Source: Diplocarpon mali (lineage: Eukaryota > Ascomycota > Leotiomycetes > Helotiales > Drepanopezizaceae). Taken from it: DNA of 64,000 nt. A program made the position numbers and the translations under genes. The DNA is taken from NCBI GenBank assembly GCA_024741835.1, contig JAENRP010000188.1, positions 19,226 to 83,225 on the forward strand. The letters are read 5' to 3'. Positions 1 through 64,000 of the stretch are shown one piece after another. The number at the start of each line of letters is the position of its first letter. Position 1 is the first letter of the stretch. The notes beneath the pieces were generated by a model that did no database searches, was not told the DNA's origin, and saw only the letters and a program-made list of their open reading frames with translations.

Positions 1-689
1 TTCAGCTCCTATTCCGCCTCTCCTACCTTTAATTTAAAAAGCTTGAATTGTTAGCTTATTAGTACGATTATCGGATTTCTAACCTTTTTAATATAAAGAA
101 GTTTAATTAGCTATAATAGCTACTTTAAATAATAGCAGTTTCGAGTATTTATATAATACTAAATAAAAGCTCTAATCGGAAGTATCTCTTTAGTTTTCTT
201 AAAAAGCTAAATCGGATACTTTAGCCGCCTTTACTTAATAGAACTCTATTCTTTACTTTAGAAATAATCCTTAGGATATACTAATTTTAAAAACTAATAA
301 GAATTGTCTTAAAAGCTAAGATAAATCTTTTTTACAAATTCTATCTTAAAAATTAGTCTTTAACTTAATAAACCTTTTCTTACTATTAGTGATTATAATA
401 CCCTTATTTGCTACTTTGCACCTACTCAAGAAGTCTTAGTAAAGTATAAATAAACTTTTTATAAAAGCCGGATTTTCACTCTTAGGCTAGGCCTATAAAT
501 AGGAATATAAAAATGCAATTTTATATAACTCGAGTTCTTTACCTTCCCCTTTAATAACTGTACTTGCTTTTTTAATATTAATACTTGAAAATACTAAAAA
601 TATCAATTTTAAACCTCTTTCTAACCTTTTGCTCGAATCTTTTTAAGCCTATCCTAATTACTCTAAGATTAACTTAGATTCTGAAAACT

Positions 690-1560
690 CTTTAAAATAC
701 CTTAAGCCTTATATTCGACCTAGCTCCCCTTTTATCGAAATAAATAAAGCGATAATAGCTGCCTTTAAAGCTATTACTAATCATTTTCCCCTTCTTAGTT
801 CCCTTAGCGCTCCTTATTTTACTAAAGCTAATATTACTAATTTCCTTAAATAATATAAGAAGACTTATTATAATTTTAATATTAAATATAATAAGATAAT
901 TAATTAACTTCTTTACTATTGCAATCAAATTAGCAAAGATATTATTAAATCTCTACTTAAGTAGAAGCTTTGCAAATCCTAAGAACTCCTTATTAAGGCT
1001 TTTAAATCTGAATTTTAGGAATTTAATAGATAGCAGATTTGCAATACTTTAGCCTTTTTAAAGGAGTTTATTCTTATTACTTACACTCTTAAGGAACTTA
1101 AAAACTACTATCGGACTTTTACTTAAGTGTCGAATACCTTAATTAATTAGAATATTCTTAGTAAAGTTGAAAAAGGATGCCTTTTTTTACTTAAATTACT
1201 TATTAGCCTTTAAAATAGGATTATTAAGCATTTTAGAATTAATAAGCGTAATCTTATAATATACGCTTAATTCGAAGACTTCTTAACCTTTGCCTTAAAA
1301 TCAGACCTTAGTAAAAGGACTATTAAGGTAATAGAAAAGGAGAAAGAGCCTACTTCCTCCTTTACTAAAGATCTTAAAAGCCTAGTGCAAGAACATTCGA
1401 AGGCTTTAAAGGTTATTAAAAAGGTAAAGAAAAATCTAATAGTGATTCCCTTTACTTGCAGTCCTAGCTTAAGAGTAAAATCTGCTTTAAAAATCAAGGA
1501 ACTTAAAGCTTAGTTTTCTAAACTTTATATTTAATATTTAAAAACCTTAATCGAAGGCCT
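690..1560 (+). pseudogene. gag: Gag relic of A-prime
   Basis: The plus-strand frame corresponds to the Ty3/Gypsy gag of Gypsy-A copy 1 (16565-17400) and copy 2 (33430-32580, minus). In the related copies this region reads as a capsid-like alpha-helical protein. Here it is broken by many TAA/TAG codons, mostly at positions where CAA, CAG or TGG would be expected. A copy of the 23-bp palindromic motif sits inside it at 1454-1476, at the same place as in copy 1 (17304) and copy 2 (32625). The minus-strand open frames at 692-928 and 1267-1497 are shadows of this gene. Confidence 0.65.
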
Positions 1561-2200
1561 TCTTTAAGAAACTTATCGCGCCCTTTAGTTTGATAATCGA
1601 TAGGCTTTAAAAGGTAAAAACTAATACGTAAACTTTAAATACCTAAATCCAGCTTCCCTTAAGTTAAATAAGCGAATTGCTACCTTAAAAAGGCTTGATA
1701 ATCGTATATAGCTATATTAAAAAAATTCTTAAATTATTAGTCTAATTTTATATAAAGCCTGATTTTCTTTAGCAAGGACGCCTCTTAAGTTAATTAAGGT
1801 ATATATACTTAGGATTATTTGAAATTGTCTTCGAATTTTCTTTAAAATTGCGATTTAATAGCTTTAATAACTTTAAGCTTTTAACTCGTAGGCCTAGCTT
1901 AAGAGTCGTATTACCAAAGGAGGAAAAGGAGTTTTTATTATTTTTATTCATTTACTACTGCACCTCCCCCCTTTCCTTTCTCCTTTTATATATTTCTTTA
2001 AAATCCACTCGTAGGCCTAATCTGTAAGTTAAAAAAAAAAAAAAAAACCCTCTTTCTTCTCCTTACCTTTACAACTTTAGGTACTAACCTTACTTGCACT
2101 TATTATTTTTACAAATAGGGATTAGTATTCTCGACTTATAAGAGTCTTATATTCTTTACTAATAGTAGCAAGGGCCGCTACTTAAGTTAGTTAAAGCATA
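1561..2200 (+). other. Non-coding 3' region of A-prime
   Basis: I see no credible gene here. The stretch holds two palindromic motif copies (1884-1906 and 2007-2029), a purine-rich tract at about 1919-1933, an A run at about 2031-2047 and a pyrimidine-rich block after it. The second motif, the A run and the pyrimidine block match the end of Gypsy-A at 53598-53700, which places this just upstream of the 3' LTR. Confidence 0.55.
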
Positions 2201-2447
2201 TATAAAGACCTAGAAGTAGAGGATCTTATAATATAAGTCATATAATTAGATAAGGATTAAGAAAGGGGTATAAATAGGACTACTATTATACTTAAAGATA
2301 GCGTGTAATACTAACTACCTATTCTACCTTTAATTAGTGTATTGTCCTAGTTCTTATCTTCAGAGAGCCTGCTTATAGTACTTCCTCCCTCTTTGTCTTT
2401 AGTCTTCCCTTAGGCCTATTCTTATATTGTTCCTGCTCCCTCTTATA
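2201..2447 (+). repeat. 3' LTR of A-prime
   Basis: The block starts TATAAAGACC and ends CTCTTATA, and is 247 bp long, the same length as the Gypsy-A LTRs at 9689-9935 and 53833-54079. Its right half, from about 2350, is close to those LTRs; the left half has diverged more. The sequence after it is a Copia-type motif array, so this LTR marks the junction between two elements. The immediate right flank is ATAGT. Confidence 0.75.
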
Positions 2448-2691
2448 ATAGTCCTAGCTTAAGAGTCATCTTTAAGGACACTTTGCAATCTACCTATAGT
2501 CCTGGCTTAAGAGTCATTTTTGCGAATTTCACTTGCGATCCCGGCTTAGGAGTCCATCTATTCTCTCTATCCTCATTCAATTGTATTAGGGCGGAGAGTG
2601 CACTTTCCTTAAAGGAATCTACTCGTAAGTCCGGCCTAGGAGTCAATTTCTATAATATCACCTTTTGTAACGGATTGTCACTATATATAGG
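2448..2691 (-). repeat. Fragment of a Copia-1 type TPRPGLQV peptide-repeat array
   Basis: Positions 2452-2651 align without a gap to 63801-64000 in Copia-1. By eye there are about 25 differences, all transitions, and most carry the mutated base in the right-hand copy. Motif copies lie at 2444-2466 (damaged by the LTR junction), 2492-2514, 2531-2553 and 2621-2643, at spacings of 39 and 90 bp. The minus strand reads as T-P-R-P-D-L-R-V, T-P-K-P-G-S-Q-V and T-L-K-P-G-L-stop-V in a single phase. The plus strand is also open (2483-2842) because the motif is near-palindromic. I assign the minus strand because Copia-1 is coded there, but this is not proven. Confidence 0.6.
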
Positions 2692-3029
2692 TTGTACCCC
2701 GGTTGGTACCCGGTTCGGCTACGCCTTAGCGCGTGACCCGCTTTCCTTTATATATATATACTTCGCTCCTCTACTCCTTTTAAGCTCTATAGTTATTGAT
2801 TCTAAGTTATTACTAAGACGTTCTATTAGTATTACTATATAACTTATATATATATTAGTGCTAAGTAAAGGTTATACTCTTAGTTATTATATTATTAATA
2901 ACTCTTTCGCTTCGCTAAAGATAGCATTATAATATCTATTTAATTTATCCTTAGTAGTCGACCGAAACCCTAAAAAGTACGATAATATATTAGAAGGCCT
3001 ATACTAAGCTCTTGCTATAAGCTTAAAGA

Positions 3030-4513
3030 ATGGCTCCTCCTATCACTAGGTCTTTAAAGTCCCCTTGCTTTCCCTCTTAAAGAGGTGCTAGTATTACCCT
3101 TAGTACCTTTCCTACTAACTCCCTATTAGCCGATAACAATAGCCTTAAAGTCACTATATTATAAGCCGAATTAGACTCCCTATAGGCACGCCTTACGTCT
3201 ATAGCAGATAAGCGCAATAAGTATAGTTATAAGCTAAGTTCTATATACTAATAATTGATCGATTGGGAAAGGGATTTAGATAACCTTCGAAACGCCTTTA
3301 AAGGCATCCTTAGGTCAATTGAGAAAACCCTAGCACTAGAACGATATCCCTCTAGTTCACTTACGCGCCTCTAGCGCTCTATAGACTTCGACTTACCTCC
3401 TTCTATTTCCTCTACTGCGCGTAGTAAGCGATGCGACAATTAAGACGATCCTTCTTTTACTTCCCTTAACCGATATACTACTAATTTACCTTTAGCTTAG
3501 CAGCTAAACCTCCTCTATATTTATAATGTACTAAACCTTATTTAAAAACTGTCTAATGGTTGTAATTACTACGCTAAATATTAAGAGGCCTATATACTTA
3601 ATAATTTAGAGCTTTACTACCCCTACTTTCGTAAGGAACAGGCCTGGCTTAATTACGTTTTAAATTAGATTAAGGGTATAGCTAGGGACTAGCTGACCCC
3701 TTAGGTACTTAATAGGGACGCCTATATTACTGCTAAAACCTTAGTAAGTCAATTTGCTAAGTTTTTAACTAACTTAGTAGAATGCGAAAAAGCTAAGATC
3801 GAGTTTACTACCCTTTATATAAAGGCTAATAAGTCATTTTAAGAGTTCTACCTTAAGTTCTTCTAACTGGCTGCTATAGTAGAGATTAACGATAATAGTC
3901 GACTTTATAGCGCCCTTAAGGAGAAGATCCTAAAACGCCTCTATACCCCTCTTATATAGAAGTAGTATAAGACTAGGATATTAGATAAGTAGGTTACTAC
4001 TATCTAATAAGAAGACGCTAAATAGCGTACCGAAAGGATATTATATAATTAGATACGATATAAAGAGAGATCGGATACTAAAGCTAAAGCTAATTCTAAT
4101 AAAAATGCCTAATAAGGAGATACTAATAAATCAAATCCCTTATTTAAAAGCCGATCCGAATCCTATTTGAATTAACCTTAGTATAGTACCCTTAGCCTTA
4201 GTTTCGCTAAGTCCGAAACCTCCTCTTTTCTTCTATATTAGATTAATACCCTTAATATTCCCTTTCCTTTAGCTAATCGAAAAAATCAGTTTGATAAGCG
4301 GCCGAAATCCCCTTCTGCTACCCTTAGGTATTATAGCTCTTACGTTAATAAACTAGAGTATAATAATAACCAAGATTAGGAAGATAGTAAAGAGGAGGAC
4401 CTTAAGGCCGAATAAGATAATAGTAGCGCTCCCCTTCCCCCTCCGACTCTAAGGGAAAACGCCCTTGCCTAAGTAAAGCCTCCTTCTTAGGCGTTCTTCG
4501 AAATATGCGGTAC
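3030..4513 (+). pseudogene. gag: Gypsy-D gag relic
   Basis: The frame starts at an ATG at 3030 (MAPPITRS) and runs about 490 codons with repeated TAA/TAG interruptions that fit CAA/CAG/TGG changed by RIP. The N-terminal 120 residues look coiled-coil-like (heptads of leucine and isoleucine around an LTSIADKRNK segment). The middle part (about codons 230-340) resembles the Ty3/Gypsy capsid: a QFAKFLTN segment, then SFQEFYLKFFQLA, a common retrotransposon Gag pattern. The C-terminal part is rich in N, S, P and Q. I see no CCHC zinc knuckle. It overlaps the start of the protease frame, which lies in a different phase. Confidence 0.65.
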
Positions 4514-5562
4514 TTTAACTTAAGAAACCTCCTTAGTAGTAATTCGATAATAAAACGGATCCTACTCTTAAAGAATGGTATTTCTTATAAGGTATTAGCA
4601 TTAATCGATATAAGCGCTAATAGGTATACTTTAATTAATTCGGCGTTATTTAAATCTTTATCTTTTTTCCTTAAACCCTTGATTTAAATACTCCCTATAC
4701 CCTTCTTAATTAAAGGATATAATAGCTCTTAAGGTAGTACTATTACTTATTATATACTATTTAATCTTTATATCGACTAGCGAATTTAATCTTTTACTCC
4801 CTTTCTTATTACCAACCTTAGCAATTATAGAGTGATTTTAAGACAAGCCTAGCTTAAGGAGTATAAAGTTTTTATTAATTATGCCTTTTATAAGCTTATC
4901 TGGCCCGATTCCTACCTACCTATTATTACCTTTGCTAAAAATATCGAAATCACTAATACTAAGCTACGCAATTTAGATTAATATTATTAGCAAGATACTA
5001 TTTAATATAACGCAGTACTGGAACGCTCCCTTTCTAAATATAAGGCTTAGCGCTAGGAAGCCCTTTCTTAGCTCCCTCCCTTTAAATCACCTCCTATTTC
5101 GATTAAATACTCTTTTACCTCTGATTCCACCCCGATTCCTCCCTAAGTCGAGGGTAATACCTTTTCTAAGAACTACTCCTATAATATATTGATTATAAAG
5201 CGAGAGCTTAATACAACTAAGCCTAACTCAGTTCCCTTTCCCGTTTCTGCCTTAAAACGCACCTGCAAGTAGATAGCAAAGTATAAAATTCCCCTTTCTT
5301 CTTTAAATATATATGCAATTTTAGCCTATGCTTGTCGTATAATAGCTAAGAATCAATAAGGTATAAAGCTCTTTAATACCTTATTTTATAAAATTGATCG
5401 ATTGATTCGAGACAATTAAGAAAGTCAGACCTAATAGCAAGAAACCGATACTCTCTTAAACCGCTTCCGAAACGGAAAGGTATTAGTAGCCACTTTAACT
5501 ACCTCCTTCGAACCAGTCGAAAAACCGATTCCAGCCGCCTATAAGGAGTACTAATATATATT
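4505..5562 (+). pseudogene. pro: Gypsy-D aspartic protease and linker, truncated
   Basis: The frame opens MRYFNLRN. About 30 codons in it reads V-L-A-L-I-D-I-S-A-N, which I take as the retroviral-type protease active site ALIDTGAN with two changed residues. An FLIKGYN segment follows at the distance expected for the flap and second strand in fungal Gypsy proteases. Downstream is a linker rich in P, S and K. The frame differs in phase from gag, so either a programmed frameshift or an old indel separates them. It runs into the LTR-like block at 5563, before any reverse transcriptase. Confidence 0.55.
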
Positions 5563-5997
5563 TGTGAAATATGAGGGCTGGCCGATATGGTAAAGAGAGT
5601 ATAAGGTAGTATTGAGTAGTAAGTAATAGTAGTAGTTGAAGAACTTGGAGACTTAGGAGGCTTAGGAGGCTTGATTCCTAACTATAGGAGTAAAGCAATC
5701 TATATATACAAAATATCTTGAGCTTCTAGAACCTTCTAGTATATTGGAGTTATACTAGATTATAAATCAATATAGGTATACGTAATGCAATACGTAATCC
5801 TTTGATTTNNNNNNNNNNNNNNNNNNNNNNNNNNNNNNNNNNNNNNNNNNNNNNNNNNNNNNNNNNNNNNNNNNNNNNNNATAGAGTTCATAGCTAAATT
5901 TAGTATAGCTATGATTTCTAATCCAACTTAGCTAGTATAGCTACTCCACCTTAGCTATTCCTACTTAGCTAGTATAGCTATGATTCTATATTTAACA
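5563..5997 (+). repeat. Probable LTR (type E), contains an assembly gap
   Basis: The block begins TGTGAAATATGAGGG, where Gypsy-D coding sequence stops, and a possible end ATTTAACA lies at 5997, so it could be a TG...CA solo LTR. I see no matching target-site duplication (left ATATT, right CCTAT), so the right edge is uncertain. Inside are short direct repeats of the type TTAGCTAGTATAGCTA at about 5925-5985. There is also a perfect inverted pentamer array TTCnnGAAnnTTC at 5724-5736. The gap of 72 N hides part of it. Confidence 0.4.
5809..5880. other. Assembly gap (72 N)
   Basis: Run of N inside the type-E LTR-like block. Confidence 0.99.
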
Positions 5998-7290
5998 CCT
6001 ATTGAGTCTGTATACAACCTTCTACTACTAACCTTAATAAAGCGCCTTTTTATTTTAATAAGCGGGCCTTTAAATAGGTAGGATTTATCAATTATATATG
6101 CTATATAACTAGTATTACTATACTAGTCGGATTTAAGGATCTTATAAAGATCGGCTTTTAAAATATAAGCATCTTTATTATAATTATTATTTATATTATT
6201 AGAAGTGGATTTAGGTTTAAATAACTTAATAATATTATTAAAGGTATCTGCTGAAGTTTTGGCTAAATAGCCTTTTCCTTTGCCTTTCCTTAGTAGTTGC
6301 GGCCTTTAGTAGGATAAGGGCAGTTTGCTTTTTAACTTCTACTTCAATTGCTTTTTAATATTAAAGCTAGCGACTATATTAATTAGTTGCCTTTTAACTT
6401 TATAATTAGTAATATTATAAGCACTATTATAGAAGTAGCATCTTTAATAAGCTTAAGGGCTCGTCCTGCGCTCCTTCCTCTTCTTAGGCTTATTATTGCC
6501 CTATAATATAGTATTTGCCGATTCAAAGCGTCCTTTGAGGTCTTGCTTAATAGTTCAAAGGAGGTCGATCTTCTTATAGATCTTAAGGTTAAGTTAAATA
6601 AGAAGGGATTATTTTACAATAGCAAACTTAAGAGGGAGGCTATTAAATAAGAAACTAAAAAGCTGAGTTTTCTTAAAAGTTATAGCTATCCTAGGATTTG
6701 CAGCTCTTACTCTTCTTCTTGCTTTATATAGTATAGATTAAGTAGAGTCTATATTTATATCTATATCCTTACTATCTTTATCTTTTCTATATTAAAATAA
6801 AGTAATCTACTATAGTAGATATTAAGTATTAAAGGCAATTGTTTAAAAGTATTTTACCTTTAAAGTATCCTATCTTATCTTCGCATTATTATAAATTCAA
6901 ATAAAATCTTAGTCTTTATCGCTTAAACCTCTATTAATCTTAAGCTTATATTTAGCTAAGGCTAGCTTATACTCCTTCTCCTTTTCTATATTTAAAATCT
7001 ACCTTTAGGATTCTTAGTTATTATTTATTAAAGCTCTTAAGCTAAGCTTATTTAATATATTTAGCAAATCCTTAATAGTTATATTAGCTATTAAAGTAGA
7101 AGTAGATGAATTAGTAGAAGGAATATAAAAGGCTATTCTCGCATATTTAATAAGTGTCTTTTAAATCGCTATTTCGATGCCTTTACTCTTAAGGTAAAGC
7201 TTTAAATCGTCGAACTATTATTACTAATTCTTTCGAGAGAGTTAGAGGTCTTTAGGTCTAGTATTTCGATTAGAATCGGAAGCTATTGCT
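5998..7290 (-). pseudogene. gag: Copia-3 gag relic
   Basis: A minus-strand frame of about 430 codons with scattered RIP-type stops. The N-terminal part has helices with K, L and I repeats. The C-terminal third has a cysteine-containing segment RCYFYNSAYNITNYK, which I read as a damaged CCHC zinc knuckle (Cys to Tyr changes are single G-to-A transitions). It is followed by a basic stretch with K-G-K-G. This layout (helical capsid, zinc knuckle, basic tail) is usual for Copia Gag, but no individual capsid motif is strong enough for certainty. Confidence 0.5.
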
Positions 7291-7291
7291 A

Positions 7292-7691
7292 TTTTAAATA
7301 GAATTGCGTTTAAAATCAAATAAATTAAATAGTTAAAGGCACTCCTCCTATCGAAAGGTTAAAATGATTAAATAATAGGTATTATAGAAGTATTAAATAG
7401 GAAGGAAGTCCTCTTATCGAAAAGGGTTTTTAAGCTATAATATAGGGAATTACACCTCCTACGAAATACAATAAAGCAAGGAATTATACCTTTTGCAGTA
7501 CTAAAGGATTATAGAGCAAGGAATCATACCTTTTGCAATACAGGTTGGCTAAATAGGGAATCATACCTCCTATTCGCCGATTGCTTGCCTTTTACTATAA
7601 GTCTCGTTCAACTTCCTACTAATAGTTATAATATAAGTGCTTTCTAAAGGAAGTTAATAATCTATTATTAGTCTATCTAGGGCTTATAACC
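7292..7691 (-). other. Copia-3 leader with primer-binding site
   Basis: Non-coding stretch between the 5' LTR and gag. The first bases after the LTR on the minus strand read GGTTATAAGCCC. That is one transition from GGTTATGAGCCC, complementary to the anticodon arm of initiator methionine tRNA, the half-molecule primer known for Copia-type elements. Short direct repeats of the type AAGGAATCATACCTTTTGCAAT appear in degenerate form three to four times between 7440 and 7575. Confidence 0.5.
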
Positions 7692-7886
7692 TATTAAGCT
7701 TAAGTGAGTCGGCGCAGTAGGTAATAGAAACTTCTAAAGGTCAATAGTCGATATATTAGTAAGAGTTAAGGAAGGAAGGTTACCCCTTTCTTTCCTATAG
7801 CTATATACGTATCAATATCCTATTAACTAAGCAATAGGGTCATATGATAATACATCGGAGTGATGGCTATATCACCTATCTCAACA
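7692..7886 (-). repeat. Copia-3 5' LTR
   Basis: On the minus strand it begins TGTTGAGATAGG and ends CTTAATA (CA changed to TA), 195 bp. It matches 59929-60123 over its full length and 8769-8884 over its 3' part. Confidence 0.7.
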
Positions 7887-8768
7887 ATTATACTGCTTTA
7901 AATGAGTTCTTAGCTATTATAAATTATAAGGCCTATAATATTAAGTAAAAAGAGGCCTATAACGCTTAATAAGTCGCCTTTGCTATCGCATTCTCCCCTT
8001 TAAAGGACCGCGTCCTTAGTATATTAAAAAGGGAGTTATAAAAACCTATAGCTATAGCTACCTCTTTAGCTCCTTGCACTCGTTCTCCTTTACTAGCAGC
8101 CTATTAAGAAAGGTCTACTAGCTTAAAGCTATTGTCTAATCTCTACTATAACTATAAAGCCCTTAGTTATTATACAATAGACTGCCTTAAGTTAAAAAAA
8201 TAGGGCGAGTTTATAATAGCTAAAGTTAAAATAGAAAGCAACTTACTATTAGGAAACTGCTAAGCTATAGTAAAGACTCTTACTATAGTATAAGTTATAA
8301 TTTATAAAAAGATTTAGATTTTAATTCCTACTTATTAATAGGCGGCCGCTAGTTCTTAATTCTTATAGAACTAGCTTGAAATAAATCATTTATTAAAATA
8401 GTTACTTATATTAATAGTAGAGCTAATATTTTTAATATTATTAAAACGTCTTTAATATACTAGCTCTTTTAAAGACTTAAGGTGAAATTTATTAAACTGC
8501 TTAAACCAATTACCTTTATTAGCTATAATAGCCTTAAGGGAGAAACCATTCGATTCACTATCTTTCTTACCCTTATAATTGATAGGCGATAAATAAACTT
8601 CCCTTTTTTAATTATAAGCTTAAGAGCAACCGACGTCTTAATCGGCAGGAAGTTCCTAAAGTACTATAACCTTAAATAGTCTTATAAAAAGGGGAAGAAT
8701 AGTATCTCTTAGCTTAAGGATATACCTATTATCCCTTACTTTAATTAACGCGTATTAATCGATCTCTC
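7887..8768 (+). pseudogene. Gypsy-B gag-protease fragment
   Basis: It matches the internal part of Gypsy-B at about 36965-37826, with differences mainly C/T and G/A. It contains the same damaged CCHC knuckle (YYNYKALSYYTIDC) and the region leading into the protease. The fragment starts and ends abruptly against two Copia-type LTR sequences in the same orientation, so it is neither a complete element nor bounded by its own LTRs. Confidence 0.7.
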
Positions 8769-8884
8769 TATTAAGCTTAAGTGAGTCGGCGCAGTAGGTA
8801 AAGGAGGCTTTTAAAGGTCGATGGTCGATATATTAGTAAGAGTTAAGGAAGGAAGGTTACCCCTTTCTTCTCTATAGCTATATA
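8769..8884 (-). repeat. Copia-3/Copia-1 type LTR, 3' part only
   Basis: It is the same sequence as the first 116 bases (plus-strand order) of 7692-7886. It breaks off at TATAGCTATATA, where the Gypsy-C LTR begins with TGTGACGG. Gypsy-C therefore appears to have inserted into this LTR. Confidence 0.7.
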
Positions 8885-9202
8885 TGTGACGGCGGAAGCA
8901 AGGCATAAGTCGATAAAGTCACTGAGATCAAGGCTGCCAAATCGTATAGAATTCAAAGCTAAGGAGTGTGTATAAAGTAGGAAGCCTTCCTCCTAATATG
9001 CTCTCCTCGGCCTACGACTTCTAGGAGTCGATTTCTACTAGCAAGTCATATTCTATCTATTAAAGGAAAGGTATAGTAAAGGTGCGGCGTATCTATTGTA
9101 TTAGTCTATTTCGCCTCTGTTTATACTACTGTCTCTATTGCACCTGCTCTAATAGTTCTTATGCTTCTATCGCGACTATAGTACAACTGTGCTATAATAT
9201 CA
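8885..9202 (-). repeat. Gypsy-C 3' LTR
   Basis: On the minus strand the block runs TGATATTATAGC ... CCGTCACA, 318 bp, with canonical TG and CA ends. It is directly preceded by a polypurine tract GAGGGAGGGGG (complement of 9203-9213), the usual plus-strand primer. It is less AT-rich than its surroundings and less affected by RIP. The partner 5' LTR is not in the window because Gypsy-C is cut at 57783. Confidence 0.7.
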
Positions 9203-9688
9203 CCCCCTCCCTCTTAAGAAGCAAGGTGCCCTCATCTTGACCTACTCTTAGATAAAGTCGTATATAATTCTGTTTTTAGCTTTATTAACAAAGCCCTTTA
9301 TCTTTTCGCTTATCGGATCCCCTTTTGCTTAAATAGTCTTAATAGCGGTCTCGACTAGTTTATTAAGATTATCGAACGCACTAATTAGCTTTCGGTTATA
9401 GGGGTCTTTGAGATTGCGTCGTTGTTATTGATTTTCGTATATCTATTCTAGCTAATCCATCTGGTTTGACTTTTGTCGCTTGGCGGGGGTGCTAGTAGTA
9501 GTAAGGGTGGCCTTCCTCTTCTATATGATAGCACGAGTAGCGATTTGCTATTATAGCTTATTATTCTTATCTTGCAATTTCTTAAGCTTCTGCTCATCCT
9601 CTTCTGATTTAGCGCGCAAGGCCTTCAATTCGTGAGATTGTTCGTCGAGATTGTTATATAAGCGATTGAACTCGACTGCCTTAAATAG
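9200..9688 (-). pseudogene. Gypsy-C extra ORF, C-terminal half (coiled coil)
   Basis: Minus-strand frame continuing the ORF at 54080-54860 after removal of the Gypsy-A copy 1 insert and one copy of its target duplication; the join is in phase (V-I-L-F-K-A-V-E-F). It encodes a long charged helix (SHELKALRAKSEEDEQK...) with heptad-like spacing, which I read as a coiled coil. A basic patch PAKRQKSNQ and a further helical segment follow, ending FLRGRG. The terminal TGA uses the first bases of the 3' LTR. Stops inside are TAA/TAG at expected Gln or Trp positions. I do not recognise the family. It sits where envelope-like ORFs lie in other LTR elements, but I see no signal peptide or membrane segment. 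Confidence 0.6.
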
Positions 9689-9935
9689 TATGGAGACCTG
9701 GGTATAGATGAATCACGTGACAAAAGTCATATGATAGGGCAGGGCCGATAGGAGGATAAAAGGAGCCTCTTCTATATATAGAGACAGCGCGCGTTACTAT
9801 AAGTACTGAATATACCCTATACTTAGGACTTATTCCTAATATCTTATCTAGGAGAGCCTGCTTATAGTGCTTCCTCTTCTTGTTTTTAAGTCTTCCTTTA
9901 GGCCTATTCTTATATTATCTCCCTTCTGTTTTATA
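9689..9935 (+). repeat. Gypsy-A copy 1 5' LTR
   Basis: 247 bp, TATGGAGACC ... TGTTTTATA. It is less mutated than the other LTR copies. It contains TCACGTGA (9713-9720) and a TATA-like CTATATATAG (about 9772-9781) followed by a GC-richer stretch, so a promoter in the usual U3/R position is likely. A possible primer-binding site TAGTAACCTACGC starts at 9937; I could not assign a tRNA. Confidence 0.85.
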
Positions 9936-10881
9936 TTAGTAACCTACGCAAGGACTGATTTCTTAAGATTTCCATCCTTATATAACCTTATTAATCTCTT
10001 AGTTCGCAGATAAGAGACCGGCCTTTCGAAAAATACATCTTCGAAATACTTATAGCATTTTAATCAACTTTAAAAACCTTATCCTCAACTGCTTAATTAC
10101 TTAGAACTATCGATTTTCGTTTAGCAATTATCAATAACTTCAGAATTTCCCTTTTCGGCTCTACTTCGAAAAACCCTTATTTTTCTCCTTAACTCTAAGA
10201 TTCTCGGAATTTTCAGCTTTTCAATATGAAAAGTTTGACAAACTCTATAATAGCAATTTCAAATAATAGTAGTTTTAAGTACTTGAGTAATACTAAACGC
10301 AAACTTTAACTAGAAGTATCTCCTTAGAATCCTTAGAAATCCGAATCTGATAATTCAGCCGCCTTAGCTTAATAGAATTCTAAAAATTACCTTAGAATCG
10401 TCTCTAGAGACCCTTTTATTTTAAGGACTAATAGGAATTAGCCTAAAGGTTAAGAATAATCTTATATATAAATCTTATCTTAGAAATTGGTCTTTAATTA
10501 AGTAAACCTTATCTTATTGCGATTAGTTGCAACGCTCTTATTAGCTATTTAGTACCTACTTAGAATCTCTTAGCAAATTCGGATTAAACTTTTAATAGAA
10601 TCCGGAATTCTACTCTTAGGCCTAGCTTATAAGTAGGAGGATAAAAAGACGTCTTTAAATAACTTAAGACTGCTACCTACTTTTTTAATATTAATACTAG
10701 AAAATACTGAAAATAATAATAATTTTAAACTTTTCACTAACCATTTATTTAAATCTTTTCAAACTTGTCTTAATTACTCTAAGATTAACTCGGATTCTAA
10801 GCGTTCTTTAAGCCCTTTTGAATTTCGAAGTATTCCTCTTAGCAATCAATCTCGCAATATTAAAACTTCTCCTTTGCCTCT
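9936..10881 (+). pseudogene. gag: Gypsy-A copy 1 leader and start of gag
   Basis: It corresponds to 34328-33385 of copy 2 (minus). The first about 750 bases are leader with no clear frame and hold one motif copy at 10612-10634. The last part reads into gag (SFEFRSIPLSNQS) and is cut at 10881 by Copia-2. The gag frame resumes at 16565. The precise gag start codon could not be fixed because ATG is often changed to ATA in this sequence. Confidence 0.6.
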
Positions 10882-11128
10882 TATAGCAAGGAGGTTCTCT
10901 GATAGTGAACTTGATAGTAAACTAGAAGAGGGCACGAAGAAGTATGAGGTGCAAACGACGATATTAGGTGTCTTGATTCATAAGAGCTCTTTAACTAGGA
11001 GCTATTTAAGGTAAGCGGCCTTCTTAGTAAAGGCGCTAAGTTATATAGCAAGTTATATAATATATTATATATATAATATATTATATAATAGATTATATGA
11101 TAAACATATAATAGGCATACTTGCAATA
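10882..11128 (-). repeat. Copia-2 3' LTR
   Basis: 247 bp. The plus strand begins TATAGCAAGG and ends CTTGCAATA. It pairs with 16313-16559. Near its right end it has a run of interleaved AT palindromes of the type TATATAATATAT. Confidence 0.9.
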
Positions 11129-11425
11129 CACCCCTTTAGGAAGACCTTTAAAGGTACTTGCTAATAATATATATGATATTATAACTTTTGTTATAATCTA
11201 TAGTTTCGCATGAAAAATCAACCTGCAGATATAGGAAATAGAGTAAAGTTCGCTAGCGCGCTCTACTCTAGAGTAGGAAATCCACCCTTTAATAAGTTAA
11301 AAATCAACTCGCAGGCCCGGCCTAAGAGTAAAAAATCACCCCTTAATAGAAGTGCAAAAAAAAATCACCTTATAATAGAGGTATAAAAAAAATCACCCCT
11401 TAATCGAGGTATAGAACCTTTATAT
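11129..11425 (-). repeat. Copia-2 3' non-coding region with A-rich tandem repeat
   Basis: No gene. At about 11303-11416 a unit of roughly 28-30 bp (an A run, then TCACCCCTTAAT, then GAGGTAT or a variant) is repeated three to four times. One palindromic motif copy (11307-11329) is embedded at its start. The last bases before the LTR on the minus strand, CCTAAAGGGG, could serve as polypurine tract. Confidence 0.55.
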
Positions 11426-11429
11426 TTAA

Positions 11430-13190
11430 CAATTTGATAAAGGCGGCATAGTTAGAGCTATTTAAGCTCTTAGTAAGTCTATTAATGGCATTATCTTTAG
11501 TATTCATATACTAAAGGTCCAAATTGCCTTTCTAAAGCTCTTGCTAAATATAATAGAACTTAATATTAATATGCTTCATTCTTTAATAATATTTAGGGTT
11601 TTTAATAAGATAAAGGGCTCCTTAGTTATCGCAGATCATCTCGACTTTAGTAGTATCGTCGCCGGCGTAGCCTATTTCCTTAAGTACTTAGCGTATCTAA
11701 GAGGCCTCTTATGCGAATTTGCATATAATAACGTATTCTACTTCTATAAATAAGAGAGTAATAATAGTTTATCGCTTAAAGGAGGCGGTAATTACGCTAT
11801 TATTAAAGAAGAAGACGGCCTTAAAATAAGAGGCTCTACTACCTTTATTACTTACCTAATCAGAATCGCAATAGCTATACAATTTTTAAAGCTTTAGGTC
11901 AGTTATTTTACTTTTAAAGGTAGTATAATAGAATCGCATTCCCTATAAGTATTATAAAACTCGTTTTAAAGCCGCTATATATTATAGCAAAGGGTTAATA
12001 AGGAATTTGCTAAGAATAGAGTAGTAGTATAGTATATCCTAATGCGTATAGTGCGCAAGGTACTATAAAGAACTATAGATCTCTTAGTATAGCTTCACTT
12101 CCTATAGAGTGGCTTAGCCTTTGAATTTGACTATATGAACTTTATAGCTATTAGCAAAAGGCGTTAGTACGCTCTTGCAATTAATCATATAAAAACGTTT
12201 AAGAACCTTATTAATATAGGCGTCTTAATAAAGCAAGATCGTTCTATTTTATCGATCTCTAATTATATATACTTTTAAGAAGTAGTTAGCTAGTTTGCTA
12301 CCTATAATCTTAAAGAGGTTGCAAAGATCTCTTTTAAACTTATTATATATATTACCTTTCTTAGCTATTATAAGGAAGTTATTAATATAGGTAATAATAA
12401 GAATCCGAAAGGCGCAGTTAATATATATGCAATTATTAATATCGAAAGGTTGAAAATCGAGCTTTTGCAGCTTAGACTATAGCTTTTCTTACTATAGTCG
12501 TAGAGATTACTTTAAGCTATATAAGGCCTTAAGAAGCTTAAGATAGTAGTCTTAAGGTAAAAGAATGACCTTATCTTAAGTATATTTAAGAGGTAACTTG
12601 ATATAGATATTAAAGTCAGCTTTTAAATTAAGGAAAGCTATTTTAATATCGAATTAATTTAACTTAAAGTTATATAGCGCTATAAGTGCAATTGCGATCT
12701 TTTAAACTATAGATTTGCATACTTTAGCAAAAGTCTAGTTGTAATCTTAACCTTATTATTATATATAGCCTTATATAATAAATCTGACCTTCTATTAGGA
12801 GATTTTCCTATTTTAATCTCTTTTTATTTTAAAGATAAGCCTCGATTTAAATACTCTATTATCTTTAAAGAGTTTTAAGCGTTTTACTACTACTTATATA
12901 TTTTTATAAGTAAAGGAATTATACTTAAAGTTGATCGTAGATCGCTATTTATTAGCATTAGCGCAAGAGAGGGCTTATTCGACTATTTTTAGGTTATTTG
13001 GGTATAGAGAGTCGAGTAAGGCTATATAGAAGGCGCTTAAATAGGCTTCTTTATTATTAGAGTTATTAGCTTTAAATCTAAGAGTATAAGTTAAGCGAGT
13101 AGCTCTCTTTTCAAAAGGCTAAGGGTAAGCCTTGTTCTTTGAACTAAGAGGTCTTCCTCTCTTTCTTAGAGTTAGAAGCTTAGCTTTATT
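11430..13190 (-). pseudogene. pol: Copia-2 reverse transcriptase and RNase H relic
   Basis: Minus-strand translation shows Copia landmarks in order. The polymerase box Y-I-N-N (12378-12389) is followed by FLIIAKKGN, corresponding to YVDD with both aspartates changed to asparagine. AYINKVLKRF and then the QYLAHYTHQDILYYY segment come next (about 12000-12200). RNase H shows EYV..C, the GYAGDDTTKVEM segment, ICDNQGALYLIKNP and NTKDNAINRLTKSLN (11410-11760). The plus-strand open frame at 11541-11753 is the shadow of this RNase H. Many TAA/TAG codons stand for Gln or Trp. Confidence 0.8.
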
Positions 13191-13212
13191 AGCTTCTCCT
13201 AAATCAGAATTG

Positions 13213-13391
13213 ACTTGCGGTCCTGGCCTAGGAGTGAAATTATTATAAGAGTTAGTATTAACTCGCGGTCCTGGCCTAGGAGTGAAAATATCGTTTTTAT
13301 AAGAGTTAGAATTGACTTGCGGTCCTAGCTTAGGAGTGAAAATATCGTTTTCGTAAGAGTTAGAATTGACTTGCAGTCCTGGTCTAAGAGT
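13213..13391 (-). repeat. Four-unit in-frame palindromic peptide array in Copia-2 pol
   Basis: Motif copies at 13213, 13261, 13315 and 13369, at spacings of 48, 54 and 54 bp, all multiples of three. On the coding (minus) strand the block is open without a single stop and reads F-T-P-R-P-G-P-Q-V-N-S four times with small variations, separated by linkers of the type NSYxNDI. It lies between integrase and reverse transcriptase, a linker region of the polyprotein. Confidence 0.8.
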
Positions 13392-13399
13392 GAAATTAC

Positions 13400-14760
13400 C
13401 TCTTAATTACGGCTCTATAATTAGACTATCTTTATCGAATCGAATATAAGATAATCGAATAATCTTTTTACCTATTTGCAATAGTATATAGATCTAATAA
13501 ATACTTTTACTATCAAATCCGATAAGAGTACCTACCTCTACTCTTAAAGCAAGTTTATTACTTTAAGTTCGCTTTTCTTTTTCGATTAGTATATAGACGC
13601 AATAGCCTAATACTCAAAGATGCTTGACTAAAGGAGTATAAGGCTTATTAGGCTTAATATTATCCTAAAAGACCTTATATAAAGTCTTGCTATATAGAAT
13701 ATTAAAGGCGATAAGATTAATAATATATATTATTAAAAGAAGGAGGTAAGGCTAGAGAAAGGAGAGGATATTTTAGTTAATTATAGCTATTTGCAACTTT
13801 TCTATTAATATACGAATTGATCGTTCCGATCTACTATCTTATTCTAGCGTATATAAAGTAGATTCCTTTAAAATTATACTAAGGTTTTCTATAAGTATTT
13901 ACATCTATATAAAAGAGTACTCCTTGCTTCTATTAGTTCTCTACCGCTTGATTATACAATTATATTAAGTTTATAAGAGGCTGATCATTTTCTTATTTAC
14001 CTCAAAGGCATTAGATTTATTTATATATATCCATTCCTATTTAACTATTATAGCTAAGCAAGTAAAGATAGAAGCATATTTATAACTATTAAGGCTAGTT
14101 GGCTTTAGATAAATAATATTAATATATAGCTTATTAAGTGCCTTCGTAGGTCAAGGGCGAGCTAAACGTTTATTAATATATTAAAGAAGTCTGCCTTTCT
14201 TATAAGGAGCGCAAATTCGCGTTTTCTCTAATTTTATTTCCTTGATTTGCATATTAATAATAGCAGATTAAGTCTTTTTAACCGTTTATAGGCTAGCGTA
14301 GCCTAATCGACGGTACTAGAGCTTAATATTAAAAGGTCCATTCTTAATAGCAGCTAAAAGAGTATATCCACTTATGTAACTAAAGGAGTTAGTAGAAGGC
14401 TATTCTTTATTAATATATATATTATTATCGATAGTGCAAATTTCCTTCTTATTAGATAAGAATAGCTTACCATTTTAATAGAAGCCTTTGATTTTATTAA
14501 GTTTGCTACTTAAGTATAAGCAAATAGGTAATTAAGGTATATAAAGAGTATTAATTAACTTAAGAATATATACCTTTCTATTAGATTTAAGTGCGTTAAC
14601 TTTGCAAATACTAACGCTAAGAGGTTAAATAGATCTATTAACTATACTTAAAGAGGGTAGATTATCTTAAGCAGTATAAGAAGTGAACTTAAAGAGATTA
14701 TTAAAGATATACTTACTAGCACTTATATTATATAGCTAATAATTCTTCAATTTTAATAAG
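13400..14760 (-). pseudogene. int: Copia-2 integrase relic
   Basis: The minus strand reads YKYASIFTCLA (start of the core, DRYASIFT-like), ESTLYTLEQ (the TPEQNG region), LQPYLLLLIIYIINL (the usual transposon-wide 'YLINRLPT' strand) and VKHLXVLGYCVYIL, the conserved LRVFGCRAYV step. It then runs to TLIGFDSKSIY, as in YLVGYDS. The order and spacing fit a Copia integrase. At least one catalytic acidic residue is no longer readable. A GC-poor 3' part leads into the peptide array at 13391. Confidence 0.7.
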
Positions 14761-14781
14761 AAGTAGGAGGTAAAAGAACTA

Positions 14782-14858
14782 ACTCTTAGACCTGGCCTGC
14801 GAGTGGAAATTGGCCTTAAGGAGGAGTTGGAATTGACTCCTAGGCCCGGCTCGCGAGT
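14782..14858 (-). repeat. Pair of in-frame palindromic motifs upstream of Copia-2 integrase
   Basis: Copies at 14782-14804 and 14836-14858, 54 bp apart. The minus strand reads T-R-E-P-G-L-G-V-N-S-N-S, a short linker, then T-R-R-P-G-L-R-V, in one open phase. They lie between gag and integrase. Confidence 0.75.
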
Positions 14859-14879
14859 GAGAATTAGCCCTAGGGTTAG

Positions 14880-15820
14880 TAATAGCATAGTATGCCTAAA
14901 GAGGTTATTATCTAACTCTTTGTCTTCCTTCTAAGTCTTCTTTAAAGGCTTTTTACCTTTTAGTAATAATAGTAAGGACTTATCGTCCTTACCTTTAAAG
15001 TAACGGAATATATACTTCTTCCTTAAGTCCTTCTCCTAGGCCTCTCTTTTCGATTTGTTAATTATAAAGTAATCTTCTGCCTTATAGTATAGCTCTAATT
15101 ACTTATAATAAGGATAGGAGGAGTTAGGGGAATTAATAGTATTCCTAAAGGTGCTCTTCTTTAAGTCTTTAAAACCTTTCTTATTTTCTGACTTCTTATA
15201 GTTAAAGGAATATAGCTTACTAGCCGATTTATTACTATATAAGACGGTTCTGTTCATTTTTAAACTCTATAAGGCTTGAGCTTTATTAGTAATATCTTTA
15301 ATAAGAGCTTTAAGTATAATCTTTAATTTTCGTCTAGCTACTATAGCTAAGCGAAGGTTAAAGCGTTATTAATCTACTTAAATAGGCTATCTATTAGAAC
15401 AACTAGCAATAAATATAATAGGGTGCTAGTAAAAGGGAAGGGCAAAGTTAAGAGCTTTTAATTTAATGATTAAAAGCCTAAAGGCGATAACGTAAGCTTT
15501 AAGTGAATTGAAGTCGTTATATTTAATAGTAATATAGGTCTATATAATATTATATTTGAGTACTATTCCAGATCCTTCGTACTATTTTTAAAGAGCTTCC
15601 TATATATTTAAGGCAGATTTATCGCCTTCTATATAAGCTAATAGGCCTAGTTTGCAATTAAGTATAATAGTAAGCTTTATCTAAGATTCCTTAGCTTCCT
15701 ATTTAACCTAATTGTCCCTTTCTTTAAGTGTAATAGAATAGTCCTATAAGTCAACCTTAAGTAGAGCATATATTCTAGCTTTTATATAAAGATATATAGT
15801 TAAGGCGTTTGACTTTGCAA
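14880..15820 (-). pseudogene. gag: Copia-2 gag relic
   Basis: Minus-strand frame typical of fungal Copia Gag (UBN2-type): ALNIQEALQKQYEGSG, then TYITIKYNDFNSLKAYV, then KLKALNFALPFYQHPIIFI (about 15420-15640). Further on is a segment with SYPYYKQ that I take for a damaged zinc knuckle. Stops are mostly Gln to TAA. This protein would form the virus-like particle of the element. Confidence 0.75.
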
Positions 15821-16312
15821 GGTTCAAAACCTTATTCCTCTACTAGCTATAGTCCTCTGCGCCTTTAAGCTTTTAAGACTTAAGGAGGCTAAGGGTAGCT
15901 AAAGATAACAATAATATCTTATTTGTATATATATATATAAAGTTGTCGAAAGGAGAAGGAGGAAAAGGAGAAGGAGGAGGAGATAAACTATTAAATTCGA
16001 GTTTAAGGTACTATATATCAGTCCCTTTAAAATTAGGTAATTCAAGCAATAGAGTACTTTTAGCAATTAAGCTGGTAATCTCAACTATTAGTCCTAATAA
16101 TTCAACTGCAGTAACAAATCTTACGTAAGCTTAAATTATTATATAGCGCTCTAGAAGGAGAGTAGCTACTATTTTTATTATTAAAATAACGCTTATTATA
16201 TATTATTAGTTAAGTAAAACTCAAAATATCGATTAGCCTTTTCATTTATAAAGGAGACTCTAATCGATGGAATTTGTCGAATGCTATTTATAAGCATACG
16301 GGGCTTATAACC
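15821..16312 (-). other. Copia-2 leader and primer-binding site
   Basis: No convincing gene. A strong purine tract (GAAGGAGGAAAAGG type) lies at 15947-15982; the open frame at 15943-16128 is only its translation. Next to the 5' LTR the minus strand reads GGTTATAAGCCCC, close to the complement of the initiator methionine tRNA anticodon arm. This indicates half-tRNA priming, as known for Copia elements. Confidence 0.55.
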
Positions 16313-16559
16313 TATAGCAAGGAGGTTCTCTGATAGTAAACTTAATAGTAAACTAGAAGAGGGTATAAAGAAGTATAAGGTGCAAACGATAATATTAGAT
16401 ATCTTAATTTATAAGAGCTCTTTAATTAGGAGCTATTTAAGGTAAGCGGCCTTCTTAATAAAGGCGCTAAGTCATATGGCAAGTTATATAATATATCATA
16501 TATATAATATATCATATGATAGATCATATAACAAATATATGATAGGCATACCTGCAATA
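16313..16559 (-). repeat. Copia-2 5' LTR
   Basis: 247 bp, same ends as 10882-11128. It is followed at 16560-16564 by the target duplication CCTCT. Confidence 0.9.
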
Positions 16560-16564
16560 CCTCT

Positions 16565-18864
16565 TATAGATTCTATTAACCTAGACGGTTAATATAAAAC
16601 GATAATAGCTATATTTAAGGCTATTACTAATTACTTTCCCCTCCTTAGTTCCCTTAGCGCTCCTTACTTTATAGGCGCCAATATTACTAATTTCCTTAAG
16701 TAATATAAGGAAACTTATTACAATTTTAATATTATATAAAAGGATATGATTTCTCGACTTCCTTACTATTATAATTATATAAGTAAAGATATTATCAAAT
16801 CCTTTTTTAAATGGAAAACTTATAATTTATAGGAACTCCTTATTAAGGCCTTTAAATCTGAATTTTGCGAATTTAATAAATAATAGATTTGCGAAACTTT
16901 GGCTTTCTTAAAGGAATTTATTCTAATCACTTATACTTTTAAGGAAATCAAGAACTACTATTGGACTTTTACTTATATATCAAATACTTTAATTAGTTAG
17001 AAAATACTTAATAAAGTTAAAAGAGGCCGCCTTTTCTTACTTAGATTACCTATTAGCTTTTAAAATAAGATTATTAAGCATTTTAAGATTGATAAGTAAG
17101 ACCTTATAACCTTCGCCTTATTTAAGGAATTCTCGGCCTTTGCTTTAAAATCAGATCTTAGTAAAAGAACTATTAATGCTATAGAATAAGAAAAAGCCCT
17201 TACTCCCTTTTATACTAAAGACCTTAAGAGCCTGGTTTAAGAATACTCGAAAGCTCTGGAAGTTATAAAAGAGGTAAAGAAGAACCTAATAGTCATACCT
17301 TTCACTTATAGGCCCGACCTAGGAGTGAGATCCAACCTTAGAATTAAGGAACTTAAGACCTAATTTATAAAACTCTAAATCTAAAGCTTAGAAACTAGGA
17401 TTAATAATCTCTTATAGGAAAAATAGTATATTCCTTAATTTGGTAATAGGTAAAACTCGGCTATTATAAGCCAACCTAGTAGTTCTTATTACCAGACTCC
17501 TGCTTCTTATTATTCGGAATAACTAGCTAATATAAAAATTCAATAGTTGATTAAAAAAGGAGAAATTGATCCTAACTAGCACTTTGCTAATATTAATACT
17601 ATAAGATACTAAAGGAATAGCAATAGAAGAAGACTAACTTGCAACTTTTATAATAATAAGGAACCTAACTACCTTTTATATAAGTATTATAATAAATGTC
17701 CTCTTTTCTATTATTTTATTAATACTAAGGTTATATATTAATAAGTATAGGATGCTTTATATTAGAGATCCTAGGCTAAAGGCTATCCTTATTAAAAAAC
17801 ATCAGAATCGCTTATAGCTATAGACTATTCGAATAATGATATATAGTATAAAGTAGGATAAGGATTTAGCTAAACGAAAGCGTATTGTCGAAATAAACTC
17901 TAAGGTCTTAACTTATATATATAGGTTTAGTTAGCAATCTACCTAAGGGAGTGCTTACTAATTAAACTTTAAATCAGACTGCTACTAAAGTTAGAGGAAT
18001 CTCTATTTTAAAGTAGGTTAATAATAACGTATCTACTAATATTAATGCTACTTCTATATCTAGAAACCCTTAGAATACTTAGCGTCCTTTTAGATCTACT
18101 ACTCTTTTAATACTAATAAAACTAGCTAAAGTCTAAAAATCAATGCGTATAACTTAGGAATCTTAATATAGAGTCCAAATGCTAAAAGATATTTAATAAT
18201 CTAGAACTATAGTAGATAAGGATAAAGCTAATATAGCAGACGAATTAATTAGGGATATAATAGATAAAGATAGCTTTAAGCTTAAAGATTAAGAAGTTGA
18301 AGTTATTACGCAGACCTTTGATCCTAAGCGAAAGAGATAAATATTGAAATAGGAAAAATTCATTAATAAATACGCCAGTTTAACTGTAATAGAGAAAGCT
18401 GTAGAGAATGTTATAGCTTAATAAATAAACCTTATATTTAAAGACCTATTTAGGTTAATTAGATAGTTTGATAAAGTATTAAGAAAGCATATCCTAATTA
18501 CATTTAAAGATTTAAATAATAATAAGGAAATGGAAATTGTAATGCAAAAGAACTTTAAGAAGCATTTAGCCTTAATTAAATATCTTTAGATTATAAAAGA
18601 TAAAGGAACCTAAAGGTACTATAATATTATAGTAATAGCTTTAATATCTTAGAATATTAATTGAAATTGTTTAGTAGTTATAATAAAAAGCCCTATAGTT
18701 ATTTATTTTATAAAAGAATTAGTTAAAGCAAAGGCTCTAATCGATTATAGTTTAGAATTTAATATAATAATTAGAAAAGTAATAGAAATGGCTTAATTGA
18801 TAATTATTAGCGATCGACTTCTTATTTATTTAACTATCTTTAGATCGAAATACAATTTTAATAG
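16565..18864 (+). pseudogene. gag: Gypsy-A copy 1 gag and start of the pol polyprotein
   Basis: Continues the gag cut at 10881. It reads AIFKAITNYFPLL, KSEFCEFNKQQICETLAFLKEF and EIKNYYWTFTYIS, a helical Ty3/Gypsy capsid. An in-frame palindromic motif follows at 17304-17326 (T-Y-R-P-D-L-G-V). A zinc-knuckle-like segment lies at about 17635-17710; in copy 2 it keeps more cysteines (C-N-F-C ... C ... C-P). The rest, to 18864, is a less clear polyprotein region that should contain the protease. It is cut at 18864 by Gypsy-A copy 2, and the same frame resumes at 34575. Stops are frequent, mainly TAA for Gln. Confidence 0.7.
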
Positions 18865-19110
18865 TATAAAACAAAGGGGAGATAATATAAGAATAGGCCT
18901 AAAGGAAGACCTAAAAACAAAAGGAAGAAGCACTATAAGCGGGCTCTCTTAAATAAGATATTAGGAATAAGTCCTAAGTATAGGGTATATTTAGTACTTA
19001 TAGCAACGCGCGCTATTTATATATATAGAAGATGGCCCTTTTATCCTCCTACTATCCTACGCCGATCATATAATATATATTATAAGACCTATCTATCTTA
19101 GGTCTTTATA
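18865..19110 (-). repeat. Gypsy-A copy 2 3' LTR
   Basis: The plus strand begins TATAAAACAAAGGGG and ends GGTCTTTATA. It is the reverse complement of the 53833-54079 type and heavily mutated. Confidence 0.85.
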
Positions 19111-19430
19111 TATATCTTAAATAATAAAAGTAATAGCCCCTACTACTATTAGTAAAGAATATAAAATAATATAAGTTAAGGTAATAGCATATCAATTATT
19201 AGCAAACCCTTAAGTGCGAGAAAACTAATATATTAAAAGGCTTAAACTAGGGCTATATTATTATTAAAGGTAAAAGAAAAAGAAAAANNNNNNNNNNNNN
19301 NNNNNNNNNNNNNNNNNNNNNNNNTTTTTTTTATACGCTTTTCACCTATAGGCTAGGCCTAAGAGTTAGAAAACGAAACTAGTAAAATAAATAAATAAGC
19401 TATAGAGTTGTAAAAATAATTAAAAATAGT
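19111..19430 (-). other. Gypsy-A copy 2 3' non-coding region with assembly gap
   Basis: No gene. It contains 37 N at 19288-19324, flanked by A and T runs; the matching place in copy 1 (53630-53670) is a long A run followed by CT-rich sequence, so the gap probably covers a homopolymer. One palindromic motif is at 19344-19366, at the same place as 53598 in copy 1. Confidence 0.7.
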
Positions 19431-19433
19431 ACT

Positions 19434-22400
19434 AACTTAGATGTTAATTTTCCTTAGTTCTCTTTAAGGGATAAGGAGAACTATTATTAGATAATACTCT
19501 CTTTATAAAGCGCCTACTTCTTTTTAATAGTTTACTATTAATATCGGAAGAGTCTAGTCTTAGTATTGCGGGAGCTTTAGTATTTTATAAAGATACTAGT
19601 ATAGTTTAATAGCTTCTGCTAATAGGAAGGGAGACTTATATTATAGCATTATTATTATCATTCTCTTTATTATTATTATCATCCTCTAAAGAGTCTTCTA
19701 CTATAGAAGGGGATAAGGCAGGCAATTCAATAGATAATACTTCCTTTTCTTTACCTTTAATTGATATAAGTTATAAGCTAGGCCTAGGAGTTATATTAGA
19801 GGGTTTAGCATAAGGTTTCTTAATACTATACTTTTCGAAAAGGATCGTCTTATCGATCATATTATCAGCCTTAATATTATTATTAATACCTTTTATCTTA
19901 ATCTAGGACTTATCCTTATATAGTTATAGCTTTAACTATTGAATCAGCTTCTAAGTATAGGTGAAATTATTAAAAAGTTCCTACTTATACTTCTTCAGAT
20001 ATATTATCAATTAAGTTATATCTTTAAAGAATAACTCCTTTACTATTATTACTACTAATAGATTATTCTATAGCCGTTTCCCTATAAGTGCCTCTAATAG
20101 TAGGCCTCCTTTTATTATACTAAGCGTTATATGAAATTTAGCTAACGATTCTTTAATAATACTCTATCTTATAATACTAGGTCTCTTTATACTAATAAAA
20201 TCAATAAGAAAATCTTCTAAGTCTATGCCATTCTTTAGTAAATTATTGCTAACAACTTTTATATAGTTGTTACTAATAGTAAGAAAGCTACCTTTTCCTA
20301 GTTCTCTAGCAGATTCTATATTAATAAACGTACCTTATCTAATAAATATAAAGAACAGAGTCGTCTTATTAGAGATATACTCCTTTAAAAGTGTCTTCTC
20401 TCTAGTGTTTAATTCTTTCTATTATACTATATTTCGAGCCAGATTCAATAAGATCCATTAAGCATTCTTAAGGCGTTAGGGTATAAGATTTGATAATTTA
20501 TAGGATTTTTCTTAAATAGCAAATTCTCCGGTCGATTGTTTAGCTGCTAGAATCATATAGTAGTTAATAGTTCTATTATCAGGTGGATTAACCCGTAAGC
20601 TAGGCCTAAGAGTCAATCTTATAAATCTTATATTAACATTAATCTTAGTAGTAATAACTCTTAAGTAGTAGTCAATTCTAATAAACTATATAAGCTTAAG
20701 ATATATTACTAATTTATATAAAGACTTATATTAAGTTAGCAGAGCACTTAAGTATAATTTATAATATATTCTTAGTATCTATTATATTAAGCTATAAGTT
20801 ATATTATAAAGGTAGGTAGAGGAGGGGTTTGGCTTCTTATCTAAGGTCCGGAAGTAGTATTAGTATATTTCTAGTTCTTCTTATACTAATGTTAAAAATG
20901 AATTCTTTCTATAATTACTATAACTATACATGCGTATAGCGCCTAAAAAGGCGCAGCTAAATAACTTAGGCATATTTAAAAAGCCTTTGCTATAAAATGA
21001 TATAAAGTTGTTAATAGTTAGTATAGCATTATACTAGGCAGGGGTCTATGCGATATTATAGAACAATTTAAAGGCTTTAAGTGCTACTTTGAACTTAGAG
21101 AAGCCTAACAACATATCCTTTTTAACTTAGCTTGCTATTCTATTGCTAGTAGCCATAATTGCATAGTTTCCTAGATATAATAAAAATAAGGTCGGGTTAA
21201 GAGCAGTATAAAATTTATAAATATTAGACGATATATCTTTATTAATAAGGCCTATTATTACTAATCTATAGTACTGCGTATATTGGCATTTATAAAGGGC
21301 GTAGAACTTTTTAAAATTGAAGTCCTTAAACATTCCTATTATAAACTTTGCAAGTCTTATCTTTATTTTTAATATTACTACTATTTTAAAACTATTGCTA
21401 TACTATAGTATTATCTTTATATTAAAGGGGACCTAATAACATTCTATAAAGATGATATTTGTATTGACTTTGGATTTCTCCTTAAGAATATAGAAGTCAC
21501 CCTTTAATTTCTTATACTTAATAAAGAACTATATGATATTATCTATAGAAAATTCGTCTTATAGCAGTTTTATAATCTGCTTAACGGCTCTTATTATCCC
21601 TTCTTATATTAATAAGACTTCTCCCTAACCTTCTTTTCTTAAACGCTTTATTATTAACTTATAGAATTTAAGAACAAATTTTTATAAGTTATTAGGGAAA
21701 GATTGTATAATATCGGCAGTATCCTTTTTAATATTATTAAAAATTTCTAGCATATTAGTAATAGTGCCTATTTCTTTATTAAATAATTTATCTTCTAAGT
21801 CTATAATATTATATATATTAACCTATAGGCCGGGACTGTAAGTTATTTTCTTTGCTACTAGTATTTAAGGTATTTAAGGCATTTCTAAGGATAGTAACTT
21901 AAATTCGTTTAAGTTAGAGGATTAGTAGTTAAGTAGATCAGCTGCTTAAGTTCCTAGTATTATAGGCACCTTTAACTTAAGGACATTCTCCTTATATACT
22001 GATTCCACTTATAGGCCAGGCCTATAAGTCAAATTCTCCTTATTAGTTATTCCTACTAAGGGTAGTAGTATTTTTAAAGTAATAGGGATAATAAACTCCT
22101 ATCTCTCTAACTTATTATTAAAGTAATTTATAGTATACTTAGTAAGATAAGTCATCTTTTCTTTTATAATAAGTAAACTATATTACGACTATTAGAGGCT
22201 AAGTGTATTTAGAATAGTTTAGTCAGAAAGTATAAAATTATCATATTATAAGGGTTTATCTTTTATAGTCTAAATAGTAGAATATATAATAGTGCTTAAG
22301 AACTTAATAAATTTTCTACCTCTAATGCTATTTCCCTATAGCTTTTTTATACCTTCTTAGATAGTGAAATAATTTAATACTTATATAGCCTTTGCTATAG

Positions 22401-22920
22401 GTTAGTATATCTTAAAGATTTTGCCAAGCCCTTATAAGGCGTTATTAGCAGTAATATTGGTTATAAAGTAGGTCTGGAAAAGTATACTATAGGTACTACT
22501 TGTAAATTGTAATAATCTTTTTATATACTTATTCTTCTTATCTTGATTTTTTGAAAATAAATCTATTGAATTGGCATACTCTTAATATTCCTATAAAAAT
22601 TTTTTATAATTAATCCCTTTTATCTTAAGCTTATTCTTAAGAAAATCATCAAAGTCTAAAAATCCTTCTTCTATAGTAGAAATTCTATAGTTTAATATTT
22701 CTATAAATGAGTTTAGGAATACTTGCTATTCTATTTTACTTAATATTTTATAAGTACTTACTATATCTTCTAATGATCTTAGAGCTTTTCTATCTTATGA
22801 AAAGTTACCTTTTAATATTAGTTTATTATTAGCAGTATTTAAGGGTTTGCTACCCGAAGCTACAACTGATATATTCTTCTTAAGTATAGCTTTCTTACTT
22901 AAGCTTAGTAGTGCTATAAT
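19434..22920 (-). pseudogene. Gypsy-A copy 2 ORF3 relic
   Basis: Reverse-complement counterpart of 50059-53521. It contains four palindromic motifs at the same relative positions (22007, 21821, 20591, 19769). A readable example is the segment corresponding to KFYALYKCQYTQYYRLVIIGL, which also appears as an isolated open stretch at 21127-21333. Numerous TAA/TAG codons. The family is not recognised; see the copy 1 entry for the description of the protein. Confidence 0.55.
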
Positions 22921-23439
22921 AAATTATTTAATAGGAGGAGGTAGTTTTAAATAAAGAGATGATTATTTAAGAAAGATTAACAATATAAGAGGCTTATACT
23001 AGAAAAGATTAATAATAAAAGATAATAGTAGTAGTGCTAGTATTATAAGTCTAATAGGGTTATAGAAAAAGTAAAAAAAGTAAAATCGTAGTGCAGGAAG
23101 AGGCTTATTTATAGAGTTTAGAGTTGCACTAGTATATAAAGGAAAAGTAGGTATAAAGAGGCTAGAAGTAGGAACAAAAGTAGAGTATAACGCATATAAG
23201 GACCTATAATTAGTAAATGATAATTCTTTAAAGGTAAGGATGATATTTTAAAAGTGAGTATTAGAAAATTGTATATAAAGGAAATAATCAAAGGATAGAT
23301 TATATAAAGAATAAAGTAGAGTAAAGAATATATATAAAATAGAATAATAAATAGAGAATAAAGAGGTACTAGTATATAAGAAGTAGATAATCTTAAAAGA
23401 TTCAACTCGAATTCGTAAGTCCTTTAAATAGTCTTCTTT

Positions 23440-26400
23440 AAAGGTAATAGGCTAGATTCTTTAGATTGCTTAACTTAATTATCAGTTCTATTATCACTTT
23501 AGAGTCTTCTTCTCTTGCGTTAGTTCTTACCTCTTAGCGTTTTTACTAATTTAGGTAACTGAGGTTCATTTGAACCATCTTATAGGCTTAAGCTAGCTAA
23601 GTCCAACCTCACTCGTAGACCAGGCTCGCAAGTCAGTCTTAGCGTTTCTAAGCTTAAGGGTAAAAATAGGAGATTGGTTCCTAAATCAAAGTCTAATACT
23701 ATACTAGCATCTCAGTTTATCTCTTTTCCGAATTTTCTTATAATAATGCCTTTATTAATTAATGCATTAAGCTCTTAGATAGCATTTACTTTATCGCATT
23801 ATCTTTAAGACTTAAGTTTATAAAGAAGCGACTTAGTATTTATAACGTTCGTCTAGGCCTTAATAAGGGTATTAAAGAGTTTTTAATTATATTTTGCAAA
23901 GTGGATTTTCAATTTATCCTTATTAAGAAGGAATAACTCCTATACTTTAGTTATAATAGAAGGATCTATCTAAGAGCGCTAACTAATAATAGCTTTAAAG
24001 AGGCTATTACAGTTCTTAAGATGAAAAGCTACTTTAAAAGGTGCAGTAGTTCTACTTGCGTTAATCTATTAAAGTATTAGAAGTTGCTTTAAAGTAAAGA
24101 TTGAAAAGATAAAATCGGAGATTTAAGTCTTATTTTCTAAGGTATTCTTATTAAAGACGGCTATATAGTTATTATAAAAGGTTATAAAACCACTAGTCTT
24201 ATAAGAATTATCCAAAAGCATTTTAAAAAGGTATCCTTATTTTATTATTATTATAATTAGATTACTATTATTAGTAATAGGTCGCAAGATCTCCTTTTAC
24301 TTTAATTTTATAATTATTTAAGCTAATTGAGATTTTAAACTGAGTGCTTAAGAAGTCTATTGACTTATCTTCTTTGCAAATGGAATGAGTTTTATAATCG
24401 ATTGAAAGCCGACCTACTTATTAAGGCTTTTAAAAGCTGGCCCTTATCCGATTAGTAGGATCTAATAATCTAAGACTTGCTTTTTAATAAAATTGACTCG
24501 CGGGCTAGGATTATAAGTAAAAATCGGAATTTCTTTATTAATAGCACTTGCATCTCTCTTTATTAAAACAACTTGATTATAAAGACTAAGGCTAATTAAT
24601 TAAAGAGGTTTAAAGTAAGCTATAAGTTGATAGGTTCCTCTACTTCTTACTATTATAGCTAAAAGGTAAAGTCTATAGTACATTTAAAGGACTTATTAAG
24701 TAAGATTAAATATTATATTATAAAGAAAATAAGAAGGTATAAAGGTTATGCTATTTATAAGGTAGAAGTAATAAAGATATATCTTTGCTTTTTATCTTAT
24801 AATAAAGAGGAATATACTTATAAAAGTACTATTATTAGTAGTAAAATTGTCAGTTAAGAAGCGGTATTCGAAGGGCTTAGGCATTATAATTGACCTTTCT
24901 TCCTTTATTTCCTCTTGCTATTTATTACTTAATAATATTAATAAGAAGGAATTGTTCTATTCAATCGGCTCTAATGCTTTTAAAGCTTTAGGATCAGCCT
25001 TAAATTTTACAATACTTAAAGATGCCTTTATTATTAATTGATTGGATTTGCGTATCCTTAAAGAGATAAAGAACTAATTATTAAAGTAGATTAGAAAAAG
25101 ATCGACATTTTCTACTATATAAAGAAGTTTAAAGTATTTAATAGTTTTATTAATATTAAATCCTTTCTAATTAAGACTATAGTAAATCGAAAGAGAGCAA
25201 ATATAAAGGTCGCAAAGTCTTCTCCCTTTAATTCCTATGCTAAGAAGATATTATCGAAAGCGAGTCTTTATTATAAAGGATACTTAAATATTACATTATT
25301 CTTTAAGCTTAAGGTTAAGAATAACCGATTAAGGCATATTATTATAATTATAAATGTTTTAATTAATAGATTCCTTTTTATATTCTCTTTCTTATAAGAT
25401 AAAATAGTCTCATTTGACATTTAAAAGACTAGGTTCTTAACTTTTATAATTATTAAAGAATTGAATAATATTTATAAGGGCGAACTCGTTTAAGATAAGC
25501 TATTGAATCTATTTAATAGCTCTTTTAATTATCTTTAGAGCAATTGGAATAGGGTCTTCTCTTATATTATTATTTTTAAAATAGTTATATATAGATATAA
25601 AGAAGTTAAGAATTAGCTCCTTTAAGTTATTAAGGAAGGAGTTTAAGCAAGCGCGCAATCCTTTGGTTTTAAATTGCAAATTAGTTAAAGTGGCTATTAA
25701 ATGATCTATCCTTCTTAAAGGTTGAGCTAAAATAGGTCATTTAGCTAAAGGAGAGTCCTTTAAAGATTTTGAAAATTCTAAAGAGGCTACGCTAAGCGTT
25801 TAGGTAGTTTGTTTAATAGCGGTTTCTAGAATTATTTTAATAAGAGGCAGGTTAGGTCTAGTTTTAAAATTCTTATTTCTAACTCTTAGTTTAGGACCGC
25901 GAGTCAAATTATATAGTTTAGCACTTATTATATCTTTAGGTTAAAAAGCGAATTTTAAAGTAGGCTTAACTATAAATAACCAATTCCCTTCTTTATTATT
26001 AAAGAAATCTCGTTTAAACCTTAATATAGGAGTCTAATTCTCTTTTAAAATAAGTAAACTATAAGCAGAAGCGCAAAGCCTTAGTATATTAATAATAGTA
26101 CTATTAGGTAGGGTAATATCTATAGCTTAATTTGATCTTTTTATAGCCTTATTAGCTATTATAAGTATTGCATTAGATAAGCCTATAAATCTGCGACTGC
26201 GAATTCGATTGCCTTAGAATTTTACTACTCCTTTTTAAATAATAAAGAAATTGAGAATTTGAATAGCTTTAGCTATAGGAGTATTTTCCTTAAGAATTTT
26301 TAATAACACTTGCCTTTTATTATTAGAATCAATATTTATTAGGAAGCGCAAACGAAATAGGAGTCTTCTCTTATTAGTAGCTAAATTATCCAATTATCAA

Positions 26401-26755
26401 ATAGATTCTTCCCTTTTATCTTAGTCTATTTTAAAAGTATTAGCTAAGGTTATATATTAATCTATATCGGCTAAGAATTCCTTTTTAAAGATTCCTTTTA
26501 ATCTTAATTCTTTAGTTAAAAAGTCGTTAAATTAGAGAATTCCAAGGGCCACTTAGGTTAAAAGGTTATTAATAGCATTCGTATAAGCTAAAAGGAGTTT
26601 TTATTACTTTATATTTCCTAAGGCTACGTAGGTCGATTTGAAGCTCTTTAATAATACAATAGCTCTACTATCTTAAGAGAAGTTTATAACTAATGCTTAT
26701 TTATCCCTTATTGTAGTAGATAAAACCATTTATGAATTCTTTAAAGGCATATTAC
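23440..26755 (-). pseudogene. Gypsy-A copy 2 ORF2 relic
   Basis: Reverse-complement counterpart of 46168-49483, with the three motifs at 23611, 24496 and 25882 in the same phase as in copy 1. The open frame on the plus strand at 24847-25041 has an antisense twin in copy 1 (47841-48071). That could suggest a real gene on that strand, but the long, stop-poor and motif-phased frame lies on the same strand as pol, so I treat the twin as a shadow. Between ORF3 and ORF2 (about 22920-23440) there is a purine-rich stretch on the plus strand, that is, pyrimidine-rich on the coding strand. Confidence 0.55.
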
Positions 26756-27079
26756 TTATAAAAGATAGGGAGTATAAATAAGAGAGTTTAATAGGATATA
26801 AGAATTAAAAGGGCATATAAGCTGCAATAGGTTTACTATATATATATTAAGGAAATTGGACTTTTTATTTATTATTTAAGGAAAGTAATAGGAATGCTAT
26901 AATTAAAGGCTAATATTAAGAATGTAAAATAAGTTAGAGTAGGTAAGAATTTAAGGTAATTTTAAAAGATCTATATCTTAAATAATAAAGGAGGCGACCT
27001 TGCTAAAAATATAAAAATAAGGATTATAAAAAGGTAGGACAATTAATAGGCTAGGAAATTATTTAATATTCCCATCTGC

Positions 27080-30000
27080 ATTCTTCGGATATTTTAAGAA
27101 TAATAACTTAAGGTTATAATTTATTAGGTATTTTGATATTCTTTACTTGCGGGATTGGCTTATAAGTTAAGTTGGAAAAATCTTAGTCTTCGTTTAAGGG
27201 TTTAAAATTGCTTATATTACTATTAGTTTTTATAAAAGATTCGAAGGTTATATTAATTTCTAATTCGTCTTTTAAAGGGAATAAGGTCTAATTGCATTAA
27301 TAAAAGTGCTTCAGTCGGTTAACTGCAAAGGTTCTTTTAATATCAACTCTATTAAGTTCCTAAAGAGAATAGTATCCCTTTTCTTTCTACTTAGACTTAA
27401 CCTTAAATAGACTAAGCTATTAATAGTCAAGTTTAGTATTTGCTAATATATTAATACTTCTTATAATATTATAGATTAAGATAAGATCATCTTTTCGAAT
27501 AGGGTGCGTTTTAAGTACTTTAGAAGCAGCTTATACTTCTTTAGCTTTTTCCTAATATCGTTTCTTTCGCAAAATGATTTCCTCTATATCTATATCTTAA
27601 AGCTTAAGTTATTAGTATCTTATTATAAGTAAATCGGAATAGTTCTGAATTTGACTATAGTCGAATAATCTTTAAATAGACTATTAGGATTTAAAAGGGA
27701 GCTATGCCTCTTTACTATAGATAAGGAAAAATAGTATAACTCTAATTGATTTATAAATTATCATTCGATAAGTAAAAAGTATTTTATAAAAGTGTTTTAT
27801 CTAATTCTTAAATCCTCTATAAGTAACTTTAGATAGCCTATTAAGAATGTTATAATATCCTTGCTCTACTACTCTATTAGCTTTCGAGTTATACGCTAAG
27901 ATTTAAACCTATTTAATACTATATTTTTATAAAAAAGCTTTAACTACTCCTTTATTTTCAAGGCCTCTATTAATAGTTAATCTATTAAAAAGTCTATAGC
28001 AATAGACTACATCTTCTTAAAGGAACTTTATAATAGATTTAAAGTTAGCAGATCTTAAAGGTCGCCCTTTAAGCTATTTTAATAGGTTTTCCTTTATTAG
28101 AATAAAATATATAATCCTATTTTCGATTATTAGTACTTATATAATATCAAGACTAACTTTATAGAAAAGGCCTAATAGCTAAGTTAAGAATAAGGGATTC
28201 TTTTTACAATTAGGTTTTCGTTTTTAATAAGGGATGCAACTTTTTATAAAGGCTTTACAGTCCTTAAAAGAACCCTTTTAAAAGAATTTCCTTAAGAGTT
28301 AGTAGTAGGTGGACTTAGCTCCTTAGTGGCCAGTTTCCTTATAAATATCCTAGATAGCCTTAGCTTATAGTTTATTATTATCTAAATAGAGCTATATAGG
28401 AAATAAGTTATTACTCCTTTTAAATAATTGCCATTCTTATACTAGATAAATCAAAGCTTTAGCTTTAAACTTTTGAAAATCCTTAAGAGGAACTGTCTTT
28501 AGTTGTTTAAGCGTGATTAAAAATTTCGCGATTTCTTTAGAGTCACTTAAGTAGTTAGGTAATAAAATTCTCTTATTTAACTCATAGGCCGGGATTAGGA
28601 GTCAAGTCCCTTTAAGGCAATATATTAATAGATAATCAACTTCGTTCTCTACCCACTTATTAATATCTATTTCGTCTTCTTTAATTAAATCAAAGGGGTA
28701 AGGGCAAGTTCTTTTTAAAAGGCCGTTAGTAGTAGTGTTTTTCATTTTTAAAATTTATTTGACTTTAAAGTCCATTAGTCTTATTTAAGCAATCCATTTT
28801 ATTAGCAAAGCTCTTAATAGGTCGCTTATAGCTCTATTCAATTATTCTACTAATACTTTAACATTAGTTTTAAAGATGAAGTAAGTACTATAAAGGTCGC
28901 TTCTTATCTTTTTTATTACCTTTAAAGCGCTTTTGCATTCCTATTTAATAATATTATACTTTATCTCTATTAGATTCTAAAGACTACTTTCAAAGCAAGC
29001 TAGATATCTTTTCTATTAGCTATTAGCTTATTAAAAGACGGCATCCTATCTAATTAAGCTTATATCAACTATTAGTATAATTGGCCTAGCGTCGGCTCTA
29101 TAGTCTATTTTAATCAGATATAGCGCTTTAAGTAACGCTTGCTTTAGTTATTTCATAGCCTCTATTTAAGGTTCCTCCTATTAAAACTCAGCTCCTTTCC
29201 AAAATAAGGAGTAAATAGGTACTGCCTTTTTAGCAAAATCCTTAATCTAAATGCAATAGTATACTATAATACTAATAAATGCGCAAGCTTTTGCTATATT
29301 ATTATACCTCTTCTATTTATCGATTTTAAGTACTTTAGCCCTCTAAGGACTTCGGCTATTAGAATCAGTAATAAAACCAACAATTTCTATTAATAGAAGA
29401 TAGTATTATAACTTTGGACCAACTATTGCTTTTACCCTTTCGAATCGTATAAGCACTTAATTTAAGTTCTAAATATATTCTATTATAAATTACTATATAC
29501 TAAAGAGAACTTCTTTATAGTTATAAAATGATCTTAATCCTTTTACTCTTATATTATTTATATAAAAGAGCGTAATATTAGGTATACAATCTACTAGTAT
29601 CTTATAGATTACTTAAATAAATTAAGCGATCGAATTTATAGCCCCTTAAGGTAATCTTATTATTTAAAGTAGCTTAAGAGGGGTTTAAATTGCTATTATA
29701 TCTTTCGATTTAATATTAAGAATGAATTAGTTATATTTAAAGAAGAAGTTAATAAGAGAGCTATAAGTTAATCTTATGAATTGATTTAAGAACTTATCTA
29801 TATTCAAAAGAACGTTAGCGTCTTTAATAGTTACTTAGTTTATCTTTACTACTACTATTATTAGTTTATAAGTTCCCTTCTCTTTCTTAATAACTAAGAA
29901 CTATTTGTTCTTATAAGGGCTATTATAGAACTCGAGAATACCTTACTTTAGCCTATCCTTTAATATTTCGATTACCTTTTCTTAAAGAGCTTTAAGGACC
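27080..30000 (-). pseudogene. pol: Gypsy-A copy 2 reverse transcriptase, RNase H and integrase relic
   Basis: Minus-strand counterpart of 42900-45820. The polymerase box reads Y-I-N-N-I-R-V-K at 29553-29564, where copy 1 reads Y-I-D-N. RNase H is at about 28760-29400 and integrase at about 27680-28380. Motif copies at 28580-28602 and 27145-27167 match copy 1. Frames are broken throughout. The element is Ty3/Gypsy because integrase follows RNase H. Confidence 0.75.
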
Positions 30001-33000
30001 TCGAATGTTTTCTCTTACTAGGCTTTGTAGGGTATTATCTTAATCTTAATATAAGGCGTAACCTCTTCTTAAATCTGGCTAAGTTCCGTTTAATTAAAAG
30101 CTAAGGCGTCCTTTCGATTTATTAAGGTTTTATAAAGTAGTTTGCATTCTTACTTTATTAAGTCTTCTTTAATTTTTAATATATTAAAACGTTCTTTTAT
30201 TAGCCGATATCCAATAGGTTTATTAGAAAATCTACCTATAATAAACTTATCGAATTTACCACTTAGCTTTAAAGGTCGAAGCTTCTTATCTTATTTAAAC
30301 TAATTATCTAGTTCTTTAGGCTTTAAGCTATTAGAGATTCCTTAATCTACCGGTTATACTTTATTAGCTTTGCTTTTATATATAATTCGAATATTAGCTA
30401 ATACTATATTTCTTTACTTCTTTCCTTTTTTATCAAATCCTATAAAACGGTTTGAATTTTCCTTTTTAAAAATAAATAAAAGATTTTCTAAGTCGTTAAT
30501 TTAAAGTGTATAAATAGAAATGTTATTAGTAATTTTATTGTTTTTTACTCGCAGGTCCGGCCTATAAGTGGTTTTTAGGTTTTTCAAAATGATTAGTAAA
30601 CTATTGAAATTTATAAAACAAACCCTCTTTTCTACCTTATTTTTCTTTTTTCTTAATTATTAATCTAATAAAACGCTAATTATACTATTTTTCAAAATTC
30701 CAGATTTAACTCCTAGTCTAGGATTGCGAGTTAAATCTCTATTATTTAAAATCGGCAAACTTACCTTTCTTTTGCTATAACTCCTTATTAAGTGCCTTCC
30801 TTTATTAGCATTAAGCCTAGCTCTTATACTAGCTAATCGTTTCCTAAAACCTTATTTTAGAATTCGACTATATCTCTTATAATAACCATTTATCTTTCTA
30901 AAGATCGATCTATATTCTAAAGATTAGCTTTTATAAGACTATCTCTAGGATAGTTAAATATTAGCTAAGATTTTAAAATAAAGGGTATTTTTAAAAGAAT
31001 ATCATTTAAAGAATTCTCTATTATTAGAAAGTCAGTATAATTAACGATTCCTTTAACTCTAACCTTTACATTTTTCACCTATCTATCAAAATTGTATTTT
31101 AATCTAAAGATAGTCGAATAAATAAGGAGTCGATCGCTAACGATTATCAATCGAGCTATTTCTACCACTTTTCTAATTATTATATTAACTTTTAAACTAC
31201 AATCGATCAAAGCCTTTGCTTTAACTAATTCTTTTATTAAATAAATAATAATAGGGCTTTTTATTATAACTACTAAACAATTTCGATTAATATTCTAAAA
31301 TATTAAAGCTATTACCATAATATTATAATACCTTTAGGTTCCTTCGTTTTCTATAATCTAAAGACATTTGATTAAGGCTAAGTACTTCTTAGAGTTCTTT
31401 TATATTACAATTTCCATTTCCTTATTATTATTCAAATCTTTAAAGGCAATTAAGATATACTTTCTTAATACTTTATTAAAGCGTTTAATCAAATTAAATA
31501 GGTCTTTAAATGTAAGGTTAATTTGCTAAGCTATGATATTCTTTACGGCTTTCTCTATTGCAGTTGAATTAGCGTATTTATTAACGAATTTTTCCTATTT
31601 TAATATCTGTCTCTTTTGCTTAAGGTCAAGGGTCCATATAATAACTTCAACTTCTTAATCTTTAAGTTTAAAGCCATCTTTATCTATTATATCTTTAATT
31701 AATTTATCTACTATATTAGCTTTATCCTCATCTATTATAGTTCCAGATTATTAAGTGTCTTTTAGCATTTGGACTCTATATTAAGATTCTTAAGTTATAT
31801 GCATTAATTTCTGGACTTTAGCTAGTTTTATTAGTATTAAAGGAGTGGTAGATCTAAAAGGATACTAAGTATTCTAAGGGTTTCTAAATATAGAAGTAGC
31901 ATTAATATCAATAGATATATTATTATTAATCTATCTTAAGATAGAGATACCTTTAACTTCTATAGCTATTTAATTAAAAGCTAGGTCCTTAAGAACTCCC
32001 TTAGGTAGGTTGCCGATTAGACTAATATATATATAAGTTAGAATTTTAACATTTATATCTATAATATGCTATTATTCGACCAAATTCTCGTCCTATTTCA
32101 TATTATATATTATCATTCGAATAGTCTATAACTATAAGCGATTCTAATGCTTTTTAATAGGGATAGCTTTTAGCCTAGGATCTCTAATATAAAGCATCCT
32201 ATACTTATTAATATATATAATCCTAGTATTAATAAAATAATAGAAAAGAGGGCAATTATTGCGATACTTATATAAAGCGCAGTTAGGTTCTTTATTATTG
32301 CAAAAGTTGCAAGTTAGTCGTCTTCTATTGCCATTCCCTTAGTACCCTATAGTATTAATATTAGCAGAATGCTAGTTAGGATTAATTTCTCCTTCTTTAA
32401 TCAACTATTAAGTTCTTATATTAGCTAGTTGTTTTAAATAATAAGAAGTAGGAGTCTGGTAATAAGAACTATTAAGTTAGCTTATAGTAGTTGAGTTTTA
32501 TCTATTACTAAACTAGGGAATATGCTATTTTTCTTATAAGAGATTATTAATTCTAGTTTTTAAGCTTTAGATTCAGAGTTCTATAAATTAGGTCTTAAGT
32601 TCCTTAATTCTAGGGTTGGATCTTACTCCTAGGTCGGGCCTATAAGTGAAAGGTATAACTACTAGGTTCTTCTTTGCCTCTTTTATAACTTCTAGCGCTT
32701 TTAAGTATTCTTAGACCAGACTCTTAAGGTCTTTAGTATAAGAGGGAGTAGGGGCTTTTTCCTATTCCATAGTATTAATAGTTCTCTTACTAAGATCTGA
32801 TTTTAAAGCAAAGGCCGAGAATTCCTTAAATAAGGCGAAGGTTATAAGGTCTTGCTTATCGATCTTAAAATGCTTAATGATCTTATTTTAAAGGCTAGTA
32901 GGTAATCTAAGTAAGAAAAGGCGGCCTCTTTCAACTTCGCTAAGTATTTTTTAGCTAATTAAGGTATTTGATATATAAGTAAAAGTCTGATAGTAGTTCT

Positions 33001-33500
33001 TAAGTTCCTTAGGAGTATAAGTGATTAGAATAAATTCCTTTAAGAAAGCCAGGGTATTGCGAATCTGCTATTTATTAAATTCTTAGAATTCAGACTTAAG
33101 AGCCTTAATAAGGAGTTTTTATAAACTATGCGTTTTCTATTTAAGGAGGGATTTGATAATATCTTTGCTTATATAATTATAGTAGTAAGAAAGTTAGGAA
33201 ATCATATCCTTTTATATAATATTAAAATTGTAATAAGTTTCCTTATATTACTTAAAGAAATCAGTAATATTAGCGCCTATAAAGTAAGGAGCGCTAAGGG
33301 AATTAAGGAGGGGAAAGTGACTAGTAATAGCCTTAAATGCGGCCATTATCGTTTTATATTAACCGTCTAAGTTAATAGAATCTATAAGGGGTAAAGGGAA
33401 AGCTTTAATATTATAAGATTAATTATTAAAAGGAGTACTTCGAAATTCAAAAGGGCTTAAAGAATATTTAGAATCTGAGTTAATCTTAAAGTGACTAAAA
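30001..33500 (-). pseudogene. gag: Gypsy-A copy 2 gag and protease region relic
   Basis: Counterpart of the scattered copy 1 pieces 16565-18864, 34575-34620 and 41879-42900, and therefore the reference for rejoining them. The zinc-knuckle-like segment at about 32260-32330 reads C-N-F-C-N-N-K-E-P-N-C ... C-P. Motifs are at 32625-32647 (gag), 30719-30741 and 30547-30569 (before the polymerase). I could not place the protease active site with confidence. The plus-strand open frame at 33128-33370 is a shadow of gag. Confidence 0.65.
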
Positions 33501-34328
33501 CGAGTTTGAAAAGATTTAAATAAAGGGTTAGTAAAAAGTTTAAAATTATTATTATTTTTAATATTTTCTAATATTAATATTAAAAAAGTAGGTAGCAGTC
33601 TTAAGTTATTTAAAGATATCTTTTTATCCTCTTACTTATAAGCTAGGCTTAAGAGTAGAATTCCGGATTCTATTAAAAGTTTAATCCGAGTTTACTAAGA
33701 GATTTTAAGTAGGTGCTAAATAGCTAATAAGAGCATTATAACTAATTGTAATAAGATAAGGTTTACTTAATCTAAGATTAATTTCTAAAATAAGGTTTAT
33801 ATTTAAGATTCTTCTTAGCCTTTAAGCCAATTTCTATTAGTCCTTAGAATAAAGGGGTCTTTGGAAACGATTTTAAGGCAATTTTTAGAGTTCTATTAAG
33901 CTAAAGCGGCTGAATTATCAGATTCGGATTTCTAAAGATTCTAAGAAGGCACTTCCGATTAGAGTTTGCGCTTAGTATTACTTAAGTACTCGAAACTACT
34001 GCTATTTAAGATTGCTATTATAAGGTTTGCTAAACTTTTTATACTAGGAAGTCGAAAATTCCGAAAATCTCAAAGTTAAGGAAGAAAATAAGGGTTTTTA
34101 GAGCAGAGCTGAAAAGGGAAAATCTAAAGTTATTAATAATTGCTAAACGAAAATCGATAGTTTTAAGTAATTAAGCAATTAAAGATAAGGTTTTTAAAGT
34201 TAATTAAAATGCTATAAGTATTTTAAAGATATATTTTAAAGGCCAGTCTCTTATTTGCGAATTAAGAGATCGATAAGGTTATATAAGGATGGAAATCTTA
34301 AGAAATCGGTCCCTATATAAGTTACTAA
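33501..34328 (-). other. Gypsy-A copy 2 leader
   Basis: Counterpart of 9936-10760. No clear gene. One palindromic motif at 33644-33666 (copy 1: 10612). The primer-binding-site region adjoins the LTR at 34328. Confidence 0.6.
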
Positions 34329-34574
34329 TATAAAATAGAGGGGAGATAATATAAGAATAGGCCTAAGGGAAGACTTAAAAACAAAAGGAGGAAGCATTAT
34401 AAGCAGGCTCTCTTAGATAAGATATTAGGAATAAGTCCTAAGTATAGGGTATATTTAGTACTTATAGCAACGCGCGCTGTTTCTATATATAGAAGATAGC
34501 CCTTTTATCCTCCTACCGTCCTACGCCGATCATATGATATATGTCATAAGACCTATCTATCTCAGGTCTTTATA
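34329..34574 (-). repeat. Gypsy-A copy 2 5' LTR
   Basis: The plus strand begins TATAAAATAG and ends GGTCTTTATA. It pairs with 18865-19110. Confidence 0.85.
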
Positions 34575-34620
34575 ATAGATAGGTGAAAAACGTAAAGGTT
34601 AGAGTTAGAGGGATTATTAA
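34575..34620 (+). pseudogene. 46-bp sliver of Gypsy-A copy 1 between two inserts
   Basis: The sequence ATAGATAGGTGAAAAACG ... GGATTATTAA matches the minus strand of copy 2 at about 31045-31090 and links 18864 to 41879. Its last five bases, ATTAA (34616-34620), are the left target duplication of Gypsy-B. Confidence 0.9.
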
Positions 34621-34864
34621 TGTTACGGCCGCATCACGTGCACGGTTATATCACGTGGCGAAGTCAGGTGCACGCTAAGGTAGCGAGGTGGCTGGATCAC
34701 GTGCACGCTAATAAAGCACTTATACTTATTCTAAAGGAGCTCTACTAAAGACTTTCTCTTTTTCTTTATCTTTTCTTCTCTATTATATAGCGTACCTCTT
34801 AAGGTAATATAGTTAGCGTTACTCGATTATCGCCCCTTTATACGCTTTAGAGTAAGTCGTAATA
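34621..34864 (+). repeat. Gypsy-B 5' LTR
   Basis: 244 bp, TGTTACGGCC ... GTCGTAATA. It contains three CACGTG boxes (34635-34640, 34652-34657, 34698-34703) and one CAGGTG (34665-34670), each next to GCACG or GGCG, in the U3 part. A pyrimidine-rich stretch and TATTATATAG follow at about 34781-34790. Confidence 0.92.
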
Positions 34865-35996
34865 TAAGAAAAGATCAACTTAACCTCTGCTAAGAAGCTT
34901 AATATCTACCTCCTTTAGAATTGTCATTTCGAACTGCCTTAAGCAACTTAATCTCTTAATCTCAACTTCTACTACAAACTGCCCTAAGCAACTCGTATAT
35001 AGCGCCTAGATCTTATTAATCTAGTTTTCAAAGGAAGCTGAAAAACGACCTTTAAATACGAGATTAGCTTGTTTTTTCGACCCCTTACCTACTCCATTTT
35101 GCAAACGGAAATTCACCTTCAATTTCAATTCGAAAAGAAAAAAAAATTTATTTACTATATCCTCGCTTTGCTAGCGTAGGCTACTACCTAGAGTAGTATA
35201 ATAACTTTTCTCTTCTTAACTCTCTTCCTCTCTTATAAATACTCTATACTACTCTTTTTTATCGACCTTATACTTATTAATAACTCTCCTTATACTCTTC
35301 AATAACTCTCCTTATACTCTTTAAAGCTCCTCACTCCTTCCTTTGAAACCCTTGAATATAACTCGACTCTTTAAAGACCCCTCCTTGCGAATAAGTTATC
35401 GACCTTCTTTATACTCCTTATCGACCTATACTTATCGACTCTTCCTTATACTCTTCAAAGCTCCTCACTCCTTCCTTCGAAACCCTCGAATATAACTCGA
35501 CTCTTTAAAGACCCCTCCTTGCGAATAAGTTATCGACCTTCTTTATACTCCTTATCGACCTATACTTATCGACTCTTCCTTATACTCTTCAAAGCTCCTC
35601 ACTCCTTTCTTCTTATACTTAGGTACAAACTAGGGGACTTATACCTATATATATATATAAAGACTTAGTTAGCCTTAATAGGTTATACTATACCGTTTAG
35701 GACTAGGTCAACTTTAGTAGAGTAATAAGCTTTAAACCCTACTTCCTTAGATTTGCACTACACCCCTTCTTATATAACCTTATTGCAACTCTTAATTAGT
35801 AAAGAGATATAATTCTAAAGTAAAACCTTCTCTCTTAAGATTTATAAACCTATAATACCTTAATATATACTTTACTAAAAGGCTTTAAGAATATATATAG
35901 CTTTACCTATACTAATCTTCTCCCTTTTAAATAGGTTACTATTTAGCATTAGGTCCCTTTAAATTAAACTAGATAATATAAGAAGAGTTAGTACTT
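34865..35996 (+). other. Gypsy-B leader with 134-bp tandem repeat
   Basis: No gene. From about 35315 to 35605 a 134-bp unit occurs about 2.2 times; AAAGCTCCTCACTCC recurs at 35323, 35457 and 35591. The unit has internal repeats of the type CTTATACTC and TTATCGAC. The whole leader is CT-rich. Such a region could be a packaging or translation-control leader, but that is a guess. Confidence 0.7.
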
Positions 35997-37420
35997 ATGA
36001 CCTCTAATCTTATACCACTTAAAAGAAATAAAAGGTTAATTGTACCTTTACTACTAGGCCTTATTACTATCAGTTCTATAGGCCTTATTACTACTAGTTC
36101 TATAGGCCTTACTGCTAACCCTAGTCCTAGAGATATTCCTCCTCTTAAGCCTACTTAAGAAGAAACCTCCCTTAATACAGATTTTACTCCTAGGTTTAGC
36201 CTATAAGTAGATTTTCAAAATACCCTATTACTATTAATTAAAGTTAAGGAAGAAGATACGCTTTCCTTAATAATATCTACCTTTACTATATCGGCCCCTC
36301 TTTTCTTAGCTGCTTAATAGGCTGAAATCGCGAATCTTATTAGCGCTACTATAGCTACTGCTCTTTAAAATAATACTATCGCCCCTTTTTCCTTAAGTAC
36401 TAGTCCTTAGAATACTTAGTCCTTTACTGCCGACTTACTGCCTCCTTTAGACTATTACCTCTTAATCATCCGACCTTTAGTCTTAGCTATCAACCCTTAT
36501 TAGATTAAGTACCTTTAAATCCATTTTAGCAACTATTAAGGCGAAATCACTTATAACGCTTAAAAGATAATTATAAAGGTATTTATTTAAAAGTACTTAA
36601 GCAACTTTACTTTAAAAAAGGATTAGATTACTACTTACTTTAAGTTTATAATAGGTAAAGCTTAAAACCTAATCCTATAATATATAGATCCTATCTTTAC
36701 TAATAAGTTTATATATACTATTAATATCCTTAAGGTCTTAAATTAGAGGTTCTTTAATTATAATTATATTTAGTTTACTAAGCTTAAATATAATAGGCTA
36801 ATTATAGGTTTAATATTATATAATAAGTTCTAATCTAAGTTTATTACCTTTACTATAGCTAATAAGATTGATTAATTTTACTAATTTGATAACATTTATA
36901 AAAAGGTCTCCTTAGCTTTAAAGAACAACCTTTAAGTAGAGAAGTATAAAATAAATAATAATTATACTACTTTAGATAAGTTCTTAGTTATTATAGACCG
37001 CAAGACTTATAATATTAAGTAAAAAGAAGCCTATAACGCTTAATAAATCGCCTTTGCTATTGCATTCTCCCTTTTAAAGGACTGCGTCCTTAGTATATTG
37101 AAAAGGGAGTTATAAAGACCTATAGCTATAGCTACCTCCTTAGCTCCTTATACTCGTTCCCCTTTGCCAGCGGCCTATTAAGAAGGGTCTGCTAGCCTAA
37201 AGCTATTATCTAGTCTCTACTATAATTGCAAAGCCTTTAATTATTATATAATAGATTGCCTTAAGCTAAAGAAATAAGGTAAGTTTATAATAGCTAAAGT
37301 TAAGATGGAAAATGACCTACTATTAGGAAACTGCTAAGCTATAGTAAAGACTCTTATTATAGTATAGGTTATAATTTATAAAAAGACTTAGATTTTGATT
37401 CCTGCTTATTAATAGGCGGC
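35997..37420 (+). pseudogene. gag: Gypsy-B gag relic
   Basis: The frame starts at ATG 35997 (MTSNLIPLKRNKR). A near-tandem peptide LITISSIGLITTSSIGL is near the N-terminus. An in-frame palindromic motif lies at 36186-36208 (F-T-P-R-F-S-L-Q-V). The capsid-like part has INPYQIKYLQIHFSNYQGE and later QKYLSNFTLKKDQITTYFKF. A damaged CCHC knuckle YYNCKAFNYYIIDC is at about 37220-37262; each missing Cys or His is one transition away. This is the structural protein of the element. It is broken by many TAA/TAG codons. Confidence 0.75.
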
Positions 37421-37960
37421 CGCTAGTTTTTAATTTTTATAAAACTAGCTTAAAATGGATTATTTATTAAAACAGTTACCTATATTAATAGTAGAGCTAA
37501 TATTTTTAGTATTATTAAAACGTCTTTAGTATACTAGCTCTTTTAAAGACTTAGGGTAAAGTTTATTAAACTGCTTAAACCGATTATCCCTATTGGCTAT
37601 AATAGCCTTAAGGGAGAAACCATTCGATTTACTATCTTACTTACCCTTATAATTAATAGGCGATAAATAAACTTCTCTTTCCTAATTATAAGCTTAAAAG
37701 CAATTGACGTTTTAATTAGTAAGAAGTTCCTAGAGTACTATAACTTTAAATAATCTTATAGAAAGGGGAAAAATAGTATCTTTTAGCCTAAAGATATACC
37801 TATTATCTCTTACTTTAATTAATATATATTAATTGATCTTTTACAATTAATAAAACCCTTAATAGCTTAGTAAGACGTCGATTATTAAGCAGCTATAATA
37901 GATGCTGAGGATAAAGACCTAAGAATGGCCTAAGCCTAGCTCTTGGTGCTAGTAAGTAAT
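37421..37960 (+). pseudogene. pro: Gypsy-B protease region relic
   Basis: Between the zinc knuckle and reverse transcriptase, where the aspartic protease of Ty3/Gypsy elements lies. Stop density is high and I could not identify the catalytic Asp-Thr-Gly, so the call rests on position. The segment is also present in the fragment at 7887-8768. Confidence 0.4.
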
Positions 37961-37972
37961 AACTCGAATTCT

Positions 37973-38040
37973 ACTCCTAGGCCTAGCCTGCGAGTAAAAA
38001 CTGCGAACTCGAATTCTACTCCTAGGCCTAGCTTGCGAGT
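37973..38040. repeat. Two in-frame palindromic motifs before Gypsy-B reverse transcriptase
   Basis: Copies at 37973-37995 and 38018-38040, 45 bp apart. In the plus-strand frame 37943-38185 they read N-S-N-S-T-P-R-P-S-L-R-V twice. This frame is open, so the peptide is directly visible. They sit in the linker between protease and polymerase. Confidence 0.85.
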
Positions 38041-38199
38041 AGCCTCTTATAAATCTAAGGATAGTAGTTTCTTTAAAGACTTGAAAAGAGATTTGAACTA
38101 TATAAAGAAGGCCTTACTAAGAGTATTAAACCTCTTGCTTCCTCTTTTAATAAAGAGAAACGCTCTTTTGAAAATAGCTTATTAGATTAGCCTAATCTT

Positions 38200-39890
38200 A
38201 GCCTTAGCAATCAGTGCCCTCTACTACTACTTTATAATTAAAGTAAGATAAGTTATATAAACTTAAGAACTAGCGCTTAAAGAGTTTATATTTATAAGCT
38301 CTATTTATAATCTAGACTGAGAAATCAATCGCTAAGAATTGGCTAGGCAATTTGAAATTAGCTCCCTTAGCCTTAGTTTAGCATTATAAGTTAAGTATAA
38401 GAGTAATAATAAGCTAATAGATTAGAAGCTCCTGTCTTAGTACGCTAAGTTTAAGAATATCTTTAATTGCTAGGCCTTTGATTAGCTGCCGAAACCTAAG
38501 CTAAGGGTAAATTATAAAATCAAGCTAATAGGTAAGAATAACTTAATAATCGAACCTTTTTACCGCCTAACTAACGAATAGCTTTTAAAGGTCAAGAGCT
38601 ATATTCTTAAGAACTTATATAAAGGATTTATTAAAGCTTTAAGTTCCCTTTAGGTAGCCCTAATCCTCTTTATTAGAAAAGCTAATAGCTCCTTATATTT
38701 ATATATCGATTATTAGAAACTGAACGCTTTAATAAAGAAAGACCCCTATCTGATTCCACTTATTAATAAGATAATAGCATATATATTAAAAGCTTGTATT
38801 TTTATAAAAATCGATATATAATAAGCCTTCTACTATATTCGCATATTAGTTAATACTAAGGACCTAACTACCTTTTATATGCGCTATAGGACTTATAAGT
38901 ATAAGGTTTTGCCATTCGAGCTAATAAATAGGCCTATTACCTTTTAAAGGTTTATTAATAATATTCTCCTTAATTATCTTAACGATTTCTACTCTACTTA
39001 CTTAAATAATATTCTAATCTATTTAAAAAACTCCCTTAACTATAAGATTTATATTAAGAAGATCTTAGGAATTCTTTAATACTATAGCCTTTAAGCAAAT
39101 ATTAAGAAAAGCGAGTTTAAGGTTACTAAGACTAAGTTCCTAGGGTTTATTATTAAAGTTTATAAAATTAAGGTAGACCCTACTAAGGTCTTAGTTATTT
39201 AGAAGTAGAAATACGCTAAGAATATACGCAGTATATAAAGCTTCCTAGGGTTTTATAACTTTTACCGAAGGTTCATTCAAGGCTATAGTCGTATCTGCCG
39301 ACCTTTAATAGCTCTTATAGGAAACGTTCCTTTTAATTTTAATAACGCTTATAAGAAAGCTTAAGAAGCTTTGCATACAAGGCTTTAAACGACCCTAATT
39401 TTATACTACTATTACCTTTAAAAGCAGATAAGGCTTAAGACCGACGCCTCCGATAGCATAGTTGCTAGCGTACTCTTTTAACTCTAGGAAGATAAGAACT
39501 ACTACCTAATCGGGTACTTCTTAAAGACTATAAATGATATTAAGCTAAATTACCCTATTTATAATAAGGAGCTTCTAGCGATTTTTAGATCGTTCTATTA
39601 ATATAAGGCAAAGCTACTTAAGGCCTAGAAAATAGTATATATATATATAGATCATAAAGCCCTTAAGTACTTTATAATAACTAAGGACTTAATAGCCTAG
39701 TAAGCTCGCTAGGCGGAGTTCTTCGCTAACTTTAACTTCTTTATCATATACCAAATAGGCATAACGAATATACTAGCTAATATACTCTTATATTAAGACT
39801 AAGAGCTGACCCCTCTTAAGGCTAGGAAATAAGCTTTATACTACTAGCAGCTCTTACCTAACGATAAGCTCTCTATAGAAGTACTTGCTA
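38200..39890 (+). pseudogene. pol: Gypsy-B reverse transcriptase and RNase H relic
   Basis: Reads LYLYIDYRKLNALIKKDPYL (the conserved CIDYRKLN block) at about 38695-38755. FIKIDI and QAFYYIRI follow. Then comes TTFYMRYRTYKYKVLPFEL at about 38868-38925, and the catalytic box Y-L-N-N at 38999-39010 in place of Y-L-D-D. RNase H starts around 39430 with TDASDSIVA, continues through NYPIYNKELLAIFRSF and has DHKALKYF at about 39650. TAA/TAG codons stand for Gln, Trp and Arg. The closest group by these motifs is the chromovirus branch of Ty3/Gypsy. Confidence 0.85.
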
Positions 39891-39904
39891 TTAGAGGCGA
39901 TTCT

Positions 39905-39972
39905 ACTCCTAGGCCCGGCCTATAAGTGACTTTAGCGCAGATCAATTCCACTCCTAAGCCCGGCCTATAAGT
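39905..39972. repeat. Two in-frame palindromic motifs between RNase H and integrase of Gypsy-B
   Basis: Copies at 39905-39927 and 39950-39972, again 45 bp apart. The plus strand reads S-T-P-R-P-G-L-stop-V-T and S-T-P-K-P-G-L-stop-V-T, where the stop is TAA for an original CAA (Gln). Confidence 0.8.
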
Positions 39973-40009
39973 AACGATTATACCAATCGCGCTAATAGAG
40001 GCACCTACT

Positions 40010-41300
40010 AACCTAATGTCTAAAGTCGAATATAATATAGCAAACTACTACATTATCGACAAGGTCATTTAAGCTAATAAGACCTCCCTTAAGCTATAGA
40101 AGTTCCGAGATAAGGCATAGAGCTATAGCCTTAATTACGAACTCAGCTAAGGCAAACTCTTTTTTTAAAGTAGACTTATTATACTATTATAACCTCTGGA
40201 ACTATAAATAGCCTTAATTCGTTATATATATAAGTAACCTTGCGTCGCATACGCTGGAATCAGGAAAACAAGGCTTCTAATAGGAAGAAAATACTATTAG
40301 AAAAGCCTTAGTAGTAATGTTAGTACTTATATTTAGAACTATTATTATTTAAGAATGAAAGCTCGTTATAATAAAACCCTAGGTTTCCTATAACCCTTGC
40401 CAATTTCCGAACAAGTATACTAACACTTGACTATGGATTTTACAAAGCTCCTGCTTAATAAACTCGGCTACGACTTTGTATTAGTAATAATAGACCGATT
40501 ATTAAAGAAGGCAGTATCGATCCTATACTATAAGATAGTTAATGCAAAAGGCCTTGCAGAGTTGTTTTTAATTCATTAGATATACTATTTTAGTATACCT
40601 AACTCGATTCTATTAGATAGAGGCGCCTAATTCATCTCTTCCTTTTAAAAAGAGCTCTATCGGATACTAGATATAAAGGTTAAGCTAACTATAGCCTATA
40701 ACCTTAATATCAATAGCCAAATTAAAATTATGAATTAGTACTTAAAATAACGCCTTAGACCGTTCTACTTATACTACTAAGATAATTAGAGTCGTCTCTT
40801 GCTTTTAATAGATATTGCCTAATTGACCTTGCCTTATAAATCCTTAAGGCAAATTTCCCCTTTTTAAGTGCTAAACAGCTATAAAGCTCGCTTATCTTAG
40901 AATTTAATTAACCTAAAGCCTTTATAGATAGCAATTAAGAGATTAAATTGTAAAACGGCGCTTTATATAACTATTAGAGCTTTAAAAGTAGTCTAATTCG
41001 CTTAATTATCTCTTTAAGTATAATAGGCTAAAATGAAATAGCTTGCAGATCTCTACTGCTAGCTAGTTAATTAGACTATAGGAGATAATATGCTAATTAG
41101 TACTAAAAATTGGAAACTAAACCGGCCGAGCCGAAAGCTCTTTAATAAGTGGTATAGCCTAGTAAAAGTACTAGAAAAGCTAAGAGAAAGCTAGAAGTTA
41201 CAATTGCCTAATTCGCTCTATTCGATCTACCTTATATTCTACTCCCACTTATTGCGAAAATATATTCCTAACCTTTTACTAGGCTAAGCTTAGGAACCTC
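40010..41300 (+). pseudogene. int: Gypsy-B integrase relic
   Basis: N-terminal zinc-binding region damaged (NVSTYIQNYYYLRM in place of a C-x2-C segment). In the core, the first Asp is in LTMDFTKLL (about 40430) and the second in LLDRGAQFIS (about 40610). The Glu region reads NINSQIKIMNQYLKQRL (about 40710-40760), with Glu replaced by Lys. GPY/F-like C-terminal part: NWKLNRPSRKLFNKW (about 41110). The order is that of Ty3/Gypsy integrase. Confidence 0.8.
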
Positions 41301-41324
41301 CTGCCTTAATTAAAGTACTATTAG

Positions 41325-41600
41325 AATAAGAAGAGTAGGAGATAGAAGAAATAATTGGATCTTGTATTTAAGTTAAGAAGCTTAAATATTAAATTAAGTA
41401 AAAAGGAGCTGATAAAGACCTCGAATAGTACCTATGCTCTAATACTATAATAGCGCTATATGCTATTTGAGATTTCCATCTAAAGAACCCTTAAGCTAAA
41501 GGGCCACTAAGGGTGCTATTAAGCTGGCTTAGGTCATATAATAATAGAGTTGACGATTATAAGGACTTAAAGGATAATACACCTATAGATACAATTGTGC
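41325..41600 (+). pseudogene. Gypsy-B chromodomain at integrase C-terminus
   Basis: Reads EQEIEEIIGSCIQVKKLKYQ, then KQKGADKDLEQY, then a C-terminal D-F-H-L-K-N-P-Q-A-K-G-P segment. This matches the chromodomain layout of chromoviruses (E-x-E-x-E-x-I, K-Y-x-V-K-W-K-G, then W and D-F-H). Chromodomains can direct integration to heterochromatin, which fits the nesting here; that link is inference. Confidence 0.8.
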
Positions 41601-41613
41601 AAGCGCAGTTTTT

Positions 41614-41873
41614 CAAAAGGGGAGGGTAGTATTACGGCTATATCATATGCATAGTTATATTACGTAGCGAAGTCAGGTGCACGCTAAGGTAGCGAGGTGG
41701 CTAAATCACGTGCACGCTAATGAAGCACCTGTACTTATTCTGGAGGAGCTCTACTAGAGACTCTCTCTTCTTCTTCATCTTTTCTTCTCTATTATATAGC
41801 GTACCTCTTGAGGTAATACAGTCAGCGTTACTCGATTATCGCCCCTCTATACGCTCCAGAGCAAGTCGTAATA
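41614..41873 (+). repeat. Gypsy-B polypurine tract and 3' LTR
   Basis: Polypurine tract AAAAGGGGAGGGTAG at 41615-41629; LTR 41630-41873 (244 bp). Of the three CACGTG boxes of the 5' LTR, one survives; the first two are changed to CATATG and TACGTA, by transitions. Right duplication ATTAA at 41874-41878. Confidence 0.92.
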
Positions 41874-41878
41874 ATTAA

Positions 41879-42880
41879 TTATACTGACTTTCTAATAATA
41901 GAGAATTCTTTAAACGATATTCTTTTAAGAATGCCCTTTATTTTAAAATCTCAGCTAATATTTAACTATCTTAGAAATAGTCTTATAAAAGCTAGTCTTT
42001 AGAATATAGATCGATCTTTAAAAGGATAAATAGCTACTATAGGAGATATAGTCGAATTTTAAAACGAGGTTTTAAAAAACAATTAGCTAGTATAAGGGCT
42101 AGGCTTAATACTAGTAAAGGAAGGCACCTAATAAAGAGTTATAATAAAAGGAAGGTAAGTCTGCCGATTTTAAATAATAGTAATTTAACCTACAGTCCTG
42201 GCTTAAGAGTCAAATCTGGAATTTTAAAAAATAGTACAATCGGCGTTTTATTAGATTAATAATTAAAAAAAAAGAAAAATAAAGTAGAAAAGAGGGTTTA
42301 TTTTATAAATTTCGATAATTTACTAATTATTTTAAAAAACCTAAAGACCACTTATAGGCCGGACTTATAAGTGAAAAATAATAAAATTACTAATAATATT
42401 TCTATTTATATACTTTAAATTGACGACTTAGAAAATCTTTTATTTATTTTTAAAAAGGCAAATTTAAACCGTTTTATAAGATTTGATAAAAAAGGAAAGA
42501 AGTAAAGAAGTATAGTACTAGCTAATATTCGAACTATATATAAAAGTAAGGCTAATAAAGTACAACTAATAGATTAGGGAATCTCTAATAGCTTAAAGCT
42601 TAAAGGCTTGAATAATTGGTTTGAATAAGATAAGAAGCTTCGACCTTTGAAACCGGGTGGCAAATTCGATAAGTTTATTATAAGTAGATTTTCTAATAAA
42701 TCTATTAGATATCGGCTAATAAAAGAGCATTTTAATATGCTAAAAATTAAAGATGATTTAATAAAGTAAGAAGGCAAACTACTTTATAAAACCTTAATAA
42801 ATCGAGAGGACGCTTTAGCTTTTAATTAAATAGAACTAGGCTAGATTCGAGAAGAAGTCATACCTTATATTAAAATTAAG
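41879..42880 (+). pseudogene. Gypsy-A copy 1 polyprotein linker before reverse transcriptase
   Basis: Continues the frame interrupted by Gypsy-B. In-frame motifs at 42188-42210 (N-L-T-Y-S-P-G-L-R-V) and 42350-42372 (T-T-Y-R-P-D-L-stop-V). The last part leads into the polymerase (LKPGGKFDKFIISRFSNKS). Protease should lie upstream but is not clear. The minus-strand open frame at 42574-42777 is a shadow. Confidence 0.65.
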
Positions 42881-44300
42881 ATAATACCTTATAAAGCTTA
42901 GTAAGAGAAAACATTTAAGGTCCTTAAAGCTCTTTAAGAAAAGGTAATCGAAATATTAAAAGATAGGCTAAAGCAAGGTATTCTCGAGTTCTGTAATAGC
43001 CCTTATAAAAACAAATGGTTCCTAATAGCTAAGAAAGAGAAGGGAACTTATAGACTAATAATAGCAATAGTAGAGATGAACCGAGTAACTATTAAGGATA
43101 CTAATATCCCTCCGAATATAGATAAGTTCTTAAATGAATTTATAGGATTAACTTATAGCTCTCTTATTAACTTCTTCTTTAGATATAACTAATTTATTCT
43201 TAATATTAAATCGAAAGATATAATAGCAATTCAAACCTCTCTTAAGCTACTTTAAATAATAAGATTACCTTAAGGGGCTATAAATTCGATTGCTTAATTT
43301 ATTTAAGTAATCTATAAAATACTAATAGATTATATACCTAATATTACGCTCCCTTATATAGACAATATAAGAGTAAAAGGATTAAGATCATTTTATAATT
43401 ATAAAGAAGTTCTTCTTAATATATAACGATTTATAATAAAACACATTTAGAACCTAAACTAAGTACTTATACGATTTAAAAGGGTAAGAGTAATAGTTAG
43501 TCTAAAGTTATAATACTATCTTTTATTAATAGAAATTATTAGTTTTATTACTAATTCCAATAGCCGAAGTCCTTAAAGGGCTAAAGTACTTAAAATCGAT
43601 AAATAGAAGAGGTATAATAATATAATAGAAGCTCGCGCGTTTATTAGCGTTATAGTATACTATTGTATTTAGATTAAGGATTTCGCTAAAAAGGCAGTAC
43701 CTATTTACGCCTTATTTTGAAAAGGGGCTAAGTTTCAATAAGAGGAACCTTAAATAGAGGCTATAAAACAACTAAAGCAAGCGTTGCTTAAAGTGCTATA
43801 TTTGATTAAAATAGACTATAGAGCTAACGCTAGGCTAATTATATTAATAGTTGATATAAGCTTAATTAAATAGGATACTATCCTTTAATAAGCTAATAGC
43901 TAATAGAAAAGACATCTAGCTTGCTTTAAAAGTGGTCTTTAGAATCTAGTAGAGATAAAGTATAATGCTATTAAATAGGAATGCAAAGGCGCTTTAAAAG
44001 CAATAAAAAAGATAAGAAGCGACCTCTATAGCACTTACTTTATCCTTAAAACTAATACTAAAGTGCTAGTAGAATAATTGAATAAAGCTGCAAGTGACCT
44101 ACTAAGAGCCTTGCTAATAAAATAGATTACTTAAATAAGACTAATAGACTTTAAAGTCAAATATATTCTAAGAATAAAAAATACTATTACTAATAGCCTT
44201 TTAAAAAGAACTTATCCCTACCCCTTTAATTTAATTAAAGAAGATAAAATAGATATTAATAAGTAGGTAGAAAACGAAGTTGATTATCTATTAATATATT
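42881..44300 (+). pseudogene. pol: Gypsy-A copy 1 reverse transcriptase and RNase H relic
   Basis: Reads GILEFCNSPYKNKWFLIAKK and then EKGTYRLIIAIVEMNRVTIKD (about 42975-43110), the fungal Gypsy polymerase N-terminus. The catalytic box is Y-I-D-N at 43355-43366, followed by IRVKG. The connection and RNase H show EARAFISVIVYYCIQIKDFA (about 43625-43685) and DISLIKQDTILQQ (about 43850-43890). Most of the frame can be followed with TAA/TAG read as Gln or Trp. The enzyme would copy the element RNA into DNA. Confidence 0.85.
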
Positions 44301-44309
44301 GCCTTAAAG

Positions 44310-45830
44310 GGACTCGACTCGCAGTCCTAGCTTATAAGTTAAATAAGAGAATTTTATCACTTAACTACTTAAGTAACTTTAAAGAAATCGCAAAATTTTT
44401 AATTACGCTTAAATAACTAAAGACAGTTTCTCTTAAGGATTTTCAAAAGTTCAAAGCTAAAGCTCTGATTTATTTAATATAAAGAAGGCGGTTATTTAAA
44501 AGGAGCAATAACTCATTTCCTATATAACTCTATTTAAATAATAATAAACTATAAGCTAAGGCTATTTAAGATATTTATAAGGAGATAGGCTACTAAAGGG
44601 CTAAGTCTACTTATTATTAGCTCTTAAGAAAATTCTTTTAAAAAGGTTCTTTTAAAGATTGTAAAGCTTTTGTGAAAAGCTATATCCCTTATTAGAAACG
44701 AAAACCTAATTATAAAAAGAATCCCCTATTCCTAACCTAGACATTAGGCCTTTTTTATAAAATCAGCCTTAATATTATATAAGTACTAATTACTAAAAAT
44801 AGGATAATATATTTTATTCTAATAAAGGAAGACCTATTAGGATAGCCTAAAGGACGACCTTTAAGATCTGCTAACTTTAAATCTATTGCAAAGTTCCTTT
44901 AAAAAGACGTAGTCTATTGCTATAGACTTTTTAATAGATTAACTATTAATAGAGGCCTTAAAAACAAAGGAGTAGTTAAAGCTTTCTTGCGAAAATATAA
45001 TATTAAGCAGGTTCAAATCTTAGCATATAACTCAAAAGCTAATAGAGTAGTAGAACGAGGATACTATAATATTCTTAATAGTCTATCTAAAGTTACTTAT
45101 AAAGGATTTAAGGATTAGATAAAACACTTTTATAAAATACTCTTTACTTATTAAACGATAATTTATAAACCGATTAGAGTTATACTATTCTTTCTTATCT
45201 ATAGTAGAGAGGCATAGCTCCCTTTCAAATCTTAATAGCCTATTTAAAGATTATTCAACTATAGTCAAATTTAAAACTATTCCGATTTACTTATAATAAG
45301 ATGCTAATAACTTAAGCTCTAAGATATAGATATAGAAGAGATTATCTTATAAAAGAAACGATATTAGGAAAAAGCTAAGGAAGCGTAGGCTGCTTTTAAA
45401 GTACTTAAGACTCACCCTATTTAAAAAGATGATCTTATCCTAATTTATAATATTATAAGAAGTATTAATATATTATCAGATATTAAACTTAACTATTAAT
45501 AGCTTAGCCTATTTAAGGTTATATTTAAGTAAAAAGAAAAGGGATACTATTCTCTTTAAGAACTTAATAGAATCGATATTAAAGGAACCTTTATAGCTAA
45601 TCGATTAAGGTGCTTTTATTAATGCGATTAGACCTTATTCCTTTTAAAAGACGAATTAAAAATTGATATAACCTCCGAATCTTCTATAGGAACTAATAGT
45701 AATATAAGCAATTTTGAACTATTAGACAAAGACTAAGATTTTTCTAACTTAACCTATAAGCCAGTCCTATAAGTAAAGAATATTAAAATACCTAACTAAT
45801 CGCAACTTTAAATTATTATTCTTAAAATAT
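44310..45830 (+). pseudogene. int: Gypsy-A copy 1 integrase relic
   Basis: Starts after RNase H and a motif copy at 44317-44339, here read in a different phase. N-terminal region AIQDIYKEIGYQRAKSTYY, then SYIPYQKRKPN (zinc site with Cys lost). Core: PKGRPLRSANFKSIAKFL and LFNRLTINRGLKNKG, with the second Asp changed to Asn. AYNSKANRVVERGYYNILN follows, keeping the catalytic Glu (about 45030-45090). The C-terminal part continues to a motif at 45752-45774 (N-L-T-Y-K-P-V-L-stop-V), after which pol ends near 45830. I see no chromodomain. Confidence 0.8.
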
Positions 45831-46167
45831 CCGAAGAATATAAATAGGAATACTAAACGATTTCCTAGCTTATCAATTATCTTACCTTCCTTTAATCCTT
45901 ATTTTTACATTTTTAGTAAGGTTGCCTCCTTATTACTTAAGATATAGATCTTTTAAAATCACTTTAAATTCTTGCCTACTTTAACTTATTTTATATTCTT
46001 AATATTAGCCTTTAATTATAGCATTCCTATTACTTTCCTTAAATAATAAATAAAAAGTCTAATTTCCTTTATATATATATAGTAAACTTATTGCAGCTTA
46101 TATGCCCTTTTAATTCTTATACCTTATTAAACTCTCTTATTTATACTCCCTATCTTTTATAAGTAAT
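45831..46167 (+). promoter_or_regulatory. CT-rich stretch between integrase and ORF2
   Basis: No frame of note. Pyrimidine-rich blocks and a TATATATATAGT at about 46071-46082 precede the first ATG of ORF2. CT-rich leaders are common in front of expressed genes of filamentous fungi, so a separate promoter for ORF2 is possible. This is inference only. Confidence 0.3.
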
Positions 46168-49100
46168 ATGCCTTTAAAGAACTTATAAATGGTTTTATCT
46201 ACTGCGATAGAGGATAAATAAATACTAATTATAAACTTCTCTTAAGATAGTAGAGCTATTGTATTATTAAAGAGCTTTAAATTAACCTACGTAGCTTTAG
46301 GAGATATAAAGTAATAAAAACTCCTTTTAGCTTACGCGAATGCTATTAATAACCTTTTAACCTAAGTGGCCCTTAGAATTCTTTAATTTAACGACTTCTT
46401 AACTAAAGAATTAAGACTAAAGGGAATCTTTAAAAAGGAATTCTTAGCTAACGCAAATTAATATATAACCTTGGCTAACACTTTTAAAATAGACTAAAAT
46501 AAAAGGGAAGAATTTATTTGATAATTGGATAATTTAACTACTAATAAGAGAGGACTCTTATTTCGTTTGCGCTTTTTAATAAATATTAATTCTAATAATA
46601 AAAGGCGAGTATTATTAAAAATTCTTAAGGAAAATACTCTTATAGCTAGAGCTATTTAGATTCTCAATTTCTTTATTATTTAAAAAGGAGTAGTAAAATT
46701 TTAAGGCAATCGAATTCGCAGTTGCAGATTTATAGGCCTATCTAATATAGTACTTATAGTAGCTGATAGGGCTATAAAAAGATTAAATTAAGCTGTAGAT
46801 ATTACCCTACTTAATAGTACTATTATTAATATGCTAAGGCTTTGTGCTTTTACTTATAGTTTGCTTATTTTAAAAGAGAACTAGACTCTTATATTAAGGT
46901 TTAAATGAGATTTCTTTAATAATAAAAAAGGGAATTGGTTATTTATAATTAAGCCTACTTTAAAATTCGCTTCTTAGCTTAAAGATATAATAAGTACTAA
47001 ACTATATAATTTAACTTATAGTCTTAGACTAAGAGTTAGAAGCGAGAATTTTAAAACTGGACCTAACCTACCTTTTATTAAAATGATTTTAAAAACCGCT
47101 ATTAAACAAACTGCCTAAACGCTTAGCGCAGCCTTTTTAGAATTTTCAGAATCTTTAAAGGACTTTCCTTTAGCTAAACGACCAATTTTAGCTTAACCTT
47201 TAAAAAGGATAGATCGTTTAATAGCCACTTTAGCTAATTTGCAATTTAAAACCAAAGGATTGCGCGCTTACTTAAACTCCTTTTGTAATAACTTAAAGGA
47301 GCTAGTTTTTAACTTCTTTATATTTATATATAACTGTTTTAAAAATAATAATATAAGAGAAGACCCTATTCCTATTACTTTAAAGATAATTAAGAGAGCT
47401 ATTAGATAGATTTAATAACTTATCTTAAACGAGTTTGCCCTTATAAATATTATTTAATTCTTTAATAATTATAGAAGTTAAGAACCTAGTCTTTTAAATG
47501 CTAAGCAAGACTATTTTATCTTATAAGAAAGAGAATGCGAAGAGGAATCTATTAATTAAGATATTTATAATTATAGTAATATGCCTTAATCGGTCATTCT
47601 TAACCTTAAGCTTAAAGAACGATATAATATTTAAGTGTCCTTTGTAATAAAAACTCGCTTTCGATAGTATCTTCTTAGCGTAGGAATTGAAGGGAGAAGA
47701 CTTTGCGACCTTTATATTTGCTCTTTTTTAATTTACTATAGTCTTAATTATAAAGGATTTAATATTAATAAAACTATTAAATACCTCGAACTTCTTTATA
47801 TAGTAGAAGATATTAATCTTTTTTTAATCCACTTTAATAATTAGTTCTTTATCTCTTTAAGGACTTGCAAATCCAACTTATTAATAATAGAGGCATCTTT
47901 AAATGCTATAAAATTTAGGGCTGATCTTAAAGCCTTAAAAGCGTTAGAGCCGATTAAATAGAATAATTCCTTCTTATCGATATTATTAAGTAATAAATAG
48001 TAGGAGGAAATAGAGGAAGAAGGGTCAATTGTAATGCCTAAGCCCTTTGAATGCCGCTTTTTAACCGACAATTTTACTATTAATAATAGTACTTTTATAG
48101 GTATATTCCTCTCTATTATAAGATAAGAAGTAAAGATATATCTTTATTACTTCTGCCTTATAGATAGTATAACCTTTATACCTTCTTATTTTTTTTATAA
48201 TATAATATTTAATCTTATTTAATAAGTCCTTTAAATGTATTATAAACTCTACCTCTTAGCTATAATAGTAAGAAGTAGAGGAACCTATTAGCTTATAGCC
48301 TACTTTAAACCTTTTTAATTGATTAGCTTTAGTCTTTATAATTAAGTTGTTTTAATAAAGAGAGATGCAAGTGCTGCTAATAAAGAAATTCCGATTTTTA
48401 CTTATAGTCTTAGCCTGCAAGTTAATTTTATTAAAAAGTAAGTCTTAGATTATCAGATCCTATTAATTAGATAAGGGCTAGCTTTTAGAAGCCTTAATAG
48501 GTAGGTCGGCTCTTAGTCGATTGTAAAACTTATTCTATTTGCAAAGAAGATAAGTCAATAGACTTCTTAAGCACTTAATTTAAAATCTTAATTAGCTTAA
48601 ATAACTATAAAATTAAAGTAAAAGGAGATCTTACGACCTATTATTAATAATAGTAACTCTATTATAGTAATAATAAAATAAAGGCACCTTTTTAAAATGC
48701 GCTTAGATAAACTTTATAAAATTAGTAGTTTTATAGCCTTTTATAATAATTATATAGCTATTTGCAATAAGAATACTTTAGAAAATAAGACTCGAATCTC
48801 CGATCTTATCTTTTTAATCTTTACTTTAAAGCAACTTCTAATACTTCGATAGATTAATATAAGTAAAACTACTGCACCTTTTAAAGCAGCTTTTCATTTT
48901 AAGAATTGCAGTAGCCTTTTTAAAACTATTATTAATTAGCGCTCTTAAATAGATCCTTCTATTATAATCGAAGTATAGGAGTTATTCCTTTTTAATAAGG
49001 ACAAATTGAAAATCCACCTTATAGAATATAATTAAAAACTCTTTAATACCCTTATTAAGGCTTAGACGAATATTATAAATACTAAGTCGCTTCTTTATAA

Positions 49101-49483
49101 ACTTAAGTCTTAAAGATAATGCGATAAAGTAAATGTTATCCGAGAGCCTAATATACTAATTAATAAAGGTATTATTATAAGAAAATTCGGAAAAGAGACG
49201 AACTGAGACGCTAGTATAGTATTAGACCCTAATTTGGGAACTAATCCCCTATTTTTACCCTTAAGCTTAGAAACGCTAAGACTGACTCGCGAGCCCGGCC
49301 TGCGAGTAAGGTTAGACTCAGCTGGCTTAAGCTTATAAGAAAGTTCGAATAAACCTCGGTCACTAAATCTAAGAGTACTAATAGAAGATCTTTTAAAAAA
49401 GGTCCCTAAAGCTAAGAAATCATTAAGAAATAAGAACTAATGCAAAAGAAGAAGACTTCAAAGTGATAATAAAACTGATAATT
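46168..49483 (+). pseudogene. Gypsy-A ORF2: unrecognised protein of about 1,100 codons
   Basis: The frame can start at ATG 46168 (MPLKNLQMVLSTAIED with one TAA for Gln). It runs about 1,100 codons with scattered TAA/TAG at Gln or Trp positions and no frameshift that I can see. The protein looks soluble and mainly helical, with many Leu, Asn and Lys. The middle part reads TKGLRAYLNSFCNNLKEL. The C-terminal part reads SIVLDPNLGTNPLFLPLSLE and ends with a basic cluster C-K-R-R-R. Three palindromic motifs are in phase: 47014 (T-Y-S-L-R-L-R-V), 48400 (T-Y-S-L-S-L-Q-V) and 49285 (T-R-E-P-G-L-R-V). It lies on the same strand as pol and downstream of integrase, and is conserved in copy 2. I do not recognise a domain; DNA-binding, structural or cargo functions are all open. 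Confidence 0.6.
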
Positions 49484-50058
49484 AAGTCGACTCAATCTAG
49501 AGAATCTAAATCTACTCCCTTTTAAAAACCATTTAAAGAAATTGCAAATTAGAAGTTGAATTTCTTAGGATTATCTACTTTCTATATACCTATACCTCTT
49601 TATTCTTAACCTATTATTCTATTCTATATATATTCTTTATTTACTTTACTCTTTATATAATTCATTCTTTAATTATTCCCTTTATATATAACTTCCTAAC
49701 GCTTACCTTTAAAATGTTATCCTTACTTTTAACAATTATCATTTACCAATTATAGGTCCTTATATACGTTATACCCTACTTTTATTCCTACTTCCAGCTT
49801 CCTTATACCCACTTTTCCTTTATACACTAATGCGATTCTAAACTCTATAAATAAGCCTCTCCCTGCACTACGATTTTACTTTTTTTACTTCTTTTTTTCA
49901 ACCCTACTAGACCTATAATACTATCACTACTACTATTATCTTTCTATTATCAATCTTTTCTAGTATAAGCCTCCTATATTGTTAATCTTTCTTAAATAAT
50001 CATCTCTTCGTTTAAAGCTACCCCTCCTGCTAAATAATTCATTATAGTACTACTAACC
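49484..50058 (+). promoter_or_regulatory. Pyrimidine-rich intergenic stretch before ORF3
   Basis: About 570 bases with no gene. The plus strand is strongly CT-rich from 49560 on, with TATATAA-like sites (about 49685-49692) and pure pyrimidine runs such as TTTTTTTACTTCTTTTTTTC at about 49879. This is the composition of a fungal promoter and 5' leader, and suggests that ORF3 had its own transcription start. The matching region in copy 2 (about 22920-23440) is purine-rich on the plus strand, as expected. Confidence 0.4.
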
Positions 50059-53000
50059 ATAAGCAAAAAGGCCATACCTAAGAAGAGTATAGCTATCGTC
50101 GCATTAGGCAATAAGACCTTGGCCGCCCTTAGTAATAAACTAATATTAAAGGGAGGATTCTCTTAGGATGGTAAAACTTTAAGATCATTAGAAGATATTA
50201 TAAGCACCTATAGAATATTAGGTGAAATAGAATAGCAAATATTCCTAAATTCATCTATAGAAGTATTAAACTATAGAATTTCTACTATAAAAGAAGGATT
50301 TTTAAGCTTTGATGATTTTCTTAAGAATAAGCTTAAGATAAAAGGGATTGATTATGAAAAATTTCTATAGGAATATCAAAGGTATATTAATTTAATAGAT
50401 TTATTTCGGAAAAATCGAGATAAGAAGAATAAGTGTATAAAAAGATTATTGCAATTTATAGGTAGTACCTATAGTACACTTTTCCAAACCCACTTTATAA
50501 CTGATATTATTATTAATAACGCTTTATAAGGGCTTAGCAAAATCTTTAAAATATACTAACCTATAGTAAAGGCTATATAAGTGTTAAATCATTTCACTAT
50601 TTAAAAGGGTATGAAAAAGCTATAAGGAAATAGCATTAAAGGTAGAAAATTTGTTAGGTTCTTAAGTACTATTATATACTCTACTATTTAGACTATAAAA
50701 GATAAACCTTTATAATATGATAATTTTGCACTTTTTAATTAAACTATTTTAAATACACTTAGCCTTTAATAGTTGTAATATAGTCTACTTATTATAAAAG
50801 AAAAGATGACTTATCTCGCCGAGTATACTATGAATTACTTTAATGATAAGATAGAAAGATAGGAGTTTATTATCCCTATTACTTTAAAAATGCTACTACC
50901 CCTAGTAGGAATAACTGATGAAGAGAATTTGACTCGTAGGCCTAGCCTATAAGTAGAATCAGCATATAAGAAGGATATTCCTAAGCTGGAGGTACTTATA
51001 ATACTAAGAACTTAAGCAGCTAACCTACCTGATTACCAATCCTCTAACTCGGACGAATTTGAGTCACTATCCTTAGAAATGCCTTAAATACCTTAAATAC
51101 TAATAGTAAAGAAAATAAGTCGTAGGCCTAGCCTATAGGTTAATATATATAACGCTATAGACTTAAAAGATAATTTATCTAATAAAGAGATTAGTATTAT
51201 TACTAATATGCTAGAAATTTTTAATAACACTAAGAAGGATACTACCGATATTATACAATCTTTCCCTAATAACTTATAAAAATTTGTTCTTAAATTCTAT
51301 AAGTTAATAATAAAGCATTTAAGAAAAGAAGGTTAGGGAGAAGTCTTATTAGCATAGGAAGGGATAATAAAAGCTATTAAGCAGATTATAAAACTGCTAT
51401 AAGACGAATTTTCTATAAATAATATTATATAGTTCTTTATTAACTATAAGAAATTGAATAGTAACTACTATATTCTTAAAGAAAAGTCAAAAGATAGTAT
51501 AACTATTATCTTTATAAAATGCTATTAAGTTCCCTTTAATATTAAGATAATACTATAGCATAGCAATAGATTTAAGATTATAGTAATATTAGAAATGAAA
51601 ATAAGACTTTCTAAATTTGTAAAGGGAATATTCGAGGACTTTAATTTTAATAAATTCTACACCCTTTATAAACGATAATATACGTAGTACTATAGGCTGG
51701 CGATAATAGGCCTTAATAACGAAGATATATCCTCTAATATCTATAAATTTTGCACTACTTTTAACCTAAAGTTGTTTTTACTATACCTAAGGAATTATGC
51801 AATTATGGCTACTGGTAATAGAATAGCAAGCTAGGTTAAGAAAGATATATTATTAGGATTCGCTAAGTTTAAGGTAGCGCCTAAAGCTTTGAAATTATTC
51901 TATAATATCGCCTAGACTCCCGCCTAGTATAATACTATATTAACTAATAATAAATTAATATCATTCTAAAGTAAAGGTTTTTTAAATATGCTTAAGTTGC
52001 TTAGCTATGCCTTTTTAGGCACTATGCGTACGCATAGTCATAGCAATCGTAGAAAGAGTTTATTTTTAATAATAGTATAAGAAGAGCTAGAAATATACTA
52101 ATAGCATTTTCGGACCTTAGATAAGAAGCTAAGCCCCCCCTCCGCCTTCCTTTATAATATAACTTATAGCTTAATATAGCAGACCTTAAGGATGTATTAT
52201 AGTCTATATCTTAGTACTCTATTAACTTATTATAATTCTTTATATAAGCTAGTAGCGTATCCTAAGCTTGCATAGTTTATAAGCATTAACTACTATTTGC
52301 GAATTGTTTCTATTAAGATTAACGCTAATATAAGATTCGTAAGATTAACTCCTAGGCCTAGCTCGCAGGTCAATTCCCTTAATAGTAGAACTATTAACTA
52401 TTATATAATCCCTACTGCTAAATAGTCGATTAAAGAATTTGCTATATAGGAAAAGTCCTATAAGTCATCTATACTTATATCCTATTGTCTTAAGAACTCT
52501 TAATAGATCTCGCTAAATCTGATATAAAGCGCAGCTTAATAAAAAGAATTAAATACTAAGGATAGAATAATTCTAAAGGAGTATATCTCTAATAAGATTA
52601 CTCTATTTTCAGTATTTATAAGATAAGGCACCTTTATTAACCTGGACTTTAATAGAAAACCTAGAAAGGGTGGCTTTCTTACTATTAATAATAACTATAT
52701 AGAAGTTATTAGTAATAAATCACTTGAGAATAGCGCTGACCTAGAAGAATTCATTATCGATTCCATTTGCATAAAGAAACTAAGCATAGCGAGATAGAGT
52801 ATTATTAGAGAATCCTTAGCCAAGTTTCGTATAATACTTAGTATAATAAAAGGTGGTTTACTATCAAATGCTCTTATAAGAAGACAATTATAAAGTGATC
52901 TACTAGTAGTAATAACTAACTATAAAGGATTTGTTTGCGAAAGATGCAGCTTAGCTAATAACCTATTTGAAAAAGCATAGATAAGAACTTTTTAAAGATT

Positions 53001-53521
53001 TTATTAATACCTAGAAGCTAGTCTAACAACTAGAACTACAGTTATATAGCGATAAGTCTTAGATAAAGACTAAAGACACTAATAATAGTATCGAAGCTGA
53101 TAATATGATTAATAAGACAATTCTTCTTAAGAAGTATAGTATTAAAAAGCCTTATGTAAAAACCTCTAATACGACTCCCAGGCCTAGCCCGCGACTCGAT
53201 CTAGAGAAAGGCAAGGATAAGGAACTCGTATCCGTAGAATCCCCTGCCGCGTTCTTCTTAGCAGTAGATAACCCTTTAAAGGATGATAATAATAATAAAG
53301 ATAATAATAATAATAATGCTATAATATAAGTCTCTCTCCCTATTAGCAAAAGCCGTTATACTATACTAGGATCCGCAAGGAGTATAAAAGCTCCTGCTAT
53401 ACTAAGACCTATTTTATCGGATACTAATAGTGATGTTATAAGAAGAAGTGGTCGTTCGGCAAAGAGAGTATTATCTAGTAATAGTTCTCCCTATCCTCTA
53501 AAGAGAACTAAGGAAAACTAA
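50059..53521 (+). pseudogene. Gypsy-A ORF3: unrecognised protein of about 1,150 codons
   Basis: The probable start is ACC-ATA-AGC at 50059, an ATG changed to ATA by RIP (KKAIPKKSIAIVALGNKTLA follows). The end is TAA at 53519-53521 after KRTKEN. The protein is helical and charged in the first 300 residues (DGKTLRSLEDIISTYRILGE). The middle part has NKFYTLYKRQYTQYYRLAII, and a late segment KKHRQELFKDFINTQKLVQQ looks like a coiled coil. The tail has N/D repeats and RRSGRSAKRV. Four in-frame motifs: 50932, 51118, 52348 and 53174 (T-T-P-R-P-S-P-R-L). At least one phase change occurs between about 52750 and 52990. Function unknown. The last quarter is the least damaged part and is open at 53105-53329. 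Confidence 0.6.
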
Positions 53522-53832
53522 TACCTAGGTTAGTTCTATTTTTAATTATTTTGCGATTCTATAGCCTATTTATTTGTTTTACTAGTTTCGTTTTCTAACT
53601 CCTGGGCCCGGTCTATAGGTAAAAAGCGCATATAAAAAAAAAAAAAAAAAAAACTCTTCTTTTTTTTCTTTTACCTTTAATAATAATATAGCCCTAGTTT
53701 AGGCCTTTTAATATATTAGTTTTCTTACACTTAGGGTTTGCTAATAATTAATATACTATTACCTTAACCTATATTATTTTATATTCTTTACTAAAAGTAA
53801 TAAAGGCCACTACTTTTATTATTTAGGATATA
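53522..53832 (+). other. Gypsy-A copy 1 3' non-coding region
   Basis: No gene. Contains a motif copy (53598-53620, T-P-G-P-G-L-stop-V), an A run of about 19 at about 53634-53652, a pyrimidine block and AT-rich sequence up to the LTR. Confidence 0.65.
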
Positions 53833-54079
53833 TATAAAGACCTAGGTATAGATAAATCATATAACAAAAGTCATATAATAGGGCAGGGCCGATAGGAGGA
53901 TAAAAGGAGCCTCTTCTATACATAGAGACAGCGCGCGTCGCTATAAGTACTAAATATACCCTATACTTAGGACTTATTCCCAATATCTTATCTAAGAGAG
54001 CCCGCTTGTGGTGCTTCCTCCTCTTGTTTTTAGGTCTTCCCTTAGGCCTATTCTTATGTTGTCTCCCCTCTGTTTTATA
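53833..54079 (+). repeat. Gypsy-A copy 1 3' LTR
   Basis: 247 bp, TATAAAGACC ... TGTTTTATA, paired with 9689-9935. The right flank ATAGT repeats the left flank of the 5' LTR. Confidence 0.88.
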
Positions 54080-54860
54080 ATAGTATAACGAAGACTATAT
54101 GCCCACTTTATATAAAAGTTCTTCCTTTAGCCTCGATCTTCGCAACCACCTTATTAATATTGGCAAGCAAGCGTTCCTTACTCTGCGCAGCTTTCATAAC
54201 CGTCTTTTAAATGCGCTATTCTAATGCTTTGAATCTAGCAGGCCTTAGGTTAACCTACATCTTGCCTTAATTGGAGATGTTTTAGTATAACTATCTTTAA
54301 AGGTTGTTTCTTAATAGCCTTAACTTACTAGGTTGCGACTTCCGAATTATTATACTATCCTTTCTCTTTATTAGCATACTATCCCTCTTTATCTTAATAG
54401 GCGTAGATCGGTTATCTTTATTGTTTTTATTCTCTAACTTATTATAAAGCTAGTCGAAAGGAACCTTTTTACTAAGGGTAGCGCTATTTCTAAATAGGAG
54501 GAAGGTCGGGGTTAGAGTTAGCGAATCGGCAGGTTTATTTATTTCATTATCTATTAGGAGTAGGGTAGGTAATAGAAAGGCAGTAGGCTTAATGTCTTTA
54601 TTATTATCAGAGTTGTCGAAGTCGCTATTTATATCACTTGCAAATAGCAATTGGAAATCTGCTTGCTCTATTTTAGTAGGCGTAATAAGTTGATCGTCTA
54701 TTACTTATTAGGCAAGGGCGGCTTATATAGGGTCTTCCTCTATTAGAAATGCTATTATATTATTAATACCAATTATAGAATCGTCTTATATATTAAGGGA
54801 ATCGGCAGGCGCGATAGCAGGCGTAGTAGTCTTATTATTAAAGGGAAGGGGGTTATTCAT
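54080..54860 (-). pseudogene. Gypsy-C extra ORF, N-terminal part
   Basis: Minus-strand frame from ATG at 54860 (MNNPLPFNNKTTTPA) to the Gypsy-A insertion point, continuing at 9684. The first 130 residues are acidic and low in complexity (for example DINSDFDNSDNNKD). They are followed by a basic segment (RSTPIKIKRDSMLIKRKDS) and then helices (VNLRPARFKALE and MKAAQSKERLLANINKVVAK). With the part at 9200-9688 the whole frame is about 410 codons. It starts about 300 bases after the chromodomain end, so it is a separate ORF 3' of pol. No known domain recognised; a nucleic-acid or structural coiled-coil role is possible. Confidence 0.6.
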
Positions 54861-55230
54861 TAGTTCACTTATAATAATAGTTGGTTAAGTAGTTTAGTTT
54901 GATAATATAGTATATAGTAGTAGGGTAATAGGTTAAAAGAGCGAGTTGATTAATTTATAAAAGTAAAGCGAAGGTAGTAGGAAAGAGAAGTATTTATAGG
55001 AAAATAGATCTAGGCAGAAGTACTAGTATAGAATTAAGAATAAAGGAATAGAATAGTAAAGAATAATAAGTAGTAAGGCAGTAAATCATAAGAATAGTTC
55101 AAAAGGAAGGTAGTCTTTATTATATATTCTAAATAGGTATATTAGCATCTAGCGCTTTATTTCTAGTCTTTATTAGGATTAAATCGTTATAAGGGTATCT
55201 ACTATTATCGCTAATGCGTTTAGTAATAAC
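54861..55230 (-). other. Gypsy-C spacer between pol and extra ORF
   Basis: AT-rich, with no continuing frame on either strand that I trust. It may hold the 5' leader of the extra ORF. Confidence 0.4.
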
Positions 55231-57783
55231 CTTCGTTCTTAAGGACATTATCTAATAGGTGGTTTAAGTCGAGTTCGTCTTTAGAGGTGGCTTCTAGCTA
55301 GGTCTGCAATCTCGCCAAGGGCCTAAGGGCGTTAGGGTAATCAAAGTGGAACTTCTTAAGTAGTATAGCTACGTTTTTAAAGTTACTAGCAAGGTACTAT
55401 TAATCGTTAGGATCCTATCCTACCTAGCTAACTTTATAATAGAGTTACTTTTGCTATATATTAAACGCTAAGATTTAATCGACTTCCTATTCTAAATAGG
55501 TATTAATAATAATAGGTTCTACTAGTAGGTTAATCTGCTTAGGCAAGGGGTTATTAGCGGCTTTCCTTAGTCTATTAGCGTAGAAGATGTTATATATTTA
55601 ATAGGATAAGGGTAGGTCTACCTTATAAGAGTAGTAGACTAGACTAATGATTTTAAAAGGGCTTATAATAAGGAAGTCGAGTTTATTAAAGGGTCGGTCT
55701 GTTTTCCAAGCTCTCTTTATAATATATACTAAGTCTCTTAGGCCGAAGTCGGGTTAGCGTCGCTTTTTATTTGCTTATTTGGATTATCTCTCTTAAGCTA
55801 CTAGTATAGATTCTTAAGCAAATTGGACTGCTTTATTAATTCTTTTGGCTTATGCTTATACTTCTTCCTTATTTAGCTTCTCTTAAGTGTTCGAGTGCTT
55901 TATAGTATAGGCGGTCTAGTCAAAATCCAAGCGGGGTTTATAGTTATAATCGACTATAGAGAGGGAGAGGCCAGTTGACTTATATAAGTAAGCGGCGCTA
56001 GCGGCGTCTATAGTAAGGAGTAAGTCGGCCCAATCGTCCTAAAAGTAGTTAATAAAAGGGCGCAGTTATATATTAATTATCTAGTTAATAATCTCAGTCT
56101 ATCTGTCTATTTAAGTATACTTAAAGGTCAATAGCTGGAGTTTGACCTATGCTAGTATTAATAATTCGTTTATAAAGTCGGAGATAAACTAAGGTCCTTA
56201 GTTGCTAGTAATAGTAAAAGGGCTCCTTTTAAACCTTTAGATATATTAGTAAAATAGGGAAGCGGCGATCCGCGTAATAGCCTTCTTTATTATTAGTAGA
56301 TAGATATACCGCTTAAAGAGTCGGTCAACTATAACGAATATAGTATCGCAGCTATTACTAATTAATCCAAGAGTATAGAAGTCTATAGATAGGTCGTCCT
56401 ATATATGTAAAGGGATAGGTAGTAGTTTAAGGAGTCTTAGCGTCTTATCTTAAGGTTTATATAAATATTAGCAGTTATAATAGTTAGCAATATACCTCTT
56501 TATATTACAGTAGTACGTAGGCCACTAGTAGTAGTATTAAAGGAACTATATAATCTTGGTTCTACTAAGGTAAGCTATTGATATGCTATTATAGATTTAG
56601 TAGAATAGGCAGGTGCAGAGATTATCCGATTCTTTAAGAACTACTAGCCTTCTATTATATAGGAGTAGTCTATCCTTTAGTAGAGTCTAAGGAGTCTCTT
56701 TTTTAAAAGCTTTCTCTCGCTTTAATTGCAGCGATTCATAGGTCTGGTTAGCGTTAAGGACTTCTTCTATTATCCGGAAATTATTAATAAAGGAGTGGTT
56801 CTTAAGTACTATAGGGTCGACTGGAGCTATTATAAGACGATCCTAAATAATACTAGCTAGGTTAAGAAGCTATCGGGTTCTTTCAGCTTCTTTTGCAGCT
56901 TTTTAAATAAGCGTAAGTTCGTCTTTCTATAATAGTATATTAGCTATTATATTCTCCTTTCTAAGGCGATAGGTAATCTGGTAATTATATCTTAAGAGAA
57001 CGTCTATCTATCGGATTTATCGTTTATTAAGGAGTTTTTTAATACTAAAGTACTTTAAAGCTTTATAATCGGTAATTATTAAGAAGTTTAATACACTTTA
57101 TAACTCTGCGTCCTATTCCTTTAAAGCTAATATAATCGCTAGTATCTCTTTATTATAGATTTCGTAATATGATTCCGCATTCTGCAATCCTTTAAAGAAG
57201 AAGGCGATAGGGTACTATTATTTATCGTTCTTATCTTTTTAGCTAAGTACTCTAGCTACTGCTAGGTTTAAGTAGTTGGTCTTAATCCTTATTAGTTGGT
57301 GATTTTTAAAGTATAGTAAGGTAAGAGCGGTTAATAGCCGCTTCTTCAATTGTTCGAACGCGTCCTATTATTCCTTAGTTAAGGCGAACGTTAGGCTAGT
57401 ATCCTTTATTATAAGCTGATTAAAAGGGCGCGCGATTCGACTATAGGCTTTAATAAATCTTTAATAGAAGTTCCAGAATCCTAAGAATAACTATACCTAT
57501 TTCTTTATTAATAGGGAGGTCTATTCTTTAATAACCTTAACCTTGGCAAGGTCGACCTATACTCCTTAATTAGTAACGATAAACCCTAGGAATCTAATGC
57601 TAGTGACTTCGAATTTGCACTTCTTAATATCGACCTACAGGCCAGCTTTATATAGTCTTTCTAAGACTTATTTAATATAGTGTCGGTACTCTTCCTTAGT
57701 TTTCGAGAAGATTAAGATATTATTAATATATATAAAGCAAAAGTCATTTAAGTATTCTATTAAGATAGTATTACAATAGAGTG
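55231..57783 (-). pseudogene. pol: Gypsy-C pol relic: partial reverse transcriptase, RNase H, integrase, chromodomain
   Basis: Minus strand. The polymerase is present only from just before the catalytic box, which reads F-I-Y-I-N-N-I-L-I-F-S (box at 57719-57730, Y-I-N-N for Y-x-D-D). Then come KFEVTSIRFLGFIVTNQGV and FNQLIIKDTSLTFA, and RNase H (YYEIYNKEILAIILALKEQ). Integrase follows with SIDFYTLG (first Asp, about 56380), TITSNQGPQFISDF (second Asp now Asn, about 56190) and QIDRQTEIINQ (Glu kept, about 56100). The chromodomain-like end is EQEVDQILAFN ... ASNFKNVAILLKKFH at about 55280-55520. TAA/TAG stand for Gln or Trp. It is cut at 57783 by the LINE, so gag, protease and the 5' LTR are missing. 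Confidence 0.85.
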
Positions 57784-59520
57784 ATGCGCTTTTATAAGAA
57801 CCAGTTTAAGGGTTATTCCATAGCAAACGACGCCTACTACCTTCCATTCTTTGCAGAATACCCCAAACACCTTGCCCTTTTGCCCCTATAAGCTGCAGTG
57901 GCTTATTACTACTATAATAGCGAAGTAGGTGGTATAGAGCCCTTGAGCGACCCCGCAGGCGTCCCCTATTACAACTCCGATTCCCTTATAAAGGAGGGAG
58001 AGCTACCTAACCCTATTAGAGGCTTTGATTCGATTTCTAAAGTCGAATTAACCCTTAGGGGTAACCTTATTGCAAGAGGTAGAGATTCGAGTAATAACCC
58101 CTTCAATTTTACCCCTATTTAAACCAACGCTAGCCGAATGCGGAATGCGGCTCCTTTGGCTAATTTAAGCTAAATTGTTAATAATGCCAAAAGGGGACTA
58201 CTGTCCCTAATAGATTAAAGAGCTAATAAAACCCTTAGAATCGACTTCTCCTTTTAAAATGACGCTAGTAGTATTAGTACTAATAAATCAATTAAGCTTG
58301 TACTTTAAGTAAGAGACCTCCTTATTAAAGCATACTTAGCAACTAATTCTTAGGAAAAACAGACGAAACTACTTGATTTACTTAAGGTTTTCAAAGAGTA
58401 TATAGAGTATAACTGTATTAAAAACACTTTTACGATTCTAGCTATATAGGTAGCTAATTTAAAGAGAGCAATATAGAAAATCGAGCAAATGCTAAAAACG
58501 TATACTTAAGTAATTAAGTCAGCAGCAGTAGCTACTATAGCTACTATTGCAAATTATAGTACTAGCGCCACTACTAGTAGTACTAGTATAGGTGGCGCTA
58601 ATAGGAATAGGGCTAGGGCTACAAGTAGCCCTAGGAACCCTACCGCGAATTCGGGGCCTAATAAGCCAAAGGGAAACGGTAAGCCAGTCCTTTTTAAGAG
58701 ATGCACCCTCTTATAGTCCCCTTTGGCTTCGACTACTTCTTTTTCGTCAATTGCTTTACATAATCGAATTAATGCTACTTTTAAAAAGAACAGTTTTAGT
58801 GATTTAGTAATCGCTACTATATCCTTATCTTTATATAAAAATATTGTTTTAACTATTACTCCTACGTTTAGTATTGATTTTTTAATTTCAAATAAGGCTA
58901 TTATTAAAAGGGTGCTTCCTTAATTAATTAGCCTTAAAAAGGGAGAGCTATAGTATAAAGTAGCTATTTACAGTATTCCGTTTGCGGATTTTAATATAAA
59001 GCGTAGCCTAGACTTAGAGCTAGACTTAAAAGAGATTAAAACCTTTAATAAGGGTTTTACCTTAATAGGAAAATCCTACTAAGCTACTTTAAAAGAGAAA
59101 CGTAACTCTGGTTTATATAAGAGTAGTATAATTATTATCTCTTTCCTAAATGAAAATCAGGCTAAGCGAGCTATAAGCAAAAGACTATATATCAGTAGCG
59201 CTTTAGTAAAAGTCGTTAAATATATAGCTATTAGTAGTATATACTAATATAAAACCTATACTAGATTTGGCCATTTAAAGGTTCTTTATAAAAGAGAACT
59301 AAAATGCTCCTTATATAGAGGCAACTATATAAGATAGGCTTATACTTATAATACTTATAAGGTAAATATTAAGTATAACTATACTAGTATTAAATGCGCT
59401 AATTGCAAAGAAATTATACATTCGGCTGATTTTAAGCTATATGAAGTTTTTATTATAATTAAAAATAAATCTATAGAAAAACGTACTACTAGTAGTACTA
59501 CTATTATAAATTGATTTGGC
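57784..59520 (+). pseudogene. LINE ORF1 (Gag-like, zinc knuckles)
   Basis: The frame probably starts at ATG 57784 (MRFYKNQFKGYSIANDAYY). It passes one TAA at about 57889 into GGIEPLSDPAGVPYYNSDSL. A helical middle part has KVFKEYIEYNCIK and VANLKRAIQKIEQ. A Ser/Thr/Asn-rich linker follows, then SGLYKSSIIIISFLNENQA and KRLYISSALVKVVKYIA. The C-terminal block has TRFGHLKVL, KCSLYRGN and IKCANCKEIIHSADFKLYEV (about 59395-59450). This order, an RRM-like fold followed by three CCHC-type knuckles, is the ORF1 pattern of Tad1-type fungal LINEs. Several Cys are lost through G-to-A changes. ORF1 would bind the element RNA. Confidence 0.75.
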
Positions 59521-59928
59521 GCTCTTTCTACTATTAATAATAATTGGGAATAAATGCCTATAAATTAATGTAAATAGAAGCTTGCCTACTATAGAGCACG
59601 TTTTATAAATAGCTGTAGAGTTATCTATTGATTTAATTGCGATTTAGGAACTTTAGATTATATAAGAGAACGATTTATTATATAGATCTATTATATACTT
59701 TAGTTTTAAATAAATCCTTTTAAATTAAAATTCCTTTAGGCTTAGAATGTTATTTTATATTTTAAATAAAATATATGCTATGCTAGCGCTTAGCTTATTA
59801 ATTGATCCTAATTGTATTATTATAAACGTTTTTCATATTCAATTAATTAATATCTATAATGCAAGTTACCTTAAAATGCCGAATAATATTAAATTCTTAG
59901 AAAGAGACTGTTTACTAATATTATTTTC
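59521..59928 (+). pseudogene. LINE ORF2 start, endonuclease-like, truncated
   Basis: After ORF1 a degraded frame leads to the open stretch 59747-59944. It contains FHIQLINIYNASYLKMPNNI, comparable to the IINVYNP strand of apurinic-type endonucleases in LINEs. The catalytic residues are not visible and the copy ends at the Copia-1 LTR. Confidence is limited to the general assignment. Confidence 0.45.
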
Positions 59929-60123
59929 TATTAAGCTTAAGTAAGTCGGCGCAGTAGGTAAAGGAGGCTTCTAAAGGTCAATAGTCGATATATTAGTAAG
60001 AGTTAAGGAAGGAAGGTTACCCCTTTCTTCCCTATAGCTATATATATATCAATATCCTATTAACTAAGTAGTAGGGTTATATGATAATATATCAGAGTAA
60101 TAGCTATATTATCCATCTTAATA
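59929..60123 (-). repeat. Copia-1 3' LTR
   Basis: 195 bp; the plus strand starts TATTAAGCTTAAG and ends CATCTTAATA, matching 7692-7886 throughout. The minus-strand TG and CA ends are partly changed to TA. Confidence 0.75.
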
Positions 60124-60420
60124 CCCTTACTTAGACCTTACTTCAATTGACCTGCAGTTAGGAAAATAATAACTATCCTTTTGCCCTAATCCAACTCCTA
60201 GGTATCTCTTTAAATTAAAAACAATCAATTAATAATAACCTCTATTGAAATTACCAAACTCTACTCGCAAGGTAGGATTAGGAGTTAAATTTCCTAAAAG
60301 CATTCCTTTATAAGACTACGTGATTTGACTCGCGGTCTAGGCCTAAGAGTCGATTTAAAAACTTTCCTTTATAAGACTACGTGACTTAACTTATAGGATA
60401 GGCCTAGGAGTCATCCTTAA
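60124..60420 (-). repeat. Copia-1 3' non-coding region with three palindromic motifs
   Basis: Motif copies at 60263-60285, 60328-60350 and 60389-60411. The last two are part of a 61-bp tandem duplication with the flank CTTTATAAGACTACGTGA. They lie after the RNase H stop, so here the motif is probably outside coding sequence. Spacings of 65 and 61 are not multiples of three, in contrast to the arrays in coding regions. Confidence 0.6.
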
Positions 60421-62440
60421 GCCTATTAAGCCCTTACTATCTTTTGCAACCTTAGTATATCTTTAAATACTTTAAACTTTATAATTATCTTTAATAGCTT
60501 TATAAATCCATTTGCTACTTTTCGATTAGTTAGAATATAAGTGATTAATGACTTATTCTTTATAATAAGATCGTAGATAAAGTAGTAGGTAATATTGATA
60601 TATTTCGATCGCTTATATAAGTATAGATTCTTTATAAGTGCAATCGCTCTTATATTATTTGCTTAAAGATTAATATAGTTCTTATCTTATCTAATGTATT
60701 TAGTAAAACCTATATCTTTTAAAACTTAAGCGATTTATAATCCTTATTTGCAATTTGATAATATTGATATATATTCGGCCTTAGTGCTTGCAGTAGCTAC
60801 TGATTTCTACTTCCTACTTCCTTATAATATAAGTCTGCTATATAGTACTACTACGCTTTTAAATATACTTTTCCAACCTTTTATATTTGCCTAATCGGAA
60901 TTAGTATATACCTTAAGCTTTGCACTTATATATTTCATTAGTCTATATCTTACCTTTTATATGATTATCGATCAAAGGTACCTTTTAAGTCGCTTGACTG
61001 TATTCTTATATCGAATCGTTAGATCCTTTAAGTTCTAATTAAGTTGCTTAATAATAAAGGCGATATCTGGTCTTATATATACTATAATATATATAATTGC
61101 TCTAATATCCTATTAGTACTTCTTTAAATCTTCTCTTTGCTTATTTTCATTAGTAGGCTCTAACTTATTATACTTTCCTTCGATTAAAGTACGCTTTAGC
61201 TTAAAGTTAGGAGTATAAGTAGAGAGTCCTATTCGGTCTAGGATCTTTTTAATATACTACTTTTAATCCAATTAGAGTTTTTAAATAGAGCGGTTCCTTA
61301 TAATACAAATGCCAAAGATCTTATAAATTCCCCTTAGATCCTTAGTATTAAAACGTTTCTAAATTATTATAAAGAACTAATCTAATTAAATAGTTATTTT
61401 CGCAGCTATAGTAATATTATTAATATATAATAGTAACTTAGTTCTACGCTTAATATAAGTAAATAGATAAAGGTTAGCTAGGCTTTAAATGAATCCTATT
61501 TCTATTAAAGTAGAGCTATATAAGAGGTTCTAATTATAAGCTAATTATTTAAGCCTATAGATACTACAAAGTATATAAAGAGAGTAGCCAGCGCATATAG
61601 GAATACTATTAGGTTAAGAGAGAAAAATCCATTCCTTTATAGTCGCTTTAGTAAATATATTCTTAATATTATACTATCTGCATTTAAGGTTCTTAGCAGC
61701 TACTATTGCTATAAATATACAAAGGGTATCTATGCAAACTATTGGCGCGAATATATTAAAATAGTCTTCTCTATACTATTAGGAGAAGCCCTTAGCTATA
61801 AGCCTTGCCTTATAATATTCTAAGGTCCTATTTATATATATCTTAATTATAAAGACCTATTTTATTAAAACTAGGTTTACGTCTTTTAGCATTAGTTCCT
61901 CTATCTATATACTATTTATAATAAGAGAGCTTATCTCCTCTTAAATTGCCTTATTCTATATTACTCTATTCTTTAAGTTATTAATAGATTTATTATACGT
62001 TTTTAAAAGAGAGATTTTCATTATCCCTTTAGCAGTTAGGAATATATTATCTTTATCAAAGCTCTATTAAAGTTTAAGCTTATAGATCTTATGCGCTATT
62101 ATAGCCTAAATACACTTAGATTTGCATTTGTCTAAGGTATCTTTTAATTCTAGGTCTCTATTCCTCTTTAAAGGCGTAGGTTTAGCTATAGGTTCTATAG
62201 GCTTATTATCTAAGGAACCGCTTTCTAGTAGTAGAGGCTTATCGTTACTTATACTTATTTTAGGAATATCCTTTACTATAGGTACTTTAATTAAAGGGAT
62301 AATAATATTAAAGTTATTCTATACTTTAAGTAGTTCGCAAATAATAGGAATAGTCTATTCGGCCTTTAAGCGACTAGCAGGTCGTCGATTAGCAAGTACG
62401 CTTAATATGCTTAAGCTAAGAAAGAAGGGTTATTAGTTCG
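60421..62440 (-). pseudogene. pol: Copia-1 reverse transcriptase and RNase H relic
   Basis: The minus strand reads YYKARLIAKGFSQQYREDYF, then NIFAPIVCIDTLCIFIAIVA (61700-61830). The catalytic box is L-L-Y-I-N-N-I-T-I at 61416-61427, with Y-I-N-N for Y-V-D-D. FGICIIRNRSI and QYIKKILDRIGLSTY follow. RNase H has QQDIRAIIYI, RPDIAFIIKQLNQNLKD (about 61070-61130), SVATASTKAEYISI (about 60820) and a C-terminal ILTNRKVANGFIKLL. The plus-strand open frame at 62122-62436 is its shadow. Confidence 0.85.
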
Positions 62441-63450
62441 GCTTAATAGTATTACTATTAAGTAGTATACCTTGCGAATCTCTAAGTATATAGAGCTTTA
62501 AGGATAGCTCCCTCTTATTTTAAAATTTGTCGAACTCAACTATTAAGGATATAATTACTCGCCTTAAATCTAGCGCGTATACTATCTATTGCTTTATTAT
62601 CTATTTAATATACCTAATAAATATATACTCTCTACTTTAGTCTATTAGCTTTTTACTCTTTATACCTATAGGCTAGGAATTTGGGCTAATATAAGAGTAG
62701 CAAACGCTTTTAAAGACGCAGATATAATTTAAGCTTAGTTTTTATTTAAAATATGCCTTATATAATGATATTTAAGTGCTATTGACTATTAGTCTACTAC
62801 CTATTCTATTTTATAAGTATATATTTGCCTTAATCGCAAGGTCTTAGAATTCTAATAGTAGGTTAGTATCTTATAGTAGAGCGCGATAGTCAGTCTCTAC
62901 TTGCTAGATGCTTCGCTTAGCGATGCTATTCTAATAGGAACCTTTATATATTATAGTTAGTTTATAATAAACTCTTTATTTTACCTATTTATTAAGCTTT
63001 ACTTTAATCTTTAATATATTATTAGACCTAATAGTTATTAGCTTTAATTAAGTCTAGTATTCCTTTATCACTTTTTAAGTTTCTAGCTTTTCTATAAGCT
63101 TAGATTTAGTCCTAGCGTAAATAGTCTATATCTATTAAGTAGAGTTATTTACTATTTAAGAAAACTAATTATTTCCTTTAATTAAGGTTATAAATAGTCT
63201 AGTGGTATTAATAGATATTAGTGCTAATATCGAATCTTTCTATAAACTAAGCTTAATTTGCATCCGATTTCGAAGTTTTATTAATTTGCAAATTTAATAT
63301 ATTAAGCGATCCTTTAATACTTAGATCTTCTATTTTAAGGTCAAGACCTTATATAGGCCCTTTAATTTCTTTAGCCTTAAATGCGCAAATCTTTTATATA
63401 TTAGCTAATACTTTAATAAGCTTTTAACTTCTAATAGCTTTAATAGCCTA
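62441..63450 (-). pseudogene. int: Copia-1 gag-pre-integrase and integrase relic
   Basis: The minus strand reads YKRFAHLRLKKLKGLYKV (zinc-binding H-x3-H region, about 63360-63420) and ICKLIKLRNRM (second half of the zinc site). The core follows: LISINTTRLFITLIKGNN (first Asp, now Asn, about 63200), TIRSNNILKIK, then QNSIAKRSIQQVETDYRALL (about 62880-62940). VFKSVCYSYISPNS and EYIFIRYIK end the domain (about 62620-62690). Order and spacing are those of Copia integrase. Catalytic Asp residues are changed to Asn where readable. Confidence 0.8.
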
Positions 63451-63522
63451 TCGTTAGTCGATGCTTTATTATTAGCAGCTAAAAAGGACTAATAATAGCA
63501 GTTTAAGGTTTTACTATTTTCT

Positions 63523-63992
63523 AATTATAAGCTTGGCTTAAGAGTCGTTTTTAATAAAACTGCAAGATCTACTTATAGTCCTAGCTTAAGAGTCGATTTT
63601 CTAGAAATAGCAAGATCTACTCGCAGTCCTAGCTTAAGAGTCATTTCTAACGAATTTGCGAATTTTACTTATAATCTTAGCTTAAGAGTCATTTCTACGA
63701 ATTTTACTTGCGATTCTAGCTTAAGAGTTATTATTAGCAAATCTGCAGAATCCACTCGCAGTCTTAGCTTAAAAGTCATTTCTATTAAATTCACTTATAA
63801 TCCTAGCTTAAGAGTTATCTTTAAAAATACCTTATAATCTACCTATAGTTCTAGCTTAAGAGTTATTTTCGTAAATTTCACTTGCGATCTTAGCTTAAGA
63901 GTCTATCTATTCTCCTTATCCTTACTCAATTATATTAAGGCAGAGAGTGCACTTTCTTTAAAGGAATCTACTTATAAGTCTGGCTTAAGAGT
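63523..63992 (-). repeat. Ten-unit in-frame palindromic peptide array of Copia-1
   Basis: Motif starts: 63523, 63571, 63619, 63667, 63706, 63754, 63793, 63841, 63880 and 63970. Spacings are 48, 48, 48, 39, 48, 39, 48, 39 and 90, all multiples of three. On the Copia coding (minus) strand the units read T-L-K-L-G-L-Q-V (Q often TAA) followed by 5 to 8 residue linkers such as DLAVLLK. The array lies upstream of gag-pre-integrase and continues past the window end. The plus strand is nearly as open, owing to the motif symmetry. 63801-64000 is duplicated at 2452-2651. Confidence 0.8.
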
Positions 63993-64000
63993 CAATTTTT

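Follow-up and report, generated by a model that had tools for sequence, protein, structure and literature searches.

The 64-kb stretch of DNA analysed here (the window) contains unrelated LTR retrotransposons that carry the same short near-palindrome, mostly in coding linkers, which raises the question of how this sequence came to be shared and what maintains it. A first-pass annotation of the window had described it as a 23-bp palindrome with more than 50 copies, read as one peptide, T-P-R-P-G-L-Q-V. With a probability of about one half, we consider it a 27-bp near-palindromic cassette of the DNA or RNA level, which spread among LTR retrotransposons of several families within a single helotialean lineage, mostly in coding linkers.

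Abundance and symmetry of the palindrome

Scored with a PWM trained on 57 of the window copies, and thus partly circular for the window, the near-palindrome (27 bp long with a core of 23 bp) is found at 60 places there. The same PWM scores nothing at 8 bits or above once the window is reversed or complemented, and a loose pattern gave 46 matches in the window, none in the reversed control and two in 3 Mb of Markov-1 sequence. The copy number claimed by the first-pass annotation is thus confirmed as far above chance in both controls, but its start at 2444 is too late, the first copies appearing already at 478. At 16 bits or more, the PWM detected 124 sites in the window (60) and twenty 10-kb loci of contig C1, the latter being out of sample. 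Genome-wide, exact matches to the strict pattern number 497 (none reversed) and GC-rich, less mutated forms 106 (none reversed). When reduced to purines and pyrimidines (R/Y), the pattern had 8,077 exact matches in the genome and its reverse had one, which counts in favour of the cassette.

The palindromes of the sample read lie in RIP-mutated, AT-rich DNA with LTR retrotransposons, and the window copies are RIP-mutated and decaying. Occurrence in host sequence with no phase preference, which had been named as evidence against a mobile in-frame element, was not seen in this sample, and a small sample of GC-richer DNA (110 kb) contained no palindrome. A lone copy was observed at C1:292109. Searches for tRNA and Rfam families and a pattern scan of IMG/VR produced no matches, and searches of the open-licence literature showed no account of such an element in fungal retrotransposons. 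The RIP mutation of the window region (TpA/ApT 1.48) might suggest an artefact of RIP or of AT-rich composition. This explanation has next to no chance of being correct, since it is already refuted by the reversed-pattern controls (0–1 versus 106–8,077 matches), and GC-rich forms and an intact protein exist.

The cassette consensus is YN-ACT(C/T)NYRRNYY-N-RRNYYRN(A/G)AGT-NR, with two arm types (A and B). The annotated 23 bp correspond to its core, but in 28 site clusters the second base beyond each end is always Y on the left and R on the right; therefore, the unit is 27 bp long, with weak symmetry to about 35 bp and conservation fading within about 6 bp of the core. Twenty-four of the clusters agree at 20 of 20 determined R/Y positions and four at 19 of 20, with a template derived from the same 28 clusters. 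The clusters were built with register and E-value limits, and their number is on the low side, the largest (38 copies) lumping Copia-1 and Copia-2 array copies, since the flanks were not masked for adjacent motifs. Sites in 3' untranslated regions and the out-of-phase coding site 28580 also agree at 19 or more of the 20 positions. At the third-codon bases 3 and 6, and symmetrically at 18 and 21, R/Y identity is fixed, whereas bases 12 and 24 and the nucleotide directly flanking either end vary freely; thus, the constraint follows palindrome logic, not codon logic.

Among the 8,077 matches, the arms are paired as A-A in 54 cases (about 1,527 expected from arm frequencies), B-B in 1,108 and A-B in 6,915 (by subtraction). 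The strong A-B pairing also fits one master copy as ancestor, which counts against the cassette. RNA of the GC form is predicted to form a hairpin (−13.2 and −16.0 kcal/mol, z −2.8 and −2.4); the window form folds no better than shuffles, again counting against it. The motif centre is one base, with no interior as in a MITE. Orphan half sites are slightly in excess (78 versus 54 reversed), a further point against the cassette, and some of them are visibly decayed or cut-off full copies. On the same grounds a longer element with the arms as terminal repeats was rejected; some of the half sites may form a class of their own.

The symmetric R/Y constraint and the dependence between the arms would suit a site bound by a dimeric protein of the host or of the elements (e.g. 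a chromatin, tethering or silencing factor), which the retrotransposons need and whose likeness selection or gene conversion would preserve without any mobility of its own. So would the 14 sites along 15.7 kb of Gypsy-A and the motif columns common to stretches only 29% identical. However, such a protein is a candidate only, and the sites are scattered through coding linkers, not near LTR promoters. There is also no clear protection after RIP, and a binding site by itself leaves the same sequence in unrelated families unexplained. We regard this explanation as unlikely. RIP protection or present selection was rejected as weak at best (G/C-column difference 0.302 in the motif and 0.360 outside), and present-day selection on decayed copies is not evident.

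Positions in the elements and reading phase

The palindrome is present in Copia-1, Copia-2, Gypsy-A and Gypsy-B, all with domain-anchored frames. The Copia features are as follows.

13213..13391, minus strand: Copia-1 linker between integrase SH3-like region and reverse transcriptase (RT); palindromes at 13213, 13261, 13315 and 13369, all in phase 0 (Pfam frame)
14782..14858, minus strand: Copia-1 gag/protease linker; palindromes at 14782 and 14836, phase 0
11307..11329, minus strand: Copia-1 3' untranslated part; one palindrome, with P0001 homology ending at 11403 (tblastn)
63523..63992, minus strand: Copia-2 tandem array upstream of the pol domains; ten palindromes in phase 0 with the RVT_2 frame
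60263..60411, minus strand: Copia-2 3' cluster; palindromes at 60263, 60328 and 60389, with pol homology ending at 60492
2492..2643, no strand assigned: Copia-2 array remnant; palindromes at 2492, 2531 and 2621

The closest intact protein found, P0001, is a Copia protein of Diplocarpon coronariae with 64% identity to Copia-1 of the window, and the homology runs to its last residue. It carries five copies of the palindrome peptide in the same linkers as Copia-1, which counts for the cassette. The two gag/protease palindromes of Copia-1 align to both of its T-R-E-P-G-P-G-V copies, and the four integrase-RT palindromes to its three T-P-G-P-G-P-R-V copies plus one extra. Since the intact relative carries these forms, the peptide of the first-pass annotation is their RIP-decayed reading. 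The two intact peptides represent the two strands of one palindrome, and both orientations relative to coding are thus found in a single protein. Homologous copies of the 11307 palindrome are present in loci L037, L038, L040 and L041. Spacings in the Copia-2 array are 39, 48 and 90 bp; those in the 3' cluster, 65 and 61 bp, are not divisible by 3. The stretch 2440–2670 is a Copia-2 remnant.

The Gypsy elements contain the following features.

18856..34577, minus strand: Gypsy-A, 15.7 kb, 255-bp LTRs, 14 palindromes
19344, 19769, 20591, 21821, 22007, 23611 and 24496, minus strand: Gypsy-A palindromes, first part
25882, 27145, 28580, 30547, 30709, 32625 and 33634, minus strand: Gypsy-A palindromes, second part
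28580..28602, minus strand: Gypsy-A out-of-phase coding palindrome, between RNase H and integrase H2C2 (zinc domain)
41875..54088, plus strand: second, partial Gypsy-A copy in opposite orientation, 12.2 kb, 86% identical, 12 of 12 compared sites occupied
1454..1476, no strand assigned: diverged relative of Gypsy-A; one palindrome, in the position that corresponds to 32625
37973..38040, plus strand: Gypsy-B, upstream of RT; two palindromes 45 bp apart, phase 0
39905..39972, plus strand: Gypsy-B, after RNase H; two palindromes 45 bp apart, phase 0
36186..36208, plus strand: Gypsy-B upstream part; single palindrome out of phase with the pol frame
54089..59927, minus strand: Gypsy-C, a Gypsy-B homologue (34% amino-acid identity) without palindrome, used for comparison

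Most sites share one phase in coding positions, as the first-pass annotation had stated, except for 28580, which is read in another. With anchored frames, phase 0 was found for all six Copia-1 sites inside the ORF, all ten of the Copia-2 array, two of three in Gypsy-A pol, eight of eight in two downstream Gypsy-A stretches, and the four Gypsy-B sites around RT and RNase H. The site at 36186, further upstream, matches the frame that is most open locally. Spacing between neighbours is a multiple of 3 in 41 of 41 cases outside the Copia-2 3' cluster and in one of six inside it, homologous copies included. Over 124 non-independent sites, about 3 stops lie within 90 bp in phase 0, compared with 6.4–7.3 in the other two phases. 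Stop-codon bias was rejected as the cause of phase 0: in the GC form, read by eye, all three phases are open, and stops alone therefore do not explain it. The cause may be common coding ancestry or that Gly/Pro residues are preferred. Location "always in linkers between domains" applies to most sites, but 11307, 60263, 60328 and 60389 lie 3' of pol homology, and 19344 is near an LTR.

The in-phase position at gag-protease, integrase-RT, pre-RT and RNase H-integrase junctions, together with the open peptide in the intact protein, could point to a T-P-G-P-G-P-R-V-like linker or processing peptide selected in polyproteins, with the palindromic DNA as a by-product. A selected peptide or protease site would always be translated in one phase, but in two Copia families this DNA also occurs 3' of the ORF, and Gypsy-A has a copy read in another phase (28580). 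In addition, the third-codon bases are fixed where symmetry demands, the two peptides being strands of one palindrome, and the peptide occurs in one of the 126 proteins fetched and is missing from the other 125 (one list comprised 120 of 2,470 matches). The peptide explanation is already strained by the untranslated copies, and we consider it very improbable. The earlier view of one peptide as the driver is not supported, since the constraint tracks the palindrome, the 3' untranslated sites having the same sequence and one coding site another phase. A search with the array peptide (L016:12-533, minus strand) gave 3,538 candidates, all with E values above 0.01; this minus-strand reading was rejected as antisense, as shown by Pfam matches of the window's Copia-2.

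Inheritance and proposed spread among families

After masking of the motifs, none of the best three matches per pair of the four elements (Copia-1, Copia-2, Gypsy-A and Gypsy-B) was located at a motif, in line with the statement that they share no other sequence. Unrelated Gypsy and Copia elements both carry the palindrome, as proposed, and some homologous elements lack it. Among Gypsy-A copies, all 39 compared sites are occupied, so descent within this family is vertical; the absence of empty sites counts against the cassette. Two Gypsy-A stretches with 29% protein identity have two motifs in common alignment columns. Motif 21821 lies within an 18-residue stretch absent from the other Gypsy-A stretch; motifs 23611 and 19769 do not coincide in a piecewise alignment, another point against the cassette. 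In L036, a Gypsy frame of this genome that is GC-rich and open, there is no motif.

Copy numbers differ between homologues by whole units. The Gypsy-B pair at 39905..39972 corresponds to a single palindrome in L028:6089, with an exact 45-bp gap, and has no counterpart in Gypsy-C. The Copia-1 integrase-RT linker contains four copies versus three in P0001, and a difference of 2 versus 1 was found in L039. Several comparisons count against the cassette: the two gaps between Gypsy-B and Gypsy-C (23 and 12 residues) have edges unlike those of the motif, P0001 does not exceed its relatives in the length of the integrase-RT linker, and P0010 has its own long insert without motif at the gag-protease place. 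Linkers vary among relatives, and therefore just some sites look like insertions. The exact insertion edges and target duplications suggested as a check were not found among the element copies compared, nor was an empty site at the nucleotide level, which also weighs against the cassette.

The arrays differing by whole units, the vertical inheritance in Gypsy-A and the slight excess of half sites are compatible with a coding tandem repeat born in one element and passed on with its flanks by ordinary recombination, the palindrome being nothing special. However, the masked comparison detected no match at a motif among the best three per pair, and both orientations and untranslated copies occur, making this explanation improbable.

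The comparisons show that the palindromes form a genuine family, dispersed over unrelated elements and for the most part in phase; it is inherited within families, changes in tandem number and is missing from some homologues. The preferred 27-bp cassette would act at the DNA or RNA level, with the symmetric bases kept and the peptide merely tolerated as a Gly/Pro-rich linker. It would have been copied from family to family, most likely by template switching of reverse transcriptase at the hairpin within particles containing mixed RNAs. Selection may then have retained frame-preserving copies, and a dimeric protein or the hairpin itself could maintain the sequence. No autonomous partner or binding protein was identified, which counts against the cassette. 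More tentatively, the palindrome might be a self-spreading mini-element inside retrotransposons, jumping between unrelated families via their reverse transcription, persisting in their genes because a single reading phase yields a harmless Gly/Pro linker on either strand, and now numbering some 8,000 copies in this fungal genome. If so, it would represent a nuclear eukaryotic counterpart of protein-coding palindromic elements. A 27-bp palindrome moving between unrelated retrotransposons and read through as a linker would be a very small parasite of parasites and would supply polyproteins with new linker peptides. It would also allow a test of whether the symmetry of DNA or RNA can dictate a protein sequence, and provide densely marked sites for studying reverse-transcription recombination, or a site-specific factor, in RIP-active fungi.

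Comparison with known palindromic repeats

MITEs have terminal inverted repeats around an interior, whereas the present motif has a one-base centre and its separated halves are only slightly in excess (78 versus 54 reversed). MITEs also have a target-site duplication; no nucleotide-level empty site, which would be needed to see one, was found among the copies compared. The GC clusters of yeast mitochondria and double-hairpin elements are short GC-rich palindromes in an AT-rich background and are thought to be mobile, but they are mitochondrial and mostly intergenic. REP sequences are linked to a dedicated transposase family. Like the fungal palindrome, they are short (20–40 bp) and present in high copy number, but as far as the cited account describes them, they are extragenic and bacterial (PMC3733652).

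PARCEL repeats (palindromic amphipathic repeat coding elements) are also tandem coding repeats with dyad symmetry in the DNA, tied to mobile elements in some taxa (PMC2996958). They are described, however, as amphipathic units of 25 residues, located in membrane proteins and in ORFs of unknown function, whereas the fungal units are Gly/Pro-rich, with 8 residues plus variable spacers (13, 15, 16, 18 or 30 residues by spacing) in LTR retrotransposon polyproteins.

The likeness to Rickettsia palindromic elements (RPEs) noted in the first-pass annotation is functional only. In the cited descriptions, RPEs and the protein-coding palindromic repeats of Wolbachia are dispersed palindromic DNA, in frame in unrelated protein genes where an extra peptide is tolerated (PMC10969869, PMC2996958), and the fungal repeat is likewise palindromic and in frame at most domain-anchored coding sites, 28580 being an exception. 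However, RPEs are described as bacterial, about 150 bp long (PMC10969869) and located in ordinary cellular genes, whereas the repeat found here is 23–27 bp long, belongs to a fungal genome, has so far been seen in retrotransposons, and is often tandem and also found 3' of ORFs. Thus, the fungal palindrome resembles Rickettsia palindromic elements but falls outside their definition.

Abundance of the palindrome in the window and the genome

The composition of the window (29% GC, TpA/ApT 1.48, (CpA+TpG)/(ApC+GpT) 0.51) marks it as RIP-mutated and AT-rich, and no frame is open for 200 residues. Runs of N (assembly gaps) lie at 5809-5880 and 19288-19324, the latter within a Gypsy-A copy. A loose palindrome pattern gave 46 matches in the window versus none for the reversed pattern and two in 3 Mb of Markov-1 sequence. 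A weight matrix trained on 57 motif copies recovered 60 copies there, with nothing scoring between 8 and 18 bits, confirming the more than 50 copies counted in the first-pass annotation; at ≥16 bits, it returned 124 copies from the window and twenty 10-kb loci of contig C1.

RIP produces transitions, and sites were therefore scored as purines or pyrimidines (R/Y). Across the source assembly (676 contigs, 49.4 Mb), the R/Y pattern matched 8,077 times versus once when reversed, which upholds the motif genome-wide; a strict pattern (497 copies) and a GC pattern (106 copies) had no reversed matches. The genome was sampled through 200 kb of one contig and small loci. The R/Y pattern occurred 30 times in six AT-rich loci (60 kb), 43 times in the window and not at all in eleven GC-richer loci (110 kb), a comparison leaving out the partly AT-rich L030, L032 and L034. 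The top weight-matrix score across nine GC-richer loci was 12.4. One lone copy (G000:C1:292109-292131), with no other between 3.7 and 394 kb of C1 among the matches listed, could be a host-gene copy. According to its genome report, D. coronariae contains 34% repeats, for the most part LTR/Copia (PMC11527701); we infer that a repeat share of this size would suffice for 8,077 copies at the sampled density.

Conserved unit and arm types

The 124 copies formed 28 flank-based clusters, the largest of which (38 copies) mixes the Copia-1 and Copia-2 arrays. Arm positions 1, 3, 4, 6, 7, 8 and 11 are invariant in R/Y, positions 2 and 10 nearly so, and position 9 is a purine in 79%, while the motif centre, arm position 5 and the base directly beyond each end are free. 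Since the second outer base is always Y on the left and R on the right in the 28 clusters, the unit is 27 bp, YN-(23)-NR; the palindrome described earlier stands, but not its length of 23 bp. Symmetry beyond this unit is weak. The R/Y template, which was derived from these same sites, is matched at all 20 determined positions by 24 of the 28 cluster representatives and at 19 by the other four.

Position 5 separates two arm types, A (Y) and B (R). A hand tally of 123 copies gave 96 A-B, 26 B-B and one A-A pair, and the genome-wide counts were 6,915 (by subtraction), 1,108 and 54, compared with approximately 1,527 A-A pairs expected from arm frequencies. This deviation is no clean test of function because the copies are related by descent, and a single A-B master copy would account for the arm statistics equally well. 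Two GC forms are each predicted to form an RNA hairpin (-13.2 and -16.0 kcal/mol) that leaves position 5 unpaired; the decayed copy that was folded gave none.

Placement and reading phase in the retrotransposons

Retrotransposons of the window
10882-16560, minus strand: Copia-1, with RVT_2, SH3 and gag domains
18856-34577, minus strand: Gypsy-A, 15.7 kb with 255-bp LTRs and 14 motifs
34618-41873, plus strand: Gypsy-B
54089-59927, minus strand: Gypsy-C, with RT, RNase H and SH3 domains, 34% identical to Gypsy-B at the protein level
About 59928-64000, minus strand: Copia-2, with an upstream motif array and a cluster after the pol homology

Six Copia-1 motifs lie in phase within the gag-protease and integrase-RT linkers, and the seventh (11307) is 3' of the ORF, whose homology stops at 11403. 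In the Copia-1 3' UTR, a repeated stretch of ~30 bp (GGTGATTTTT...) immediately precedes the palindrome (loci L037, L038 and L040; window ~11330-11410). All ten motifs of the Copia-2 upstream array are in phase; three others sit right behind the pol homology, one of them (60328) in phase by coincidence. Thus, the proposed restriction to interdomain linkers is not exact, with 11307 and the Copia-2 trio as exceptions. The Gypsy-B pairs ahead of RT and behind RNase H are in phase, and 36186, farther upstream, is off the pol phase and matches the locally most open frame. The Gypsy-B interior also carries a 134-bp unit twice in tandem (35309-35576, 98% identical).

The 14 motifs of Gypsy-A agree with the approximate number first given per copy. 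Of these, 30709 and 30547 keep the phase; 28580, within coding sequence that separates RNase H from the H2C2 domain, is read in a different one; and 32625 and 33634 lie upstream without an anchored frame. Downstream, four motifs share the pol frame and another four the frame that follows it, each being in phase with its own. After the integrase (19500-27000, minus strand), this unusual 15.7-kb layout includes two paralogous stretches of ~1,000 residues each (29% amino-acid identity), without Pfam matches in the frames scanned.

Neighbour spacings below 120 bp were multiples of three in 41 of 41 cases outside the Copia-2 3' cluster and in one of six within its three copies (homologous copies included in both). 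The shared phase claimed for most coding positions holds for the Copia-1 linkers, the Copia-2 array, the Gypsy-B pairs and ten Gypsy-A motifs; the exceptions are 28580 and, relative to the pol frame, 36186. With motifs masked, the three best hits shown for each pair of the four motif-bearing elements (about 60-80% matches) all lay away from motifs, supporting the view that these elements share no other sequence. The motif is absent from Gypsy-C (top score below 0 bits), where gaps of 23 and 12 residues opposite the Gypsy-B RNase H-integrase pair fall off the motif edges. Open Gypsy-type frames of 1,024 residues persist in this RIP-active genome at L036 (G000:C102:131001-134500) and G000:C200:6014; L036 (49% GC) contains no motif.

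Inheritance, turnover and possible basis of retention

A search with the Copia-1 frame identified an intact relative, P0001 (Diplocarpon coronariae PZA11_001233, 1,491 residues), which shares 64% identity with the window over residues 19-1491 (tblastn). Its gag-protease linker contains T-R-E-P-G-P-G-V twice and its integrase-RT linker T-P-G-P-G-P-R-V three times, the two peptides corresponding to opposite strands of the palindrome. Every peptide copy aligns with a motif of the window, which carries one more than P0001. Among 126 retrieved proteins (including the best 120 of 2,470 in one search), only P0001 carries the peptide. In an alignment of 16 proteins, ~34 residues are missing at the gag-protease motifs from P0008 (57% identical) and P0009 (58%, from Rhynchosporium graminicola), and P0010 carries an unrelated insert of its own at this place. 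The P0001 linker between integrase and RT does not exceed those of its relatives in length.

The Gypsy-A sites were occupied in 39 of 39 comparisons with other copies, and these motifs were therefore inherited. Two motifs occupy common alignment columns of the Gypsy-A paralogous stretches, so some either predate the duplication or were acquired twice at the same position. Motif 21821 sits in an 18-residue stretch missing from the paralogue, so at least one motif differs between them; 23611 and 19769 do not align as a pair. Locus L028 has one motif versus two in two homologues, with a gap of exactly 45 bp, and L039 one versus two in the window: tandem motif number changes in whole units. Among decayed copies, the divergence of G/C columns was 0.302 within the motif versus 0.360 outside, giving little sign of present selection.

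Because the pattern is symmetric, takes no account of codon position and is kept both 3' of ORFs and in another reading phase, the constraint appears to act at the nucleic-acid level. Read in phase 0, either strand yields a short Gly/Pro peptide, consistent with survival of the motif in linkers. Template switching in mixed particles may have carried the motif from one family to another, and a dimeric binder or the hairpin itself would account for its retention. Alternatively, it may be a required, putative protein-binding site that is not mobile by itself.

We found no description of a comparable element in fungal retrotransposons in the open-licence literature. The resemblance to Rickettsia palindromic elements suggested earlier extends to an in-frame palindrome within unrelated genes, but not to length or to the retrotransposon home. 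PARCELs differ from the motif in peptide type and resemble it in their dyad symmetry and tandem coding repeats.
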